This document shows positions 1 through 64,000 of a stretch of DNA of 64,000 nt, piece after piece. Within the stretch, counting starts at the first letter, position 1. The number at the start of each line of letters is the position of its first letter. Source of the stretch: Malus domestica (taxonomy: Eukaryota; Streptophyta; Magnoliopsida; Rosales; Rosaceae); NCBI RefSeq assembly GCF_042453785.1, contig NC_091670.1, positions 3,867,501 through 3,931,500 on the forward strand, written 5' to 3'. The notes beneath the pieces are model-generated. The model was not told the DNA's origin and ran no database searches. It worked only from the letters and a program-made list of their open reading frames with translations. A program made the translations under genes and the position numbers.

Positions 1-1551
1 TGAGGATTTGTTCTCCAAAACACCAAAAGCTTGATGTCTCTAAGTCTCTTCACCAAGGATATGATGTGAAGATGAAATGGATGACTTAGGGAAGAAGGGA
101 TTGCTAGCTATTCCTTCCCTAGGTGGCCGGCCTCTTTAGAGAGAATGAGAGAAAATGTTTCACCTCATTTCACCAAGAAAAACCCTTAATGAAAATAAAG
201 CTATAAAGTTGCTTTTATACTTCATCACAAGTGAGTGGCAAACTTGTAATTAATCCAAGTTTGACACTTCTCACCCTAATGGCCAGCCATATCAAATTGA
301 TTGGGCTAATTGCCCATTTTGTTTTAGTTGTCATACAACTTAAACATAATGGGCCTTGTGGACCAAAACGCTTTTGGGCCCCGAAACCCAAAACCAACAT
401 ATAAGCCCAATACGAACATTTCGTATAATTAATTAACTAATTAATTAATCTTGACCATTCTTCAATTAAACCATTTAATTGCTTATCCATTTCATTTAAT
501 TTCTTCACTAACATCCTTACTCGGTGTACGATCCATTAGGTTCCATTTAGCGAGGTAGTGGGCGATTGTTACTCTTAACGATCGATTGTGAATTGAAACC
601 ACATTTCAATTCTCCCTTAAAATTAGTGTTTGCTAATCTTTAGGGCTTCCACAAACCATGAGTGACACCTAGCAGCATATCATGGTTACCCAAGCTAAGT
701 AGAAGTGGTTGGAGAACCTATCCAGTTACAACTACAATGCAATACGGTCCTTCTCTAATACAATACTCTTAATCACATTGTTTAAGTGATAGTTTGTTTC
801 ATGTCTACTATCCAATGTGATACTTATCTATATGATTCAGTTGAATATGATTTGGAACAAACTTCCTAAGTCATATTCATATGCTTTGGCCAAAGACTCT
901 CGAATCATATCTTAGAGTATTCTCCTTCCACCATGGAAGGTTAGAGATTCCTTGTTGTGCATTCATATGCCTACATGACTAGGTAGCTTGACCACAACAA
1001 TGCCGTGGACACTCCAATGGAATGCCTTTGACATGATCAAAGATCAAGGACCTAACCATTAGACATCTATGATGCCTCAGGTCACAGGTCAAAGGACTAC
1101 TTTGCATATTGCAACTCTCGAGTTCTTACATGACATGTATGTTCGAACTCTCTTTTGATCGTTGTTCAGTGTACTCGATCACTCTTTTGAGCACCTATGT
1201 GTTTACCTTAGTGTCCAACACTAAATGACTTGAGACTTGTCATACTCACGCTTGAGTCGACATAACACATACTAACCTTAACGGATTGTCAATGCCCAAT
1301 TGGCAATCCTATGGCTAGGAACGTTTTAGGAATGAACATAAGAGAAATGTCTCGATAATCTAACTTACTTAAATCACTTATCTCTTAAATCAAATACATT
1401 CCTTGGATTCCCTTATTGCTTAAACACATGATACAATAAATAGTGATTAACAATAAGCTTTGCCCTTCATTAAACATATAAAAGTTTAATACAATAAGTA
1501 TTCCAAAAGCTATTACATCAAATGAGTGGCTTTGTGGGCATACTTCCAACA
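1..1551 (-). mobile_element. Long LTR of an LTR retrotransposon (fossil), cut by the window edge
   Basis: Read on the minus strand, the sequence begins TGTTGGAAGTATGCCCACAA at 1,551, a typical LTR start with terminal TG, and continues as non-coding AT-rich DNA to the window edge. A TATA-like GAAGTATAAAAGC near 209-221, on the same strand, fits a U3/R promoter. No second LTR, primer site or coding region is visible, so this may be one end of an element lying to the left or a solo LTR. The Copia superfamily is my guess from the style of the terminus. Age cannot be estimated without the partner LTR. Confidence 0.6.
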
Positions 1552-1860
1552 CTTTGTTGCTTTGTTTATTGTTGTGAAGATAAGGTGGTTGGATAGTGGG
1601 TTTGTTGCTTTGTTGGTTTGTTTATTCTTGTGAAGATAAGATGGTTTGTTGTTGTTGAGAAATGGTTAATGTGCTTTGGCTGTTTGCATATAGTTGTGGT
1701 TTGTTGCAATTGCATATAGTTGCATATAGAATGTTGTGCATTGCTTTTTGTTGTTGGCTTTTAAAATGCAATTAGTTGCATATAGAATGTTGTGCATTAG
1801 TTGCATATAGAATGGTTTTTTAGGTTAAAATGCAATTGCTTATGTTTGTTGTTGGCTTTT

Positions 1861-4570
1861 CATTAGGGTTTGTTTTTGTGAATTTCAGTTGTTCCAGAAC
1901 TATTCTCTATTGAATTGCATCATGGTGGGGAGATAAGTTATGACATGTACGTTGGGGGAAAAGTGACATATAGATAACTGTGATAAAGACCTCATGTCAC
2001 TGCCGGTGATAGATGATATGGTGGAGGTAGTTGGATACATTGAGCGGTTCATGAACTATTATTTCAAGATTCCCAACATGGACCTTTCCAATGGTTTGAA
2101 GCAGATTCAAAGTGATTCTGATGTTCTGTCCATGTGCAATTTTGTTCCAAAAGACAAAGTGATTGAGATGTACATCGAAGAATGAACGACAGAAAAAGCC
2201 GTAACCCAAGAGCAACAGTTTCTGAATTCCATGGAAGTCATAGGTCCAAGTAAAGTGGTTATTGAGGAGATAAGTAGTTCAGATGAAGATGTTGGGCCAG
2301 TAGCACTTAAACCAAGAAGATATAAAGGCTTGCTAGCTCTTGAATGACCAAAAGTGGATGATTGTTGCACATCTCAAGTAGTGCAAACATGTGTGACTGA
2401 GGTAGGAGAGATAAATGTTGAAGAAGGGAATGGTCAGAAAGAGAAAAATTGTGTGGCTGAGGTAGAAGAAGGGGTTACTGAAGTATTCTTTGATGTACCT
2501 ATTAGTTTGGAGAGGAATGTAGGCAATGGGGATGTAGGAGAGGGGAATGTTGAAGAAGAGAATGAAGAAACTATTGAAGAAGATGATAATGACTTTGAAG
2601 AGAGTGAATATGGGAGTGATGCTGATAACCCAATGTTTTCCAAATTTGATGAAATGGATTCTGAGCAAAAAAGTGCAAGGCAATCTAAGCAAAGCCGGGA
2701 AAGAGAAGAAGAGCAAAGGGAAAAAGAATTTGATATTGCAAATGTGGAACAAAATGTGGTTGATGATCCAGACTATAACTCTAATGCTCTTGAGAGTGTA
2801 CACTCTTCGGATGATGAAGGAGGCAAAAAACATGAGCAATTTCCAGAGTTCAATGAGAAAACAGACATGAAGAATCCCACTCTTACACTCGGGCTTGTTT
2901 TCAAGGATCATGTCCAATTCAAGCGAGCTATCATCATGTACTCCCTAGTGAATGGATATGGAGAAATCCATTTTCCTATGAATGAGAAATTGAAAGTCAT
3001 AGCAAAATGTGCAAAATGGTGCCCTTGGAAGTGTTATGCTGGAAAAATGTATGGTTCGAACAACATACAGATCAATACCATACTTGATGAACACACATGT
3101 GGGAGAACTTGGGCAAACAAGAACATGAAGTTCCCTTTGCTGACTGATTTGTACATGGACAGGATAAAACTGAATCCCACATGGCCTGTGGATTCCTTTT
3201 TGGCAACTGTCGAATCAGAGTGGAATCACGGTTATACAAAAAGGAAGGCTTACAGGGCTTTAGATAAGGCTTTAAAGATCATTGAGGGAAAACATGCAGA
3301 GCAGTACACAAAGTTGTGGGACTTTGCTGAGGAAGTGAAAAAGACTAACCCTGGAAGCACAGTGAAGGTAACGTTGGATAGGGGGAGGTTCCAAAGGATA
3401 TATGTGTGCTTGGGGGCTTGTAAAGAGGGGTTTAAGTCAGGGTGCAGGCCATTGATAGGATTAGATGGGTGTCATTTAAAGAGTGTATATGGAGGTCAGC
3501 TACTTTGTGCTGTTGGCATTGACCCAAATGATGAAACATGGGTTATAGCGTATGCAGTTGTAGAAATGGAGAATAAGTCCAGTTGGATTTGGTTCTTAGA
3601 GTTATTGGCCGTTGATGTTGGGATTGTTAATCAAAGGGGATGGACATTTATCAGTGACCAGCAAAAGGGGTTAATTCCGACTTTTAAAAAAGTCATCCCT
3701 AATTCCCACCACAGATTTTGTATGAGACATTTGTATACCAACATTAGAAATCTGTTCAAAGCAAAAACATTGAATGATGCTTTGTGGTCAGTAGCCAGAA
3801 CAACAACAGTTCCTTACTTCAAAAAAGCAATGGAGGATATGAAGAAGCTCGATGAAAATGCCTACGATTAGTTGGCGAAGTTGCCTGCACATCATTGGAA
3901 CAAGTCCCATTTTGAAACACATCCCAAGTGTGACATGTTGTTGAACAATCTCTGTGAAAGTTTCAATGCTGTCATACTTATACCCAGACAAAAACCTATT
4001 GTCACCATGTTGCTCCTTATTCACACACTCTTGATGAAGAGAATTCAGATGAGAAGGGATATAATGGTGAACAAAGTTGGAGATCTCTGTCCTAAAATCA
4101 AGAAAAAGTTGGAAGAAGCCAAAATTCAAAGTGGCAGATGCATTGCACAATGGTCAGGGGGCTCTAAATTTCAAGTTAATGCTGGAAGAGGGGAGCAATA
4201 TATGGTTGACTTGGTTGAAAATACCTGTTCTTGCAAAAATATGCCTTGACAGGAATCTCATGCAATCATGCAATATCAGCCATAAATTTCAAGAGAGAAA
4301 AACCGGAGGACTATGTCGATGCTTATTATTCGAAGGCGCGATACTTGGAAGTGTATTCTCATTTAGTAATGCCGATGAATGGGCAAGACTTTTGGGAGTT
4401 CTAGGGATCAAACTTTCTTTCTTTTTCTCCAATCTTACTGCAGAAGAAACGATTATACTTTTGTTCAAATCTGCCCCCTGACGCTCTTTCTTGGGTGATT
4501 CCGACTTTTTTAAGAAAAAAGAGGATGGAGGTCTAAACGCCCAAAGGGTACAAATGAAGATAGTAGAACG
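1861..4570 (+). mobile_element. Decayed Mutator-like (MuDR/MULE) transposase gene
   Basis: One main frame from 1,994 to 4,249 encodes a MULE transposase. Its parts are an N-terminal region (MSLPVIDDMVEVVGY), a long acidic linker (about 2,354-2,830), a MuDR DNA-binding domain (2,880-3,130), the MULE DDE domain and a SWIM-type zinc finger start (CSCK, about 4,230). The catalytic triad is visible as D in GLDGCHLKS, D in ISDQQKG and E in LCESFNAV. The gene is broken. In-frame stops lie at 2,183, 2,342 and 3,869. About 2 bp are missing near 1,967 compared with the expected reading VTYIDNCDKD. The frame is lost after 4,249, although family-like peptides (YYSKARYLEVYSHL) continue to about 4,400 in another frame. 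I could not identify terminal inverted repeats or a 9-bp target duplication. It is a dead plain DNA transposon lying against the 3' end of the acidic protein gene. Confidence 0.85.
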
Positions 4571-4629
4571 AACAAAATATGCTTATCTTTTCTCGAAACT
4601 GAATTTGGAGATGCAGGACATTGATCCAC

Positions 4630-7600
4630 ATCCTCACTAACTTTATTGTCTTCCATAAGCACTGCATCTAGTTCTTAGAATTCATCTCCTTTGCCATCTT
4701 CTACAAATAGTTTCATCTCAAGATTGGTCAATACGTATTATTCAAGATTTAACAGCAACGCCCAAGTAATAGAATATAGAAAAGTAATTGTTTCAATAGA
4801 TCCTAATATTTTACAATTTCGAAACCATTATTAACTAAGAACATTACTGGAAATGTTCACGTTCACATCCAATAACAGTAACTTTCCAATCTGTAGACTT
4901 CCAGTTAACAATGAATTCTGCCTATTGAAGTGCAGTTGTACCATACGATTATATAATTCTTGGGATCATAGTTAATAGTAATAGTGAAGCTTAAAACTAA
5001 ACACTTACCACAACTTGGAAAATCGGATTTTAGCTCATCCACTTCCTTTACTTCATGCTCATGGTAACTATGTTTCCTTGGAGCAACTTGTTGAGTACCA
5101 ACATCACTTTCTTTACCATCTTCAATCATAAAAGAATTGACGTTTGACATCTCTGGATTTGATTTGAAAATGCCATCTATGTTGTCATCATGGAAAAACT
5201 CTTTCATCTCAAAACTGGTGATCATAGGTGAGGCGACATTCAACTCTAAGGCTTCATCTTCTGTTTAACCACAAAGATGAACAAACCATTAGAGAATGAT
5301 ATATAGATAATACTTGGATTCAAGCCAACAAACTATTTTCACCCCAATCCCCACCGCGCCAAATGTCACTAGGCTTACAAAATTATGATAATTAACTTGC
5401 AGACACTTAGTCACTCTGATGAAATTAGCACTGACCATGACAACCAATAACTAGAGAATAAGCAGAGAATGTTACTTCAATTTCAGATTTGTCACCTTCT
5501 TGCATAGGTGTACTCATTCATTTGGGATCATTGTCTGTTAACAGAAAAAAGAATCACTCAATAAATACAATTCATCATCATAAAATTACTACTTTGTTAG
5601 ACATCAATAGTAGATTGGTAAAGGTTAAAAAAACGAATGCAAAACGCAAAGATGCAAAGGTCAGTGAAGCATTGTGCATTATGAAAGTAAGATCACCTGA
5701 AGCATTGATATTTTTTGAAATAGCTACTGGAAGAGGATCAAAACTACATTGCCTCTGAGAATCAAAATTGATATCCTTGGAACTTGATTCTGCATCAATC
5801 TTCCTGACATTTTCTATTCTTTCAGTAGATTTGTCATCTGCGGATCTGGAGTCATCTGAAACAGCAAAACCACGTAAATCTGTCTCAGAAGGGATTTCTT
5901 TGTAATTTAATGAAGTGAATAAATGTTTAAATAGTACCAACATGGAAACAAAACAAAAATTATGTCTACCTTTTTTCAAAGCTGAATTTGCATAGGTGTT
6001 CTCATCGAAAACAAGAGTATAAGTAGATTTCGAAACTTCCTCTACCATTCTTTGCTCATGATTGTTGCGTTGCTCTGCAAACACTTAAGGAATTCCTATA
6101 ACCTTTCATGTTTCTTCCTTCACATCACTAAATTTATTGTCTTGTATAAGCACCGCATCAAGTTCCTGAATTTCTTCACTTTTACGATCTCCTAGAGATA
6201 GTTTAATCTCAAAATTAGTCAGTCAAACTTATTCATCATATAACACCAAGACCCTATTATAACCGAAAATACAACAAAATAATTGTTTCAACAGATCCTC
6301 CTAATTTACAATTTTGCAACCATGGTTAGCTAAAAAGATAACTGGAAATATAAGATCACCTACAATAACTATAACTTCCAAAAATTGGCTCTTCAATAGA
6401 ATTCCAATGAGCAATGAATTCCACCTATGTAAGTAAAAGCTAGTTGTTGTCTCATATCTAATAGCTTAGACTCTTGGGATCGTAATTAATAAAAAATATT
6501 AATGATGAAGTTCAAAACTAAACACTTACCGCAACGTGAAAAATGGGGAATAGAAAAACCAGCATCGTAATGAATGTCCATTTCTTGAATGGGTTTTTGC
6601 TCGGCAACTTCCCCCAATTTATGCTCATGATCACCATGTTGCCCTGCAGCAACTTGTAGAGTACCAACAACTATTTCTTTCCCTTCGTATATATCTTCAC
6701 TATCTTCAAACATTGAAATGACTTTTGACATTTCTGAATCTGATTCCACAATGCCATATATTTTATCATCGCGGAAAAGCTCTTTCATCTCAATACTGGT
6801 GAACATTGGCCGGCAATATTTAACTCCAAACCTGTATTTTCTGTTCAACCTCAAAAATTACAAAAACAATTAGAAAATGAAACCATTTAATAATTAGAAC
6901 ATATATAGATGAACTCCTTGGACTCAAACTTAGGTACTATCTTCACCACACCATATGCTATCTGGCTTAGGAAACGAAAGTATGAATAATAAAATAAAAT
7001 ATTTGAGAATTTGGAAAAAACTATTAGCTCGCTGTCACTTATTCACCCTTATGTGATAAGGACTGACCATAACTAGAAACAATAATTGGAGAATCAGCAA
7101 ATACACTTTCTTCTATTCCAAAATTTTCACCTTCTTGCATAGGCAGATCCCTCATTTCAGGACCATTGTCTGTGAACAGTAGAATATTTTTTCTCAGTAA
7201 AAATAATGCAGTTCAGATGCCAAAATTTGTGCATTCGACATCATTCATTAGTAGATAAGGTTCAACAGAAAAAAAAAAGAAGCACAAAGCAAAGACACTC
7301 ACAGGGTAGTAACACATTGGTGCATTGAGAAAGTACACTTGGACAAAAATTATCCATGCTAGAAGAAATAGCAGAAAATGAATAAACATCTAATGGGTAT
7401 CTTTCTTCCAATAAACTGCCACCATCTGGCCTAGGTTCTACTATCTTGGTGGCATCATCAACATTCTGAATACCCATTATTTCTTTCATGCTTCTAGTAC
7501 CAACTTCATTTGAACCACTTGTATCGTTTCTATAGTCATACCCAACATTATCATCAAGACTATTGTCATTTCTAGAAGGACACTCCTTTTCAGTCAACCC

Positions 7601-7800
7601 ATTGCTGATATTATCTGAAATTGCAATTGGAGAAACATCTAAGTTATATTCCCTCTGAGCATCAACACCGATGTCCTTGGAACTAGGTTCAAGCTCCATC
7701 ATCCTGACACTTGCTATTCTTTATGCAATTTTGTCATCTGTTGATATGGAGTCACCTAAAGCAACATGTTTATCTAGCTCTACTTCTTTGAACTTCCCAA
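4630..7800. repeat. Intragenic tandem duplication, about 1.5-1.9 kb units
   Basis: Sequence 4,630-5,870 recurs, diverged and with indels, at about 6,130-7,800. Matching anchors are the intron/exon stretch with 'cacttaccac' near 5,000 and near 6,520, the 'cttcttgcatagg' stretch near 5,495 and 7,130, and the 'gatatccttggaactt' type stretch near 5,770 and 7,670. Offset grows from about 1,490 to 1,900 bp, so the second unit holds extra sequence. Exons and introns were copied together, so the protein gained exons by duplication. Confidence 0.75.
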
Positions 7801-9650
7801 GACTTCCAAAAGTGACTTCATCATATTGCAATGCAGTTTTTGAATCCTCATTTAACCTCCCATTTGCAACATCAATGTAAGCCCCCAAAGCAGGCTCATA
7901 AATCTTGTCATCAGCCCTAGAAGCTTCAGTCAGCATTGCTTCATGAATGGAATCATTAGAATCCTTGACCCCAAAATTTTCATGCAAACCTTTCTCGCAA
8001 TCAATAAACTCTTGGATAATAGCAGATGCATTATCTTGTTCATTACATCTTTCATTATCTTCCGAAGTAAGCTCTTCTGCAAGTTCAACTTTAGCAAGTT
8101 GCTTTACATCTGGTTTTTTAGCTACATTTTCTTCTGCAATCCTAAATACTGAATTCATCTCCCATTGGGTGAAAATTTCAGACTCAAATGCTCTAAAGCG
8201 CAATTATCTACAATTCCAATATAAAAATTATTATACTTACAAAATCAAGCTAAAATGATATCCAATTCATTCAATATCATAAAATAACTTGTCATTTTAA
8301 TATTTCAACGAGAAGGCAATTTAAATAAGCAACGGGTAAAAATCAGAGTAATGAATGTTCAGAAATGGTTACTATGGATAAAGACGCGGGAATTTCTAAA
8401 ATATATTCAGGTTTAAAAGGTCATCACTACTCACACTCTGCGTCGTAACGTGTGAATTAGGTAGAACATCAGTTTGCTATTATCACATAAATGCTGGTTA
8501 TAAGTTTTCTAACTATGAAATAATACTAAGTATCAAATTTTCAACCCTTTCACTACCTTTCTGGAAATCAAGTAGCCCTTCAGTATTTTTTCTGGAAGTT
8601 GTGCCTTTATCCACATTTGAAGGACCTTGACCTTGACATTTCTTCTCATTTTTTATGTTCGCCAAATCAGAATCAGAAAGAGACCCTGACTCTGTTTCGC
8701 CAACCATGGAATCCATAGAACTTTCATGACTTGAATACACTTTTGTACTTGCTTGTACTGCATGCTCTTCCAGAAAACCAAACCAAATTAAAGGATAAAT
8801 TCTGGTATGTGTTTCCATGCAACAAACCCTCATCATCTATTTCATTTTGATTTATGCCTTCAACTGGTAAACTGAATATATCTTTAAGTTGATCCCCTAC
8901 TGCAGATTAAACAATCCTTAGTATCTTATATATTTTTCAATATTTATCACTAATTTGGCACTATTTTGTAGGAGATAAGAAAAAGTATCCATCTCTTTTG
9001 TTCATTGTACTATTTAACCTATATATAACATCAAAGCTAGAGTTTCCAGCTCAATTAACATGATAAAGAATGCTCATCACCTTATCCTCTATCCGTTCCA
9101 TGGATGAACCAGTATAGAATCAAAAGATAGAGTTTCCAACTTAGTAAATGAATTCGTTAAATATGATCTCAAATAGAAAGGAAAAAGAAAAGTAACCTGA
9201 CAGGTTTTGGTACTCAAGGCCACATAGAAAACCAAACTCAACCTTAACTTTGGAAAATTAAAGTTAAGGTCAAAAATATCTATATCATGTATAGGAGGAA
9301 AATTCATGGAACTGACCCTTGCTCATTACATGATGGAGCTCACAAGAAGAAAAGCTTTGAATATGTTCACCAGCAGCTGGAACAAAGAAAACATACATAT
9401 AAAAATTATGAGAGACAAAAACAAAGAAATAGAGGTTGGACACACCAAAGATTCTTTGACAAAAAAAAAAATAGTTTAACAAAGGGAGTTTGTGAAAGCC
9501 TTACAATCTTTAGTTTTTGAGTCGCTTCCAACTTTATCCATAACACTTTCTTCTAAGGCAATTGGACTGATTCTGTCACAACCAGAAAGGCCATGCCCAT
9601 ATTTCTCTTTAATGTTTGCAGAAGCATTTTCACTGCTTTCAGCAAAAGCC
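4630..9650 (-). pseudogene. Decaying downstream exons of the acidic SAP-like gene, internally duplicated
   Basis: Minus-strand open stretches at 9,490-9,703, 8,513-8,780, 7,300-8,203, 6,486-6,854, 5,578-6,000 and 4,905-5,243 encode acidic, Ser/Asp/Glu-rich peptides in the style of exon 3 of the gene upstream (9,704-11,356). They are flanked by plausible splice sites. They look like the original 3' half of that gene. Two exon sets are copies of each other (for instance DDKSTERIENVRKIDAESSS near 5,800 and DDKIA-stop-RIASVRMMELEPSS near 7,710). The second copy has a stop codon where the first has Glu. With the stop at 9,704 this suggests the region no longer contributes to one long protein, though alternative splicing around the stops is possible. 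No domain is recognisable. The MULE transposase relic ends just downstream and may have replaced the true 3' end. Confidence 0.5.
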
Positions 9651-9797
9651 TTACAATCTTCAGTTTTTGAGTCGCTTCCATCTTTATCCGTAACACTTTC
9701 TTCTCAGGCAATTGGACTTGTTCTATCACATCCAGAGAGATCATGCCCATGTTTTTTCTTAATGTTTCCAGAAGCATTTTCACTGCTTTCAACAAAG
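9498..9797 (-). repeat. Two direct 150-bp (50-codon) coding repeats
   Basis: Unit 9,498-9,647 is followed directly by 9,648-9,797, exactly 150 bp each, so the reading frame is kept. Both encode a peptide containing AFxESSENASxNIKxKxGH and DSKTxDCKAF on the minus strand. The upstream (higher-coordinate) unit carries a TGA at 9,704-9,706 where the other has TTA (Leu). Confidence 0.9.
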
Positions 9798-11356
9798 GCC
9801 TCCTGCTTATCCTCAGCAACCTGACCATCTATCTTGTCAAGTACACCATCTTCAACAATAATTTGTTCAAAATTTAATGCTTCACACAATTCAGTATCTT
9901 CCCGCACAAAAACATTAGCCCTATCATGACCACATGGGAGCTCGACCTTTTTGGAAGAAGCTGCTTCATCAGGGTGTTCAGTCTCACAACTACAAGAGTT
10001 TTCCCTTCCAATACAATTTATATTGCTTTCTCCAACGGTAGTAGTTTGAGCTTCAAACTTATTCCCATGTACACATTGAGCTAAAAACTAAGCATCATAA
10101 AGGGGGTTTAGTTAACACAACCAACTACTACTGAAAACTCTGTATTCTTATGGAGCTGTACCACTTTTGGAGCAAGTATAAATCCAGTAAATAATGCTTC
10201 TATTACATCAATAACATTAAAGTGATATAAAGAAACTATGCTCAAATGGCGTGAGTCATTAACAACCAGATGAGGCAATTGGATATGTCAACAACAAAAA
10301 ACCCCACAATACGCATGAAAATGAACATGGAATACCTTTCTCATCAACTCTTTCATTTAATTCAACTTCCAGAGGCGATATATCACAAACATCAACCTTT
10401 TCAACACCAGTTCTCACTTTCTTCTTCCCCCAAAGAGGTAAAGAAACTGCTCCTGCACCTCCTTTAACCGATTTTTGCGCCCTAGACCTTGTAGCTCTAC
10501 CTGGTTTTTCAACAATATTTATATCAACCGATAATGCAAGTCCTTTAGAATCTTCGAAAACCTGAACATGTGTGTTTTCGGGATTGAAAGTTACTGTCTT
10601 CCCCTTCACTGTCCCAACAGAACCAATTTCCCCTTCATTTTCTTGTAAATCTTTATATACGGGCACAATGGGTTCTTCATCTTCCTGCTCATTAAAAACA
10701 AAAACAAAAAGGTAGTCAAATTAAATCAAAAGGCACATCATGAAGTGCATTAGAAAGAAAAAAAAAAGTGAGAAAATTTGAAGAAATTGAGGTTCCACCA
10801 TAAAACCAATTAGTAATGTGTGGATTTATAACCCATGCAAAGTCTCTTCTCCATTAATATGAGATTCGTTCATTTTCAAGCCAAACACGTGAACAACACA
10901 AATTTTCAAATGAAACGTGTAGACAACGATGGGGTGACGTAATCACATGTGGCCGTTGGACTTCACAATAAGAGATTCATTCATTTTCAAACCCAACATG
11001 TGAACAATACAAATTTTCAAAAGAAACACGTAGAAAATGACGGGGTGACGTAAATCACATGTGGCCGTTAGGCTTCACAGTGGGAGATTCATTCATTTTC
11101 AAGTCAAACACGCGAACAACACAAATGACAAGGTGACGTAGCGCATTCATGACCATTGGGTTTCACACGTGAGGTTCCACCGTAATACCAATTAATAATA
11201 TAGGCAATATCACAACTAACTTATAAGCTTTCATTTACATACCTTGAGAAGCAAAGTAAGCCGATTGGCCATTTCACTGTTCTTCAAATTTGCAGCAATC
11301 CCGTGCTTTTTGCAAAGTGATTGAAGTCGCTTCCTCTTCATCGCATGGAAATCCAT
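9704..11356 (-). CDS. Acidic plant protein with N-terminal SAP-like motif, unknown function
   Basis: Three exons join cleanly: 11,356-11,243, 10,684-10,336 and 10,080-9,704, all with GT-AG junctions, giving 840 nt and a 279-aa protein. Residues 1-38 start MDFHAMKRKRLQSLCKKHGI and look like a SAP-type helix-turn-helix (LQSLCKKHGIAANLKNSEMA), a fold known in DNA/chromatin-binding proteins. Residues 39-155 include a basic patch (RATRSRAQKSVKGG, then WGKKKVRTG). The rest is acidic and low-complexity. I do not recognise a named gene. The stop at 9,704 falls inside a 50-codon repeat and may be a recent truncation, because similar coding exons lie downstream on the same strand. Intron 1 (about 560 bp) contains a 112-bp tandem repeat. 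A nuclear role is inference from the SAP-like motif only. Confidence 0.6.
10861..11170. repeat. Three tandem ~112-bp repeats rich in ACGT motifs, in an intron
   Basis: Units begin with 'gagattc' at 10,861, 10,972 and 11,084, a period of 111-112 bp; the last is shorter. Each contains 'ggtgacgta' and most have a CACGTG or ACACGTA-type core. They lie in intron 1 of the acidic SAP-like gene. ACGT cores are binding sites for bZIP/bHLH factors in general, so an intronic enhancer is possible but only inferred. Confidence 0.85.
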
Positions 11357-11515
11357 CTCCCTAATCACAAATTAAAAATTCACAATTCAAAATTGAAAAA
11401 AAAATGCGTCTTTTGGTTGACAAGAACATTGAATTCGTATTTTCGATTTCGATGTTTTCATTTTTCAAAGAAAATAAGAAATCGGTTTGAATTCTGGTTT
11501 TTGCTTTTTTTAATT

Positions 11516-11670
11516 GGGAACTTTAACGAAAAGCACCCGTACTGTTCACTTTAACGAAAAACCACATTTTTACACTAAAAAGTCAATCCTGGTACTATTC
11601 ACTTTACCCTTTATTTTGTCCTTATCATTAAAACTCAAAGTTTTCAAGCCCTTTTCATTAGTTTTCCTTT
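11516..11670. mobile_element. Short non-autonomous repeat, MITE-like
   Basis: An AT-rich block just upstream of the acidic gene begins 'gggaactttaacgaaaagca' and ends 'cttttcattagttttccttt'. The two ends are imperfect inverted repeats of about 20 bp. I associate very similar blocks with abundant repeats of apple/pear genomes (memory, not checked). No coding capacity. Superfamily not determined. Confidence 0.55.
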
Positions 11671-11673
11671 TTG

Positions 11674-13523
11674 AGAAGTAGGCTTGAGTGCATATTACAC
11701 GTGTCATGCGAGTGTAGGATGCCTCGAATGAGTTGAATCTTGAGGAGGAAGTCAGGGAAATGTTAAGGATACCATTTATTTTAAATAAATAATAATATGA
11801 AGACTAAATTTACAAACTAAATAATGTGTCACCAATAAGAATAATCACGTTTATCAAACGTTTAAGTAATAAATCAATCATTAATTTTCATATCCTTTAG
11901 TTTTCAAAACTTTGTCTACACATTTAGTCTTTTTAACATTACTCATTTTAAATTACACGATATGACTTTTGATTATATTATTATTTAAGTGTTGTTTAAC
12001 GTGCTTATTTTCTATTAATGGCACGTCGCGTGGTTTACAAATTTTCTTTAAAAAATTAGTCTGCCTAGTATTATTCTTGAAATAAATCGTTTTAACTTTT
12101 ACAATCTTCATGAATAAGTCAAGAAAACAAAATAAGAGTTTCAAATTACTTTTTTTTTTCCTTACAAACGATAATATTAGTGAATTAAATAGTAGTTGTT
12201 AGGAGAAGGAAAATCAGTAAGGATCGAATCAGCAACAAGATGTATAGGTATAATTGTTTTCTACCACCTCATGTATAGGTATAATTGTTTTCTACCACCT
12301 CAGTAAACGCCATTTGCAGAGTTTGACTTTCATAAGTTTTTACAATTACTCTAGGTTTGAGTAAGAAACTTATATTTTATGGAAATTATTATTTTTGGAA
12401 CATGTAAAATTTGTTGCCGGAATTTGGTGGTGAGATGGTTGACACCTGGCAACAATGGTGGTAGCAGAGGTGGTGGGTGAAATGGTGGTAGTAGATGCAA
12501 CCAAAGTCTCTAGAGGTGCTGATGACCATGGCAAGGGGTGTGGTGATGGTTGTGCTTGTAGACGACATTGTGTTTAGAGGTGGAAGTGGACGGTGGTGGT
12601 GATGAGCATGGCAAGATTGTGGCAACGGCCATGGAAAGATGGTGGTAGTGGCATCACAATGTTAGGTTAGTAAGGGTGGTGACAGTGGTGACGACAATGG
12701 CAAGATGGTGGTAGTATATGGTGGACATAATGGTAGGGGTGCTGAAGAATTTTTAGCTGAATAAAGTAAAAAAGTCTCACACGATTGCATAACAAACCAC
12801 AACTTAAATCAAATTGTCTTAACTCCTATTTCATCACGATTTTTTATGATAAAACTTTACATTTATTGAATTCACAAGTAATGAATTAAGTTTGGGACTT
12901 TGTCAGTGTGATTAGTGACGGACCACTAATCCATCTCTGATCTTTCTCAAATCTTAATACATCTTCCTCCTCTGTGATCTCGAATCATCCATCCCCTTTT
13001 TGCCTCAAACTCCCAAAAGACCCTCTGAATGCTTGACGTATTCACCGGCATCAGCGTAGATCTCATTCTCTCCGCATATAATTTTGTCTCCTAAATTTTG
13101 GAGTCAGCCATCAAGATTGGCAAGGCTATCTTATGCTAGTAAGCTATACTACGGGAAGGCGAATAATTAAATCTGGGACACAGTGAGTTGAATATGAAAA
13201 TGTAATATGTCCACCGCTTATAATCTGAGTTTACGTTTAGTTTGTTAAAACTCAACCTAGTCTAAATATATACGTTTGGAGAATTTAACTCTAGAACAGA
13301 TGTATGATCACCAGAAAATCATCCATTTTTCCATGCATTATTTTTCCTACACAGTTTCAAACTTGAATTTCTGGTTTTCTGAATAAGTTAGAAAGAAAAA
13401 AATTGATTGATTACGAACAAGAAATCTATTCACCCTTTCAATTAACCCTAAACCCTAAACGTCGAAGAAAAATAATATGAAAAAAAAAAAAAAGAATCAA
13501 GTAAGTAATCTAAAAGGAATTGA
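11674..13523. other. Intergenic DNA with low-complexity and a short tandem duplication
   Basis: No gene is supported. A perfect 31-bp tandem duplication lies at 12,240-12,270 and 12,271-12,301. From 12,420 to 12,745 a purine-rich GGTGGT/GATGGTGG low-complexity tract produces spurious His/Thr-rich open frames on the minus strand, rejected as coding. The rest is AT-rich. Confidence 0.7.
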
Positions 13524-14210
13524 CTAATAAGCGTGACTTGACAAAGTGGAATTTCTCTTCATCTGTACATCACCACCAACCAATCTCCCCTTTCTTATTC
13601 CATGCACAAACTCAACATGCAATGCCTCTAAATACCTATAATCAAGAACTGAAAATCTGCCAGAAAAAGGTGATCTAATAATGTCAGATGCAAGCACCAT
13701 CTTCATCTGCATGCTCAACCTCACACGCCCTGATCTGCACCTTTCTCTAATCGCCTCGTCATTTAGCGCTGGATTCGAAGAAGGACCATCCGGACATGAT
13801 GAATTCTTAAATATCAGGTTCACTGTCCGCTGCTTATGGCTCTGAATTCGTATTGGCACTTTGGGCTGCGACGCGCATGAAAATGCTTTGTCTTTGTAAT
13901 AAAGGACGCTCTCGAGGCTGTTGATGAGTATTTTGATGTTGTCCGCGTGGTAGTTCTTTATCGTTATGGTTGATTCCCATTCGCTGGCGTTCAATGGCTG
14001 TCTGGATTTGAGATGGAAGTTTGATGTCGTCAAAGAATGCAAGAGCACTTTAAGGGATCTGGGTTTCGGAGAATAGGTTTCCGACATGTACACAAGACCG
14101 GCAAACAAGTAGAGAAGAAACCCTAGAACAGCAAGCAACGAAAGAAAAACTTTTGTTATGGTTACTTGGGGTACTTGATGATGAGTATAATTGGTTTCTG
14201 GAGCAACCAT
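13524..14210 (-). CDS. NDR1/HIN1-like (LEA-2 type) membrane protein
   Basis: A single-exon 228-aa protein. A short N-terminal cytosolic part is followed by one hydrophobic membrane segment (about residues 19-41, VFLSLLAVLGFLLYLFAGLV). A C-terminal region of about 180 residues with alternating beta-strand-like pattern follows, with the LEA-2 style 'ITIKNYHADNIKI' stretch (about 80-92). Family members are plasma-membrane or ER anchored proteins linked to defence and cell-wall/membrane contact. Two Cys (about 126 and 149) could form a disulphide. The start is the only in-frame Met before the membrane segment that leaves a normal short N-terminus. The gene stands alone. Assignment to the NHL superfamily is likely; assignment to a particular NHL gene is not possible from sequence by eye. 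Confidence 0.75.
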   Translation of the reverse strand: MVAPETNYTHHQVPQVTITKVFLSLLAVLGFLLYLFAGLVYMSETYSPKPRSLKVLLHSLTTSNFHLKSRQPLNASEWESTITIKNYHADNIKILINSLESVLYYKDKAFSCASQPKVPIRIQSHKQRTVNLIFKNSSCPDGPSSNPALNDEAIRERCRSGRVRLSMQMKMVLASDIIRSPFSGRFSVLDYRYLEALHVEFVHGIRKGRLVGGDVQMKRNSTLSSHAY

Positions 14211-14249
14211 TTCTGCATGCGGGTAGCAACGAAAGAACTCTGATCAAAG

Positions 14250-15380
14250 TTCGACTCTCGCTCTCCCCTCGGCCCTGGAGGAGAAAGAATTGATATAGGA
14301 CGTCGAATACCTGTTTGCGGTATGAAAAAACTTTTGTACGAGAAAACTAACCTATGTGAGACTCAACCATTTGGTTCAGCAACTGAAGTTGTTTGAAGTC
14401 AAACTAAAAGTTAATTAATTAAACAAAATTATGTACAAAATTAAACCGATTGGCGGCAACTTTTTTTGCATTGCTGTAATTATTATGGTTAATTTTTCTG
14501 GTTATATGACTATTTCATATTCACAAAGCATAAACCGACCTTGATATGCAAGCAACACTTTATTTGTGATCAGTTGAGGACCGTGACAATGCAACCAACA
14601 CTAGTTAATGAAGAACATATGAAACAAAACACCAAATTTCCTTTAAATAGTAACACATTAATTTACGTTTGCAATTCAACCAACCCAACAGTTACTTTAA
14701 GATTAAACGTACGTTTTCAAGTGGTGGGTTGTCGTGGTCAAAAAGGTAATTCACAATATTCACACTATCCGATTCACATTTAATAACACAAAAAGTAAAA
14801 AAATCATATGACACAAATAACGCTGTAAATCTAGTAGTGCATTCTTAGCCTTTGTGAGTTCAATATCTTATTATGATTGACTGATTATGTAATTCAGCCT
14901 AAATACTCCATCTCAAATCCCCAACCAACCGTGTGACAAGCAATGTGTATAACCAAACATTGAAAGAGATAAAATCATTAATTGACAAAAATGTTCATAT
15001 CCAATTTATATATTCAATATCTTAAATAAAAATAAAATACATTAACTTAATTTCTTAATGAGTCACTAACGAGTCCATTTGTTATCAACATGACCCCTTA
15101 AGGCTCGACTTATATATTGATTTTTTTTCACGTGTTTGTATCATGTTATCGAGTAGTGCACGATTTTGCTAAGTCTAATTCTAATAGTCGCACTTAAATA
15201 TCTCAGATTCTCAACGTGACAATAACTATACATGGTATAGTAATGTAAATTTTATGATTTCATACCAATTACCACAAATGTACGGGAGTTCATAAGAAAA
15301 AGAGTGTAAAAGGTCAAAAAAAAAAAGTGCGGGAATCACTCGGTTACCGCATTGGATCAGCGCTTCAACAATTTGATAAT
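14250..15380. other. Intergenic region, no gene seen
   Basis: AT-rich DNA between two divergently oriented genes (NHL-like on the minus strand, L6 on the plus strand). Open frames here are short and look random. It must contain the promoter of the NHL-like gene (about 14,250-14,700), but I see no distinctive motif. Confidence 0.6.
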
Positions 15381-15381
15381 T

Positions 15382-15445
15382 AGCCCAATGAAGTATGCTG
15401 AAAATATTGGGCTTTAGGTCCGATCCAGAGAACAAACATTGGGCT
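15382..15445 (+). promoter_or_regulatory. Three site II (TGGGCY) elements upstream of the L6 gene
   Basis: AGCCCA at 15,382-15,387 (TGGGCT on the minus strand) and TGGGCT at 15,408-15,413 and 15,440-15,445 lie just before the presumed leader exon. Clustered TGGGCY elements are a known mark of plant ribosomal-protein and mitochondrial-biogenesis promoters, bound by TCP factors. This fits the gene downstream. Confidence 0.65.
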
Positions 15446-15648
15446 TTGAATCAACAATGCAGTCCAATTTATTTCACATCCCCAACCAAGTTTCGATTTT
15501 ACACTCAAAGCGTCTCCTCCTCCTCTGAACCCATTAAAACTTCCGCCTTCCGCCTTACGCCTTCCGCCGACTGCCGCACTCTAAGGGGCTCTGCAGCTAA
15601 TAGGGTATGCCTAAGACCTCTTACTGGTTGCAATAATCTCCAGTTGTT

Positions 15649-15650
<2 letters not shown>

Positions 15651-15684
<34 letters not shown>
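15651..15684. repeat. (CT)17 microsatellite in the 5' leader intron
   Basis: Seventeen CT units in a row. The tract lies about 45 bp inside the leader intron of the L6 gene, after the likely donor 'gggtatgcc' near 15,603. Confidence 0.95.
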
Positions 15685-15686
<2 letters not shown>

Positions 15687-15963
15687 ATATATAAACACAT
15701 TTATACATACATAAAGAAACAAACATGCATATACTCATTTGCTGGATTTTTAGTGCTCGGTGAGATTGAGGAAATTTTGGGTCCATCAAAATTTTGAATT
15801 TTTATAATATTTTCTGGGTTTTTTATTTTGTTTTCCAGTTTTTTGTATTGGAACGTGGATGTTGCTTGCATGTGGTTTGAAATGTGAATTTAATTAGCTC
15901 AATTTGATAACAGTAAGACGAAATGATTACTGGGTTTGGGTGTTTTCAGGAGCATCTATTCAA

Positions 15964-16272
15964 ATGGAAGCCAAATTTTTTCGATTTCTTAAGATTGTGG
16001 GTGTGGGTTACAAGGCCCGAGCGGAAGCCGAAGGACGCATGTTGTATCTGAAATTGGGTTACAGTCATGAGGTTGAATTGACCGTTCCTCCTGCTGTTCG
16101 GGTTTTCTGCTTCAAGAACAATGTAGTTTGCTGCACCGGAATTGATAAAGATAGGGTGCACCAGTTTGCTGCCGCTGTTCGTAGTTGTAAGCCACCCGAG
16201 GTCTACAAGGGAAAGGGTATAATGTATGTCGACGAAGTTATTAAGAAGAAGCAAGGAAAGAAGTCTAAGTGA
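15964..16272 (+). CDS. Mitochondrial large-subunit ribosomal protein L6 (uL6m), nuclear gene
   Basis: A 102-aa protein starting MEAKFFRFLKIVGVGYKARA, the compact form of plant mitochondrial L6 (uL6 family) and close to my memory of the Arabidopsis At2g18400 product. The uL6 core is visible: GVGYKARAEAEGRMLYLKLGYSH (about 12-34), then FCFKNNVVCCTGIDKDRV, then RSCKPPEVYKGKGIMYVDE and a basic tail ending KKQGKKSK. uL6 binds 23S-like rRNA near the sarcin-ricin loop. The leader is split: a non-coding exon around 15,460-15,602 and an intron ending 'gtgttttcag' at 15,949, so the coding exon is single. An in-frame ATG at 15,904 lies in the intron and is not the start. Site II elements upstream suit a mitochondrial-ribosome gene. 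No cleavable presequence is evident, which is normal for this short protein. Confidence 0.9.
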   Translation: MEAKFFRFLKIVGVGYKARAEAEGRMLYLKLGYSHEVELTVPPAVRVFCFKNNVVCCTGIDKDRVHQFAAAVRSCKPPEVYKGKGIMYVDEVIKKKQGKKSK

Positions 16273-17400
16273 TTGGATATCTCAAACCTTATGCTGGAAA
16301 TTGGTAATCTTCTCCATTTGCTTTCTGGTTGTAATCAAAAGATTCTAGTGGCTTGGGATTCTCTTTCAAACTATCCTCATTTAGGTTTCTTTGTCTGTAC
16401 TTTTGCGGCTTTCCTGACTTTGCACTTTGGATGTCCGGTTTCACCTACCTGCTAAACCACAGCGGAGATGAATTAAACCTCACGGCACACTAAATTTAGA
16501 TGTTTCTGATGATTTATTCTTGGACAGGACTAGCCTATGAGATCATAGAATCATGCCTTCAAAATCGCATGTCAATGCTTTAGTTGTCACTGAACTGATA
16601 AGAAATGAGGTAGGTGAAGGTCTAATTGTATACTGTGAGAAAGGAATAATTGTTGTACTGTGGTAATGTACACATTCTGAACATGTTGAAAACTTTGAAG
16701 TTACAATTTGCCTTATAAATTTGTTTCATCATTCGTGGAACAGTTACTTTTTGACTCATTATGAGTTTGCCATGTAAAAGGACACAACACGCGTCCTCAT
16801 TTTGATCGGAACTTTGCTTGAAACTCCAGAGGTTCCATTTAGTTAGCATCAATACTTCGATAATTGTCCAGTACACTTTTGGGATTACTTGGAACTGAAC
16901 TCTAGGTAAAGATAGATTCGATAATATTGAAATATTTGGCAGTGGCCATTTCTGGTTTTGCTATGTTTGCTTGCAATTTTATATTCTCATTTGTTAGGCA
17001 TTGGGTGATTTGCTTCCGAGATTGAAAGTGATGACTTATTTGGTTCTGGAAATGATTTAAGTGGCTGATTAAATTTTGCGGTGTATATGGAAGATGCTGT
17101 GTATGTTTGTACTCGTTCGAGCTGGGATTTGCATTTGAGGATTTATATTGTGCTTATCTTTGCAGCTGTTTTCAGTGATCTAAAAGAAGTGTTATGATTC
17201 TTGCTTTAATGTTTGTTTGATGGTCTCACATATATTGCATGTTCCATTTTCTTATCAAACGTAGTAGTAGAATGTTTTTACATTGAACTGGCTACCGATG
17301 CTAGGCTCCGGTTGATACCTGCACCTGTTTCAAAAGCTAATGCACTCCAAATTTTAATTGTTTGATGCTTTGTGATTATTTTTGAACATGGTGTTTCTAG
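16273..17400. other. 3' flank of the L6 gene, no other gene seen
   Basis: Contains the 3' UTR of the L6 gene (polyadenylation site not determined) and then AT/T-rich DNA without a coding signal. Short open frames look random. Confidence 0.5.
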
Positions 17401-17409
17401 GATTGAGGG

Positions 17410-17690
17410 AAAATATTTTTTTAGAATCGTGTTGAGGCCCAATGAGATAAGGCTTGGTTGTTGTCGTTGTTGTTGTATGCCGAGGCCTATATAAGATGGA
17501 GGGGAATACCTAAAGAAGGCTAAGCAAAAATGTAAGAATACAAACCCTTATCTCTCTTATCCCTAGATTATTCTCTACCTCTTATATATTGTCAAAGACA
17601 TCAGAGCAGCTAGGCCGGTGCCACACATATACCCTTTGATTCTTGTTTTCTTCTTGTATTTAGGTGAAAGAACCTCCAAACCTTAGACAC
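17410..17690 (+). mobile_element. Possible LTR fragment (fossil)
   Basis: A block with 'gccgaggcctatataagatg' (TATA-box context), then a pyrimidine-rich leader and 'ttgtcaaagacatcagagc' resembles the promoter/R region of an LTR. No termini, partner or coding part can be seen. Only a weak call from composition and motif order. Confidence 0.3.
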
Positions 17691-17741
17691 CTAAGAAACG
17701 AGGTGGAAACCCTACAACCTCCTGGTTTTCTTACTCAAAAC

Positions 17742-18440
17742 TAGGGCTGCAACTTGGGTTGGGCCAATCTGAATCTGTCCATACCCAAGCCGATTTCAAA
17801 CCAATCGGGCAGGTTAGAATGAATGGGACAGGTTAAAAGGAAGTAAACACCCGCACAAACTCAACACGACTTCAACCAAATTATTTATTGGGTTGGGTCC
17901 AGTTGATGGTTTTCCCACCCATGTGGACCCAAACCTAACTCCATTTGTTGCCTGAATTGCTTATGCACATGTTACCCATCCATTTCTATTATATAAGCTA
18001 GTTACAAAGTTTCGAAGGGCTATACGTGATGTTTGTTGTTTGGTTTTCATTTGAACACTAAATGATAGTGTTTCTTTTACGTTTCTTTTGGTTAAAACTT
18101 TGGTATTCTTGTAATTTAGTTTCAAATTTGCATGTTTAGAAATTTGTCTCACGCTATTTGGTTTATCTTTTGTATGGTTGATAATGTGTAAAATTGAATT
18201 TTAAATGGTTTTTTTGGTTCAAAATTTGAGATCAGTTTATCTTATAAAATAATGTGTTATAAGATTGAACTTGATAAAGTTACACAAAATTGAACCTAAC
18301 TTGAGTAAGGTCGGATCCAATTTAAACTCAAACCTGAATAAACCTGCATGAACCTTAACTCAACCCAAACTCGAATTAGGAATTTTGTTAGGAATGGGTT
18401 GACCATCTAACTCGTTCAACCAATTGCACTCTTACTTTAA
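17742..18440. mobile_element. hAT-like non-autonomous element, degenerate
   Basis: About 700 bp starting 'agggctgcaacttgggttgg' and ending with the approximate inverse (reverse complement 'aagagtgcaattggttgaac'). The interior holds repeated 'gggttggg' and 'caacccaa' type words. AGGGCTGCAA-type termini are known from plant hAT MITEs. I could not confirm an 8-bp target duplication. No open frame of interest. Confidence 0.4.
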
Positions 18441-19290
18441 ACCATATCATCCACCATGTACCACTACTTGTTATCTTACCAGTTTTTTGTGTTAACAGGT
18501 TGAAAAGTTTATTTTTGTCTTTTGGTACTTTACCTATCTCTAAACTAACAGTTTCTTAATTCCCACTAATGTGAAATGAGGAATTTCGATGAGCGTGCAA
18601 ACAACATATCTAAGCGCTTTGAGAAGTGGACAAAGATTCTCTTTCCTTTTTTTTTTCCTCTTTTTCCCTGTCATCCTTTTTGAACGCTCAAGATTTCATT
18701 TTTGTAAAGAGAGAGAAGAAAAAAAAAGTAGAGGAAAAGTGATGAAAAAAAAACTATGAGAGGTGGGGAGGGAAACGAAAACAAGAGGGGAGAGAACCCC
18801 CATCCTTGGAAAGCTGCCAACTTTGTGTTTGTCCCTACCGTCAAGTCTGTTAATTTTTTTTATCAAATTGGAAATTATTTTCTCCCTTTCTCATAGCGCA
18901 AATAATAAAAATAAAATGTGATGCATTAAGATGTGGTGTGAAGAAATTGACACACTCTAAAATGATTAAGAAACAAATTGAGAGTTGAATAGCCACTTGA
19001 TATTACAATTTGGTATTATTTTTCTTCAGTTGTTAGAAAGAGATCATTAGTTCGAATCTTATGAACGCGTAAATGTATGATTGTATTAAAAAATAAAAAA
19101 TTGAGAGTTGAGTAAGAAAATCGAAAGAAGATGCAAGTTGAGAGAGCATAGCATCTAGGTCTGGGCTGCATTTGGGCAGACGATTTTAAAGCCCATCTAT
19201 ATCTGGGTCAGGCCAGAATGTCGATAAAAACCCCGTTTCATTTACGTCAAAAAATAAAATAATAAAAAGAAACATTTTTGTCAGAGAATT
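18441..19290. other. Intergenic region upstream of the NAC gene
   Basis: AT-rich DNA with poly-T and purine-rich stretches and no gene. The NAC promoter is expected at its right end. The run 'aaacccctaaaccccataaa' near 19,291 resembles, but does not match, the telo-box AAACCCTAA. Confidence 0.5.
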
Positions 19291-20089
19291 CAAACCCCTA
19301 AACCCCATAAACCCCGATCATGGAGAACAAGTACCCCTGAACTCGCCCGAAGCAGCTCTCTCCTCCAGTTTGCGCTTCCACTCCTGCCCTCCCATTCCCG
19401 CCATCGACGCCGCTCCCCCCATTCCTTCCGCCGTCGCCAATTCCCCCATCGTAAGGTACGTTTCTCTCTCTTCGTTCACTGTTTACGTCGACCTCAGCAT
19501 TTTCCTTTTCTTTTTAGGTTTTGATCATTTTGTTTTCGTTCTCTCGCCAAGCCCTGATGATTTCACCGTTAGGTTTTTCTCATCACGCTCTCTTTCTCTC
19601 TATGCTATGAAATGTCTTTCCTTTTTCTTAATTTAGGGTTTTTCTATCTGCAGTGTCCCGTACTGAGTATTTGGTAAATTCCGGATGTGAATGTGGAAAG
19701 ATGATGAAAGTGGATTAAAGGACGTTGATTTTGCGGGCTAGGGTTCTGTTGGGTTTTAATTACCCTTGTCCGGATTTCGTGATCGTTTTTACTATTTGGG
19801 TTTAATTGTTTAAGATGATTCTGATGGTTTTATGATCTAGGTTTGATTTTTCCTTCTTTTTTTATTATTTAATTTTTTGTTGACAATTGTCGTGTCTAGT
19901 TTTTGTATAGGGTTCGTTATCTTAAATGTGAAATGTGTTGCTTTCATCGGTTCAATTTTAATGAGTTCATAGCCCGAATTATGTTTTCCAGATATCAAGT
20001 TCTGTTATGTTTTTTTTCCTCTAGTTTTCTGCTGCTTTTTCTGAGTGTGTGTGTGTGTCTAATAATGTTGGATAACAGGGGTGCATCCA

Positions 20090-20233
20090 ATGTCTTTTGA
20101 TCAACTACTACAAACAACCATCAATTATTCGATTGTTTTGTTTTATGCACCAAGGTATGCTCTCGTGTTTGCGGAAGATCTTGTTCCATCATTGGACTTG
20201 AGGGAGGGGCGCTGTTTTCTTCGCATTTTGTGA
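20090..20233 (+). CDS. Upstream ORF of 47 codons in the NAC mRNA leader
   Basis: The second leader exon begins at 20,079, after the acceptor 'ggataacag', and contains ATG at 20,090 and a frame closing at 20,233. The stop is 65 nt before the NAC start codon. The peptide starts MSFDQLLQTT and ends VPSLDLREGRCFLRIL. Established background, from memory: Arabidopsis ANAC082 mRNA carries a conserved-peptide uORF reported to repress translation of the main ORF. This frame sits in the matching place in an ANAC082-type gene, and its C-terminal end, where stalling peptides act, looks structured rather than random. Whether the peptide itself is conserved was not checked. A second, 6-codon uORF is at 19,320-19,340. 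Confidence 0.6.
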   Translation: MSFDQLLQTTINYSIVLFYAPRYALVFAEDLVPSLDLREGRCFLRIL

Positions 20234-20298
20234 TGAACTTCCACATTGGGAATTAAGGCTATTGTCAGATAGTTGAGAGTGTACATTTGTATTTTCTG

Positions 20299-22364
20299 AT
20301 GGGGAAAGGGAAATCATCGTTGCCTCCTGGTTTTCGGTTTTGTCCAACTGATGTAGAGCTTGTACAATATTATTTGAAGAGGAAAGTAATGGGGAAAAGA
20401 CTCCCTTATAACTTTGTTGCAGAGGTCGACATTCATAAGTATGCTCCTTGGGATCTTCCAGGTAATATGTCATTTTAACTTATCTTCTTTCTTGCCTTTC
20501 CTTGGGTTTCCTGCTTTGTGTTATGTAGTTTCTGACTGTTGTGCTTTTATTTTTCAGAAAAATCTAGCTGGCAAAGTGGAGATTTAAAATGGTACTTCTT
20601 TTGTCCTACAGAAAGGAAGTATCCAACTGGGGCTAGAGCGAAACGTACAACTGAACGTGGGTACTGGAAGGCCACGGGAAATGACAGATCTGTTCTTTAC
20701 AATGGTGAAGTTGCAGGAAAGATAAAAACATTGATTTTTCATACAGGTCGAGCTCCAAAAGGAGAGCGAACAGACTGGGTTATGCATGAGTATAGGCTTG
20801 AATCTAAGGACCTAGCTAATCGTGGCGTGCCTCAGGTAAATGATACTTTTCCTCTCATAATTTTGTATTCTTCCTTGTTTTCTGTTAAATTAGTTTGGCA
20901 CTCTGCAATGAGTTTGTAATATACTTTCCTTTTGTAAAGATTAGTTATTCTTGAATGTTTCAACCGATTAGAATTATTTTCTTGCTTCTGAATTGGTCTG
21001 TTAGTTTGTACAATTTGTTATACTGCTTTGGATGGCTAGTCGGTGTTGATTACTTTTTCTATCATTTTCATGTTACAGGAATCGTATGTGCTCTGTACCA
21101 TTTTTCAAAAAGAAGGGCCAGGGCCAAAAAATGGTGCACAATATGGTGCGCCCCTTATGGAGGAAGACTGGAGTGATGATGAGGCTGAAAATTGTTCAGA
21201 AGCAGTCGCACATGCAAATATGCCTGAACCAAACCTTGTGCTGCCGAGTAACTACAATAGCACGTATTCCCATGAAAGTATACACATACGTTCTTCATCT
21301 GAATCGTGCATATCAGATGTTGTACCACTTTCTTGCCATGTTCCCCAACTGGTTTCCAGTAATCATGCTACAGTTGAGGAGCCTCATACTTCCAATGATG
21401 ATGATATCCTGTCAATATTGGCTTGCTTCTCGGAAGAAAGCCCTTCCTTAATCAAAGAAAACGAAAAAAATGAGGTGCGTATTGCACCCATCTCTCCTCT
21501 CTAAACAGTTTATAACATTCATGATTTAGTTGTTAGTGGGACTGCCAATCATGATATGAATTTACATTTTTTGAGTGGTGGAATAGTCGCTACCATACAA
21601 TTGAGGCAGGTTCATGTTGACACACTTTATGCTCATGCTATAGCTTTCCAATGCATTTGTAGTTTTCTTTTTTGCCTTTGCCACTGATGTCAATGAGCTT
21701 GTCGAAAGATACAAATTAGCCTTTTTATGTGGAAGCTGGAACCATGAAGTCAGTGTTAATAATTATAGTACAGATGTTATTTTTGTTGAAGCTAGAGTTT
21801 AAAATTGGATGGCGGGACTGTCGGAGTTTATAAATAGGTGGCGTAACTTGCAAAGTTGATGGTTTTGAATTTCGTTTTTGAAAATTTCATTGTATACTGG
21901 AGCATCTTGAATATCTTATATGCAAGCATCTGTATCTGTTTATAGAACGAATTTGAATTCCGCAAGTACATTAGTACAAATAAATTATCTTGCAAGTGTT
22001 CTTTCAACTTCTGAAGTATGTTAATGTAAAACTTCTTCATGATTTGCAGGAGCTTGGTAATGTTGTTCCTATCGGAAATGCTAGTGCTACACCTCACGTC
22101 GTTAGTAATGATATTTACGTCACTTTAGGAGATTTGGGCAAGGTGGCTAGAGTAGGTGAAGATGGATGTAGTTTCTCCAGTTTGCCTAATTCTGTCTGTG
22201 CTACGGGTCAAATGCCGCGAGGTGACGATGGGCAATATTTGGAGCTGGATGATCTTGGCGAACTATTTAATTACCATGATTCTACGCACACTCGGCCTCC
22301 TTCTATGTTCGGTGAGCCTCAAACTTTGCTGGGAGAGATGCCTTTTCAGGGTGAGACCAGTTGA
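20299..22364 (+). CDS. NAC082-like: NAC-domain transcription factor, ANAC082/ANAC103 type
   Basis: Four coding exons (20,299-20,461; 20,558-20,835; 21,079-21,474; 22,050-22,364) with GT-AG junctions give a 383-aa protein. The NAC domain fills about residues 1-165: subdomain [21 protein letters not shown], then [64 protein letters not shown] and [20 protein letters not shown]. The motif EEDWSDDE after the domain is, as I recall, shared with ANAC082/ANAC103. The acidic, Ser-rich C-terminal half is the likely activation region. Arabidopsis ANAC082 acts in the nucleus in the ribosomal/nucleolar stress response. The leader has its own intron (19,456-20,078) and two uORFs, which suggests translational control. 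There is no C-terminal membrane anchor. Family is secure; orthology is inference. Confidence 0.88.
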
Positions 22365-22399
22365 ATGTGTTTGATAACGTGAACTTCTGAAATTGTTAC

Positions 22400-22640
22400 T
22401 GCCCTCCAGTCTTTCAGATCAAAACTTGTTAACCGGTTTCGCCAACTTGCAGAAGTTCACCTTATCAAACACAGCATTCGAGTTAATTCTGCAAATTCTT
22501 TTTCATTGTTAAAACACAACAGTTGTAAATCCTAATTCAGTAGTTTTGTGTTGGAACTTGGATTTGGATTGCGTCACCATTTTATATTAAAAAATTTACA
22601 TGATACAGAAGAACTAATTCACTTATGTTATAACACGTGC

Positions 22641-22679
<39 letters not shown>

Positions 22680-23705
22680 TTTTAACAAACGATATTATAT
22701 TTTTAGATATACACAAATTCTTACTCTCTCATTAACACGATTATGGTGTCTCACTTTATCTAATCTTGTCAACTAGGTTGAAGGAGCTATTAGTTTTGTT
22801 TGGGTGGCAAGGACTTTTTGGTCTTTAAAACTAGTTCTCACATTTGGCCATCTGAATCCACGAAAGTCACTCTAGCATGGGAAACAAAAAAACTATAACC
22901 TTGGCCAAAATTAAGTTGTCATTATAAACTCACAATTTCGTTATTGTATTCTTATATTTACTGTTGAAAATACCAAAGAGCCCATACCATATGAATAAAA
23001 CTAAACGTTTTTCTCAACTTAGTTGACAGAATGGGCAAAGTGAAACACTAAAGAAGAGCACGGGGACAAAGTGAGACATAATAGAGTATAGGGAATGAAG
23101 AAAGTTTTTGTTTAGAGCAAATGTGCTCCATCATGTATTTGAGTTTTATTTCCCGCCGTAGTTTAAAATTTTGTAAAGTAAATATCACTTGTATAAAAGA
23201 ACACATGGTTTGCGACAGATCAAAATCAAGAGTAAGATATGAAATAAGGTGAAGAAAAAAAGTTGGGATTGGAGCAACTAGAGCGATGGATACTAGTAAA
23301 AACAACTGGTTGTGCTTAATCTTATGGGAACAAAAATGTGCATTTCATTTTATTGGTCATAACAAATTGTATGCTCTATTAACAAAGAAAAATCAACCAT
23401 GATTGTATGCCAGTTTTGGGTTTTTGTCTTTGACTATTTGTTTGCAGACTTGCTGGAGCGTGTACGTGCCACTTTTTCTTATTTGCCTAAGATTTTGCTT
23501 TATAGATTTCTCCTGCCGAAGGTTTAATGACACCGCTTTATATTCGTTTTTTATACAATGATGATATATAAAAGTGAGACAATTAATAAATTGATTTCAA
23601 ATTCGTCATCCACGATTAGTGGCCACTTTGTATTCGTCAAAGTCTCAACTTTTCACAAATATTGTTGTAATTATGCTCCTAAAATAGCAATTTCATCTGC
23701 AATCA
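22400..23705. other. Intergenic region with (TA)n tract
   Basis: 3' flank of the NAC gene, then AT-rich DNA. A (TA)n microsatellite of about 15 units lies at 22,642-22,671, followed by a T run. No coding signal. Confidence 0.6.
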
Positions 23706-23712
23706 TATTTTG

Positions 23713-24208
23713 AACATCAAGCTCCCCCTCCTCCTCCCTCAATGAATGTTACACAAAACTGGTCTCCCTCCCTTTTGAGATTTACCCCCTTACACAATAT
23801 TGTAATATTGACCTCGAATGTTTTGTTGAGTTGCAATCTGTTGCACGTTCTGTTAAATTTATGGTTTTTGCTTACATTACATGTCACAAACGTGAATCCC
23901 ATACTTTTGTTGGTCACTATTCCACAAAAGGAAAATGCTAGGGAGACTATCAGAGGCGGATTCATGAAGAGACCAGGATGGTCCCAGGCACATTTTGACA
24001 TTTTTACTTGTGCTTATGAGGAGAGAATAAACAAGATTTCTTTTTCTTATTCTTTTTCTTGCACAAATACATGGTATTAAAGCTTGTAGTATATTTCTTT
24101 ATTTACATGACAAATTTCTCGACCCAGTGCAACGCGCGGGCAAGAATAATTGTATAAAACTATTTTAGTATTTTGTACATCAAGCTCCCCCTTCTCTTCT
24201 CCCTCAAT
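23713..24208. repeat. 33-bp direct repeats flanking about 430 bp
   Basis: The stretch 'catcaagctccccctcctcc' near 23,715 and its variant near 24,180 (continuing 'ctccctcaatg') are imperfect direct repeats downstream of the citrate-binding-like gene. The DNA between contains 'gacccagtgcaacgcgcggg', reminiscent of some Helitron termini, but no hairpin plus CTRR end could be confirmed. It could be an insertion or a local duplication. Confidence 0.45.
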
Positions 24209-24219
24209 GGATATATATT

Positions 24220-25213
24220 TCATTTTTTGAAAAGTTTGATTCCTCTCCAACTTGATTGCATGTAGTTACTTGAACGAGATAAGGCTCCATAAACTCCATA
24301 CTTGAAGTAAAAGGTTGCTCGGCCGTGATCTCTGGCGACAAACTTCCGTTTGCCGTCGATAAAAATTGTCACTTTCCCTGCAGCAACGTTGTGAATCACA
24401 TTCAGCCTAACCCACTTATCGTAGATATTAGGGGCTACCACATTGTGAGCATAGTACTTCAAATCCCCATCATAGACCCTCAGTTGCAGAGCTGTCGCTT
24501 GTTTGGATGAACCAAATATCTGCATTATTGTGACCCCTGAGGTGCCTTGTGGGACAAGAAAATTGCCTTCAAATTGCCAAACCCCGGAAGTGTAGTCATG
24601 CCCCTACAACAAAGTCCACACATGAAATGAAATCAACTTCCCTAATATACAAGAAAGAAATTCAATGGGACTTGAAAAATGCTTTGTGGACAACCAAAAG
24701 TGCTTCTAACTATCTTTGACAGAACAACTTCGAAGAGCACTTTCAAATGGAGAGAATATAAGCCTAAATAGATCACAATATTGGACATTGATTGATGTTG
24801 TAATAAAGTGTTTCTGGGTCAAGATGTGTGCTTGTAATAAAAGCGCTTCGTACAAAAGCAGTTCCAAACGTGCAAAGGTCGGTATAAGCCTAGAAGTATA
24901 AGAGAAAGCGAGAGAGGACAAAGATACATACAGAAATTCTGATTTCGGAGCGTGGCCTGGTTGGATTGTGCTTTTGAAAGGGCTTGTCGTGGTTGTAGAT
25001 CCAAAACTTTTCAACTCCATCTTTATTACCGTAACGCTCATGAGGAGACTTGTTATACGGCTTCTGCAACTTTCGATTTTGTGCAGTGAAATGCACAGGT
25101 GTGAATCCAGAAGTGGGATCAGCACAACAGAAATGTTGGGCTTCAACGAAGAAGATGATCTGTAGCAAAAACACAACCTTTTTGAAGTTACAAGAACTGA
25201 TGATGCTTTTCAT
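24220..25213 (-). CDS. Citrate-binding protein-like, alginate lyase 2 domain, secreted (paralogue A)
   Basis: Two exons (25,213-24,932 and 24,603-24,220) give 221 aa. Residues 1-31 are a likely signal peptide ending near CCA before DPTSGF. The rest is an alginate-lyase-2 (PL7-like) jelly roll, as in plant citrate-binding proteins such as that of Hevea. Visible motifs are RSEIRI (88-93), DYTSGVWQFEG (97-107) and YFKYGVYG. In bacterial PL7 lyases the second motif contains Q-(I/V)-H with a catalytic His; here it is Q122-I-F124, so lyase activity is unlikely and binding is a better guess. Paralogues B and C in this window have Q-I-H. The intron is at the same place in all three (after the third codon following R-[ST]-E). 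Opposite strand and clearly diverged from B/C, so an older duplicate. Confidence 0.82.
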
Positions 25214-25717
25214 TTTTGTATGATAAAATCAAACGATGTGAATTGTAAGAATTTTATAGGTAAGATATATATGAGTCAAATGACAAACATCCATGTCCCC
25301 GTTGCTTAAATCTTATCGGATATAAAGGAGTTCTTCCCTTGAGAATGGGCAACTGCCTAACCTACATGCATTACTTTTTATTTTTATTTTTTAAACACTT
25401 GAGAAATTTTGCAACGAAGATTCTCGATGGACAAGACAACCATATTTTTGTCGCAATAGATATGGCGGATAAAGAGTGATGATATATAATTCATTACATA
25501 CCAAATATCTTGGACAATTGATCGTATATTCCAAGGCACATTGATCGCTTTTTTAAGAACTTGTATCAAAATTTTAGAATCTCTCTGAATCTCTACTCTT
25601 GATAACTGGAGCCTATTAGCCCATATAAGCGCGCATTTCTGCTGTTACCCTTAGACATGCTTTAGAAGAACATTATATATCAAATAATTTAGGAATCGTT
25701 TGATAACTATTTTATTT

Positions 25718-25930
25718 TTAGTTGTTTAGTTTATGTTTTTTTTTTTCCTAAAAAGGGAGACAATTGGTGGCGAGCCATGGTTAACCACCTCTTCCGGGAG
25801 CCGGGAAGAGTCACAGAAGTATTTCACCTTCCTCCTGGCCACAAGTCTGGCTTCCAGCCTTGCAGCGGGTTTTGAACCCAAGACCAGTTTTTAAGACCAC
25901 TAGCTCGTGGTTAGTTGTTTAGTTTATGTT
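25718..25930 (-). mobile_element. tRNA-derived SINE with 20-bp target duplication
   Basis: Perfect 20-bp direct repeats (ttagttgtttagtttatgtt) at 25,718-25,737 and 25,911-25,930 flank about 173 bp. On the minus strand the body begins 'ccacgagctagtggtctt', has a B-box-like 'gggttcaaaaccc' and ends in an A run, seen as T at 25,738-25,746. These are the hallmarks of a Pol III SINE inserted by target-primed reverse transcription. It lies between paralogue A and the proteasome gene. Confidence 0.85.
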
Positions 25931-26415
25931 GGATTTAATATTATAATAATTATTTAATATAAATATTTAGTTTAACAATTTGAATGAAAAACTAGTAGTT
26001 AAACTTCGTAATGTTCCATTGGTTTACATGCAAACCTGATATTAGTTATATCTCCGATATGAAATTCTATTCTCCGGGAGTCATATGCTTCTAATTTGAT
26101 TAAGAGGAGTTGTATATGTTTTGCATACATTGCATTCATGTAAGCCTCAATTACGAAGTTTCATTAATTTTTTTAACAAGTTTACTCAATAATTTTGTTG
26201 TTGACGTTCAGTATAAATTTATCTTTATAACATTTTCATTGTTAGAATATATCACTGTTTGATATAATGTATCCTCTATTTCAAGTTCGTTATAACATTT
26301 TCTCTGTTCTTGAATCTCATTTGTTGAGTCCTAGTCCATCAAAAGGGCTTGTACGTCTGTCGGAGTCGCTAAGTATGGGAGGCCAATTGGATTAGATGAG
26401 AAACTCAAGGTTGAT

Positions 26416-26418
<3 letters not shown>

Positions 26419-26477
<59 letters not shown>
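26419..26477. repeat. (GA)~29 microsatellite
   Basis: About 29 uninterrupted GA units, about 280 bp downstream of the proteasome beta-5 stop codon. It generates Leu/Ser repeat frames on the minus strand that are not genes. Confidence 0.95.
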
Positions 26478-26482
<5 letters not shown>

Positions 26483-26756
26483 TGGGTTTGAGATAAACCC
26501 AAGGGGATGCACACAATCTGCTGAACACAAACACCAACAGATGGAATAGCGGGAACAAAAAAACCGGACACGAATGTGATCAGCTGTCTAATTCAAATGA
26601 AATAACATCACCAACAAATTATATGAAATCCGCAATTGAATGTAATAATGATCAGAAGGTTGTGACGTCAACTTAGAAATCCTAATACAACAAACAGTTT
26701 CACATATAAACCCAGAATCGGCCATGAAATCCTACCGTTGGTATTCCCATTTTCCA

Positions 26757-26924
26757 TCAGACTTCAACCATTTCTTGCTCAACAGAACCTGCCACTACAG
26801 GGTAATAGTGGTAGTGAAGTTCGCCAACATCGTCTCCGGACAGCTTCTTCCATCCGTTTGGCCCCACGTGATAGACTAATAAAAAACACCCCAGTTCAAA
26901 AACAAATAAAAGTCATGAATGTGC

Positions 26925-26980
<56 letters not shown>

Positions 26981-29173
26981 ACCGCTTGCCACTCCCCCGC
27001 TGGCCCCATCACGGAATGTTGCATGATAGATAGCTCTTCTAGCCAACTCAGCAGCTTCTTCGACTGACATGTCATACCGGTACCTAGCATAATCAACTTG
27101 AGTTAGAAGAATGACGGGTGCATAACAAAGTATACAGAGAGTAAGATAATTCCTGCATACAAATAAAACTCAGCTATACTGACGAAATTGCAAGTGGCCA
27201 GAACTCAGAGAAAACTTTAATATATTTGATACAATAGATGATGAAAGAAGGGAATGCCTAGGCAATTTTTGATAAGGCAAGACGGAATGCCATAATCAAT
27301 GGCATTGAAAGACAATTTCAATTTCTGATAAGGTAAACAACAAGCATGGCTGTGCTTGTGCTACAACCATAACATCAGGGCAAGGGGCTTAAATGATTCC
27401 CATATGCCAGTTATCCTGATTACTAATTGAACCTCTACCAAAAGCAAAGCAAAGGAAAAGCATAGTGGGCCAGTGCATAAGGGAAGCAAATTTCAAGTAG
27501 ACAAGTTACATCTCCCACCTTCGCAACTCCTTCCAAATCTATTTTCAAATTCATTTTATTTCAAACTTTTCTTCTCAAACAGCGAGGATGTTCAAAGTAA
27601 GGAAACGTGTACATTTTACACTACCACTTGCCTGTGATTCGTATCTATAACCAAAATCCTAAACACTTGCTTGTGATTATTATGTAGAGAAATCCTATGC
27701 ACTTGCTATTCTTGTGTTAAATACTTAATAAAGACAACTAGAAAAGACAATGCAGAAAAAATGGTTCAACATCATTGCACCAATAGACAAACAAAACTAA
27801 AGGGGTGAAAGTGAAGCACACACCCATTATCCAGAACACCATAAGCGTAAGGCGAGCCCGAACCAACAGAAAACCTCATTCCTTTCAAACGGCCTCCCTC
27901 ACTGTCAACATAATACAGTCCAGGACCCTGCACTCCAACAAGGATACACATTACATGAGTATAAATGACAAAATTTCATGTGACATGATTTGTATCTTCT
28001 TACTGTTTCGTCCCAGCCAGCAATCATGGTCCCAACAGAGAGACCCATTCCGCGGTAAGAGTACAAAATATTTGCCAACAGCTTCGATGCTCCAGTAACA
28101 GAAATTCTGCGCTTATTTGCTAACTCATGAAGCCGACACTGATTTTTACAAAACAATTGGTTGTTAGTATAACTCGAATTAAACAAGACAATTGTTATCC
28201 CCTTTGTAAGTGAACATAAATATGACACCACTACACTACAATACAATTCCCGTCGTGATAAGTTTCTCAATCATATTGATGATCCAAGTCCTCGTACAAG
28301 CAACATGAAAGTATACGGAGCATAGAATAGATACAAGTCCAGACCTTCGAAAAGAATTATAGATGACAAGTCTAAAGTTGTAAACTTCAAATTAAGAAAA
28401 CACAATAAATGCATTACCTTAATCCCCAAATTTCTGTGCCAAAACTGGCAGTCAGCAGCTCCTCCAGCCATTGTACCGAGCATGTACGGATTGATTTCAA
28501 TAATCTTCTTCACAGATTGTGACGCTGAAAAGATAAGGAAGAAGATTGTAAATGTGAACCCAAGTTCCGTATACAAAGATAAGATCCATCGGTATGCAGA
28601 CATGACAGACACAATAGGACACCTACACTAACATGACAAGGTACACTGGTATGCAGACATAAAATATCCACTCTGGGAATATGCCAATTCGATTAATAGA
28701 GCACTTCATCAAAATCACTCGAAAACTTAAATCATCACAAACACTTGATGGCACAAAGCAAAGCATACAATTATGTCATAATATATGTGATAAAGCAATG
28801 CATCTTACAGATATAGCCTCCCATTGAAGCTCGAGAATCGGCAGCAACCATGACTCCATCCTTGAAGATGAATGCAAGCGTGGTTGTCCCCTTTGCAGGC
28901 TTCACCATCTGGATAGCTTCCTTCTGAAATCCATCAAACTGAAACAGCAGAAGAATAAAAAAACACACAAACAAAAATCAGCCAAAAATTCTACCACACA
29001 GAGGAGACTAGGAACCACGACGGAAAAGAGAGCACTAAAAACATATGGAAACTCACATCATTGGTAGTGGGAACCTCGAAAGACGGAGGACCGGAAACGC
29101 CGTCGAGAAACCCACTGCTCTCGCCGAAGAGATGCGGCGCGTGTGATTCGAGACCGCTAGTGTCAAGCTTCAT
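26757..29173 (-). CDS. PBE1: 20S proteasome subunit beta type-5 (PBE)
   Basis: Seven coding exons: 29,173-29,057; 28,938-28,809; 28,524-28,418; 28,138-28,004; 27,927-27,824; 27,083-26,983; 26,875-26,757. They total 813 nt and encode 270 aa, with phases and GT-AG sites all consistent. Residues 1-56 are the propeptide; the mature enzyme starts at the Thr of [10 protein letters not shown], the N-terminal nucleophile of the chymotrypsin-like subunit. Further family motifs are [61 protein letters not shown] and [18 protein letters not shown]. It works in the cytosolic/nuclear 20S core. A leader intron (about 29,199-29,337) precedes the start. TGGGCT motifs near 29,489 (plus strand) may belong to its promoter. 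Intron 6 is only 107 bp and half of it is a CT tract beginning six bases after the donor. Confidence 0.95.
26927..26978. repeat. (AG)26 microsatellite inside intron 6 of the proteasome gene
   Basis: Fifty-two bases of AG (CT in the sense of the gene) within a 107-bp intron, starting right after the donor GTAACT. This is a polypyrimidine tract in the transcript. Confidence 0.95.
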
Positions 29174-29689
29174 AGCTAGCTCTTAAAGTCCACCTCTGAG
29201 AAGCACAAAATTCAGATGAAAAATTAAATTGATGATCGTGTTCCAGGATAAACCCTAGAAATCGAAAACTTGTTTGATTTCATAGACTGGGTGATGTAAA
29301 TCGAAAATATTGGGAGAAATTAGGGGTTGTTAAAATACCTTGGAGATTGATGATTGCGCACAGACGAAGAACAAGAAGTCGAGATGAAGAACGGAGAGTG
29401 AGATCGAGCTGAAGAAGGAATGCCGAGTGTTTTCTTGTGCTGGAGGAAAAGAAAGAGACGAGTTGGAGGCAATGGTGGCCTTTGCATTGGGCTATATAGA
29501 ACCAAAATTAAATGGGCTTTTAGTTTTTTCTTTTTTTTTTTTAAATTTAAATACATCGATATTTTTTCATTAGCAAGAGGAAAAATTCGGCTAAATCACA
29601 CAATAGACAATTTAAAATCTACAAGATTCGAACTAAAACCTATCACTTCCAACTGAAAAGAAATACCATCAGACTGTAGTCCTCAATGA

Positions 29690-29880
29690 CACATTTTAAG
29701 TGGTCAGTTTTACACACTTTTAACTGAGCCATTCAGCTACATAAACATTTCTCAAGGGAAAAGTAAACGCTAGAGGAAGGGATTGAACCTTCAACCTTGC
29801 GGTTAGAGCTATTCCAGCTCCTTGAGAACTATGTACAAAAATCTTCTTCTTTTTTTTTTTTTTTTTTCAAACACACCCTG
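29690..29880 (-). mobile_element. Possible degenerate tRNA-derived SINE
   Basis: On the minus strand 'aaggttcaatccc' (about 29,785-29,800) matches the Pol III B box, following 'gagctggaatagctct' as a weak A box. A T-rich run at 29,849-29,867 is nearby but on the wrong side for a tail. No target duplication found. It lies between the proteasome and LIKE-COV genes. Confidence 0.35.
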
Positions 29881-30455
29881 CTCATTTCTATCCATTGATT
29901 ATTTTTTATTTTTTCAATCAAACAGCTAGAAATTGATAGGAATGTCTAGGAAAAGAATAATGACGTGTGTAAACTGTAAATCACTTTTCAACTTAAATAC
30001 TTTGCTCCATACACGCAAGTATGCATTCCCCTTATAACGAATTGTAATTTGATGATGTTTTATACTCAAAACAGCGTTAATTTATGTCCGTTGATTCTTC
30101 ATTGATTTGCTCAATCAAACTGCTAGAAATAGAGTGGTGTTTAGTGGGAGAAAATGGGGGTTTGAAAATACTTTCCCTGAAATCATCATAACAGCATTTC
30201 TATATTTCATTTCAACATTAAAGGTATACTGAATATACATCATAGCAGTGAAATATACAATACGAAATTCAAAATGCAAACCCTAGCCACAAATCCATGA
30301 ACAAACAAATAAAGCTCTTCTCATGTTTTCTCATGTTTTCTCATGTCCTCATGTCTAGCCGTGTTTTGTGAGCAAGCAGAGCAGTTACCGTATGAGGAAC
30401 ATACCATGTTGCGTACATCTGCGCCTGTCCTATAAGCTCTCCGTATCATTTGTTT

Positions 30456-33400
30456 TTAAAGGGATGCCATTCTGTTCGGTGGAATCCTGTCACTCTGATG
30501 AGGAAACCTTTCAATTGGGGAAATCACTTGTGGCATCGTCATACCAACTGAGATTATGATCTCTGCATTCCAGGGGAGAAACGATTGTCAAAATGTTATG
30601 AAATAATAGTACTACTCAACAAAACTTCTTCAACATCTGCTCAAAACTAGGGAAAAATGACAATATTGCTCACAAAATCATCTTCCAAGTCAAATGACTT
30701 ATCCTTTGGGAGAGTAGTGAAAGGAGTGGGAAAATGCAAAAAATGTATGTGTCCATGTTAAAAGAGCAGAACAATCAAGTTGCACGACAACTTATACACT
30801 ATACCCCAAGTAATCGGATCAGTGTGAAAAGGGTCGAACCATGTTCGAAGACAAAACCATCCTGAGCAAAAACACTTGAATCCAATTTCCTCCACTCAAT
30901 TCAAATCAAGGATAAAGGATAAGATTTGCTTTTTCTGGCATACAACTTAAACTGATTTATTTTTCATTTTTCATTGAGCTCTTAAAATTCCCGAACAACA
31001 AACATATTATTTCAGAAAGCCGAGTTTTATCAACTTTATTCTTGGCCTCCTCTGTATAGTGTTTCTTGTTTTGCATACATCAAGACTTGAATCTTGGCCT
31101 AACCCCACCTCTCTCTCAGTGCCACCTGATCTAAAGCTATTACTTCGTCAACTTTATTCCTGTTTAGCTTTTTTGAGTATACTACCTTATTGACAGAAAT
31201 TAAAGCATGTCTGCTAAACCTACAAGACATCTGTAAATTACCAATCGATCTTTGCTCCATATTAAACATAGGCTTTCCTGGTTATAATGTATATGTGTCC
31301 TCTTCTTCTATAAAAGGTCGTACCCAGTGCACAAGGCTCCCGCTTTACGCAGGGTCTGGGAGAGGTGAATGTCGGCTAGCCTTACCCCCATTTATGGAGA
31401 GGCTGCTCCCAAGTCTCGAACCCGAGACCTACCGCTCATGGGCGAAGGCACTTGCCTTGTGCACTGGTTATAATGTATATGTGTCCTCTTCTTCTATGAA
31501 TAAGTAAAATATAGAAAAGTCACAAGCAAAACACATTTAATGCAACACTATCACGTCCATGAATGAATTAGACTATACGGTGCACGACTGCATGTCCACA
31601 AAAGAGGAAACAAACCTATGCCTTCCCGAACTGACAAATTTGGTCGTATGATCTCTTCAGATTTGACAAGAAAAATATCGCCAATGTACAGATGGTTTGT
31701 TGGGACATAAACACTACACAACTCCTCGTCTCCATCATCCCTCTGTAATCAACCACAAAACAATCAGATTCAAAAGGTAACTCATGGTTATTATAAGAAA
31801 ATCCATTATGAACTACAGCCAAATCTAACTATTAGAGTATTAATTTTTTTTTCCATTGCTAACCATCACAACACAACTATTCTATTATTACTATTTATTT
31901 ATTTTTCATTTGCAGCTTATATTGCATAAAACTGTTCCTTTCTTTCCTTTTAGAAGGCTGTTGCAATATAACTGTTAATCTTATCCAAATACATTTTTTT
32001 TTTAAATTAAGTATTGCTTTGCGGATTGCATGTAAAAATTGGTGATATCCATAGTATTTTCCTACTTGGGTAAAGCGGGAGCCTTGTGCACTGGGTACGA
32101 CATTTAAATTAAGAACTGTACTTGGAAAAATAAAATAATGCCAGAGAAACCAATTTTGTACTTCTAGGAGGTGCCAAAATTAGCCAACCTTTTCTTTTTC
32201 AACAAAAGAAAAGCAAACAGAGAACCCTTTTATTCAGACACAAGAAACTGTCTTTTGAGGGAATCAAATAGCTGTTCCCAAAGTTATTCCTCTCCAATGC
32301 ATTAACAACCAACATAATCCATCACCTGCTTCTAAGAAATTCTTTACATTTAATGAACTTAAAAATCTCCCGCATGAACTGTATAGGAAAAGATAATAAT
32401 AATGCCAAAGAAACCAGTTCTGTACTTCCGAGAAGGTGCCAAAACTAACCAACCGTTACTTTTTCGAGAAAGAACAGCAAAAAAGGAAACCTTTTTCAGA
32501 CACAAGAAACTGCTTTTCAAGGGGATCAAATAGTTTATCTGACAGATACCTCTCTTGTGCATTAACAACCACTAAGCCACCACCAGCTTCTAATATAAGG
32601 GGAAAACCAGCAAGGTCAAAATTGGGACAAACAAAATCTGAACATACAAACTATACCTGCTTCTTCCAAACACACACCAATCTGTTGACAAATAGAACAT
32701 TAAACTATGTCGAGGTGGTTATACATGAAGTTCTAACATAACATGTGTAAGGTAGATCGTCTAATAGCTGGACAGTTCAACATACCTGAAGGGTTACAGA
32801 TGATGTTATAAAACCAAATGCATATTCACCAAGTCGAGGATGACGGATAATTGCAACCTCTTTAAAAGCAGTGGTCTTTTGATCTGTCCAATAGAAAGAG
32901 AATTAATTTCTGAGTATAGCTAAATGGAGACGAAGAAAAGAAAAGCACTGAATGAATTCCATATCAGAAATACACTAATTCTACCATGCACCAAACCACA
33001 CACTCAGAAAGTAGACGGCATCACCAACTTTTACTAGCTCCGGAGAAACTAATGCAGCCTACCAAATAATATAAACAAAACTATTTGTTTGAATTAGGAA
33101 GACCATTGCATGTGTGCGCTCACCACTTTTTCTTTACAATGGCAATAACAGGGGTCAGAGGTTTATCTTAGATAGGGAATCATCTGTGTCTCCCTAGTAC
33201 CCAAGCAAGGGAACTTATATTTCAAGTTCACATGATTATTCAACTTAAGTCAAACAGCGTGATGAAAGCCTACATGGGAGTTGACAAAAACATTCAAGCA
33301 TCAGAATTCACCATTATATGGTATACTTTCTGGCGGAAAAATCATACAAAGAGCCACTTCAGATAGGTTGGTGAGCCTAATGATTTAACCAACTAATTTC

Positions 33401-35437
33401 TGGGCTTGGATTGTTATTTTTACAAGCCTAAGCTAAGCTTGGATTGGTTCATCTGTTGAACAAACGAGCTCAGGTGTAGCCTTTATCAAGTGAGGCCAAC
33501 ATGCTTGCAAGTAGCTAAGCTCCTTTATAGCCCAGATGTGATAGAGGAGAATATAAACCCTAAAATAATTAGGACGGAGCCATGCAAAAACTTTACAAGA
33601 ACATATAAGAATGGACATATAAATCGAAATAAAGGCAATTACCTGGAGAGATCGCAGAACTAATCTGTTTAGAGGCCGAGTATATGTGCTTCATAAAGGG
33701 CAATCGTTTTATGAACCATTCTCCAATCCAGAAAACTGTCTCACCCATCCATGATGAAGCAAAAATACCAATCAAGAATATAAAAAGTAGGGATGTAACA
33801 AATCCTAGGCCTGCAACAATAAAAAAGAAGTAATCAATACTGAAGCACACAAGGACATAGATTAAACAATTAACTACCCACGATGAAATTGGCGAACATT
33901 TAATCCATTATCCAGCAAAACTTGGTATGATCTTAAGATATGATTCTACTTAGACCAAATAAATTAAAGACACTCCACATTGTAAAAAATTTCCCCACAT
34001 GAACTGAAAAATGCTACCCAAAAATGGTATATAAGAGGCTTGATGATTCACATCGGCCTTCTTCTAATTTTTTGCTCCTCTTTGATAGTTACTGCAACTT
34101 GAACTACTTGGAAACTTCCACAAAACCTATTCAAGGCATATGGTACCACCAGAATTTCCCCCAATTTTTTTGGTCAAAAGTATTACTAGTATTTCAAAAC
34201 ATGCAGAAACATATGTAAGTAAGAACTCTTTGGAGTCATACCAAATATGCTAACCCCAAGCCTGGCATATATTGGGCTGGAAAAACCATCTACAAACTGA
34301 ACAAACCACCAAGTGATGAAGAACGTAACAGTGACAGGAAAGAGAACCATACTGCAAATTCACAGTTCAAATCTTTTGTTGTTACGATCAAACTTTATAT
34401 ATTACAAAAGATTATATAATAAGAAAATAACCAAACCCAATTTATGCACATTACCATCCAGTCATGAATTTCTTGGAGACCCAACTCTGAAGCACTGCAT
34501 AGCAGGCCTGATCAAATTCAAGGGTAAATGGTATACTGAATACACAAGGTGTTTGGTATACTTTATGCATTGAAAAACAACCAACAAAAACTCCGGCACA
34601 AACAGATCCAGTAAATGATGACTTTAAATAAGACTAGATAGAGGAAAACAACTAACATAAGTGCCTAAAACCCGTTGGTACAAAATCTACTTCGCACCAC
34701 TATCATGGACTATTACACCCCCTTCTGTTTAGCATTTTTCAAACCTTTTGTGACATTCTTTATAGAGGTCATGAAAGCGTAAGCTATTAATATTTGCACA
34801 ACAAATGGAACTTCAAACTTGAAACGAGTATGAAGAAATTAGCAACACTTTACATTTCGAGTTGTTACTGCGGATTCATTTCTCAAGACTACCCATTTCC
34901 ATTTGTAGTTTATCCAAGAGATCAAAATAAGTTTTTGGCATTTTTTTTTTTTTTTTACACAAGCAAATACTTGGGGAAGGGGGATTCGAACTCGGGAACC
35001 AACTGAGCTACAAGCCCCTTGACTTACCATCATAACAACCTCAATCATAGCTAGCTACCCAACAATTATATCTTTCCATGATTTTATTCAAATTCCAAAC
35101 CCCCAATTTTTCAATCCAAAATCATCTTGTTCTTGCAGGTTTCTAATACAACATTTCTCTATCTGCCTAAGCTAATTAGGAAAATTTCAGCATTCAACTA
35201 TTAATTATGCTTCTTTCAAATTTCATGCTCTAATCAAATCCCCAAACTGCCACAAAAACAAAATGATTCAATTTCCAAATTGGGGAAGAGGTTTTCTAAA
35301 GTGGCGGCAAGGTGACAGAGAGACAGACAAACCTTGCGAGTGGAGGAGTTGGGGGAGCTTGGCGGAGACCTGGAAACATCTTCAAAGTCGGGTTGGGTCA
35401 GCGGACCCGACGACGTGGACTCTTTAGCTTGCGCCAT
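30456..35437 (-). CDS. LCV: LIKE-COV (LCV) membrane protein, DUF502 family
   Basis: Seven exons: 35,437-35,333; 34,507-34,455; 34,351-34,242; 33,810-33,643; 32,883-32,786; 31,742-31,616; 30,562-30,456. They total 768 nt, 255 aa, with consistent phases. The N-terminus (1-35) is a hydrophilic Ser/Pro-rich tail. Two membrane segments follow: about 55-74 (CMVLFPVTVTFFITWWFVQF) and about 92-112 (LGFVTSLLFIFLIGIF). The conserved DUF502 core then runs GEWFIKRLPFMKHIYSASKQ, FKEVAIIRHPRLGEYAFGF, VYVPTNHLYIGDIFLV and VGMTMPQVISPIE. Arabidopsis COV1 and LCV proteins are endomembrane (trans-Golgi) proteins affecting vascular patterning and protein sorting. Introns are large and hold two SINEs and a 260-bp local duplication; the coding part appears intact. 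COV1 versus LCV assignment rests on the SPIER-type C-terminus and is less sure than the family. Confidence 0.92.
31278..31497 (-). mobile_element. Au-like tRNA-derived SINE with ~30-bp target duplication
   Basis: Direct repeats 31,278-31,311 and 31,464-31,497 (both containing 'ttataatgtatatgtgtcct') flank about 150 bp. On the minus strand the body has a B box 'gggttcgagacttggg' and the 3' part 'gcgggagccttgtgcactgg', reminiscent of the widespread plant Au SINE. It lies in the last intron of the LIKE-COV gene. Confidence 0.8.
32072..32104 (+). mobile_element. 3' fragment of the same SINE type
   Basis: The stretch 'aaagcgggagccttgtgcac' plus 'tgggtacgac' matches the 3' end of the SINE at 31,278-31,497 but in the opposite orientation. 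Only about 33 bp remain. Same LIKE-COV intron (intron 5). Confidence 0.7.
32129..32594. repeat. Local tandem duplication, ~210-bp copies at 260-bp spacing, in a LIKE-COV intron
   Basis: 32,129-32,337 and 32,390-32,594 share 'gaaacca.tt.tgtacttc', 'cagacacaagaaactg' and 'gcattaacaacca', with substitutions and small indels. The copies are diverged enough to be old. Intron 5 of the LIKE-COV gene; no coding role. Confidence 0.8.
34940..35026 (-). mobile_element. Short tRNA-like SINE with poly(A) tail
   Basis: On the minus strand 'gtagctcagttggttcccga' (A box) runs almost directly into 'gttcgaatcccccttcccc' (B box). A spacer and an A run follow, seen as T at 34,941-34,956. The A-B distance is too short for a working tRNA, so a tRNA-derived SINE is the better reading. 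In intron 1 of the LIKE-COV gene. Target duplication not established. Confidence 0.65.
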
Positions 35438-35757
35438 TTGGCTGCTTCTCCGTCGTTGTGTTACTTACACAGCAAAGCAACCAGAGCGGCGGAGACGGAA
35501 GGCCGAAGAGGAAGAGCAAATGATTTCAGTTTGCCACGAACCGTCGGACTCGGACGCTGAGTGGACTCTCTCCAAATTATAATTGTAGCAATGATTTCAC
35601 CTTTGTTTATTTTTCTTTTACAACAGGTCCTACATGTGTCTTAATCTCTTATAAACGGTTATTTGATCGAGTCTAAAAGCTTCAGTCAAACATTTCAACA
35701 ATAAAAAGTCCTTGATCCATTCGAATTATGTATTAAATTGTATTATCAAATATAGGT

Positions 35758-36199
35758 GCACTGGCCAATTGAGACTCACGCAAAACAGAGGAAATAAATG
35801 CATACTGTTTCACTCTTTCCTTAGGTTCTGTCTACTGACTGTGAATTGTAAACAACAACATTATCAACAATGTTTACCCTCGGTACGCAGAAAAATTTAA
35901 AAGAAAGAGGCCTAAAATTTTTTTGCATGACATATGAGATTATAAATGTTATTAGAATGAGTAGTGCCAGAATGAACCAAACTATATGCACTGGTTAATT
36001 GAGACTCACCCAAAACAAAGGAATTACCTGCATACTCTTTCACGCTTTCCCTAGGTTCTGTCCACTGACTGAATTGTAAACAATGACATTATCAACAATG
36101 TTCACACTCGGTACGCAGAAAAATTTAAAAGAAAGAGGCCCAAAATTTTAGCATGACAAATGAGATTATAAATGTTATTAAAATGACTTGTGACAGAAT
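35758..36199. repeat. Tandem duplication, ~230-bp units
   Basis: 35,761-35,975 and 35,991-36,199 align at 230 bp offset with shared blocks 'tcggtacgcagaaaaattta' and 'gagattataaatgttatta'. Intergenic, upstream of the LIKE-COV gene. Confidence 0.85.
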
Positions 36200-37107
36200 G
36201 CAGTGCATATTTTTAGATGGTCTCATTAATCTACTGCATTTATCTATGTCAATATCTCCTTATGAGATGTGAATGCGGTAACCTTTAAATTGTTTGAATT
36301 CCACAGACAACTACACACCAATTCTCAAACTGCACAACTACTAAATTATAACAGTCCTGTACCGATGACTGAAAAATGATCTTTAGAGCATCTAGGTACC
36401 CAGGTTTTCAATTAAAAAACTTACCCAATTGAATTCAATTAAAAAAAATGATCTCTCGGGCATCTAGGTACACAGGCATGCATTCAAGTGCACAAACAGA
36501 CTCAAATGAGTTATGAATTAACAGAAAACATACCAAAGGCAGTGGGAAGCTGTACGTCGATGTCAGACATGAAACTTAGCTGATTCAACTAAGTAGGCCT
36601 GCTAACCAGAACGCTCAGACATGGATCATATTTATAAAAAAAAAAACCCCATAAATCATCATGACCTCAATCAAATATAATCAAGATAAGAACATCATAA
36701 CAGGCACAGATAACATAATAGAAAATAAGTTTCACAACTCATCCACAATCATCAACAACTAAATTAAACCCAAAAATTAATCATGATCATCCATTTGTAA
36801 ATCAAACCATGACAACGATTTAAAATTTATTCCTAATCCATCAAACTTTTGAAATTTTTACAAACTGGGTTCAATTTACCACACAGAAAATCCAACAATA
36901 CAGAACAATCCATACCTTTAACGCCAAGAAAACCTTCACAATATGAGAGGTTAAGTCAATCTGCAACACAATAAATTGATCACAACAAACATAAGTAGAT
37001 ATAATCAAATCGAATTAGAGTATCGATGAAGAAGAAATGAAAGGATGAGGGTTACTCCGCGCTCTGCTTTCAGTATCTTCTTGGAATCAAAACCCCCAAA
37101 AGACTAA
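36200..37107. other. Intergenic region, no gene supported
   Basis: AT-rich DNA. A short GC-richer stretch at 37,020-37,095 followed by a possible splice-like 'ccataccttt' near 36,911 could be leader exons of an unseen minus-strand transcript, but no coding frame follows. Confidence 0.4.
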
Positions 37108-37537
37108 GGGGGGTGTATTCAATTAGGATTTTGAGGGATTTTAATTCTTTTAATGAATCTAGGGGTATTCAATCAGGAATTTAAGTGATTCTCTAAAATT
37201 CAATGTGTATTCAATCAGGATTTTAAGATAGTTTATGAAAATCCTTAGAAATCCGGGTGTATTCAATTAGAATTTTAAAGAAGTTTATAACATTCCAGGT
37301 ATATTCAATTAGAATTTGATTTTAAAGAATTTGAGAAAGTTGAGGAATTAGAGGGAATTGGAGAGATTTCGTAGTGTATTTTGAGCATTCACAAATCTCA
37401 CCTCCCCCAAGAGATTTCGAGGGAATTGAATCAAAATTTTACATGGAATCTCTACAAATCAATTAAACTCCATAAAAATCCATGGATTTATAAATCCATT
37501 AAAATCTCTCAAATTCTCAATTGAATACACCAGGGGG
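37108..37537. mobile_element. MITE with ~38-bp terminal inverted repeats
   Basis: Left end 'ggtgtattcaattaggattt' (37,112 on) and right end whose reverse complement is 'ggtgtattcaattgagaatt' define a 430-bp element. Inside, several 'gtattcaat.agaatttt' units repeat every 60-70 bp on the left half and in inverse on the right half. No coding. The superfamily (PIF/Harbinger-like?) is a guess; the target duplication is unclear because both ends abut G runs. Confidence 0.75.
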
Positions 37538-38288
37538 TCCTTAACCAGTACCTTAACTTGTACAGTCCATAAAATTACAAAAGGGTTGAGAATTTTGAGG
37601 TGTAATTTTATGATATTATCCCTTTTGTTTTGGGATAATATTCATCTGATATATTTGACCTATATGATATTATCCCAAATAAATAATTATACTTCAATAT
37701 ACAATTAAATATCATCGTTCTTTAGATTAATGGAAGCAAACCAAACATTAAGGTAAGGGAATGTATAATTTATACCGCTGACTCTATTTAGTGAAAAGAG
37801 GTTTTGTTTTTATTAGTGAATACAACCAATATTCTAAAGTTCAACATTGCCATAATTTACAAGGACTAGAGTTCTAACTTGAGTGAACAGAGATGGATAC
37901 ACTACGTTGGGCAACGAGCATAATCCGTAATCTGAATTTTGTAATAAGCAATAACAACAAAAAAATGTAATCAAAGAATGAAGGAAATTATCATGTTGTT
38001 AGGTGTTACAATGGACTTGCCATAATAATGTGGTTCAACTTCACTTTTGACGATAATCAAACCTATGACCTCTCACTTACAAATGAAGAAGAATACCACA
38101 CCAAGTGTCATACTACAATTGGTTGAAATTTTTTCTTTTAAGTTTCCGATGCATTATTACACTTGGTATATCAGGCCATGGAACGACACATTGAAAAATT
38201 TCGCATCATCTTGCACATATATTATTAACTTTCATAGATAATTGTGTTGGTCATTATGCCAATTTTAGGAGGTGTATTATATAATAAA

Positions 38289-38444
38289 AGAGATTTTTCA
38301 GCATATCGAGAACACGACTCAGTACACCAAGTGTTATAATATAAATGATTGAAATATTTTTTTAAGATATTGCATCACTTATATTATGATACTTGATGTA
38401 CCGAGTTGTGTTTTCAGCACATTGAAATTTTTTTTCGTAATAAC
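38289..38444. mobile_element. Hairpin (fold-back) MITE next to the duplication start
   Basis: Left arm 'gagaacacgactcagtacac' and right arm (reverse complement 'gaaaacacaactcggtacat') pair over about 60 bp, so the whole 155 bp can fold back. It ends a few bases before 38,452, where the tandem-duplicated unit begins. Confidence 0.75.
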
Positions 38445-38864
38445 GAACATGATTCCCTTCATGTATAAGTCTGCACATAGACTAATTTTATTTTATTATA
38501 GACTATTAAACTTTGAAGCCGACCCAACTTAGTGGAAAAATGCTTTGTTGTTATTGTGTAGACTATTAAACTTTAACACTAAACTAAGATGTATAATAGA
38601 GAAGAGATTTACTAACTTTATAGTTACTTTTATAAAAAAATGTATGAAATTTCAAAAAGGAAGGTTCTGAATTGAACTTGCTGCATGAAGCACCGTCCAA
38701 GAGATTTTTTATTTTATTTTTGGGTGAAGTACCGATTTAGTCCCTAAACTATTAGTATCCGATTCTTAGTTACTAAATTTAATTTTGAAAAAATTAGTAT
38801 CCGATTCTTAGTTACTAATGTTCTTTGATTGAAACCTTATTAGTTTTCAAATTTTGATCAAAGT

Positions 38865-39506
38865 TGTAACATCCCACATCGCCCAGGGGAGCGATCCTTA
38901 AATGTGTATTCCCATCCCTACCTAGCACGAGGCCTTTTGGGAGCTCACTGGCTTCGGGTTCCGTCGGAACTCCGAAGTTAAGCGAGAAGGGGGCTAGAGC
39001 ACTCCCAGGATGGGTGACCCACTGGGAAGTTGCTCGTGAGTTCCCAGAAACAAAACCGTGAGGGCGTGGTCGGGGCCCAAAGCGGACAATATCGTGCTAC
39101 GGTGGTGGAGCGGGCCCGGGAAGTGATCCGCATTGGGCCGGGATGTGACAATTTGGTATCAGAGCCTAACCCTGGCCGTGGTGTGCCGACGAGGACGTCG
39201 GGCCCCTAAGGGGGGTGGATTGTAACATCCCACATCGCCCAGGGGAGCGATCCTTAAATGTGTATTCCCATCCCTACCTAGCACGAGGCCTTTTGGGAGC
39301 TCACTGGCTTCGGGTTCCGTCGGAACTCCGAAGTTAAGCGAGAAGGGGGCTAGAGCACTCCCAGGATGGGTGACCCACTGGGAAGTTGCTCGTGAGTTCC
39401 CAGAAACAAAACCGTGAGGGCGTGGTCGGGGCCCAAAGCGGACAATATCGTGCTACGGTGGTGGAGCGGGGCCGGGAAGTGATCCGCCCCGGGCCGGGAT
39501 GTGACA
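38865..39506. mobile_element. Cassandra TRIM retrotransposon (fossil), structurally complete, two 286-bp LTRs
   Basis: LTRs at 38,865-39,150 and 39,221-39,506 start TGTAACATCCCACATCGCCC and end GGGATGTGACA. Each holds a 5S-rRNA-like core (for example 'aactccgaagttaagcgaga' and 'aggatgggtgacccactggg'), the defining feature of Cassandra. The 70-bp interior starts with a primer-site-like 'atttggtatcagagcc' and ends with a purine tract; there is no coding capacity, as is normal for TRIMs. A 5-bp target duplication (aaagt) is intact at 38,860-38,864 and 39,507-39,511. The LTRs differ at about four positions, so insertion is recent (order of a million years or less, rough). Unit 2 has the empty site at 53,625-53,629. 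Confidence 0.95.
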
Positions 39507-39511
39507 AAAGT

Positions 39512-41277
39512 CCCTAGCATTAATATAATAATAAATTTACATATCAGTTATATAATTTTTAAAACAAAAACTAATAATTGATTTAGGATTTTAATACTCA
39601 CACCTTTAGTAAACTCCTAACTAATTTTCAATTCAAAACATTTCCAAAATAAAAAAAAAAATTAGAATAAGTTTGTACTCCTTAATTTTTTATAAAAAGG
39701 TCTCCAATTTTTTAATCTTATATGTACCCATTCATGTAATTTTTCAAATTTTTAATCTTAAAATGTACCCATTCTTAAATATACCAATTTGTTGTAGTAA
39801 AATGTACCCTTTTTTCATATATAAAATCTATTCAATTTTTTCCTAATCCATTTTTAAACTTATATGGGTACATTATTTTTCCGTATTTGAGAATGTATCC
39901 ATGTCAAGTTTAATCAAAGAAATTTACTAATGTTATGAAGCCAAATATCTATTATTTTTTGTGTGGTTTTGAAGAATGTACCCATATTTTGGTACAATAA
40001 TTTTTTTTGTTAATTTTGATGAATGTACCCACGTTTATATACATACACACACACACACAAAATATATTGGAGAGTATAATTTATATTTTAATAATTTTAA
40101 TCAACAAATTATGGGTTTTATTTATTTAAAATCTCATTAATACAAACAACTATAAATTTCAATTTTTAATTTAAAAAATATAATAACCTGCATGAAAATA
40201 CATTATCACATTAATTTCAGGGACTTCGATAAAAAATTGAAAACCAACAAGGTTTCAGTAAAAGAATATTAATAATTAGGGACCGTATCCAAAGTGATCC
40301 TTTAATTTTTTTAACTAGCATTGTCATAGTGTTCTAAGAAACCATACTTGGGTAGTTTCACATGCCTTGTCATCTTGTGGGTATTTACATTATTAATTAG
40401 CTTGAATTTAACAATAATATTGTGCTAACTCCCCTGCAAATATCCTCACGGGTGCACACTCCCCGCCGATATATAATAACCTTTTGTTGAAAAAGCTTTT
40501 GTTTGCCTTCCATGCAACCCACGTTAGAATTAGTATAAGGACTTTAATTAGTTAGGCTAAATGGTAAAATATTAAGGGTAAAGTTAGGGAGACTAAATTT
40601 TGTAAACTGATGATGTAGTTGTTAATGTTTTGATTATTACGTCAATTAGTTTACAAATTTAGTTCAAAATTTTAATCTCCCTAACAGTACTCAAATATTA
40701 AAGGTAATTCAAAGCCGCTTCATTATTATTCTTTATGTTTAGTGACAAACGTTATAGTGTACTCGGATCACAAGGCAGAATGTATCGTAATATACATAGA
40801 AAGAATCGTGTCAATAATTATCTTTCATAGAGCGATATGTTTGTTTTCAATACTCAAAATGTTCATTAGTAAATGTCAAATTGCGTTTAGGATTCATATC
40901 ATAGGGATTCGATGTGAAGAACAAAGCGTTGATTGTAAACTACCTGACGCACTCCTCCTTCCCCTTTATCCGGGCTTGGGACCGGCAACATAAGCTAAAT
41001 TTACACGTGTAGAGTTAAATATAAGAAAATGTATGTAGTATTTGGAATTAACGAAAAACTTAGCACAAACCAGAGCGCAGACCCTACTATTGAGATATGG
41101 TTTAGTGGTGGTGGTGCTGTAAATGTCAAATTACAAAATGAAAATATATTAAAATAAAGGATGAAAATAAGTAATGTGAACAATGATCTAATGTGTATAT
41201 ATATACACACACACCAAGATGCAGAGATATAAGCTCCCACCATCAACCATACGAGGTAGGTAGTGGAGAAAGAAAAC
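39512..41277. other. AT-rich upstream region of gene B
   Basis: Non-coding, with scattered 'tgtaccc' words and an (AC)n run near 40,044-40,060. The promoter of the citrate-binding-like gene B lies at the right end. The same DNA in unit 2 (53,630-55,357) has small indels, a shorter 'tgtaccc' block and a longer AC tract. Confidence 0.6.
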
Positions 41278-42527
41278 ATGAGAGGTTACCTTCTCTCCTT
41301 GTTTTTTCTGGGCTCACTGAAAGACATCATTCAGTTATGTGGTGCTGATCCGACTGATGGCTTCGTCGATGTTCCGTTAACGGAATATAATTCCGAATTA
41401 CAGAAACCGTATGACGTACCACTGGAGGAGCGCTACAGTTTTGTCAATGGTGTAAGGCGTTTGTGGGTCTATGCTGATGACAAGCCCCATGACCCTAATA
41501 GCCAAACCCAGCCACGTACTGAAGTTCGCATGAGGGTACGCCTCCTAACCTGCTATATATGACTAGCCCCATAATCCTACTGATAAATGTTTATGTTGGT
41601 ATATGATGGATTTGATTAGATTGATTTTTTTACTGAATATGTTGTTCAGATCACAGTTTTATGAATAAGTCTCTTATGTTGTCAGACAGTCTAATAGAAT
41701 ACCTTTGTCTTGTATATATATTATAAATACTCCTACATTGTCAAATGATTTGACAAAAGAGAACATTACTCTATATATACCGTGAGCAAGAATTACTTGT
41801 CAAAATATGAATCTTAGTCATTGATCATGTTAAATTTTATCAAATGTTTGATTTTACATTTAGACAGTGAATATAAACTATCGATCAAGTTGACTTATAT
41901 GGTCCATATATATATATATATATATATAGTTTGCCAACATAAATCTAACAAGAAAAAAATGCTTCCTTATAAATACTTATACGGATGCTTCCTTATAAAT
42001 CCTTATATGGATTTGTTTGTGCTTTTTTGCCATGCGTTGTATATGTTTTATGTGGAACGCTTCTAGAACGGGTAGTCCAGATTCATATATTGTCCGACGA
42101 AAAAGCAATCATTAGTTGGCGCTAACTAAGTTTTATGCAGGGATTTGACTACTCATCTGGAATATGGCAATTTGAAGGGTATGGATTTGTGCCAAATGGA
42201 ACCTCTGGTGCTACAGTAGCACAGATCCATGGAGCAGCTAAGGGTGCTACGACTATAATCCTAAGAATCTATAACGGCGACATGAGGTATTATAGTCGAG
42301 ATTTGGTGGGTACAAATCTTTACGATAAGTGGTTCAGACTTAACATAATCCATGACGTCGACGGAGGGAGCGTGACTATTTTCATTGACGGAGTCCAGAA
42401 ATTTCGGGTGAAGGATCAAGGGCCAGGAGATTTGTACTTCAAATGTGGAGTTTATGCTGCACCGGCTAACATTACCTACTACATGGAATCACGTTGGAAA
42501 GACATTGAAATATATAAAAAGTACTGA
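41278..42527 (+). CDS. Citrate-binding protein-like, alginate lyase 2 domain, secreted (paralogue B)
   Basis: Two exons (41,278-41,535 and 42,141-42,527) encode 214 aa. ATG at 41,278 is chosen because it begins a signal peptide (MRGYLLSLFFLGSLKDIIQL, cleavage near CGA before DPTDGF); the frame is open upstream only from a GTG. The alginate-lyase-2 jelly roll shows PRTEVRM (79-85), YSSGIWQFEG (90-99), Q114-I-H116 and YFKCGVYA (185-192), which match the three PL7 lyase signatures, the last without the usual Asn-Gln. Whether it binds citrate-like acids, as reported for the Hevea protein, or cleaves uronic polymers is open. The 605-bp intron holds an AT microsatellite. A transposon-like element begins about 7 bp after the stop codon and must supply the 3' UTR. 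Protein identical to paralogue C. Confidence 0.88.
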
Positions 42528-42533
42528 TGACTA

Positions 42534-43688
42534 CCGAGGCCAGTCTTGAGATTTTAGAGACCTTGTGCAAGATCCAAACGGGGCCCTTACATGGCCTAAA
42601 ATTTTGGTTGCTATATTTTCTTTTATACTTTTTATTTTTTATGTGTAAAAATTGATATAACGCACAAGAAAATAAATAAAAATGAAACATGGTGTGTTGG
42701 GTTTGTGTATCTATCTGCATCCCTTATGTTTTTGGGTTCAAAACTCCTTGCTTTTTAATAGAAAAAGCATGGCACGGTGGATATGTACTTATCATATCAC
42801 CATTCAAATATTATAATTAGAACTATTCTTGCTCTTTATTATCATCCAGAGTTCATCTCAAGAAAAATTTATGTGTTAAACAAATCATTGATATATGGAT
42901 GACAAAATGGTTTTCAAATAAAATGAAAATTAGATGACCATCAAATAGTGACTAGAAAATAAATGGTTAAATGATATCGTATAAGAAAAAAAATGAGGCT
43001 TTTAAAGATTATATCTTCAAACTTTTAAAATTTTAATTTATTATGACATTCCTAATTATAGATTTATTAGCAAAAGTTATCTTTTATAATGAAAGAAAAT
43101 AACTACATATATTTAAAACAAGAAAACAACAGTGTAGCTAAAAAAGCCTAGAGAAGGTAATCGTGCGGCACACTCTGTGGCATCTGTTGCATTCAAAAAT
43201 GAAGGGAAGTATATTTGGGCTTGTATTGGTCCTCAAATCTTGTTTAATACTCGGAGGATGTAATTGTATCCATTTGTATCTAACAATATCTATCTACCTT
43301 TGAAGAAAAAAAAAACCCTCAAAACATGCCCAATATGAAATAAACACAGCTGAAAAAAAATTCATAATTAAAAATAAATGTATCCATTAGTATTTAATAA
43401 TACTTATCTAGCTTTGGAGGAAGAAAAAAACCCCAAAAAATGCCCAATATGAAATAAACACGGCTGAAAAAAAATTCATAATTAAAAATATAGGTAACCA
43501 CGGAATCGAACGTGTGCACACCTAGATAGCAAAAACAATGCTTGCCAAATCGGCTATGACAACGTCGTTTGATATGCTCACGTTTATAGTATATATCTAG
43601 TATATTACAAAGGTTATTAAATTTAGGGGCCCCAAAAAACGGGGGCCCTGTGCGGTCTCACTCCTCGCACCCCCTCAAGGCTGGCCCT
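42534..43688. mobile_element. hAT-like non-autonomous transposon after the stop codon of gene B
   Basis: The ends 'gaggccagtcttgag' (42,536 on) and, as reverse complement of the right end, 'agggccagccttgag' are inverted repeats, and 'gatgacta' (8 bp, possibly 9) is repeated at 42,526-42,533 and 43,689-43,696. An 8-bp duplication and such termini suit hAT. The left target copy overlaps the TGA stop of gene B. The element contains a 118-bp internal tandem repeat (43,259-43,493) and GC-rich sub-ends. No transposase. Present in both units, so it predates the duplication. Confidence 0.75.
43259..43493. repeat. Two ~118-bp tandem repeats inside the hAT-like element
   Basis: Both copies contain 'tgcccaatatgaaataaaca' followed by 'gctgaaaaaaaattcataat'. 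Also present in unit 2 near 57,347-57,581. Confidence 0.85.
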
Positions 43689-44446
43689 GATGACTACTGT
43701 TGAAGTGAACTATTATGCTAGCTAGCTAGCTTTATATATAGAGATGTTTCCATGTCAATGCAATGCAAGCTTCCACAGCTTCAAAGTATAACCATGTAAC
43801 TTAAGATTGGTTGATTGGGTGTCTGCTCACAAGCGTTTTTGTTAAAAGTGTTTGTAGTATAAACATGTTAAAATTTTCATTCAAATCCAAGTACTTGCTA
43901 AAAAATGTTGTTGTATATGGTCATAAGTACTTTTAGTTACAAAAAGCACTTCTAATTCTCTATCAGCAATCCCAAATGACCCTTAGTATATTCACTAATT
44001 ATTTTTAGTTGAGTAATTATTAAAGTTACTGACGAAATTTTTTTTATTAAAGTTGTCTAATTGATAATATTAAGAGGAAATTTACATTTTTCTTTATTTT
44101 TTTGGTATTTGATTATGGATTTTAGAGGAAATTTACATTTTTCGTTTTCTTCGCGTTATTTTGGTAAACACATGGAGAAATTAGAAAGTGAAATATTTTT
44201 TTCATCCGTATTTTAGTAAACAACATTATACTTTTTCATTTCTCAAATGTCACCATTGTTAGTGAAATCTAGCTCGTTGCACCCTTAAGACTGACAACAC
44301 TACAAAACTAACCCCTCGAAAAGAATGAAAATTACAGTTTGATCCCCAATTACAGTTTGATCCTAATTCGGCAAATTCCCCAATGCCTTCCCCAACTACT
44401 TTTCCCTTTTTGCCCTTATTGCTGAGTGGTTTCGCTCCTCTCGTGT

Positions 44447-44932
44447 CTATTTTCCTTTGACCTTGCTGCCCTTTCCCCTTTGCCCTTTGCCCTTTTTGCC
44501 CTTTTTGCCTTTTGGTGCGTCGTTTAGAGCCTCGGCCTTGTCGTATCCTCCCTGTTCGCCCTCCTCCTGGTGCTGTCCAATGGCGGTTGGCTTCTTCTTG
44601 ACCTCTACGATCTCGGTGATTCGTTTGAATTGCAGACGGAGAGGGGGACGGGCCTTGTCTGAAATCTGTTTCATCATTCCGGCGTTTGGATTGCTTTTGG
44701 CAGTAGTGAAAGAAGCGGTCCATTGGTTGTCGTCGCGGAGTTCGATCGCCAGTTTGACATCCTCAGGCGTATGCACGTATGCATCAGTCCATAGCTTGAG
44801 ATTAGAAATGTTTCGGTTGAGATTTTCTTGCGATTTAGCAAGAACCTGCTGGGATCCTTGAACGGCGCGGAGATCCGTCAGCGATTGAAATTTGCAGGCG
44901 CCACCGGACATGAAGGCACTGAACGCCGCCAT
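44447..44932 (-). CDS. Unknown 161-aa protein with lysine-rich tail (unit 1 copy)
   Basis: A single-exon frame beginning MAAFSAFMSGGACKFQSLTD. The first 110 residues look like a folded mixed helix/strand domain (NLKLWTDAYVHTPEDVKLAI, then LRDDNQWTASFTTAKSNPN). The end is a highly basic low-complexity tail rich in KGK/GKKGKKGK, plausible for nucleic-acid binding or nucleolar targeting (inference). I do not recognise the family. Support for a real gene: identical frame in unit 2, non-random composition, a TATA-like 'cttataaaagc' on the minus strand (45,184-45,195) and a telo-box repeat in the leader. No intron is needed. A different-frame Ser/Leu-rich reading at 44,878-45,291 is leader sequence. 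Confidence 0.55.
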   Translation of the reverse strand: MAAFSAFMSGGACKFQSLTDLRAVQGSQQVLAKSQENLNRNISNLKLWTDAYVHTPEDVKLAIELRDDNQWTASFTTAKSNPNAGMMKQISDKARPPLRLQFKRITEIVEVKKKPTAIGQHQEEGEQGGYDKAEALNDAPKGKKGKKGKGQRGKGSKVKGK

Positions 44933-44956
44933 CTGAAGAAGGAGAGAGTGTTAGTG

Positions 44957-44972
44957 TTAGGGTTAGGGTTAG
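44957..44972 (-). promoter_or_regulatory. Telo-box-like repeat in the leader of the Lys-rich gene
   Basis: CTAACCCTAACCCTAA on the minus strand, 25 bases before the ATG at 44,932. Telo-boxes (AAACCCTAA and variants) near start sites are common in plant genes for ribosome and translation components. Repeated at 59,045-59,060 in unit 2. Confidence 0.5.
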
Positions 44973-45041
44973 AGAGTGTAGAGAGAGGGGAGAGAAGAGA
45001 GAAAAAAGAGAGAGGAGAGAGGAGAGAGAAGAGGATACCTC

Positions 45042-45160
45042 TGCGCTGCGGTGGTTTTGAGAGCAGAGAGCAGAGAGAGATGCGCTGCGGTAGTTTCTTG
45101 AGAGCAGAGAGCAGAGAGAGATGCGCTGCGGTGGTTTCTTGAGAGATAGACTGAATTTTT
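45042..45160. repeat. Three ~40-bp tandem repeats in the leader/promoter of the Lys-rich gene
   Basis: 'tgcgctgcggt' recurs at 45,042, 45,081 and 45,122, with GAGAGCAGAGAGCAGAGAGA between. A GA-rich tract precedes it (44,970-45,040). The GA/CT sense is pyrimidine-rich in the transcript, as often seen in plant leaders. Confidence 0.85.
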
Positions 45161-45299
45161 GGAATGAATTGCACCGGGTGGCTGCTTTTATAAGCGAATT
45201 GGAGGGAAATGGAGGGAAAAAGTGTGCAATTTATAGGTTTTCTGCGTGTGGTTTGTATCAGGTTATGGGCAAGGATAATGGGCGATTCCACGTAAGTTT

Positions 45300-46612
45300 T
45301 CTAAATATGCCTCACATATAACGAGTGTTTTCTTAAAATGCCACTGAGTATGCCTAGCTCACACATGAGTACAGCAGCAGCAAGTTGGTAACTTATTTTA
45401 TGAAACCGTGAGACCACACCAGAGTAAGCAGGCCGTATGCCTTTAATGAAAATTTGCATCTTATGCACTCTTCCTACGCTGCGCATCACTGAAATGATTC
45501 TATGCTAATGATTCATCAGACTCTTGGAGTGACACCAAACAAAGGAGTCTGCTAATGATGATTTGGTTTGTTGATTTACTAACAATGAGGATATGTTTCC
45601 ACAGCGTTATGTGAAACTTGCTGCTGTAAAAGAGTGAATTTCTGGTAGGCACGGGATTGTAAGTGTTTGCCCAATTATAACACGCTTATTTGTCTTCATC
45701 AACTTAGTTTTCTCCCACTCCCTACTCACATGTATCATCATCCGCACAGAATTCGCGGTATACTTTTTTCACTTCGTTGGTCAAATTGCTCAAATTCAAA
45801 GTGTAAAAAAGCTGCAGAATTCAGTGCTGATCATGCGCGCTATGGCATTCTTCAGTTTTATCGCTTACTTCAAAGGCAAGTATGGCTCTGATGATTCTGA
45901 TACAGCAAAAGTCCTGTAAATGCATTAGACGAGAGTGGAGTGGATCCATCTGGTTGAGGCTTTGAATGCTTTTGAAGATTTAGCTACTGGCCCCTCAAAG
46001 CCTTTGTATATTGAACTATAACCTGCTATATATGGCCGAGTTCGGGGCCATAACTACCTTCAATTCATTACGAGCCAGTAATCAAACCAACGAATTTGTT
46101 GACGTCTCACTCGTGCAAGGGACTTGCTATTCATTGATCACAGACGACATTAAATGACTTCGAAAAAGATGATTTAAACTGCAAAATCATCAGCTCGTCC
46201 AGAAACTCAATCCTTGATGGTCAAATGACATATCCCAAAACCAATGTGGTTTAAAATCTCATCAAAGGCATAACTGCGGAACTTATTCTGAACAGGATAA
46301 ATTGCGCAAAACAAAATATTAAGAGAGAATTGGCCTTGGAGCCATGATAGAAGAGGGTGGATGGATCTATTCCCCTAGCAAAATGACTTGAGAAAGCCTA
46401 CAGTTAATACCAAATTTGAAAGTATACGCTGTCCTGAAGACTTGCCATGCTTTAGAATGTTGTGCTTCCCAAGTTCTATAAGGCTTGTGAAATGAACAAC
46501 ATCCAGTCGAACGTAGGCATTAATAAGTAAGCCGAAACAAATTAAGCGCAAGTGTCCACGAGGACCATAACTTAAACTAAAATAAACGTAACGATCGATC
46601 ATGACAACTGAG
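45300..46612. other. Intergenic region between the Lys-rich and DUF2828 genes
   Basis: No gene supported; open frames are short. It should contain the 3' UTR of the DUF2828 gene at its right end and the Lys-rich gene's upstream promoter at its left end. Practically identical to 59,388-60,700. Confidence 0.6.
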
Positions 46613-48520
46613 TCAGTCCACCACAGCAAGATTTAAGTACTCTTTGTCACAGATGGCGGATTCCAGGGCATGCTTGGGGCCAACTTCCCCCTCAGTATCC
46701 AGGAACAACTTGATGAAATTGTCCGAGTAGCCGGTGAGGATGGTCACCCCTGGTATTCTTGAAGGAGGCTCGACACAGTTGCCGGCAGCGCCCTTGTTCC
46801 ACAACTGCCAGAACACTATGTGTGGCACCGCATCCCCATAACCTTTCTCCTCAAACTTTCTTTGTATTGCCCGGTAAGTAGTTGGCCAGTGACCGTCGGC
46901 ATTAGATATCTCAAAGCCATAATGAGTGAAAACTAGCACCTTCTTGATCATTTGCTCCGGCTTCAAATTGGCATTCACAGCCTCTTGGAGGATCAAATCA
47001 AGCACCGTGTGGAAAGGACAAGTTTCGGTGTGGTCCATGCCCCTCAGAAAGGCACACTGGGACTTGAGATCATTTCCACCTTGTATCAGACGCAGATCAG
47101 GATATCGAGCGAAAGGGACGACCTTTCCTTTCCAGGGCTGTTCACTCAGCTGAGACACCAGTAACCCAAAAGCCACCGACACATCCTGACCTCGCAGACT
47201 CGTGGGCTTCGAGACGTTACATACAGCCAAGCAATTCTTCCACTTGCCTTTGTTGAACAAGTCCTCCACCATTGCCTTCCAGTGAAGTTGAGCAACGTCC
47301 CCTACATCGGGATTGTCCACATAGTGTATCACCCTATGCGGAAGCAGCAGCAGCAGCGAAGTAGGTTCATCATCAATCTTAATCTCGCAGCGGCCGGCTT
47401 TCACGTCCTCCAGATACTGTTTAATCCTACACTTGCCGCCAAAAGTGTCATAACATGTCATCCTCCTCACTGGCAGCAAAACCTCCTTGGTCAGCCGGCT
47501 TCGCGCTCTTGACGTGTAATCGGCCTCCTCTTCAATACTTTTTTTTTTCGGACGTACCTCTTCAAGACCTTGGTATCCATCTTGTCGCGGAAAAAGCTTC
47601 CTCGCAATGCTTTCACACAGCTGCGTGGCAGCCCGGTAGCCAGCGTATGGGAGACATGCCGCAGCCCAGCTAAACTCGATATAATTATCATCACCATCCT
47701 CGTTCTCATTCATCCTCTTGTTCTTGCTCTTCAACTTTTCAATATCAGACTTTAGGTAGTTTGCGAAAAAACCAGAAACCCGGTCGTGTAAAAACTGAAA
47801 ATCAGGGTCGCGATGGTACATCTCGGCAGCCTTGTTGGCAATGGCAATGGTCTTGTCTCTGATTCGACAATGGACGTCATCAGAATTTGAGTGTTGGCTG
47901 CTGATTAGTTGTAGAAGAACAAGGCGGTAGATAATCTCGACAAAATCGCGACCGGAGTTGCCGGCAAGGGGCTCGATGTTGGAGGCTAAGGTTTTGGGGT
48001 GGTTGTGGTGGAGCCATAGCAAGGCACTGTGGAACAATTCATAGTCGGTGGTTTGTCCGAGATAACGAATGAGCTTGAGGGTGGTGAGGGGACTGTGGAA
48101 CCAGGCCAGCGGCAGAAGTTGCTGGTTTAGATATCTGTGAGAGGAGGCGGAGGCTTTCTGCCTGTAGGAGGAATTCACCTCTACAGCCAACAGAAAACGC
48201 AACAGATCAATGCAGGGGTTAGTGTTAACACTCTCCAACTCCAACCCCGATTCGGATTCCAATTCCGTTACATCCTCCTCCTCCTCAATATTAATCTCAT
48301 TTGAAGAGAAATTTGAGCATAATTTCAGTGGCCTCTGTGGTGGATATTTACTGTTAGGAGGAGCAAATACCAGTGCCATTGATCTCAAACTAGTATTATA
48401 AGGACGAATTATTGGGAGCTGAGAAATATTGTTATCGATATTATTCTTGTGTGCTTCTACCCTGAAGGGGGAGAGAATTTTACCCATAGCTTTCATCATG
48501 ACGTCAGACTGCGACTGCAA
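46613..48520 (-). CDS. DUF2828 (DUF2828/DUF7788, vWA-like) plant protein, unit 1 copy
   Basis: A single-exon 635-aa protein. The N-terminal 100 residues are variable with an acidic stretch (INIEEEEDVTELESESGLEL). The all-helical DUF2828 region (about 105-370) has YLGQTTDYELFHSALLWLHH and FSWAAACLPYAGY. The C-terminal vWA-like part (about 425-630) has NCLAVCNVSKPTS, VVPFARYPDLRLIQGG and PHIVFWQLWNKG. In typical members the first motif is CDVSGSMSG, the metal-site D-x-S-x-S; here it is N435-x-S437-x-P439, and the later VF(T/S)DMEF Asp is His in VFTHYGFE, so metal binding is probably lost. Function is unknown. Residues 389-393 are a Leu run encoded by CTG/GCT-type triplets, one unit longer than in unit 2. 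A MULE is inserted 107 bp upstream of the start codon. Confidence 0.9.
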   Translation of the reverse strand: MQSQSDVMMKAMGKILSPFRVEAHKNNIDNNISQLPIIRPYNTSLRSMALVFAPPNSKYPPQRPLKLCSNFSSNEINIEEEEDVTELESESGLELESVNTNPCIDLLRFLLAVEVNSSYRQKASASSHRYLNQQLLPLAWFHSPLTTLKLIRYLGQTTDYELFHSALLWLHHNHPKTLASNIEPLAGNSGRDFVEIIYRLVLLQLISSQHSNSDDVHCRIRDKTIAIANKAAEMYHRDPDFQFLHDRVSGFFANYLKSDIEKLKSKNKRMNENEDGDDNYIEFSWAAACLPYAGYRAATQLCESIARKLFPRQDGYQGLEEVRPKKKSIEEEADYTSRARSRLTKEVLLPVRRMTCYDTFGGKCRIKQYLEDVKAGRCEIKIDDEPTSLLLLLPHRVIHYVDNPDVGDVAQLHWKAMVEDLFNKGKWKNCLAVCNVSKPTSLRGQDVSVAFGLLVSQLSEQPWKGKVVPFARYPDLRLIQGGNDLKSQCAFLRGMDHTETCPFHTVLDLILQEAVNANLKPEQMIKKVLVFTHYGFEISNADGHWPTTYRAIQRKFEEKGYGDAVPHIVFWQLWNKGAAGNCVEPPSRIPGVTILTGYSDNFIKLFLDTEGEVGPKHALESAICDKEYLNLAVVD

Positions 48521-48627
48521 CTGCGGGAGACCAAGAACGAGGCGGAGAGGCGGCTGCTTATCTTGGTTTAGGGCACCAAGAACAACTCCACTACGTCTTT
48601 ATTAGAAGAGAGTTAGGAACTCAGGAC

Positions 48628-49554
48628 GGCCAGGGATCTGCTGTCCCCAAATATATGTTTCGTCCATGTCTCCTCTTCAATTTTTAAACACGTGTCCTAT
48701 GCCTTAACTTAAAGTTAACAGTGTTAACTTTTCTAATTCATTAAGAGAGATGCGGCCATTTTCTGGGGAAAGTGAAGGCCAGAGCCCATCGCCTCCTCCT
48801 CTCCTCCCGTCTGCAACATATCCCCTCCGGTAAACCCGCTTGCACGCACGCCCCAACAAAACCCGATCCCGGACTTCCTTCGAAACCCGCTCGCAGCTTT
48901 TCGGCGAATTGGCATTTCTTTATCTTCAGGATTTAGTTTCACCAACATTTCACTGCAGGTCAATTCTGAAACTTCTTCTTCATTTGGTGTTTGTTGCTGG
49001 AATTTCAATACCCATTTGCTTGTTTTGATTTTTTCCAGCCGCCCGTTTGGTTTTCGATTGGTAGACTTGAAAAGTTTGGATTTTTAATTTGGTTTGGTGA
49101 GTTTAGATGATGGGTTTTCTGTAATTGTTTTGGGATTAATACCAATTTGCTTGTTTTAATGTGTTCATGCTACCCATTTAGTTATCAATTGGTGAAGTTA
49201 GAGAAGTTTGAATTTTAATTTTAGTTTTGGTTAGAAATTGGGGTTTGTGTAATTTTTGATGGGTTGTTTTGATGTTTTTCAGCTACCCATTTATTTATCA
49301 ATCCTCCTACGCTGCTTCGCCGATGAGAGATAGAAAGAGAGAGTGGAAAGAAGCTTCAAGGACGGTGAGAATTGTCGTCGGCTTCGACTCAATACTTCCA
49401 GTGTTGAGTTTTGTTGTGTTTATTATTTTAATTTTCTTTAATGAATTAGAAAAGTTAACACTGTTAACTTTGAGTTAAGGCATAGGACACGTGTTCAAAA
49501 ATTAAAAAGGAGACATGAACGAGATACAAATTAGGGGACAGCAGATCCCTGGCC
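48628..49554. mobile_element. Non-autonomous MULE with 117-bp TIRs and 9-bp target duplication
   Basis: Terminal inverted repeats 48,628-48,744 and 49,438-49,554 start GGCCAGGGATCTGCTGTCCC and match at about 107 of 117 positions. The target duplication 'actcaggac' (48,619-48,627 and 49,555-49,563) is 9 bp, the Mutator signature. The interior (about 690 bp) has no transposase. It holds GC-rich, gene-like pieces (48,760-48,960; 49,300-49,400) separated by T-rich intron-like DNA, so it may be a Pack-MULE carrying host gene fragments. Unit 2 keeps the empty site at 62,704-62,712. The 91-codon minus-strand frame spanning its left part is not convincing as a gene. Confidence 0.93.
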
Positions 49555-49563
49555 ACTCAGGAC

Positions 49564-50329
49564 TCCATTCGACTCCTTGTTTTTTGGGATCCACTCATCG
49601 AACTCTTATTAGAAGAGTAAGACTGACACACATGTACCAGAAGCATAGAGATACGAGTCCTGTTACAATTACAATTAAACCTGCCCTTTGACTCATTTTG
49701 AAGATAATTTTTTAGTGTGACCGTCATACGATGTGATACACCATGTGTTCCTATATAAATGATGGGTTATATGTTTTAAAAGATTAATAACTTAAAAATT
49801 AAATTTTCCACCACTTGCATAAAAACACATGGTGTATCATCTATATTCCTGTCACGACTCAAAGAATCAGATTTTGACATCAAGTAAACATTCGATTAGA
49901 TCTCACTCTGATGTTTATCAAATATTAATCCACAAGTCATATTTGATAATTCATAAGAAAAACTAATGAAAAAAGGAACTTTGAGTTTTAATGAAAAATC
50001 ATCATATAACTTTATTTAATAATTAGTACAAAGTTCAATATTAAACAAGTCCAATTAAAATAGCCCACCCAAAATAACATACTGATTTCTCTGTTTTGAC
50101 CCTGACGTTTTTGGGTTATGTTTGTTTTGTTTTCCGTTAGTTTAGTCATGTCGAAGAACTGAGTTATAAAGGCCAATCACTTCACTTTTTTAATTTTTTT
50201 AATTTAGGGTTTTGAATTGATTGCTTTCTGTTATCCAGCTAGGGATTTTTGGCCTTTAGGAACTCGATCAAATTAGGTTTTTTTTCCTTCTTGTTCCTGT
50301 TCAAAGAATCAAGCATAGAAGAAGAGGAG
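49564..50329. other. Intergenic DNA with hairpin MITE-like palindrome
   Basis: 'gatacaccatgtgttcctat' at 49,737-49,756 pairs with 'acacatggtgtatcat' near 49,828-49,843, a fold-back of about 115 bp. The same palindrome in unit 2 (62,885-62,995) has an extra partial copy near 62,804-62,832. The rest is AT-rich. Confidence 0.6.
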
Positions 50330-50467
50330 ATGGCGACAGAGGATGCAAAGCTGACGAGAGGGAACCAACTGCTAATAGTCAACAACAATCTCAGAGAAAT
50401 GGGCAAGAAGGTCCGGCGGAGAAACAAAGAGACCAGAAATCATTTTCAATTCTTCAATTCTTGTTAA
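50330..50467 (+). CDS. Small 45-codon ORF, unknown (unit 1 copy)
   Basis: MATEDAKLTRGNQLLIVNNN followed by a basic stretch REMGKKVRRRNKETR; ATG in good context (gaggagATGGC). It follows a T/pyrimidine-rich leader-like stretch. The unit 2 copy keeps the frame with one Asn-to-Asp change. A diverged piece of the same coding stretch ('cggcgaagaaacaaagagac') reappears at 51,239, so this may be the remnant first exon of a degraded gene. Family not recognised. Confidence 0.3.
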   Translation: MATEDAKLTRGNQLLIVNNNLREMGKKVRRRNKETRNHFQFFNSC

Positions 50468-51744
50468 TTCTTTTGGCCCCCTAGCTAAGATACGGGATGT
50501 TTGTTCAAATCTCTTACAGATCCTCAGATGAATAGTGCAATTTTGGTTTTTGGGATGACATTAAGAAGTCGGAAGAAGTTAAAATAGAGTTTTGATTCAA
50601 TATGATGCAGTTGCTTGTAATATTATGTTGTTCTTCTGTCTTTGTCAATCAGAAAACACATCCAGGAAGATGTAATCCAAAAAAAAACCAAATGAGTGTT
50701 TGGGATTTAAGATTTGATACCTGGGTTCTGAGATTGGATCGAAGAAAACGATTCATCCCCATATTTTTTAAATTTCTTTTATCTTCTGTAATAGAACATG
50801 CAAAGAAGGAGAGTTCTTCAGTGACTGGGAGTCTCTGAGAGCCCTTGGTGACTAGTCAGTCTTTCTACACTAAAGTGAAATGAAAGATGCGGAATGTGTC
50901 TCAAAATGTTTCAATACCACATTGCCCATTATATTTGCCTTTATTATCCAAATCACCAATGCTTAATAATGATGGTGATTACATATATCATAATCATTGA
51001 CTCTGCTGCACAAGTGGAAATGTGGAATCATCTTTTTCTCTCAAACTTCGCAAATGTGGGATTTGCTTGTAACAATATTTCTCATTCGAGCGATATTTTA
51101 ATATAATATTGTTACATAAAAAAAAGTTTGAATATGAATGTTTACACTGTCTAGTTAACTTGTCTACGTCTAGAACTACAATATTTTGTCATTAGCAAAG
51201 CATAAACTTAAAACTATTGTCAGTAGAGAAATGTGATCCGGCGAAGAAACAAAGAGACTGGAAATGTCTGTCCTTGAACTGAAACTGGATGGAATCCCTA
51301 GACGACATTCAAAGCGCCATGAGGAAGTTTCTCTTTACAATCTATGTATCGTCAGTTGCTCATGCGTTTGTTCGCAAAATTTGATATCATTAATAAAAAT
51401 GGCAGAGTTCTACACCCATGGATTTTTCTTATCGATACATAAGCTTCTATAATGTTTTTAGGTGGTGGCGCTCGTTTGGTGTAGGTGGTGTTGAATACCA
51501 AAAATTTTCCATCTGTGAGATCCCACCGAAGCGCCTTCGGTTTGGGAGATGATGGCAAATCCAAGCCAACAAGAAGACAACAAAGATGAAGCATGAGAAG
51601 ATGGTGGGATCCAAGTTTTGGGTGCTGGTTTGATTTTGGTTTGTCACGATGATTTTAATGGTGATGCGGTGCGGCAGTGATGTGGTATACAACTAGAGAT
51701 GTGAAAAAAGAAAGAAAAGATGGTTGAGAAGGTGAAGAAATAAC
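50468..51744. other. Intergenic region, possible remnants of a degraded gene
   Basis: No convincing gene. The partial repeat of the 45-codon ORF at 51,226-51,330 suggests old gene debris. The corresponding DNA of unit 2 is seen only up to about 50,825. Confidence 0.4.
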
Positions 51745-52190
51745 TACACTATTTCTCAAGATGAATGAAGATAACTCACACTATTTCAGAAACTGAACCA
51801 AAATAGCCCACATTGTTTCTAGAAGTACAACAAAATAACTCACACTGTTTCTCAAACTAAACCAAAATAATCAACACTATTTATGGAACTGCAGCAAAAT
51901 AATCAACGCTATTTCTGAAACTATAGCAAAATAACTCACACTATTTCTGAAACCACAGCAAAATAATCTACACTATTTCTGGAATTAAATCAAAATAACT
52001 CACACTATTTCTGAAATTACAGCAAAATAACCTACACTATTTCTGAAACTAAACCAAAATAACTCACACTATTTCTGAAACTATAGGAAAATAACTTACA
52101 CTATTTCTGAAACTGAACAAAAATAAACCATACTATTTCTTAAGCTGAACCAAAATAACACACATTATTTTTGAAGCTATAGCAACATAG
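51745..52190. repeat. ~33-bp minisatellite, about 13-14 units, at the junction of the two units
   Basis: Units have the form 'actatttctgaaactaaacc' plus 'aaaataactcac', with many variants. The array ends a few bases before unit 2 begins at 52,195. Confidence 0.9.
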
Positions 52191-52340
52191 ACTAATTCCC
52201 TTCATGTATAAGTCTGCACATAGACTAATTTTATTTTATTATAGACTATTAAACTTTGAAGCCGACCCAACTTAATGGAAAAATGCTTTGTTGTTATTGT
52301 GTAGACTATTAAACTTTAACACTAAACTAAGATGTATAAT

Positions 52341-53537
52341 GAAAAATTACCAATCTTCCCTCCAATGTATATTACATGCAAGTAACGTGACTTAAATTAA
52401 TGGAAAAATGAATATAGTAGGTTCAAATCTAATATTAGGGATGTAATTGGTAGATTTTTATAATTCAATGACTGATTGTTCTGAAAAAAATAGTTTAGAG
52501 ACCTAATTTTCACTCAGATTATAATTCAATGACTAAATTGGCAGTTTACCCTTTATTTTTTATTTTATGTATAACTCAATTGTTTGTAATTGGACAATTG
52601 GAATGGTGTTTTAATTTTTCACAAACAATACTATTTGCATAAATTTATCTAACTATAGAGAGGCGAAAGAGTTTGAAATCGAGAAGTAATAGGTTGAAGA
52701 GAAATATTCTATCACGACAATCTCCTACTTGCAAAAGGTTTTCTAAGTGTTGTTAACTTGTGTTAGGAATATCAATTATATATTTATGATTGTTGAATTG
52801 GCCAACTGGGATATGACATAATTTGAAACGGACAAATAATAAGTAGACAAAAAGGTGTTTGAGAAAAAATTTGGTGAAGAGAGATTATATTCACACACTC
52901 TAAATTATTTTCTCCACATCCCTTTAATTTTTTTTAATATTTTTCTAACAAGTGTTAATGGTGTTTCATAAAAATATTAAAAAATTAAAAGGATATGAGA
53001 GAAGTAATTTGAGGTGTGTAAGTATAATTTCTCTTCGTGAATAACCAAACGGACAAATAGTAAGTAGACAAAAAGAACTTTGAGAACAGAAGATTTTGAG
53101 AAAAACCAACAACGATGCATGAAAGTTTTTTTCTAATTTTTTTAATTTTTAATTTTTTTAATTTTTAAAGAAAGTTAGGATAGGCCCAAATCAGTTTTGG
53201 ACCAGAATAGGATTTCATCTGGATTTTCTTTGTGAGAATTATAGGAATCAATTATCCGTTCATTATTCATTCTACGATCTGAAATTATTGTAAATTTTTT
53301 TATTTAAATTAAATACAAATAATACCTACCAAAAGTTAGCCGCATAATGTACAATAAACGACTAAAATAAATTAATCTTCACAAAAAGAATCTGGAAAGC
53401 ATCCTCATCCGCATCCTTCTGGACCCTTGGTGCCTCCTCCAATGTTTCGAGTATTTTTAGTCTCTTTCTTACTCTGTCAGTCATCATGCACTATATTATG
53501 CTAACTACCCTGCAGGCTAAAGGGCTAATTTATTCCA
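52341..53537. other. Unit-2-only segment
   Basis: About 1.2 kb of AT-rich, non-coding DNA without counterpart in unit 1. Holds a hairpin MITE (52,875-53,036) and T-rich low-complexity DNA near 53,125-53,170. No target duplication around the whole segment was found, so it may be ancestral DNA lost from unit 1 rather than an insertion. Confidence 0.75.
52875..53036. mobile_element. Hairpin MITE, 162 bp
   Basis: Left arm 'gaagagagattatattcaca' and, as reverse complement of the right arm, 'gaagagaaattatacttaca' pair across about 67 bp with a short loop. Non-coding. Confidence 0.85.
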
Positions 53538-54103
53538 ACTAAATTTAATTTTGAAAAAATTAGTATCCGATTCTTAGTTACTAATGTTCTTTGATGAAAC
53601 CTTATTAGTTTTCAAATTTTGATCAAAGTCCCTAGCATTAATGCAATAATAAATTTACATATCAGTTATATAATTTTTAAAACAAAAACTAATAATTGAT
53701 TTAGGATTTTAATACTCACACCTTTAGTAAACTCCTAACTAATTTTCAATTCAAAACATTTCCAAAATAAAAAAAAAATTAGAATAAGTTTGTACTCCTT
53801 AATTTTTTATAAAAAGGTCTCCAATTTTTTAATCTTATATGTACCCATTCTTAAATATATCAATTTGTTGTAGTAAAATGTACCCTTTTTTCATATATAA
53901 AATCTATTCAATTTTTTCCTAACCATTTTTAAACTTATATGAGTACATTATTTTTCCATAAATCCATGTCAAGTTTAATCAAAGAAATTTACTAATGTTA
54001 TGAAGCCAAATATCTATTATTTTTTGTGTGGTTTTGAAGAATGTACCCATATTTTGGTACAATAATTTTTTTTGTTAATTTTGATGAATGTACCCACGTT
54101 TAT

Positions 54104-54140
<37 letters not shown>

Positions 54141-55357
54141 ATATATTGGAGAGTATAATTTATATTTTAATAATTTTAATCCACAAATTATGGGTTTTAT
54201 TTATTTAAAATCTCATTATTACAAACAACTATAAATTTCAATTTTTAATTTAAAAAATATAATAACCTACATGAAAATACATTATCACATTAATTTCAGG
54301 GACTTCGATAAAAAATTGAAAACCAACAAGGTTTCAGTAAAAGAATATTGATAATTAGGAACCGTATCCAAAGTGATCCTTTAATTTTTTTTAACTAGCA
54401 TTGTCATAGTGTTCTAAGAAACCATACTTGGGTAGTTTCACATGCCTTGTCATCTTGTGGGTATTTACATTATTAATTAGCTTGAATTTAACAATAATAT
54501 TGTGCTAACTCCCCTGCAAATATCCTCACGGGTGTACACTCCCCGCCGATATATAATAACCTTTTGTTGAAAAAGCTTTTGTTTGCCTTCCATGCAACCC
54601 ACGTTAGAATTAGTATAAGGACTTTAATTAGTTAGGCTAAATGGTAAAATATTAAGGGTAAAGTTAGGGAGACTAAATTTTGTAAACTGATGATGTAGTT
54701 GTTAATGTTTGGATTATTACGTCAATTAGTTTACAAATTTAGTTCAAAATTTTAATCTCCCTAACAGTACTCAAATATTAAAGGTAGTTCAAAGCCGCTT
54801 CATTATTATTCTTTGTGTTTAGTGACAAACGTTATAGTGTACTCGGATCACAAGGCAGAATGTATCGTAATATAAATAGAAAGAATCGTGTCAATAATTA
54901 TCTTTCATAGAGCGATATGTTTGTTTTCAATACTCAAAATGTTCATTAGTAAATGTCAAATTGCGTTTAGGATTCATATCATAGGGATTCGATGTGAAGA
55001 ACAAAGCGTTGATTGTAAACTACCTGACGCACTCCTCCTTCCCCTTTATCCGGGCTTGGGACCGGCAACATAAGCTAAATTTACACGTGTAGAGTTAAAT
55101 ATAAGAAAATGTATGTAGTATTTGGAATTAACGAAAAACTTAGCACAAACCAGAGCGCAGACCCTACTATTGAGATATGGTTTAGTGGTGGTGGTGCTGT
55201 AAATGTCAAATTACAAAATGAAAATATATTAAAATAAAGGATGAAAATAAGTAATGTGAACAATGATCTAATGTGTATATATATACACACACACCAAGAT
55301 GCAGAGATATAAGCTCCCACCATCAACCATACGAGGTAGGTAGTGGAGAAAGAAAAC

Positions 55358-55983
55358 ATGAGAGGTTACCTTCTCTCCTTGTTTTTTCTGGGCTCACTGA
55401 AAGACATCATTCAGTTATGTGGTGCTGATCCGACTGATGGCTTCGTCGATGTTCCGTTAACGGAATATAATTCCGAATTACAGAAACCGTATGACGTACC
55501 ACTGGAGGAGCGCTACAGTTTTGTCAATGGTGTAAGGCGTTTGTGGGTCTATGCTGATGACAAGCCCCATGACCCTAATAGCCAAACCCAGCCACGTACT
55601 GAAGTTCGCATGAGGGTACGCCTCCTAACCTGCTATATATGACTAGCCCCATAATCCTACTGATAAATGTTTATGTTGGTATATGATGGATTTGATTAGA
55701 TTGATTTTTTTACTGAATATGTTGTTCAGATCACAGTTTTATGAATAAGTCTCTTATGTTGTCAGACAGTCTAATAGAATACCTTTGTCTTGTATATATA
55801 TTATAAATACTCCTACATTGTCAAATGATTTGACAAAAGAGAACATTACTCTATATATACCGTGAGCAAGAATTACTTGTCAAAATATGAATCTTAGTCA
55901 TTGATCATGTTAAATTTTATCAAATGTTTGATTTTACATTTAGACAGTGAATATAAACTATCGATCAAGTTGACTTATATGGT

Positions 55984-56019
<36 letters not shown>

Positions 56020-56615
56020 TGCCAACATAAATCTAACAAGAAAAAAATGCTTCCTTATAAATACTTATACGGATGCTTCCTTATAAATCCTTATATGGAT
56101 TTGTTTGTGCTTTTTTGCCATGCGTTGTATATGTTTTATGTGGAACGCTTCTAGAACGGGTAGTCCAGATTCATATATTGTCCGACGAAAAAGCAATCAT
56201 TAGTTGGCGCTAACTAAGTTTTATGCAGGGATTTGACTACTCATCTGGAATATGGCAATTTGAAGGGTATGGATTTGTGCCAAATGGAACCTCTGGTGCT
56301 ACAGTAGCACAGATCCATGGAGCAGCTAAGGGTGCTACGACTATAATCCTAAGAATCTATAACGGCGACATGAGGTATTATAGTCGAGATTTGGTGGGTA
56401 CAAATCTTTACGATAAGTGGTTCAGACTTAACATAATCCATGACGTCGACGGAGGGAGCGTGACTATTTTCATTGACGGAGTCCAGAAATTTCGGGTGAA
56501 GGATCAAGGGCCAGGAGATTTGTACTTCAAATGTGGAGTTTATGCTGCACCGGCTAACATTACCTACTACATGGAATCACGTTGGAAAGACATTGAAATA
56601 TATAAAAAGTACTGA
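55358..56615 (+). CDS. Citrate-binding protein-like, alginate lyase 2 domain, secreted (paralogue C)
   Basis: Unit 2 copy of paralogue B: exons 55,358-55,615 and 56,229-56,615, 214 aa, with the same protein sequence throughout, including the signal peptide and the PRTEVRM, QIH and YFKCGVY motifs. The intron is 8 bp longer, wholly in the AT microsatellite (55,987-56,017). The hAT-like element follows the stop codon as in unit 1. Full identity of exons and near identity of the intron mean very recent duplication, gene conversion, or that the two copies are alleles. Confidence 0.88.
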
Positions 56616-56621
56616 TGACTA

Positions 56622-57776
56622 CCGAGGCCAGTCTTGAGATTTTAGAGACCTTGTGCAAGATCCAAACGGGGCCCTTACATGGCCTAAAATTTTGGTTGCT
56701 ATATTTTCTTTTATACTTTTTATTTTTTATGTGTAAAAATTGATATAACGCACAAGAAAATAAATAAAAATGAAACATGGTGTGTTGGGTTTGTGTATCT
56801 ATCTGCATCCCTTATGTTTTTGGGTTCAAAACTCCTTGCTTTTTAATAGAAAAAGCATGGCACGGTGGATATGTACTTATCATATCACCATTCAAATATT
56901 ATAATTAGAACTATTCTTGCTCTTTATTATCATCCAGAGTTCATCTCAAGAAAAATTTATGTGTTAAACAAATCATTGATATATGGATGACAAAATGGTT
57001 TTCAAATAAAATGAAAATTAGATGACCATCAAATAGTGACTAGAAAATAAATGGTTAAATGATATCGTATAAGAAAAAAAATGAGGCTTTTAAAGATTAT
57101 ATCTTCAAACTTTTAAAATTTTAATTTATTATGACATTCCTAATTATAGATTTATTAGCAAAAGTTATCTTTTATAATGAAAGAAAATAACTACATATAT
57201 TTAAAACAAGAAAACAACAGTGTAGCTAAAAAAGCCTAGAGAAGGTAATCGTGCGGCACACTCTGTGGCATCTGTTGCATTCAAAAATGAAGGGAAGTAT
57301 ATTTGGGCTTGTATTGGTCCTCAAATCTTGTTTAATACTCGGAGGATGTAATTGTATCCATTTGTATCTAACAATATCTATCTACCTTTGAAGAAAAAAA
57401 AAACCCTCAAAACATGCCCAATATGAAATAAACACAGCTGAAAAAAAATTCATAATTAAAAATAAATGTATCCATTAGTATTTAATAATACTTATCTAGC
57501 TTTGGAGGAAGAAAAAAACCCCAAAAAATGCCCAATATGAAATAAACACGGCTGAAAAAAAATTCATAATTAAAAATATAGGTAACCACGGAATCGAACG
57601 TGTGCACACCTAGATAGCAAAAACAATGCTTGCCAAATCGGCTATGACAACGTCGTTTGATATGCTCACGTTTATAGTATATATCTAGTATATTACAAAG
57701 GTTATTAAATTTAGGGGCCCCAAAAAACGGGGGCCCTGTGCGGTCTCACTCCTCGCACCCCCTCAAGGCTGGCCCT
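56622..57776. mobile_element. hAT-like non-autonomous transposon, unit 2 copy
   Basis: Counterpart of 42,534-43,688, with the same termini, internal tandem repeat and 'gatgacta' target duplication overlapping the stop codon of paralogue C. Confidence 0.75.
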
Positions 57777-58534
57777 GATGACTACTGTTGAAGTGAACTA
57801 TTATGCTAGCTAGCTAGCTTTATATATAGAGATGTTTCCATGTCAATGCAATGCAAGCTTCCACAGCTTCAAAGTATAACCATGTAACTTAAGATTGGTT
57901 GATTGGGTGTCTACTCACAAGCGTTTTTGTTAAAAGTGTTTGTAGTATAAACATGTTAAAATTTTCATTCAAATCCAAGTACTTGCTAAAAAATGTTGTT
58001 GTATATGGTCATAAGTACTTTTAGTTACAAAAAGCACTTCTAATTCTCTATCAGCAATCCCAAATGACCCTTAGTATATTAACTAATTATTTTTAGTTGA
58101 GTAATTATTAAAGTTACTGACGAAATTTTTTTTATTAAAGTTGTCTAATTGATAATATTAAGAGGAAATTTACATTTTTCTTTATTTTTTTGGTATTTGA
58201 TTATGGATTTTAGAGGAAATTTACATTTTTCGTTTTCTTCGCGTTATTTTGGTAAACACATGGAGAAATTAGAAAGTGAAATATTTTTTTCATCCGTATT
58301 TTAGTAAACAACATTATACTTTTTCATTTCTCAAATGTCACCATTGTTAGTGAAATCTAGCTCGTTGCACCCTTAAGACTGACAACACTACAAAACTAAC
58401 CCCTCGAAAAGAATGAAAATTACAGTTTGATCCCCAATTACAGTTTGATCCTAATTCGGCAAATTCCCCAATGCCTTCCCCAACTACTTTTCCCTTTTTG
58501 CCCTTATTGCTGAGTGGTTTCGCTCCTCTCGTGT

Positions 58535-59020
58535 CTATTTTCCTTTGACCTTGCTGCCCTTTCCCCTTTGCCCTTTGCCCTTTTTGCCCTTTTTGCCTTT
58601 TGGTGCGTCGTTTAGAGCCTCGGCCTTGTCGTATCCTCCCTGTTCGCCCTCCTCCTGGTGCTGTCCAATGGCGGTTGGCTTCTTCTTGACCTCTACGATC
58701 TCGGTGATTCGTTTGAATTGCAGACGGAGAGGGGGACGGGCCTTGTCTGAAATCTGTTTCATCATTCCGGCGTTTGGATTGCTTTTGGCAGTAGTGAAAG
58801 AAGCGGTCCATTGGTTGTCGTCGCGGAGTTCGATCGCCAGTTTGACATCCTCAGGCGTATGCACGTATGCATCAGTCCATAGCTTGAGATTAGAAATGTT
58901 TCGGTTGAGATTTTCTTGCGATTTAGCAAGAACCTGCTGGGATCCTTGAACGGCGCGGAGATCCGTCAGCGATTGAAATTTGCAGGCGCCACCGGACATG
59001 AAGGCACTGAACGCCGCCAT
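58535..59020 (-). CDS. Unknown 161-aa protein with lysine-rich tail (unit 2 copy)
   Basis: Same protein as at 44,447-44,932, without a single residue change, with the same TATA-like box (59,272-59,283), telo-box repeat and ~40-bp leader repeats. Family not recognised. Confidence 0.55.
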   Translation of the reverse strand: MAAFSAFMSGGACKFQSLTDLRAVQGSQQVLAKSQENLNRNISNLKLWTDAYVHTPEDVKLAIELRDDNQWTASFTTAKSNPNAGMMKQISDKARPPLRLQFKRITEIVEVKKKPTAIGQHQEEGEQGGYDKAEALNDAPKGKKGKKGKGQRGKGSKVKGK

Positions 59021-60700
59021 CTGAAGAAGGAGAGAGTGTTAGTGTTAGGGTTAGGGTTAGAGAGTGTAGAGAGAGGGGAGAGAAGAGAGAAAAAAGAGAG
59101 AGGAGAGAGGAGAGAGAAGAGGATACCTCTGCGCTGCGGTGGTTTTGAGAGCAGAGAGCAGAGAGAGATGCGCTGCGGTAGTTTCTTGAGAGCAGAGAGC
59201 AGAGAGAGATGCGCTGCGGTGGTTTCTTGAGAGATAGACTGAATTTTTGGAATGAATTGCACCGGGTGGCTGCTTTTATAAGCGAATTGGAGGGAAATGG
59301 AGGGAAAAAGTGTGCAATTTATAGGTTTTCTGCGTGTGGTTTGTATCAGGTTATGGGCAAGGATAATGGGCGATTCCACGTAAGTTTTCTAAATATGCCT
59401 CACATATAACGAGTGTTTTCTTAAAATGCCACTGAGTATGCCTAGCTCACACATGAGTACAGCAGCAGCAAGTTGGTAACTTATTTTATGAAACCGTGAG
59501 ACCACACCAGAGTAAGCAGGCCGTATGCCTTTAATGAAAATTTGCATCTTATGCACTCTTCCTACGCTGCGCATCACTGAAATGATTCTATGCTAATGAT
59601 TCATCAGACTCTTGGAGTGACACCAAACAAAGGAGTCTGCTAATGATGATTTGGTTTGTTGATTTACTAACAATGAGGATATGTTTCCACAGCGTTATGT
59701 GAAACTTGCTGCTGTAAAAGAGTGAATTTCTGGTAGGCACGGGATTGTAAGTGTTTGCCCAATTATAACACGCTTATTTGTCTTCATCAACTTAGTTTTC
59801 TCCCACTCCCTACTCACATGTATCATCATCCGCACAGAATTCGCGGTATACTTTTTTCACTTCGTTGGTCAAATTGCTCAAATTCAAAGTGTAAAAAAGC
59901 TGCAGAATTCAGTGCTGATCATGCGCGCTATGGCATTCTTCAGTTTTATCGCTTACTTCAAAGGCAAGTATGGCTCTGATGATTCTGATACAGCAAAAGT
60001 CCTGTAAATGCATTAGACGAGAGTGGAGTGGATCCATCTGGTTGAGGCTTTGAATGCTTTTGAAGATTTAGCTACTGGCCCCTCAAAGCCTTTGTATATT
60101 GAACTATAACCTGCTATATATGGCCGAGTTCGGGGCCATAACTACCTTCAATTCATTACGAGCCAGTAATCAAACCAACGAATTTGTTGACGTCTCACTC
60201 GTGCAAGGGACTTGCTATTCATTGATCACAGACGACATTAAATGACTTCGAAAAAGATGATTTAAACTGCAAAATCATCAGCTCGTCCAGAAACTCAATC
60301 CTTGATGGTCAAATGACATATCCCAAAACCAATGTGGTTTAAAATCTCATCAAAGGCATAACTGCGGAACTTATTCTGAACAGGATAAATTGCGCAAAAC
60401 AAAATATTAAGAGAGAATTGGCCTTGGAGCCATGATAGAAGAGGGTGGATGGATCTATTCCCCTAGCAAAATGACTTGAGAAAGCCTACAGTTAATACCA
60501 AATTTGAAAGTATACGCTGTCCTGAAGACTTGCCATGCTTTAGAATGTTGTGCTTCCCAAGTTCTATAAGGCTTGTGAAATGAACAACATCCAGTCGAAC
60601 GTAGGCATTAATAAGTAAGCCGAAACAAATTAAGCGCAAGTGTCCACGAGGACCATAACTTAAACTAAAATAAACGTAACGATCGATCATGACAACTGAG

Positions 60701-62605
60701 TCAGTCCACCACAGCAAGATTTAAGTACTCTTTGTCACAGATGGCGGATTCCAGGGCATGCTTGGGGCCAACTTCCCCCTCAGTATCCAGGAACAACTTG
60801 ATGAAATTGTCCGAGTAGCCGGTGAGGATGGTCACCCCTGGTATTCTTGAAGGAGGCTCGACACAGTTGCCGGCAGCGCCCTTGTTCCACAACTGCCAGA
60901 ACACTATGTGTGGCACCGCATCCCCATAACCTTTCTCCTCAAACTTTCTTTGTATTGCCCGGTAAGTAGTTGGCCAGTGACCGTCGGCATTAGATATCTC
61001 AAAGCCATAATGAGTGAAAACTAGCACCTTCTTGATCATTTGCTCCGGCTTCAAATTGGCATTCACAGCCTCTTGGAGGATCAAATCAAGCACCGTGTGG
61101 AAAGGACAAGTTTCGGTGTGGTCCATGCCCCTCAGAAAGGCACACTGGGACTTGAGATCATTTCCACCTTGTATCAGACGCAGATCAGGATATCGAGCGA
61201 AAGGGACGACCTTTCCTTTCCAGGGCTGTTCACTCAGCTGAGACACCAGTAACCCAAAAGCCACCGACACATCCTGACCTCGCAGACTCGTGGGCTTCGA
61301 GACGTTACATACAGCCAAGCAATTCTTCCACTTGCCTTTGTTGAACAAGTCCTCCACCATTGCCTTCCAGTGAAGTTGAGCAACGTCCCCTACATCGGGA
61401 TTGTCCACATAGTGTATCACCCTATGCGGAAGCAGCAGCAGCGAAGTAGGTTCATCATCAATCTTAATCTCGCAGCGGCCGGCTTTCACGTCCTCCAGAT
61501 ACTGTTTAATCCTACACTTGCCGCCAAAAGTGTCATAACATGTCATCCTCCTCACTGGCAGCAAAACCTCCTTGGTCAGCCGGCTTCGCGCTCTTGACGT
61601 GTAATCGGCCTCCTCTTCAATACTTTTTTTTTTCGGACGTACCTCTTCAAGACCTTGGTATCCATCTTGTCGCGGAAAAAGCTTCCTCGCAATGCTTTCA
61701 CACAGCTGCGTGGCAGCCCGGTAGCCAGCGTATGGGAGACATGCCGCAGCCCAGCTAAACTCGATATAATTATCATCACCATCCTCGTTCTCATTCATCC
61801 TCTTGTTCTTGCTCTTCAACTTTTCAATATCAGACTTTAGGTAGTTTGCGAAAAAACCAGAAACCCGGTCGTGTAAAAACTGAAAATCAGGGTCGCGATG
61901 GTACATCTCGGCAGCCTTATTGGCAATGGCAATGGTCTTGTCTCTGATTCGACAATGGACGTCATCAGAATTTGAGTGTTGGCTGCTGATTAGTTGTAGA
62001 AGAACAAGGCGGTAGATAATCTCGACAAAATCGCGACCGGAGTTGCCGGCAAGGGGCTCGATGTTGGAGGCTAAGGTTTTGGGGTGGTTGTGGTGGAGCC
62101 ATAGCAAGGCACTGTGGAACAATTCATAGTCGGTGGTTTGTCCGAGATAACGAATGAGCTTGAGGGTGGTGAGGGGACTGTGGAACCAGGCCAGCGGCAG
62201 AAGTTGATGGTTTAGATATCTGTGAGAGGAGGCGGAGGCTTTCTGCCTGTAGGAGGAATTCACCTCTACAGCCAACAGAAAACGCAACAGATCAATGCAG
62301 GGGTTAGTGTTAACACTCTCCAACTCCAACCCCGATTCGGATTCCAATTCCGTTACATCCTCCTCCTCCTCAATATTAATCTCATTTGAAGAGAAATTTG
62401 AGCATAATTTCAGTGGCCTCTGTGGTGGATATTTACTGTTAGGAGGAGCAAATACCAGTGCCATTGATCTCAAACTAGTATTATAAGGACGAATTATTGG
62501 GAGCTGAGAAATATTGTTATCGATATTATTCTTGTGTGCTTCTACCCTGAAGGGGGAGAGAATTTTACCCATAGCTTTCATCATGACGTCAGACTGCGAC
62601 TGCAA
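60701..62605 (-). CDS. DUF2828 (vWA-like) plant protein, unit 2 copy
   Basis: 634 aa. Differs from the unit 1 copy by one Leu fewer in the Leu run (about 389-392) and Gln133 changed to His (YLNHQLL instead of YLNQQLL). The degenerate metal-site motif CNVSKPTS is shared, so that change predates the duplication. Its upstream region lacks the MULE: the intact target 'actcaggac' is at 62,704-62,712, 98 bp before the start codon. The frame is open over the whole family length, so it is probably functional as far as coding goes. Confidence 0.9.
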   Translation of the reverse strand: MQSQSDVMMKAMGKILSPFRVEAHKNNIDNNISQLPIIRPYNTSLRSMALVFAPPNSKYPPQRPLKLCSNFSSNEINIEEEEDVTELESESGLELESVNTNPCIDLLRFLLAVEVNSSYRQKASASSHRYLNHQLLPLAWFHSPLTTLKLIRYLGQTTDYELFHSALLWLHHNHPKTLASNIEPLAGNSGRDFVEIIYRLVLLQLISSQHSNSDDVHCRIRDKTIAIANKAAEMYHRDPDFQFLHDRVSGFFANYLKSDIEKLKSKNKRMNENEDGDDNYIEFSWAAACLPYAGYRAATQLCESIARKLFPRQDGYQGLEEVRPKKKSIEEEADYTSRARSRLTKEVLLPVRRMTCYDTFGGKCRIKQYLEDVKAGRCEIKIDDEPTSLLLLPHRVIHYVDNPDVGDVAQLHWKAMVEDLFNKGKWKNCLAVCNVSKPTSLRGQDVSVAFGLLVSQLSEQPWKGKVVPFARYPDLRLIQGGNDLKSQCAFLRGMDHTETCPFHTVLDLILQEAVNANLKPEQMIKKVLVFTHYGFEISNADGHWPTTYRAIQRKFEEKGYGDAVPHIVFWQLWNKGAAGNCVEPPSRIPGVTILTGYSDNFIKLFLDTEGEVGPKHALESAICDKEYLNLAVVD

Positions 62606-63509
62606 CTGCGGGAGACCAAGAACGAGGCGGAGAGGCGGCTGCTTATCTTGGTTTAGGGCACCAAGAACAACTCCACTACGTCTTTATTAGAAGAGAGGTA
62701 GGAACTCAGGACTCCATTCGACTCCTTGTTTTTTGGGATCCACTCATCGAACTCTTATTAGAAGAGTAAGACTGACACACATGTACCAGAAGCATAGAGA
62801 TACGATGTGATACACCATGTGTTCCTATATAAACCTGCCCTTTGACTCATTTTGAGGAGATTTTTCAGTGTGACCGTCAAACGATGTGATACACCATGTG
62901 TTCCTATATAAATGGTGAGTTATGCGTTTTAAAAGATTAACAACTTAAAAATTAAATTTTTCACCACTTGCATAAAAACACATGGTGTATCATCTATTTT
63001 CTTGTCACAACTAAAAATTTCTCTTTGACGTGGGCTTATCAAAGAATCAGATTTTGACATCATGTAAACATTCGATTAGATCTCACTCTGATATTTATCA
63101 AATATTAATCCACAAGTCATATTTGATAATTCATAAGAAAAACTAATGAAAAAAGGAACTTTGAGTTTTAATGAAAAATCATCATATAACTTTATTTAAT
63201 AATTAGTACAAAGTTGAATATTAAACAAGTCCAATTAAAATAGCCCACCCAAAATAACATATTGATTTCTCTGTTTTGACCCTGACGTTTTTGGGTTATG
63301 TTTGTTTTGTTTTCCGTTAGTTTAGTCATGTCGAAGAACTGAGTTATAAAGGCCAATCACTTCACTTTTGCAGATTTTTTAATTTAGGGTTTTGAATTGA
63401 TTGCTTTCTGTTATCCAGCTAGGGATTTTTGGCCTTTAGGAACTTGATCAAATTAGGTTTTTTTTCCTTCTTGTTCCTGTTCAAAGAATCAAGCATAGAA
63501 GAAGAGGAG

Positions 63510-63647
63510 ATGGCGACAGAGGATGCAAAGCTGACAAGAGGGAACCAACTGCTAATAGTCAACGACAATCTCAGAGAAATGGGCAAGAAGGTCCGGCGAA
63601 GAAACAAAGAGACCAGAAATCATTTTCAATTCTTCAATTCTTGTTAA
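63510..63647 (+). CDS. Small 45-codon ORF, unknown (unit 2 copy)
   Basis: Counterpart of 50,330-50,467 with one Asn-to-Asp change; same basic stretch KKVRRRNKETR. Coding status unproven. Confidence 0.3.
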   Translation: MATEDAKLTRGNQLLIVNDNLREMGKKVRRRNKETRNHFQFFNSC

Positions 63648-64000
63648 TTCTTTTGGCCCCCTAGCTAAGATACGGGATGTTCGTTCAAATCTCTTACAGA
63701 TCCTCAGATGAAGAGTGCAATTTTGGTTTTTGGGATGACATTAAGAAGTCAGAAGAAGTTAAAATAGAGTTTTGATTCAATATGATGCAGTTGCTTGTAA
63801 TATTATGTTGTTCTTCTATCTTTGTCAATCAGAAAACACATACAGGAAGATGTAATCCAAAAAAAAAAACCAAATGAGTGTTTGGGATTTAAGATTTGAT
63901 ACCTGGGTTCTGAGATTGGATCGAAGAAAACGATTCATCCCCATATTTTTTAAATTTCTTTTATCTTCTGTAACAGAACATGCAAAGAATGAGAGTTCTT

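Follow-up and report, generated by a model that had tools for sequence, protein, structure and literature searches.

Several described processes leave near-identical blocks standing side by side in a genome. Duplications made by polymerase-theta-type (microhomology-mediated) end joining or template switching are head to tail, kilobases in size and have non-homologous ends, with a short insertion whose bases come from sequence next to the break. Two studies describe such a templated insertion at the join as a trace of polymerase-theta-type end joining (PMC12426944, PMC7368036), and one of them reports that, in BRCA1-deficient worms, Pol-theta is needed for tandem duplications (PMC7368036). Tandem duplicates that evolve in concert, through gene conversion between neighbours, may show a near-identical gene-bearing core between diverged edges. 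Finally, heterotype false duplications are described as adjacent near-identical blocks with allele-like differences (PMC9516828).

Here, we describe a locus on contig 10 of an apple (Malus domestica) assembly that has traits in common with each of these. Compared with polymerase-theta-type duplications, the pathway is read from one junction and the core appears to have been homogenised later. Compared with concerted evolution, the near-identical tract spans 7.8 kb, and an exchange between haplotypes would look alike. Unlike the heterotype false duplications outlined in that source (PMC9516828), the two copies are joined with no gap and with a templated-looking insertion at their junction. On account of these last two features, we consider that the locus is probably a genuine head-to-tail tandem duplication of ~13 kb, formed by end joining and with a core homogenised afterwards. 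Events of this kind are ordinary and well known, and our search of the open-licence literature found no apple report of the present duplication.

Results

Two collinear units in direct orientation

The window analysed is a 64,000-bp stretch (C10:3,867,501-3,931,500) of a 651-Mb assembly comprising 19 contigs, and was read together with 45 kb of flanking sequence (109 kb in total). It contains a block of ~13 kb that carries three or more gene-like reading frames and is present in two consecutive copies that are collinear and head to tail (Table 1). Self-comparison of the window recovered three direct matches, at 38452-38597/52195-52340 (99.3%), 38772-38864/53538-53629 (98.9%), and 39502-48627/53620-62712 (98.9% with gaps). 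A fourth match, 49555-52194/62704-65379 (96.4%), emerged when the chromosome was extended 35 kb past the window. The boundary between the units, at 52,195, is exact to a single base. The coordinates and the shared order that the initial annotation assigned to the two units are thus exact, as judged by the collinear direct matches. There is no N anywhere in the 109 kb, and hence no assembly gap between the copies.

Searches beyond the window recovered no third unit among the candidates scored, which were part of the total. The DUF2828 search (97 matches, 70 of 150 candidates scored) yielded only two near-identical matches, namely the window pair, and the next best by score had 44% identity. Similarly, the core search (102 matches, 40 of 1103 candidates scored) yielded only two full-length matches, both belonging to the window pair.

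Table 1 Coordinates of the features discussed (window positions unless marked C10)
Feature	Position	Strand	Details
Unit 1 of the tandem duplication	38452..52194	+	13,743 bp; self-comparison
Unit 2	52195..64000, on to 65,379 outside the window (C10:3,932,879)	+	Self-comparison
Near-identical core, unit 1	40796..48612	+	Against unit 2, the 7,814 aligned bp differ by 4 substitutions and 2 indels
Dispersed element, truncated copy in unit 1	49954..52189	+	32-bp minisatellite from about 51738
Dispersed element, fuller copy in unit 2	63134-65975		About 2.8 kb; forward array, then inverted array
Junction insertion, 5 bp (GACTA)	52190..52194	+	With flanks, equals the 13-mer of 38475-38487
Putative template of the junction insertion	38475..38487	+	Base 24 onward within the unit; in unit 2, from 52218
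TRIM-like small LTR element	38865..39506	+	Two 286-bp LTRs; ~70-bp interior with TGGTATCAGAGC; 5-bp target duplication AAAGT
MULE-like element, 927 bp	48628..49554	+	117-bp inverted ends (91%); 9-bp target duplication ACTCAGGAC
Unit-1 segment, 174 bp, replacing 1,197 bp of unit 2	38598..38771	+	
Unit-2 segment, 1,197 bp	52341..53537	+	Initial ~215-240 bp are a dispersed repeat
Citrate-binding-like gene, unit 1	41260..42524	+	Open stretches 41260-41559 and 42126-42524; PF08787 in the second
Lys-rich ORF, unit 1	44447..44932	-	161 aa; unit-2 copy 58535-59020 identical
DUF2828/DUF7788 gene, unit 1	46613..48499	-	628 aa, open frame
DUF2828/DUF7788 gene, unit 2	60701..62584	-	627 aa, open frame

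The junction carries a templated-looking insertion

At its right edge, unit 1 matches the minisatellite array of unit 2 letter by letter into 52,189 (corresponding to 65,374), after which come GACTA and then the start of unit 2. The 13-mer that spans this junction, ACATAGACTAATT, recurs near the left end of unit 1. The sequence CATAGACTA occurs three times when both strands of the 109 kb are searched: in the putative template, in its unit-2 copy, and at the junction. To gauge chance, matches at least as long were counted in simulated joins, and arose for 6 of 3000 random 5-bp insertions and for 5 of 4000 blunt joins made at random and altered at two bases, a chance of 0.001-0.002; the trial matches of length 29-30, comprising all six of the former and four of the five latter, are probably trivial ones that restore a parent sequence. 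A 13-mer with an identifiable source is the pattern of a templated insertion, although the junction bases could possibly be read instead as two adjacent substitutions in the array followed by a blunt join, a reading with which the match of three of the five bases to the unit-2 array agrees.

The exact identity leftward of 52195 and 38452 is 0 bp, and no self-match in the window or the extended chromosome continues left across 38452. The breakpoints are thus without extended homology, as in end joining. For the same two reasons, homology-driven unequal crossing over is disfavoured as the origin of the units.

The right breakpoint falls in one arm of an inverted minisatellite, ~150-180 bp off its centre. 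The two arms, which are imperfect (66-67% match), run forward at 64,956-65,503 and inverted at 65,549-65,961, and inverted minisatellite structures are generally held to be break-prone. The element that carries them is dispersed: contigs 11, 1, and 13 have partial copies of it, and among the candidates scored its array turned up alone at about 30 further sites. Neither the five junction bases nor the position of the right edge within a dispersed repeat had been remarked on initially.

The junction also bears on whether the duplication might be an assembly artefact, in which the assembler set both alleles of a single-copy locus in series, as a heterotype false duplication, and joined or gap-filled them without N. 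A templated insertion is a hallmark of error-prone end joining, and sequences joined by an assembler would not be expected to carry one. An overlap join, in particular, would not make a 5-bp insertion with a 13-mer source nearby. The scar resembles genuine repair of broken DNA more than an assembly error. The unbroken 109 kb likewise argue against an artefact, although wrong gap filling could still leave no N, and so does the chromosome-scale look of the assembly, with a telomere-like repeat opening contigs 7, 10, and 17. Within the bases fetched, 12 of the 17 chromosome-sized contigs open with N, which may represent withheld sequence, and in the 2 kb fetched per end no telomere-like repeat was seen at the far end of contig 10 or at either end of contig 1. 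Phasing would count against an artefact as well, if the assembly is GDT2T. One study presents GDT2T as a diploid phased genome and puts apple at about 650 Mb and 17 chromosomes (PMC13334179). On the other side, the units differ as two apple haplotypes would, by one-sided insertions, microsatellite lengths, and a mosaic density of SNPs. Moreover, earlier work indicates that unsupported sequence from wrong gap filling sometimes links false duplications (PMC9516828) and that phase switches occur in phased apple assemblies (PMC12917252). Weighing these points, we regard an artefact as unlikely.

Insertions and length differences between the units

The two transposon insertions, the microsatellite length differences, and the 1.2-kb segment that had been listed as distinguishing the units were all recovered. 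Both insertions lie in unit 1, and at the matching positions unit 2 has empty sites. The first is TRIM-like, having a short LTR pair, a putative primer binding site, a 5-bp target duplication, and no coding sequence (the one frame scanned was without a Pfam match). We take the TGGTATCAGAGC motif of its interior to be a tRNA-Met primer site. Its LTRs differ at four of 286 positions, three of which are adjacent, probably reflecting two events. The second insertion resembles non-autonomous MULEs in its long terminal inverted repeats and its target duplication of ~9 bp.

Two microsatellites vary in length, an AC-rich one by 14 bp and an (AT)n one by 8 bp, and in both cases the longer form is in unit 2. 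The unit-2 form of the 1.2-kb segment is probably the older one, since three short parts of 52748-53530 match an inverted paralogue near C10:3.588 Mb.

A near-identical core lies between diverged flanks

We counted the divergence between the units over their alignment from 39,507 to 52,189. The left part (to 40,795) carries 16 substitutions, equivalent to 14 events, in 1,236 bp, and the right part (49,555-51,737) carries 56 substitutions, or 37 events, in 2,182 bp; the minisatellite part adds 7 substitutions in 452 bp. The core holds only 4 of the 55 events found in the left part, core, and right part together (binomial P 3.7e-22, computed without the minisatellite or the single site 48,613). 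Divergence is 0.05% in the core vs 1.1-2.6% in the flanks, which are thus ~22-50 times as diverged. Scattered substitutions had been noted initially, and they are indeed present, but their uneven distribution, with four in the core against 51 events in the flanks, had gone unremarked.

This tract of near-identity ends abruptly inside diverged copies, as is expected of gene conversion. Single conversion tracts are usually shorter than 7.8 kb. Coding constraint was considered as the cause of the identity and rejected, since the core takes in non-coding spacers and a 1.2-kb repeat besides coding sequence. At rates that we assumed to lie between 3.9e-9 and 1.3e-8 per site per year, the core would date to ~20-66 thousand years and the flanks to ~0.4-2.2 million. 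The difference between the LTRs of the TRIM-like element falls broadly within the age range of the flanks, but comprises very few changes. We looked up nine substitutions in paralogues or in the contig 5 counterpart, and six could be polarised. The derived state was in unit 2 for all four core substitutions and in unit 1 for the flank sites 40,455 and 48,613.

Taken as sequence evidence, the contrast between flanks and core, together with the differing LTRs, suggests an earlier separation of the copies, with recency confined to the core. A simple tandem duplication of very young age, followed by the origin of every difference, would account for the low divergence of the 7.8-kb core and for three coding stretches that are identical. 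It is, however, highly improbable given the much greater divergence of the flanks (unless exchange with diverged haplotypes replaced these afterwards) and given that unit 1 harbours an LTR element whose LTRs already differ. The initial annotation had offered a very young duplication or joined haplotypes; the junction favours a real duplication, whereas the flanks and LTRs argue against "very young" as a description of the whole unit.

The mosaic does fit either copies of greater age whose core was homogenised recently or a pair of alleles with the core in common. Unit 2 may have come from the sister chromatid or from the homologue. It requires either recent conversion or exchange in the core, or a join between homologues that made the units former alleles. 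In the latter case, the join would have occurred between the homologous chromosomes of a heterozygous tree, and units 1 and 2 would each represent a different former allele. A real junction and an allele-like mosaic would then be explained without later gene conversion, and the haplotype-like differences would be former allelic differences that now stand side by side on one chromosome. We hold this origin to be a tentative one, and rather doubtful.

For the favoured duplication followed by homogenisation, we propose the following course. An end broken inside the minisatellite of the dispersed element would have set the right edge of the unit and been joined to a non-homologous site 13 kb leftward (38,452), through error-prone end joining or template switching. 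A few bases copied from just inside the unit would have left the 5-bp templated insertion. The copies may then have diverged by 1-3% towards their ends, with unit 1 gaining its two insertions, and the 7.8-kb gene-bearing core could recently have been made alike as the copies recombined, by gene conversion or unequal exchange.

Genes in the units and implications of the probable duplication

The units had been described as a four-gene block. At least three gene-like frames are present; a fourth gene was not identified in the 20 frames scanned against Pfam, out of 75 stop-to-stop frames of at least 55 aa in 38,000-52,400. Only two of these 20 had Pfam matches, to PF08787 and to DUF2828/DUF7788. 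The open stretches of the citrate-binding-like gene, whose coordinates are stop-to-stop limits and not exon borders, encode the same protein sequence in both units. The Lys-rich ORF has no Pfam match. Protein comparison upheld the reported identity of these two products, as well as the two changes ascribed to DUF2828: relative to unit 1, the unit-2 protein has Q126H and lacks one Leu at 382.

If the duplication is real, this chromosome has two open copies of the DUF2828/DUF7788 gene, the citrate-binding-like gene, and the Lys-rich ORF, affecting gene counts, dosage, and SNP calling locally; heterozygosity would be called falsely if the reads of both units were mapped to one of them. The junction would be a readable example of templated end joining. 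If, instead, the locus is an artefact, the annotation of the present assembly contains falsely duplicated genes. The locus is also a test case for a possible origin of tandem copies from two alleles in fruit trees that are clonal and heterozygous.

Surroundings and related loci

Directly after the citrate-binding-like coding sequence lies a dispersed repeat (42538-43692; unit-2 counterpart at +14,088). Its copies on contigs 4, 10, 6, and 16 match it at about 91-93% identity. Two nearby paralogues of the PF08787 region, which are partial and inverted and are located at C10:3.52 and 3.585 Mb, lack almost the whole of it.

The counterpart of the locus on contig 5, over the 50 kb compared, holds fragments of one DUF2828 copy, several of them with stop codons. 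Their identity is 71-81% at the DNA level and 60-68% in the DUF2828 search. Parts of the left flank, from -8040 to -995 relative to the window (C10:3,859,460-3,866,505), are common to C5:2,900,098-2,910,969. The decayed DUF2828 on contig 5 (C5:2,893,328-2,898,195) lies on the opposite side of this shared flank, and gene order therefore differs between the two chromosomes.

Within the window, 24224-24613 is a diverged inverted relative (~64% DNA identity) of the second PF08787 coding stretch, and the one frame tried around it contains stops. Farther to the left, at 2348-3868, a 507-aa open frame encodes MULE transposase domains (PF10551, PF00872, and PF03108), the only Pfam match among the 9 frames scanned of the 14 listed for the first 38 kb.
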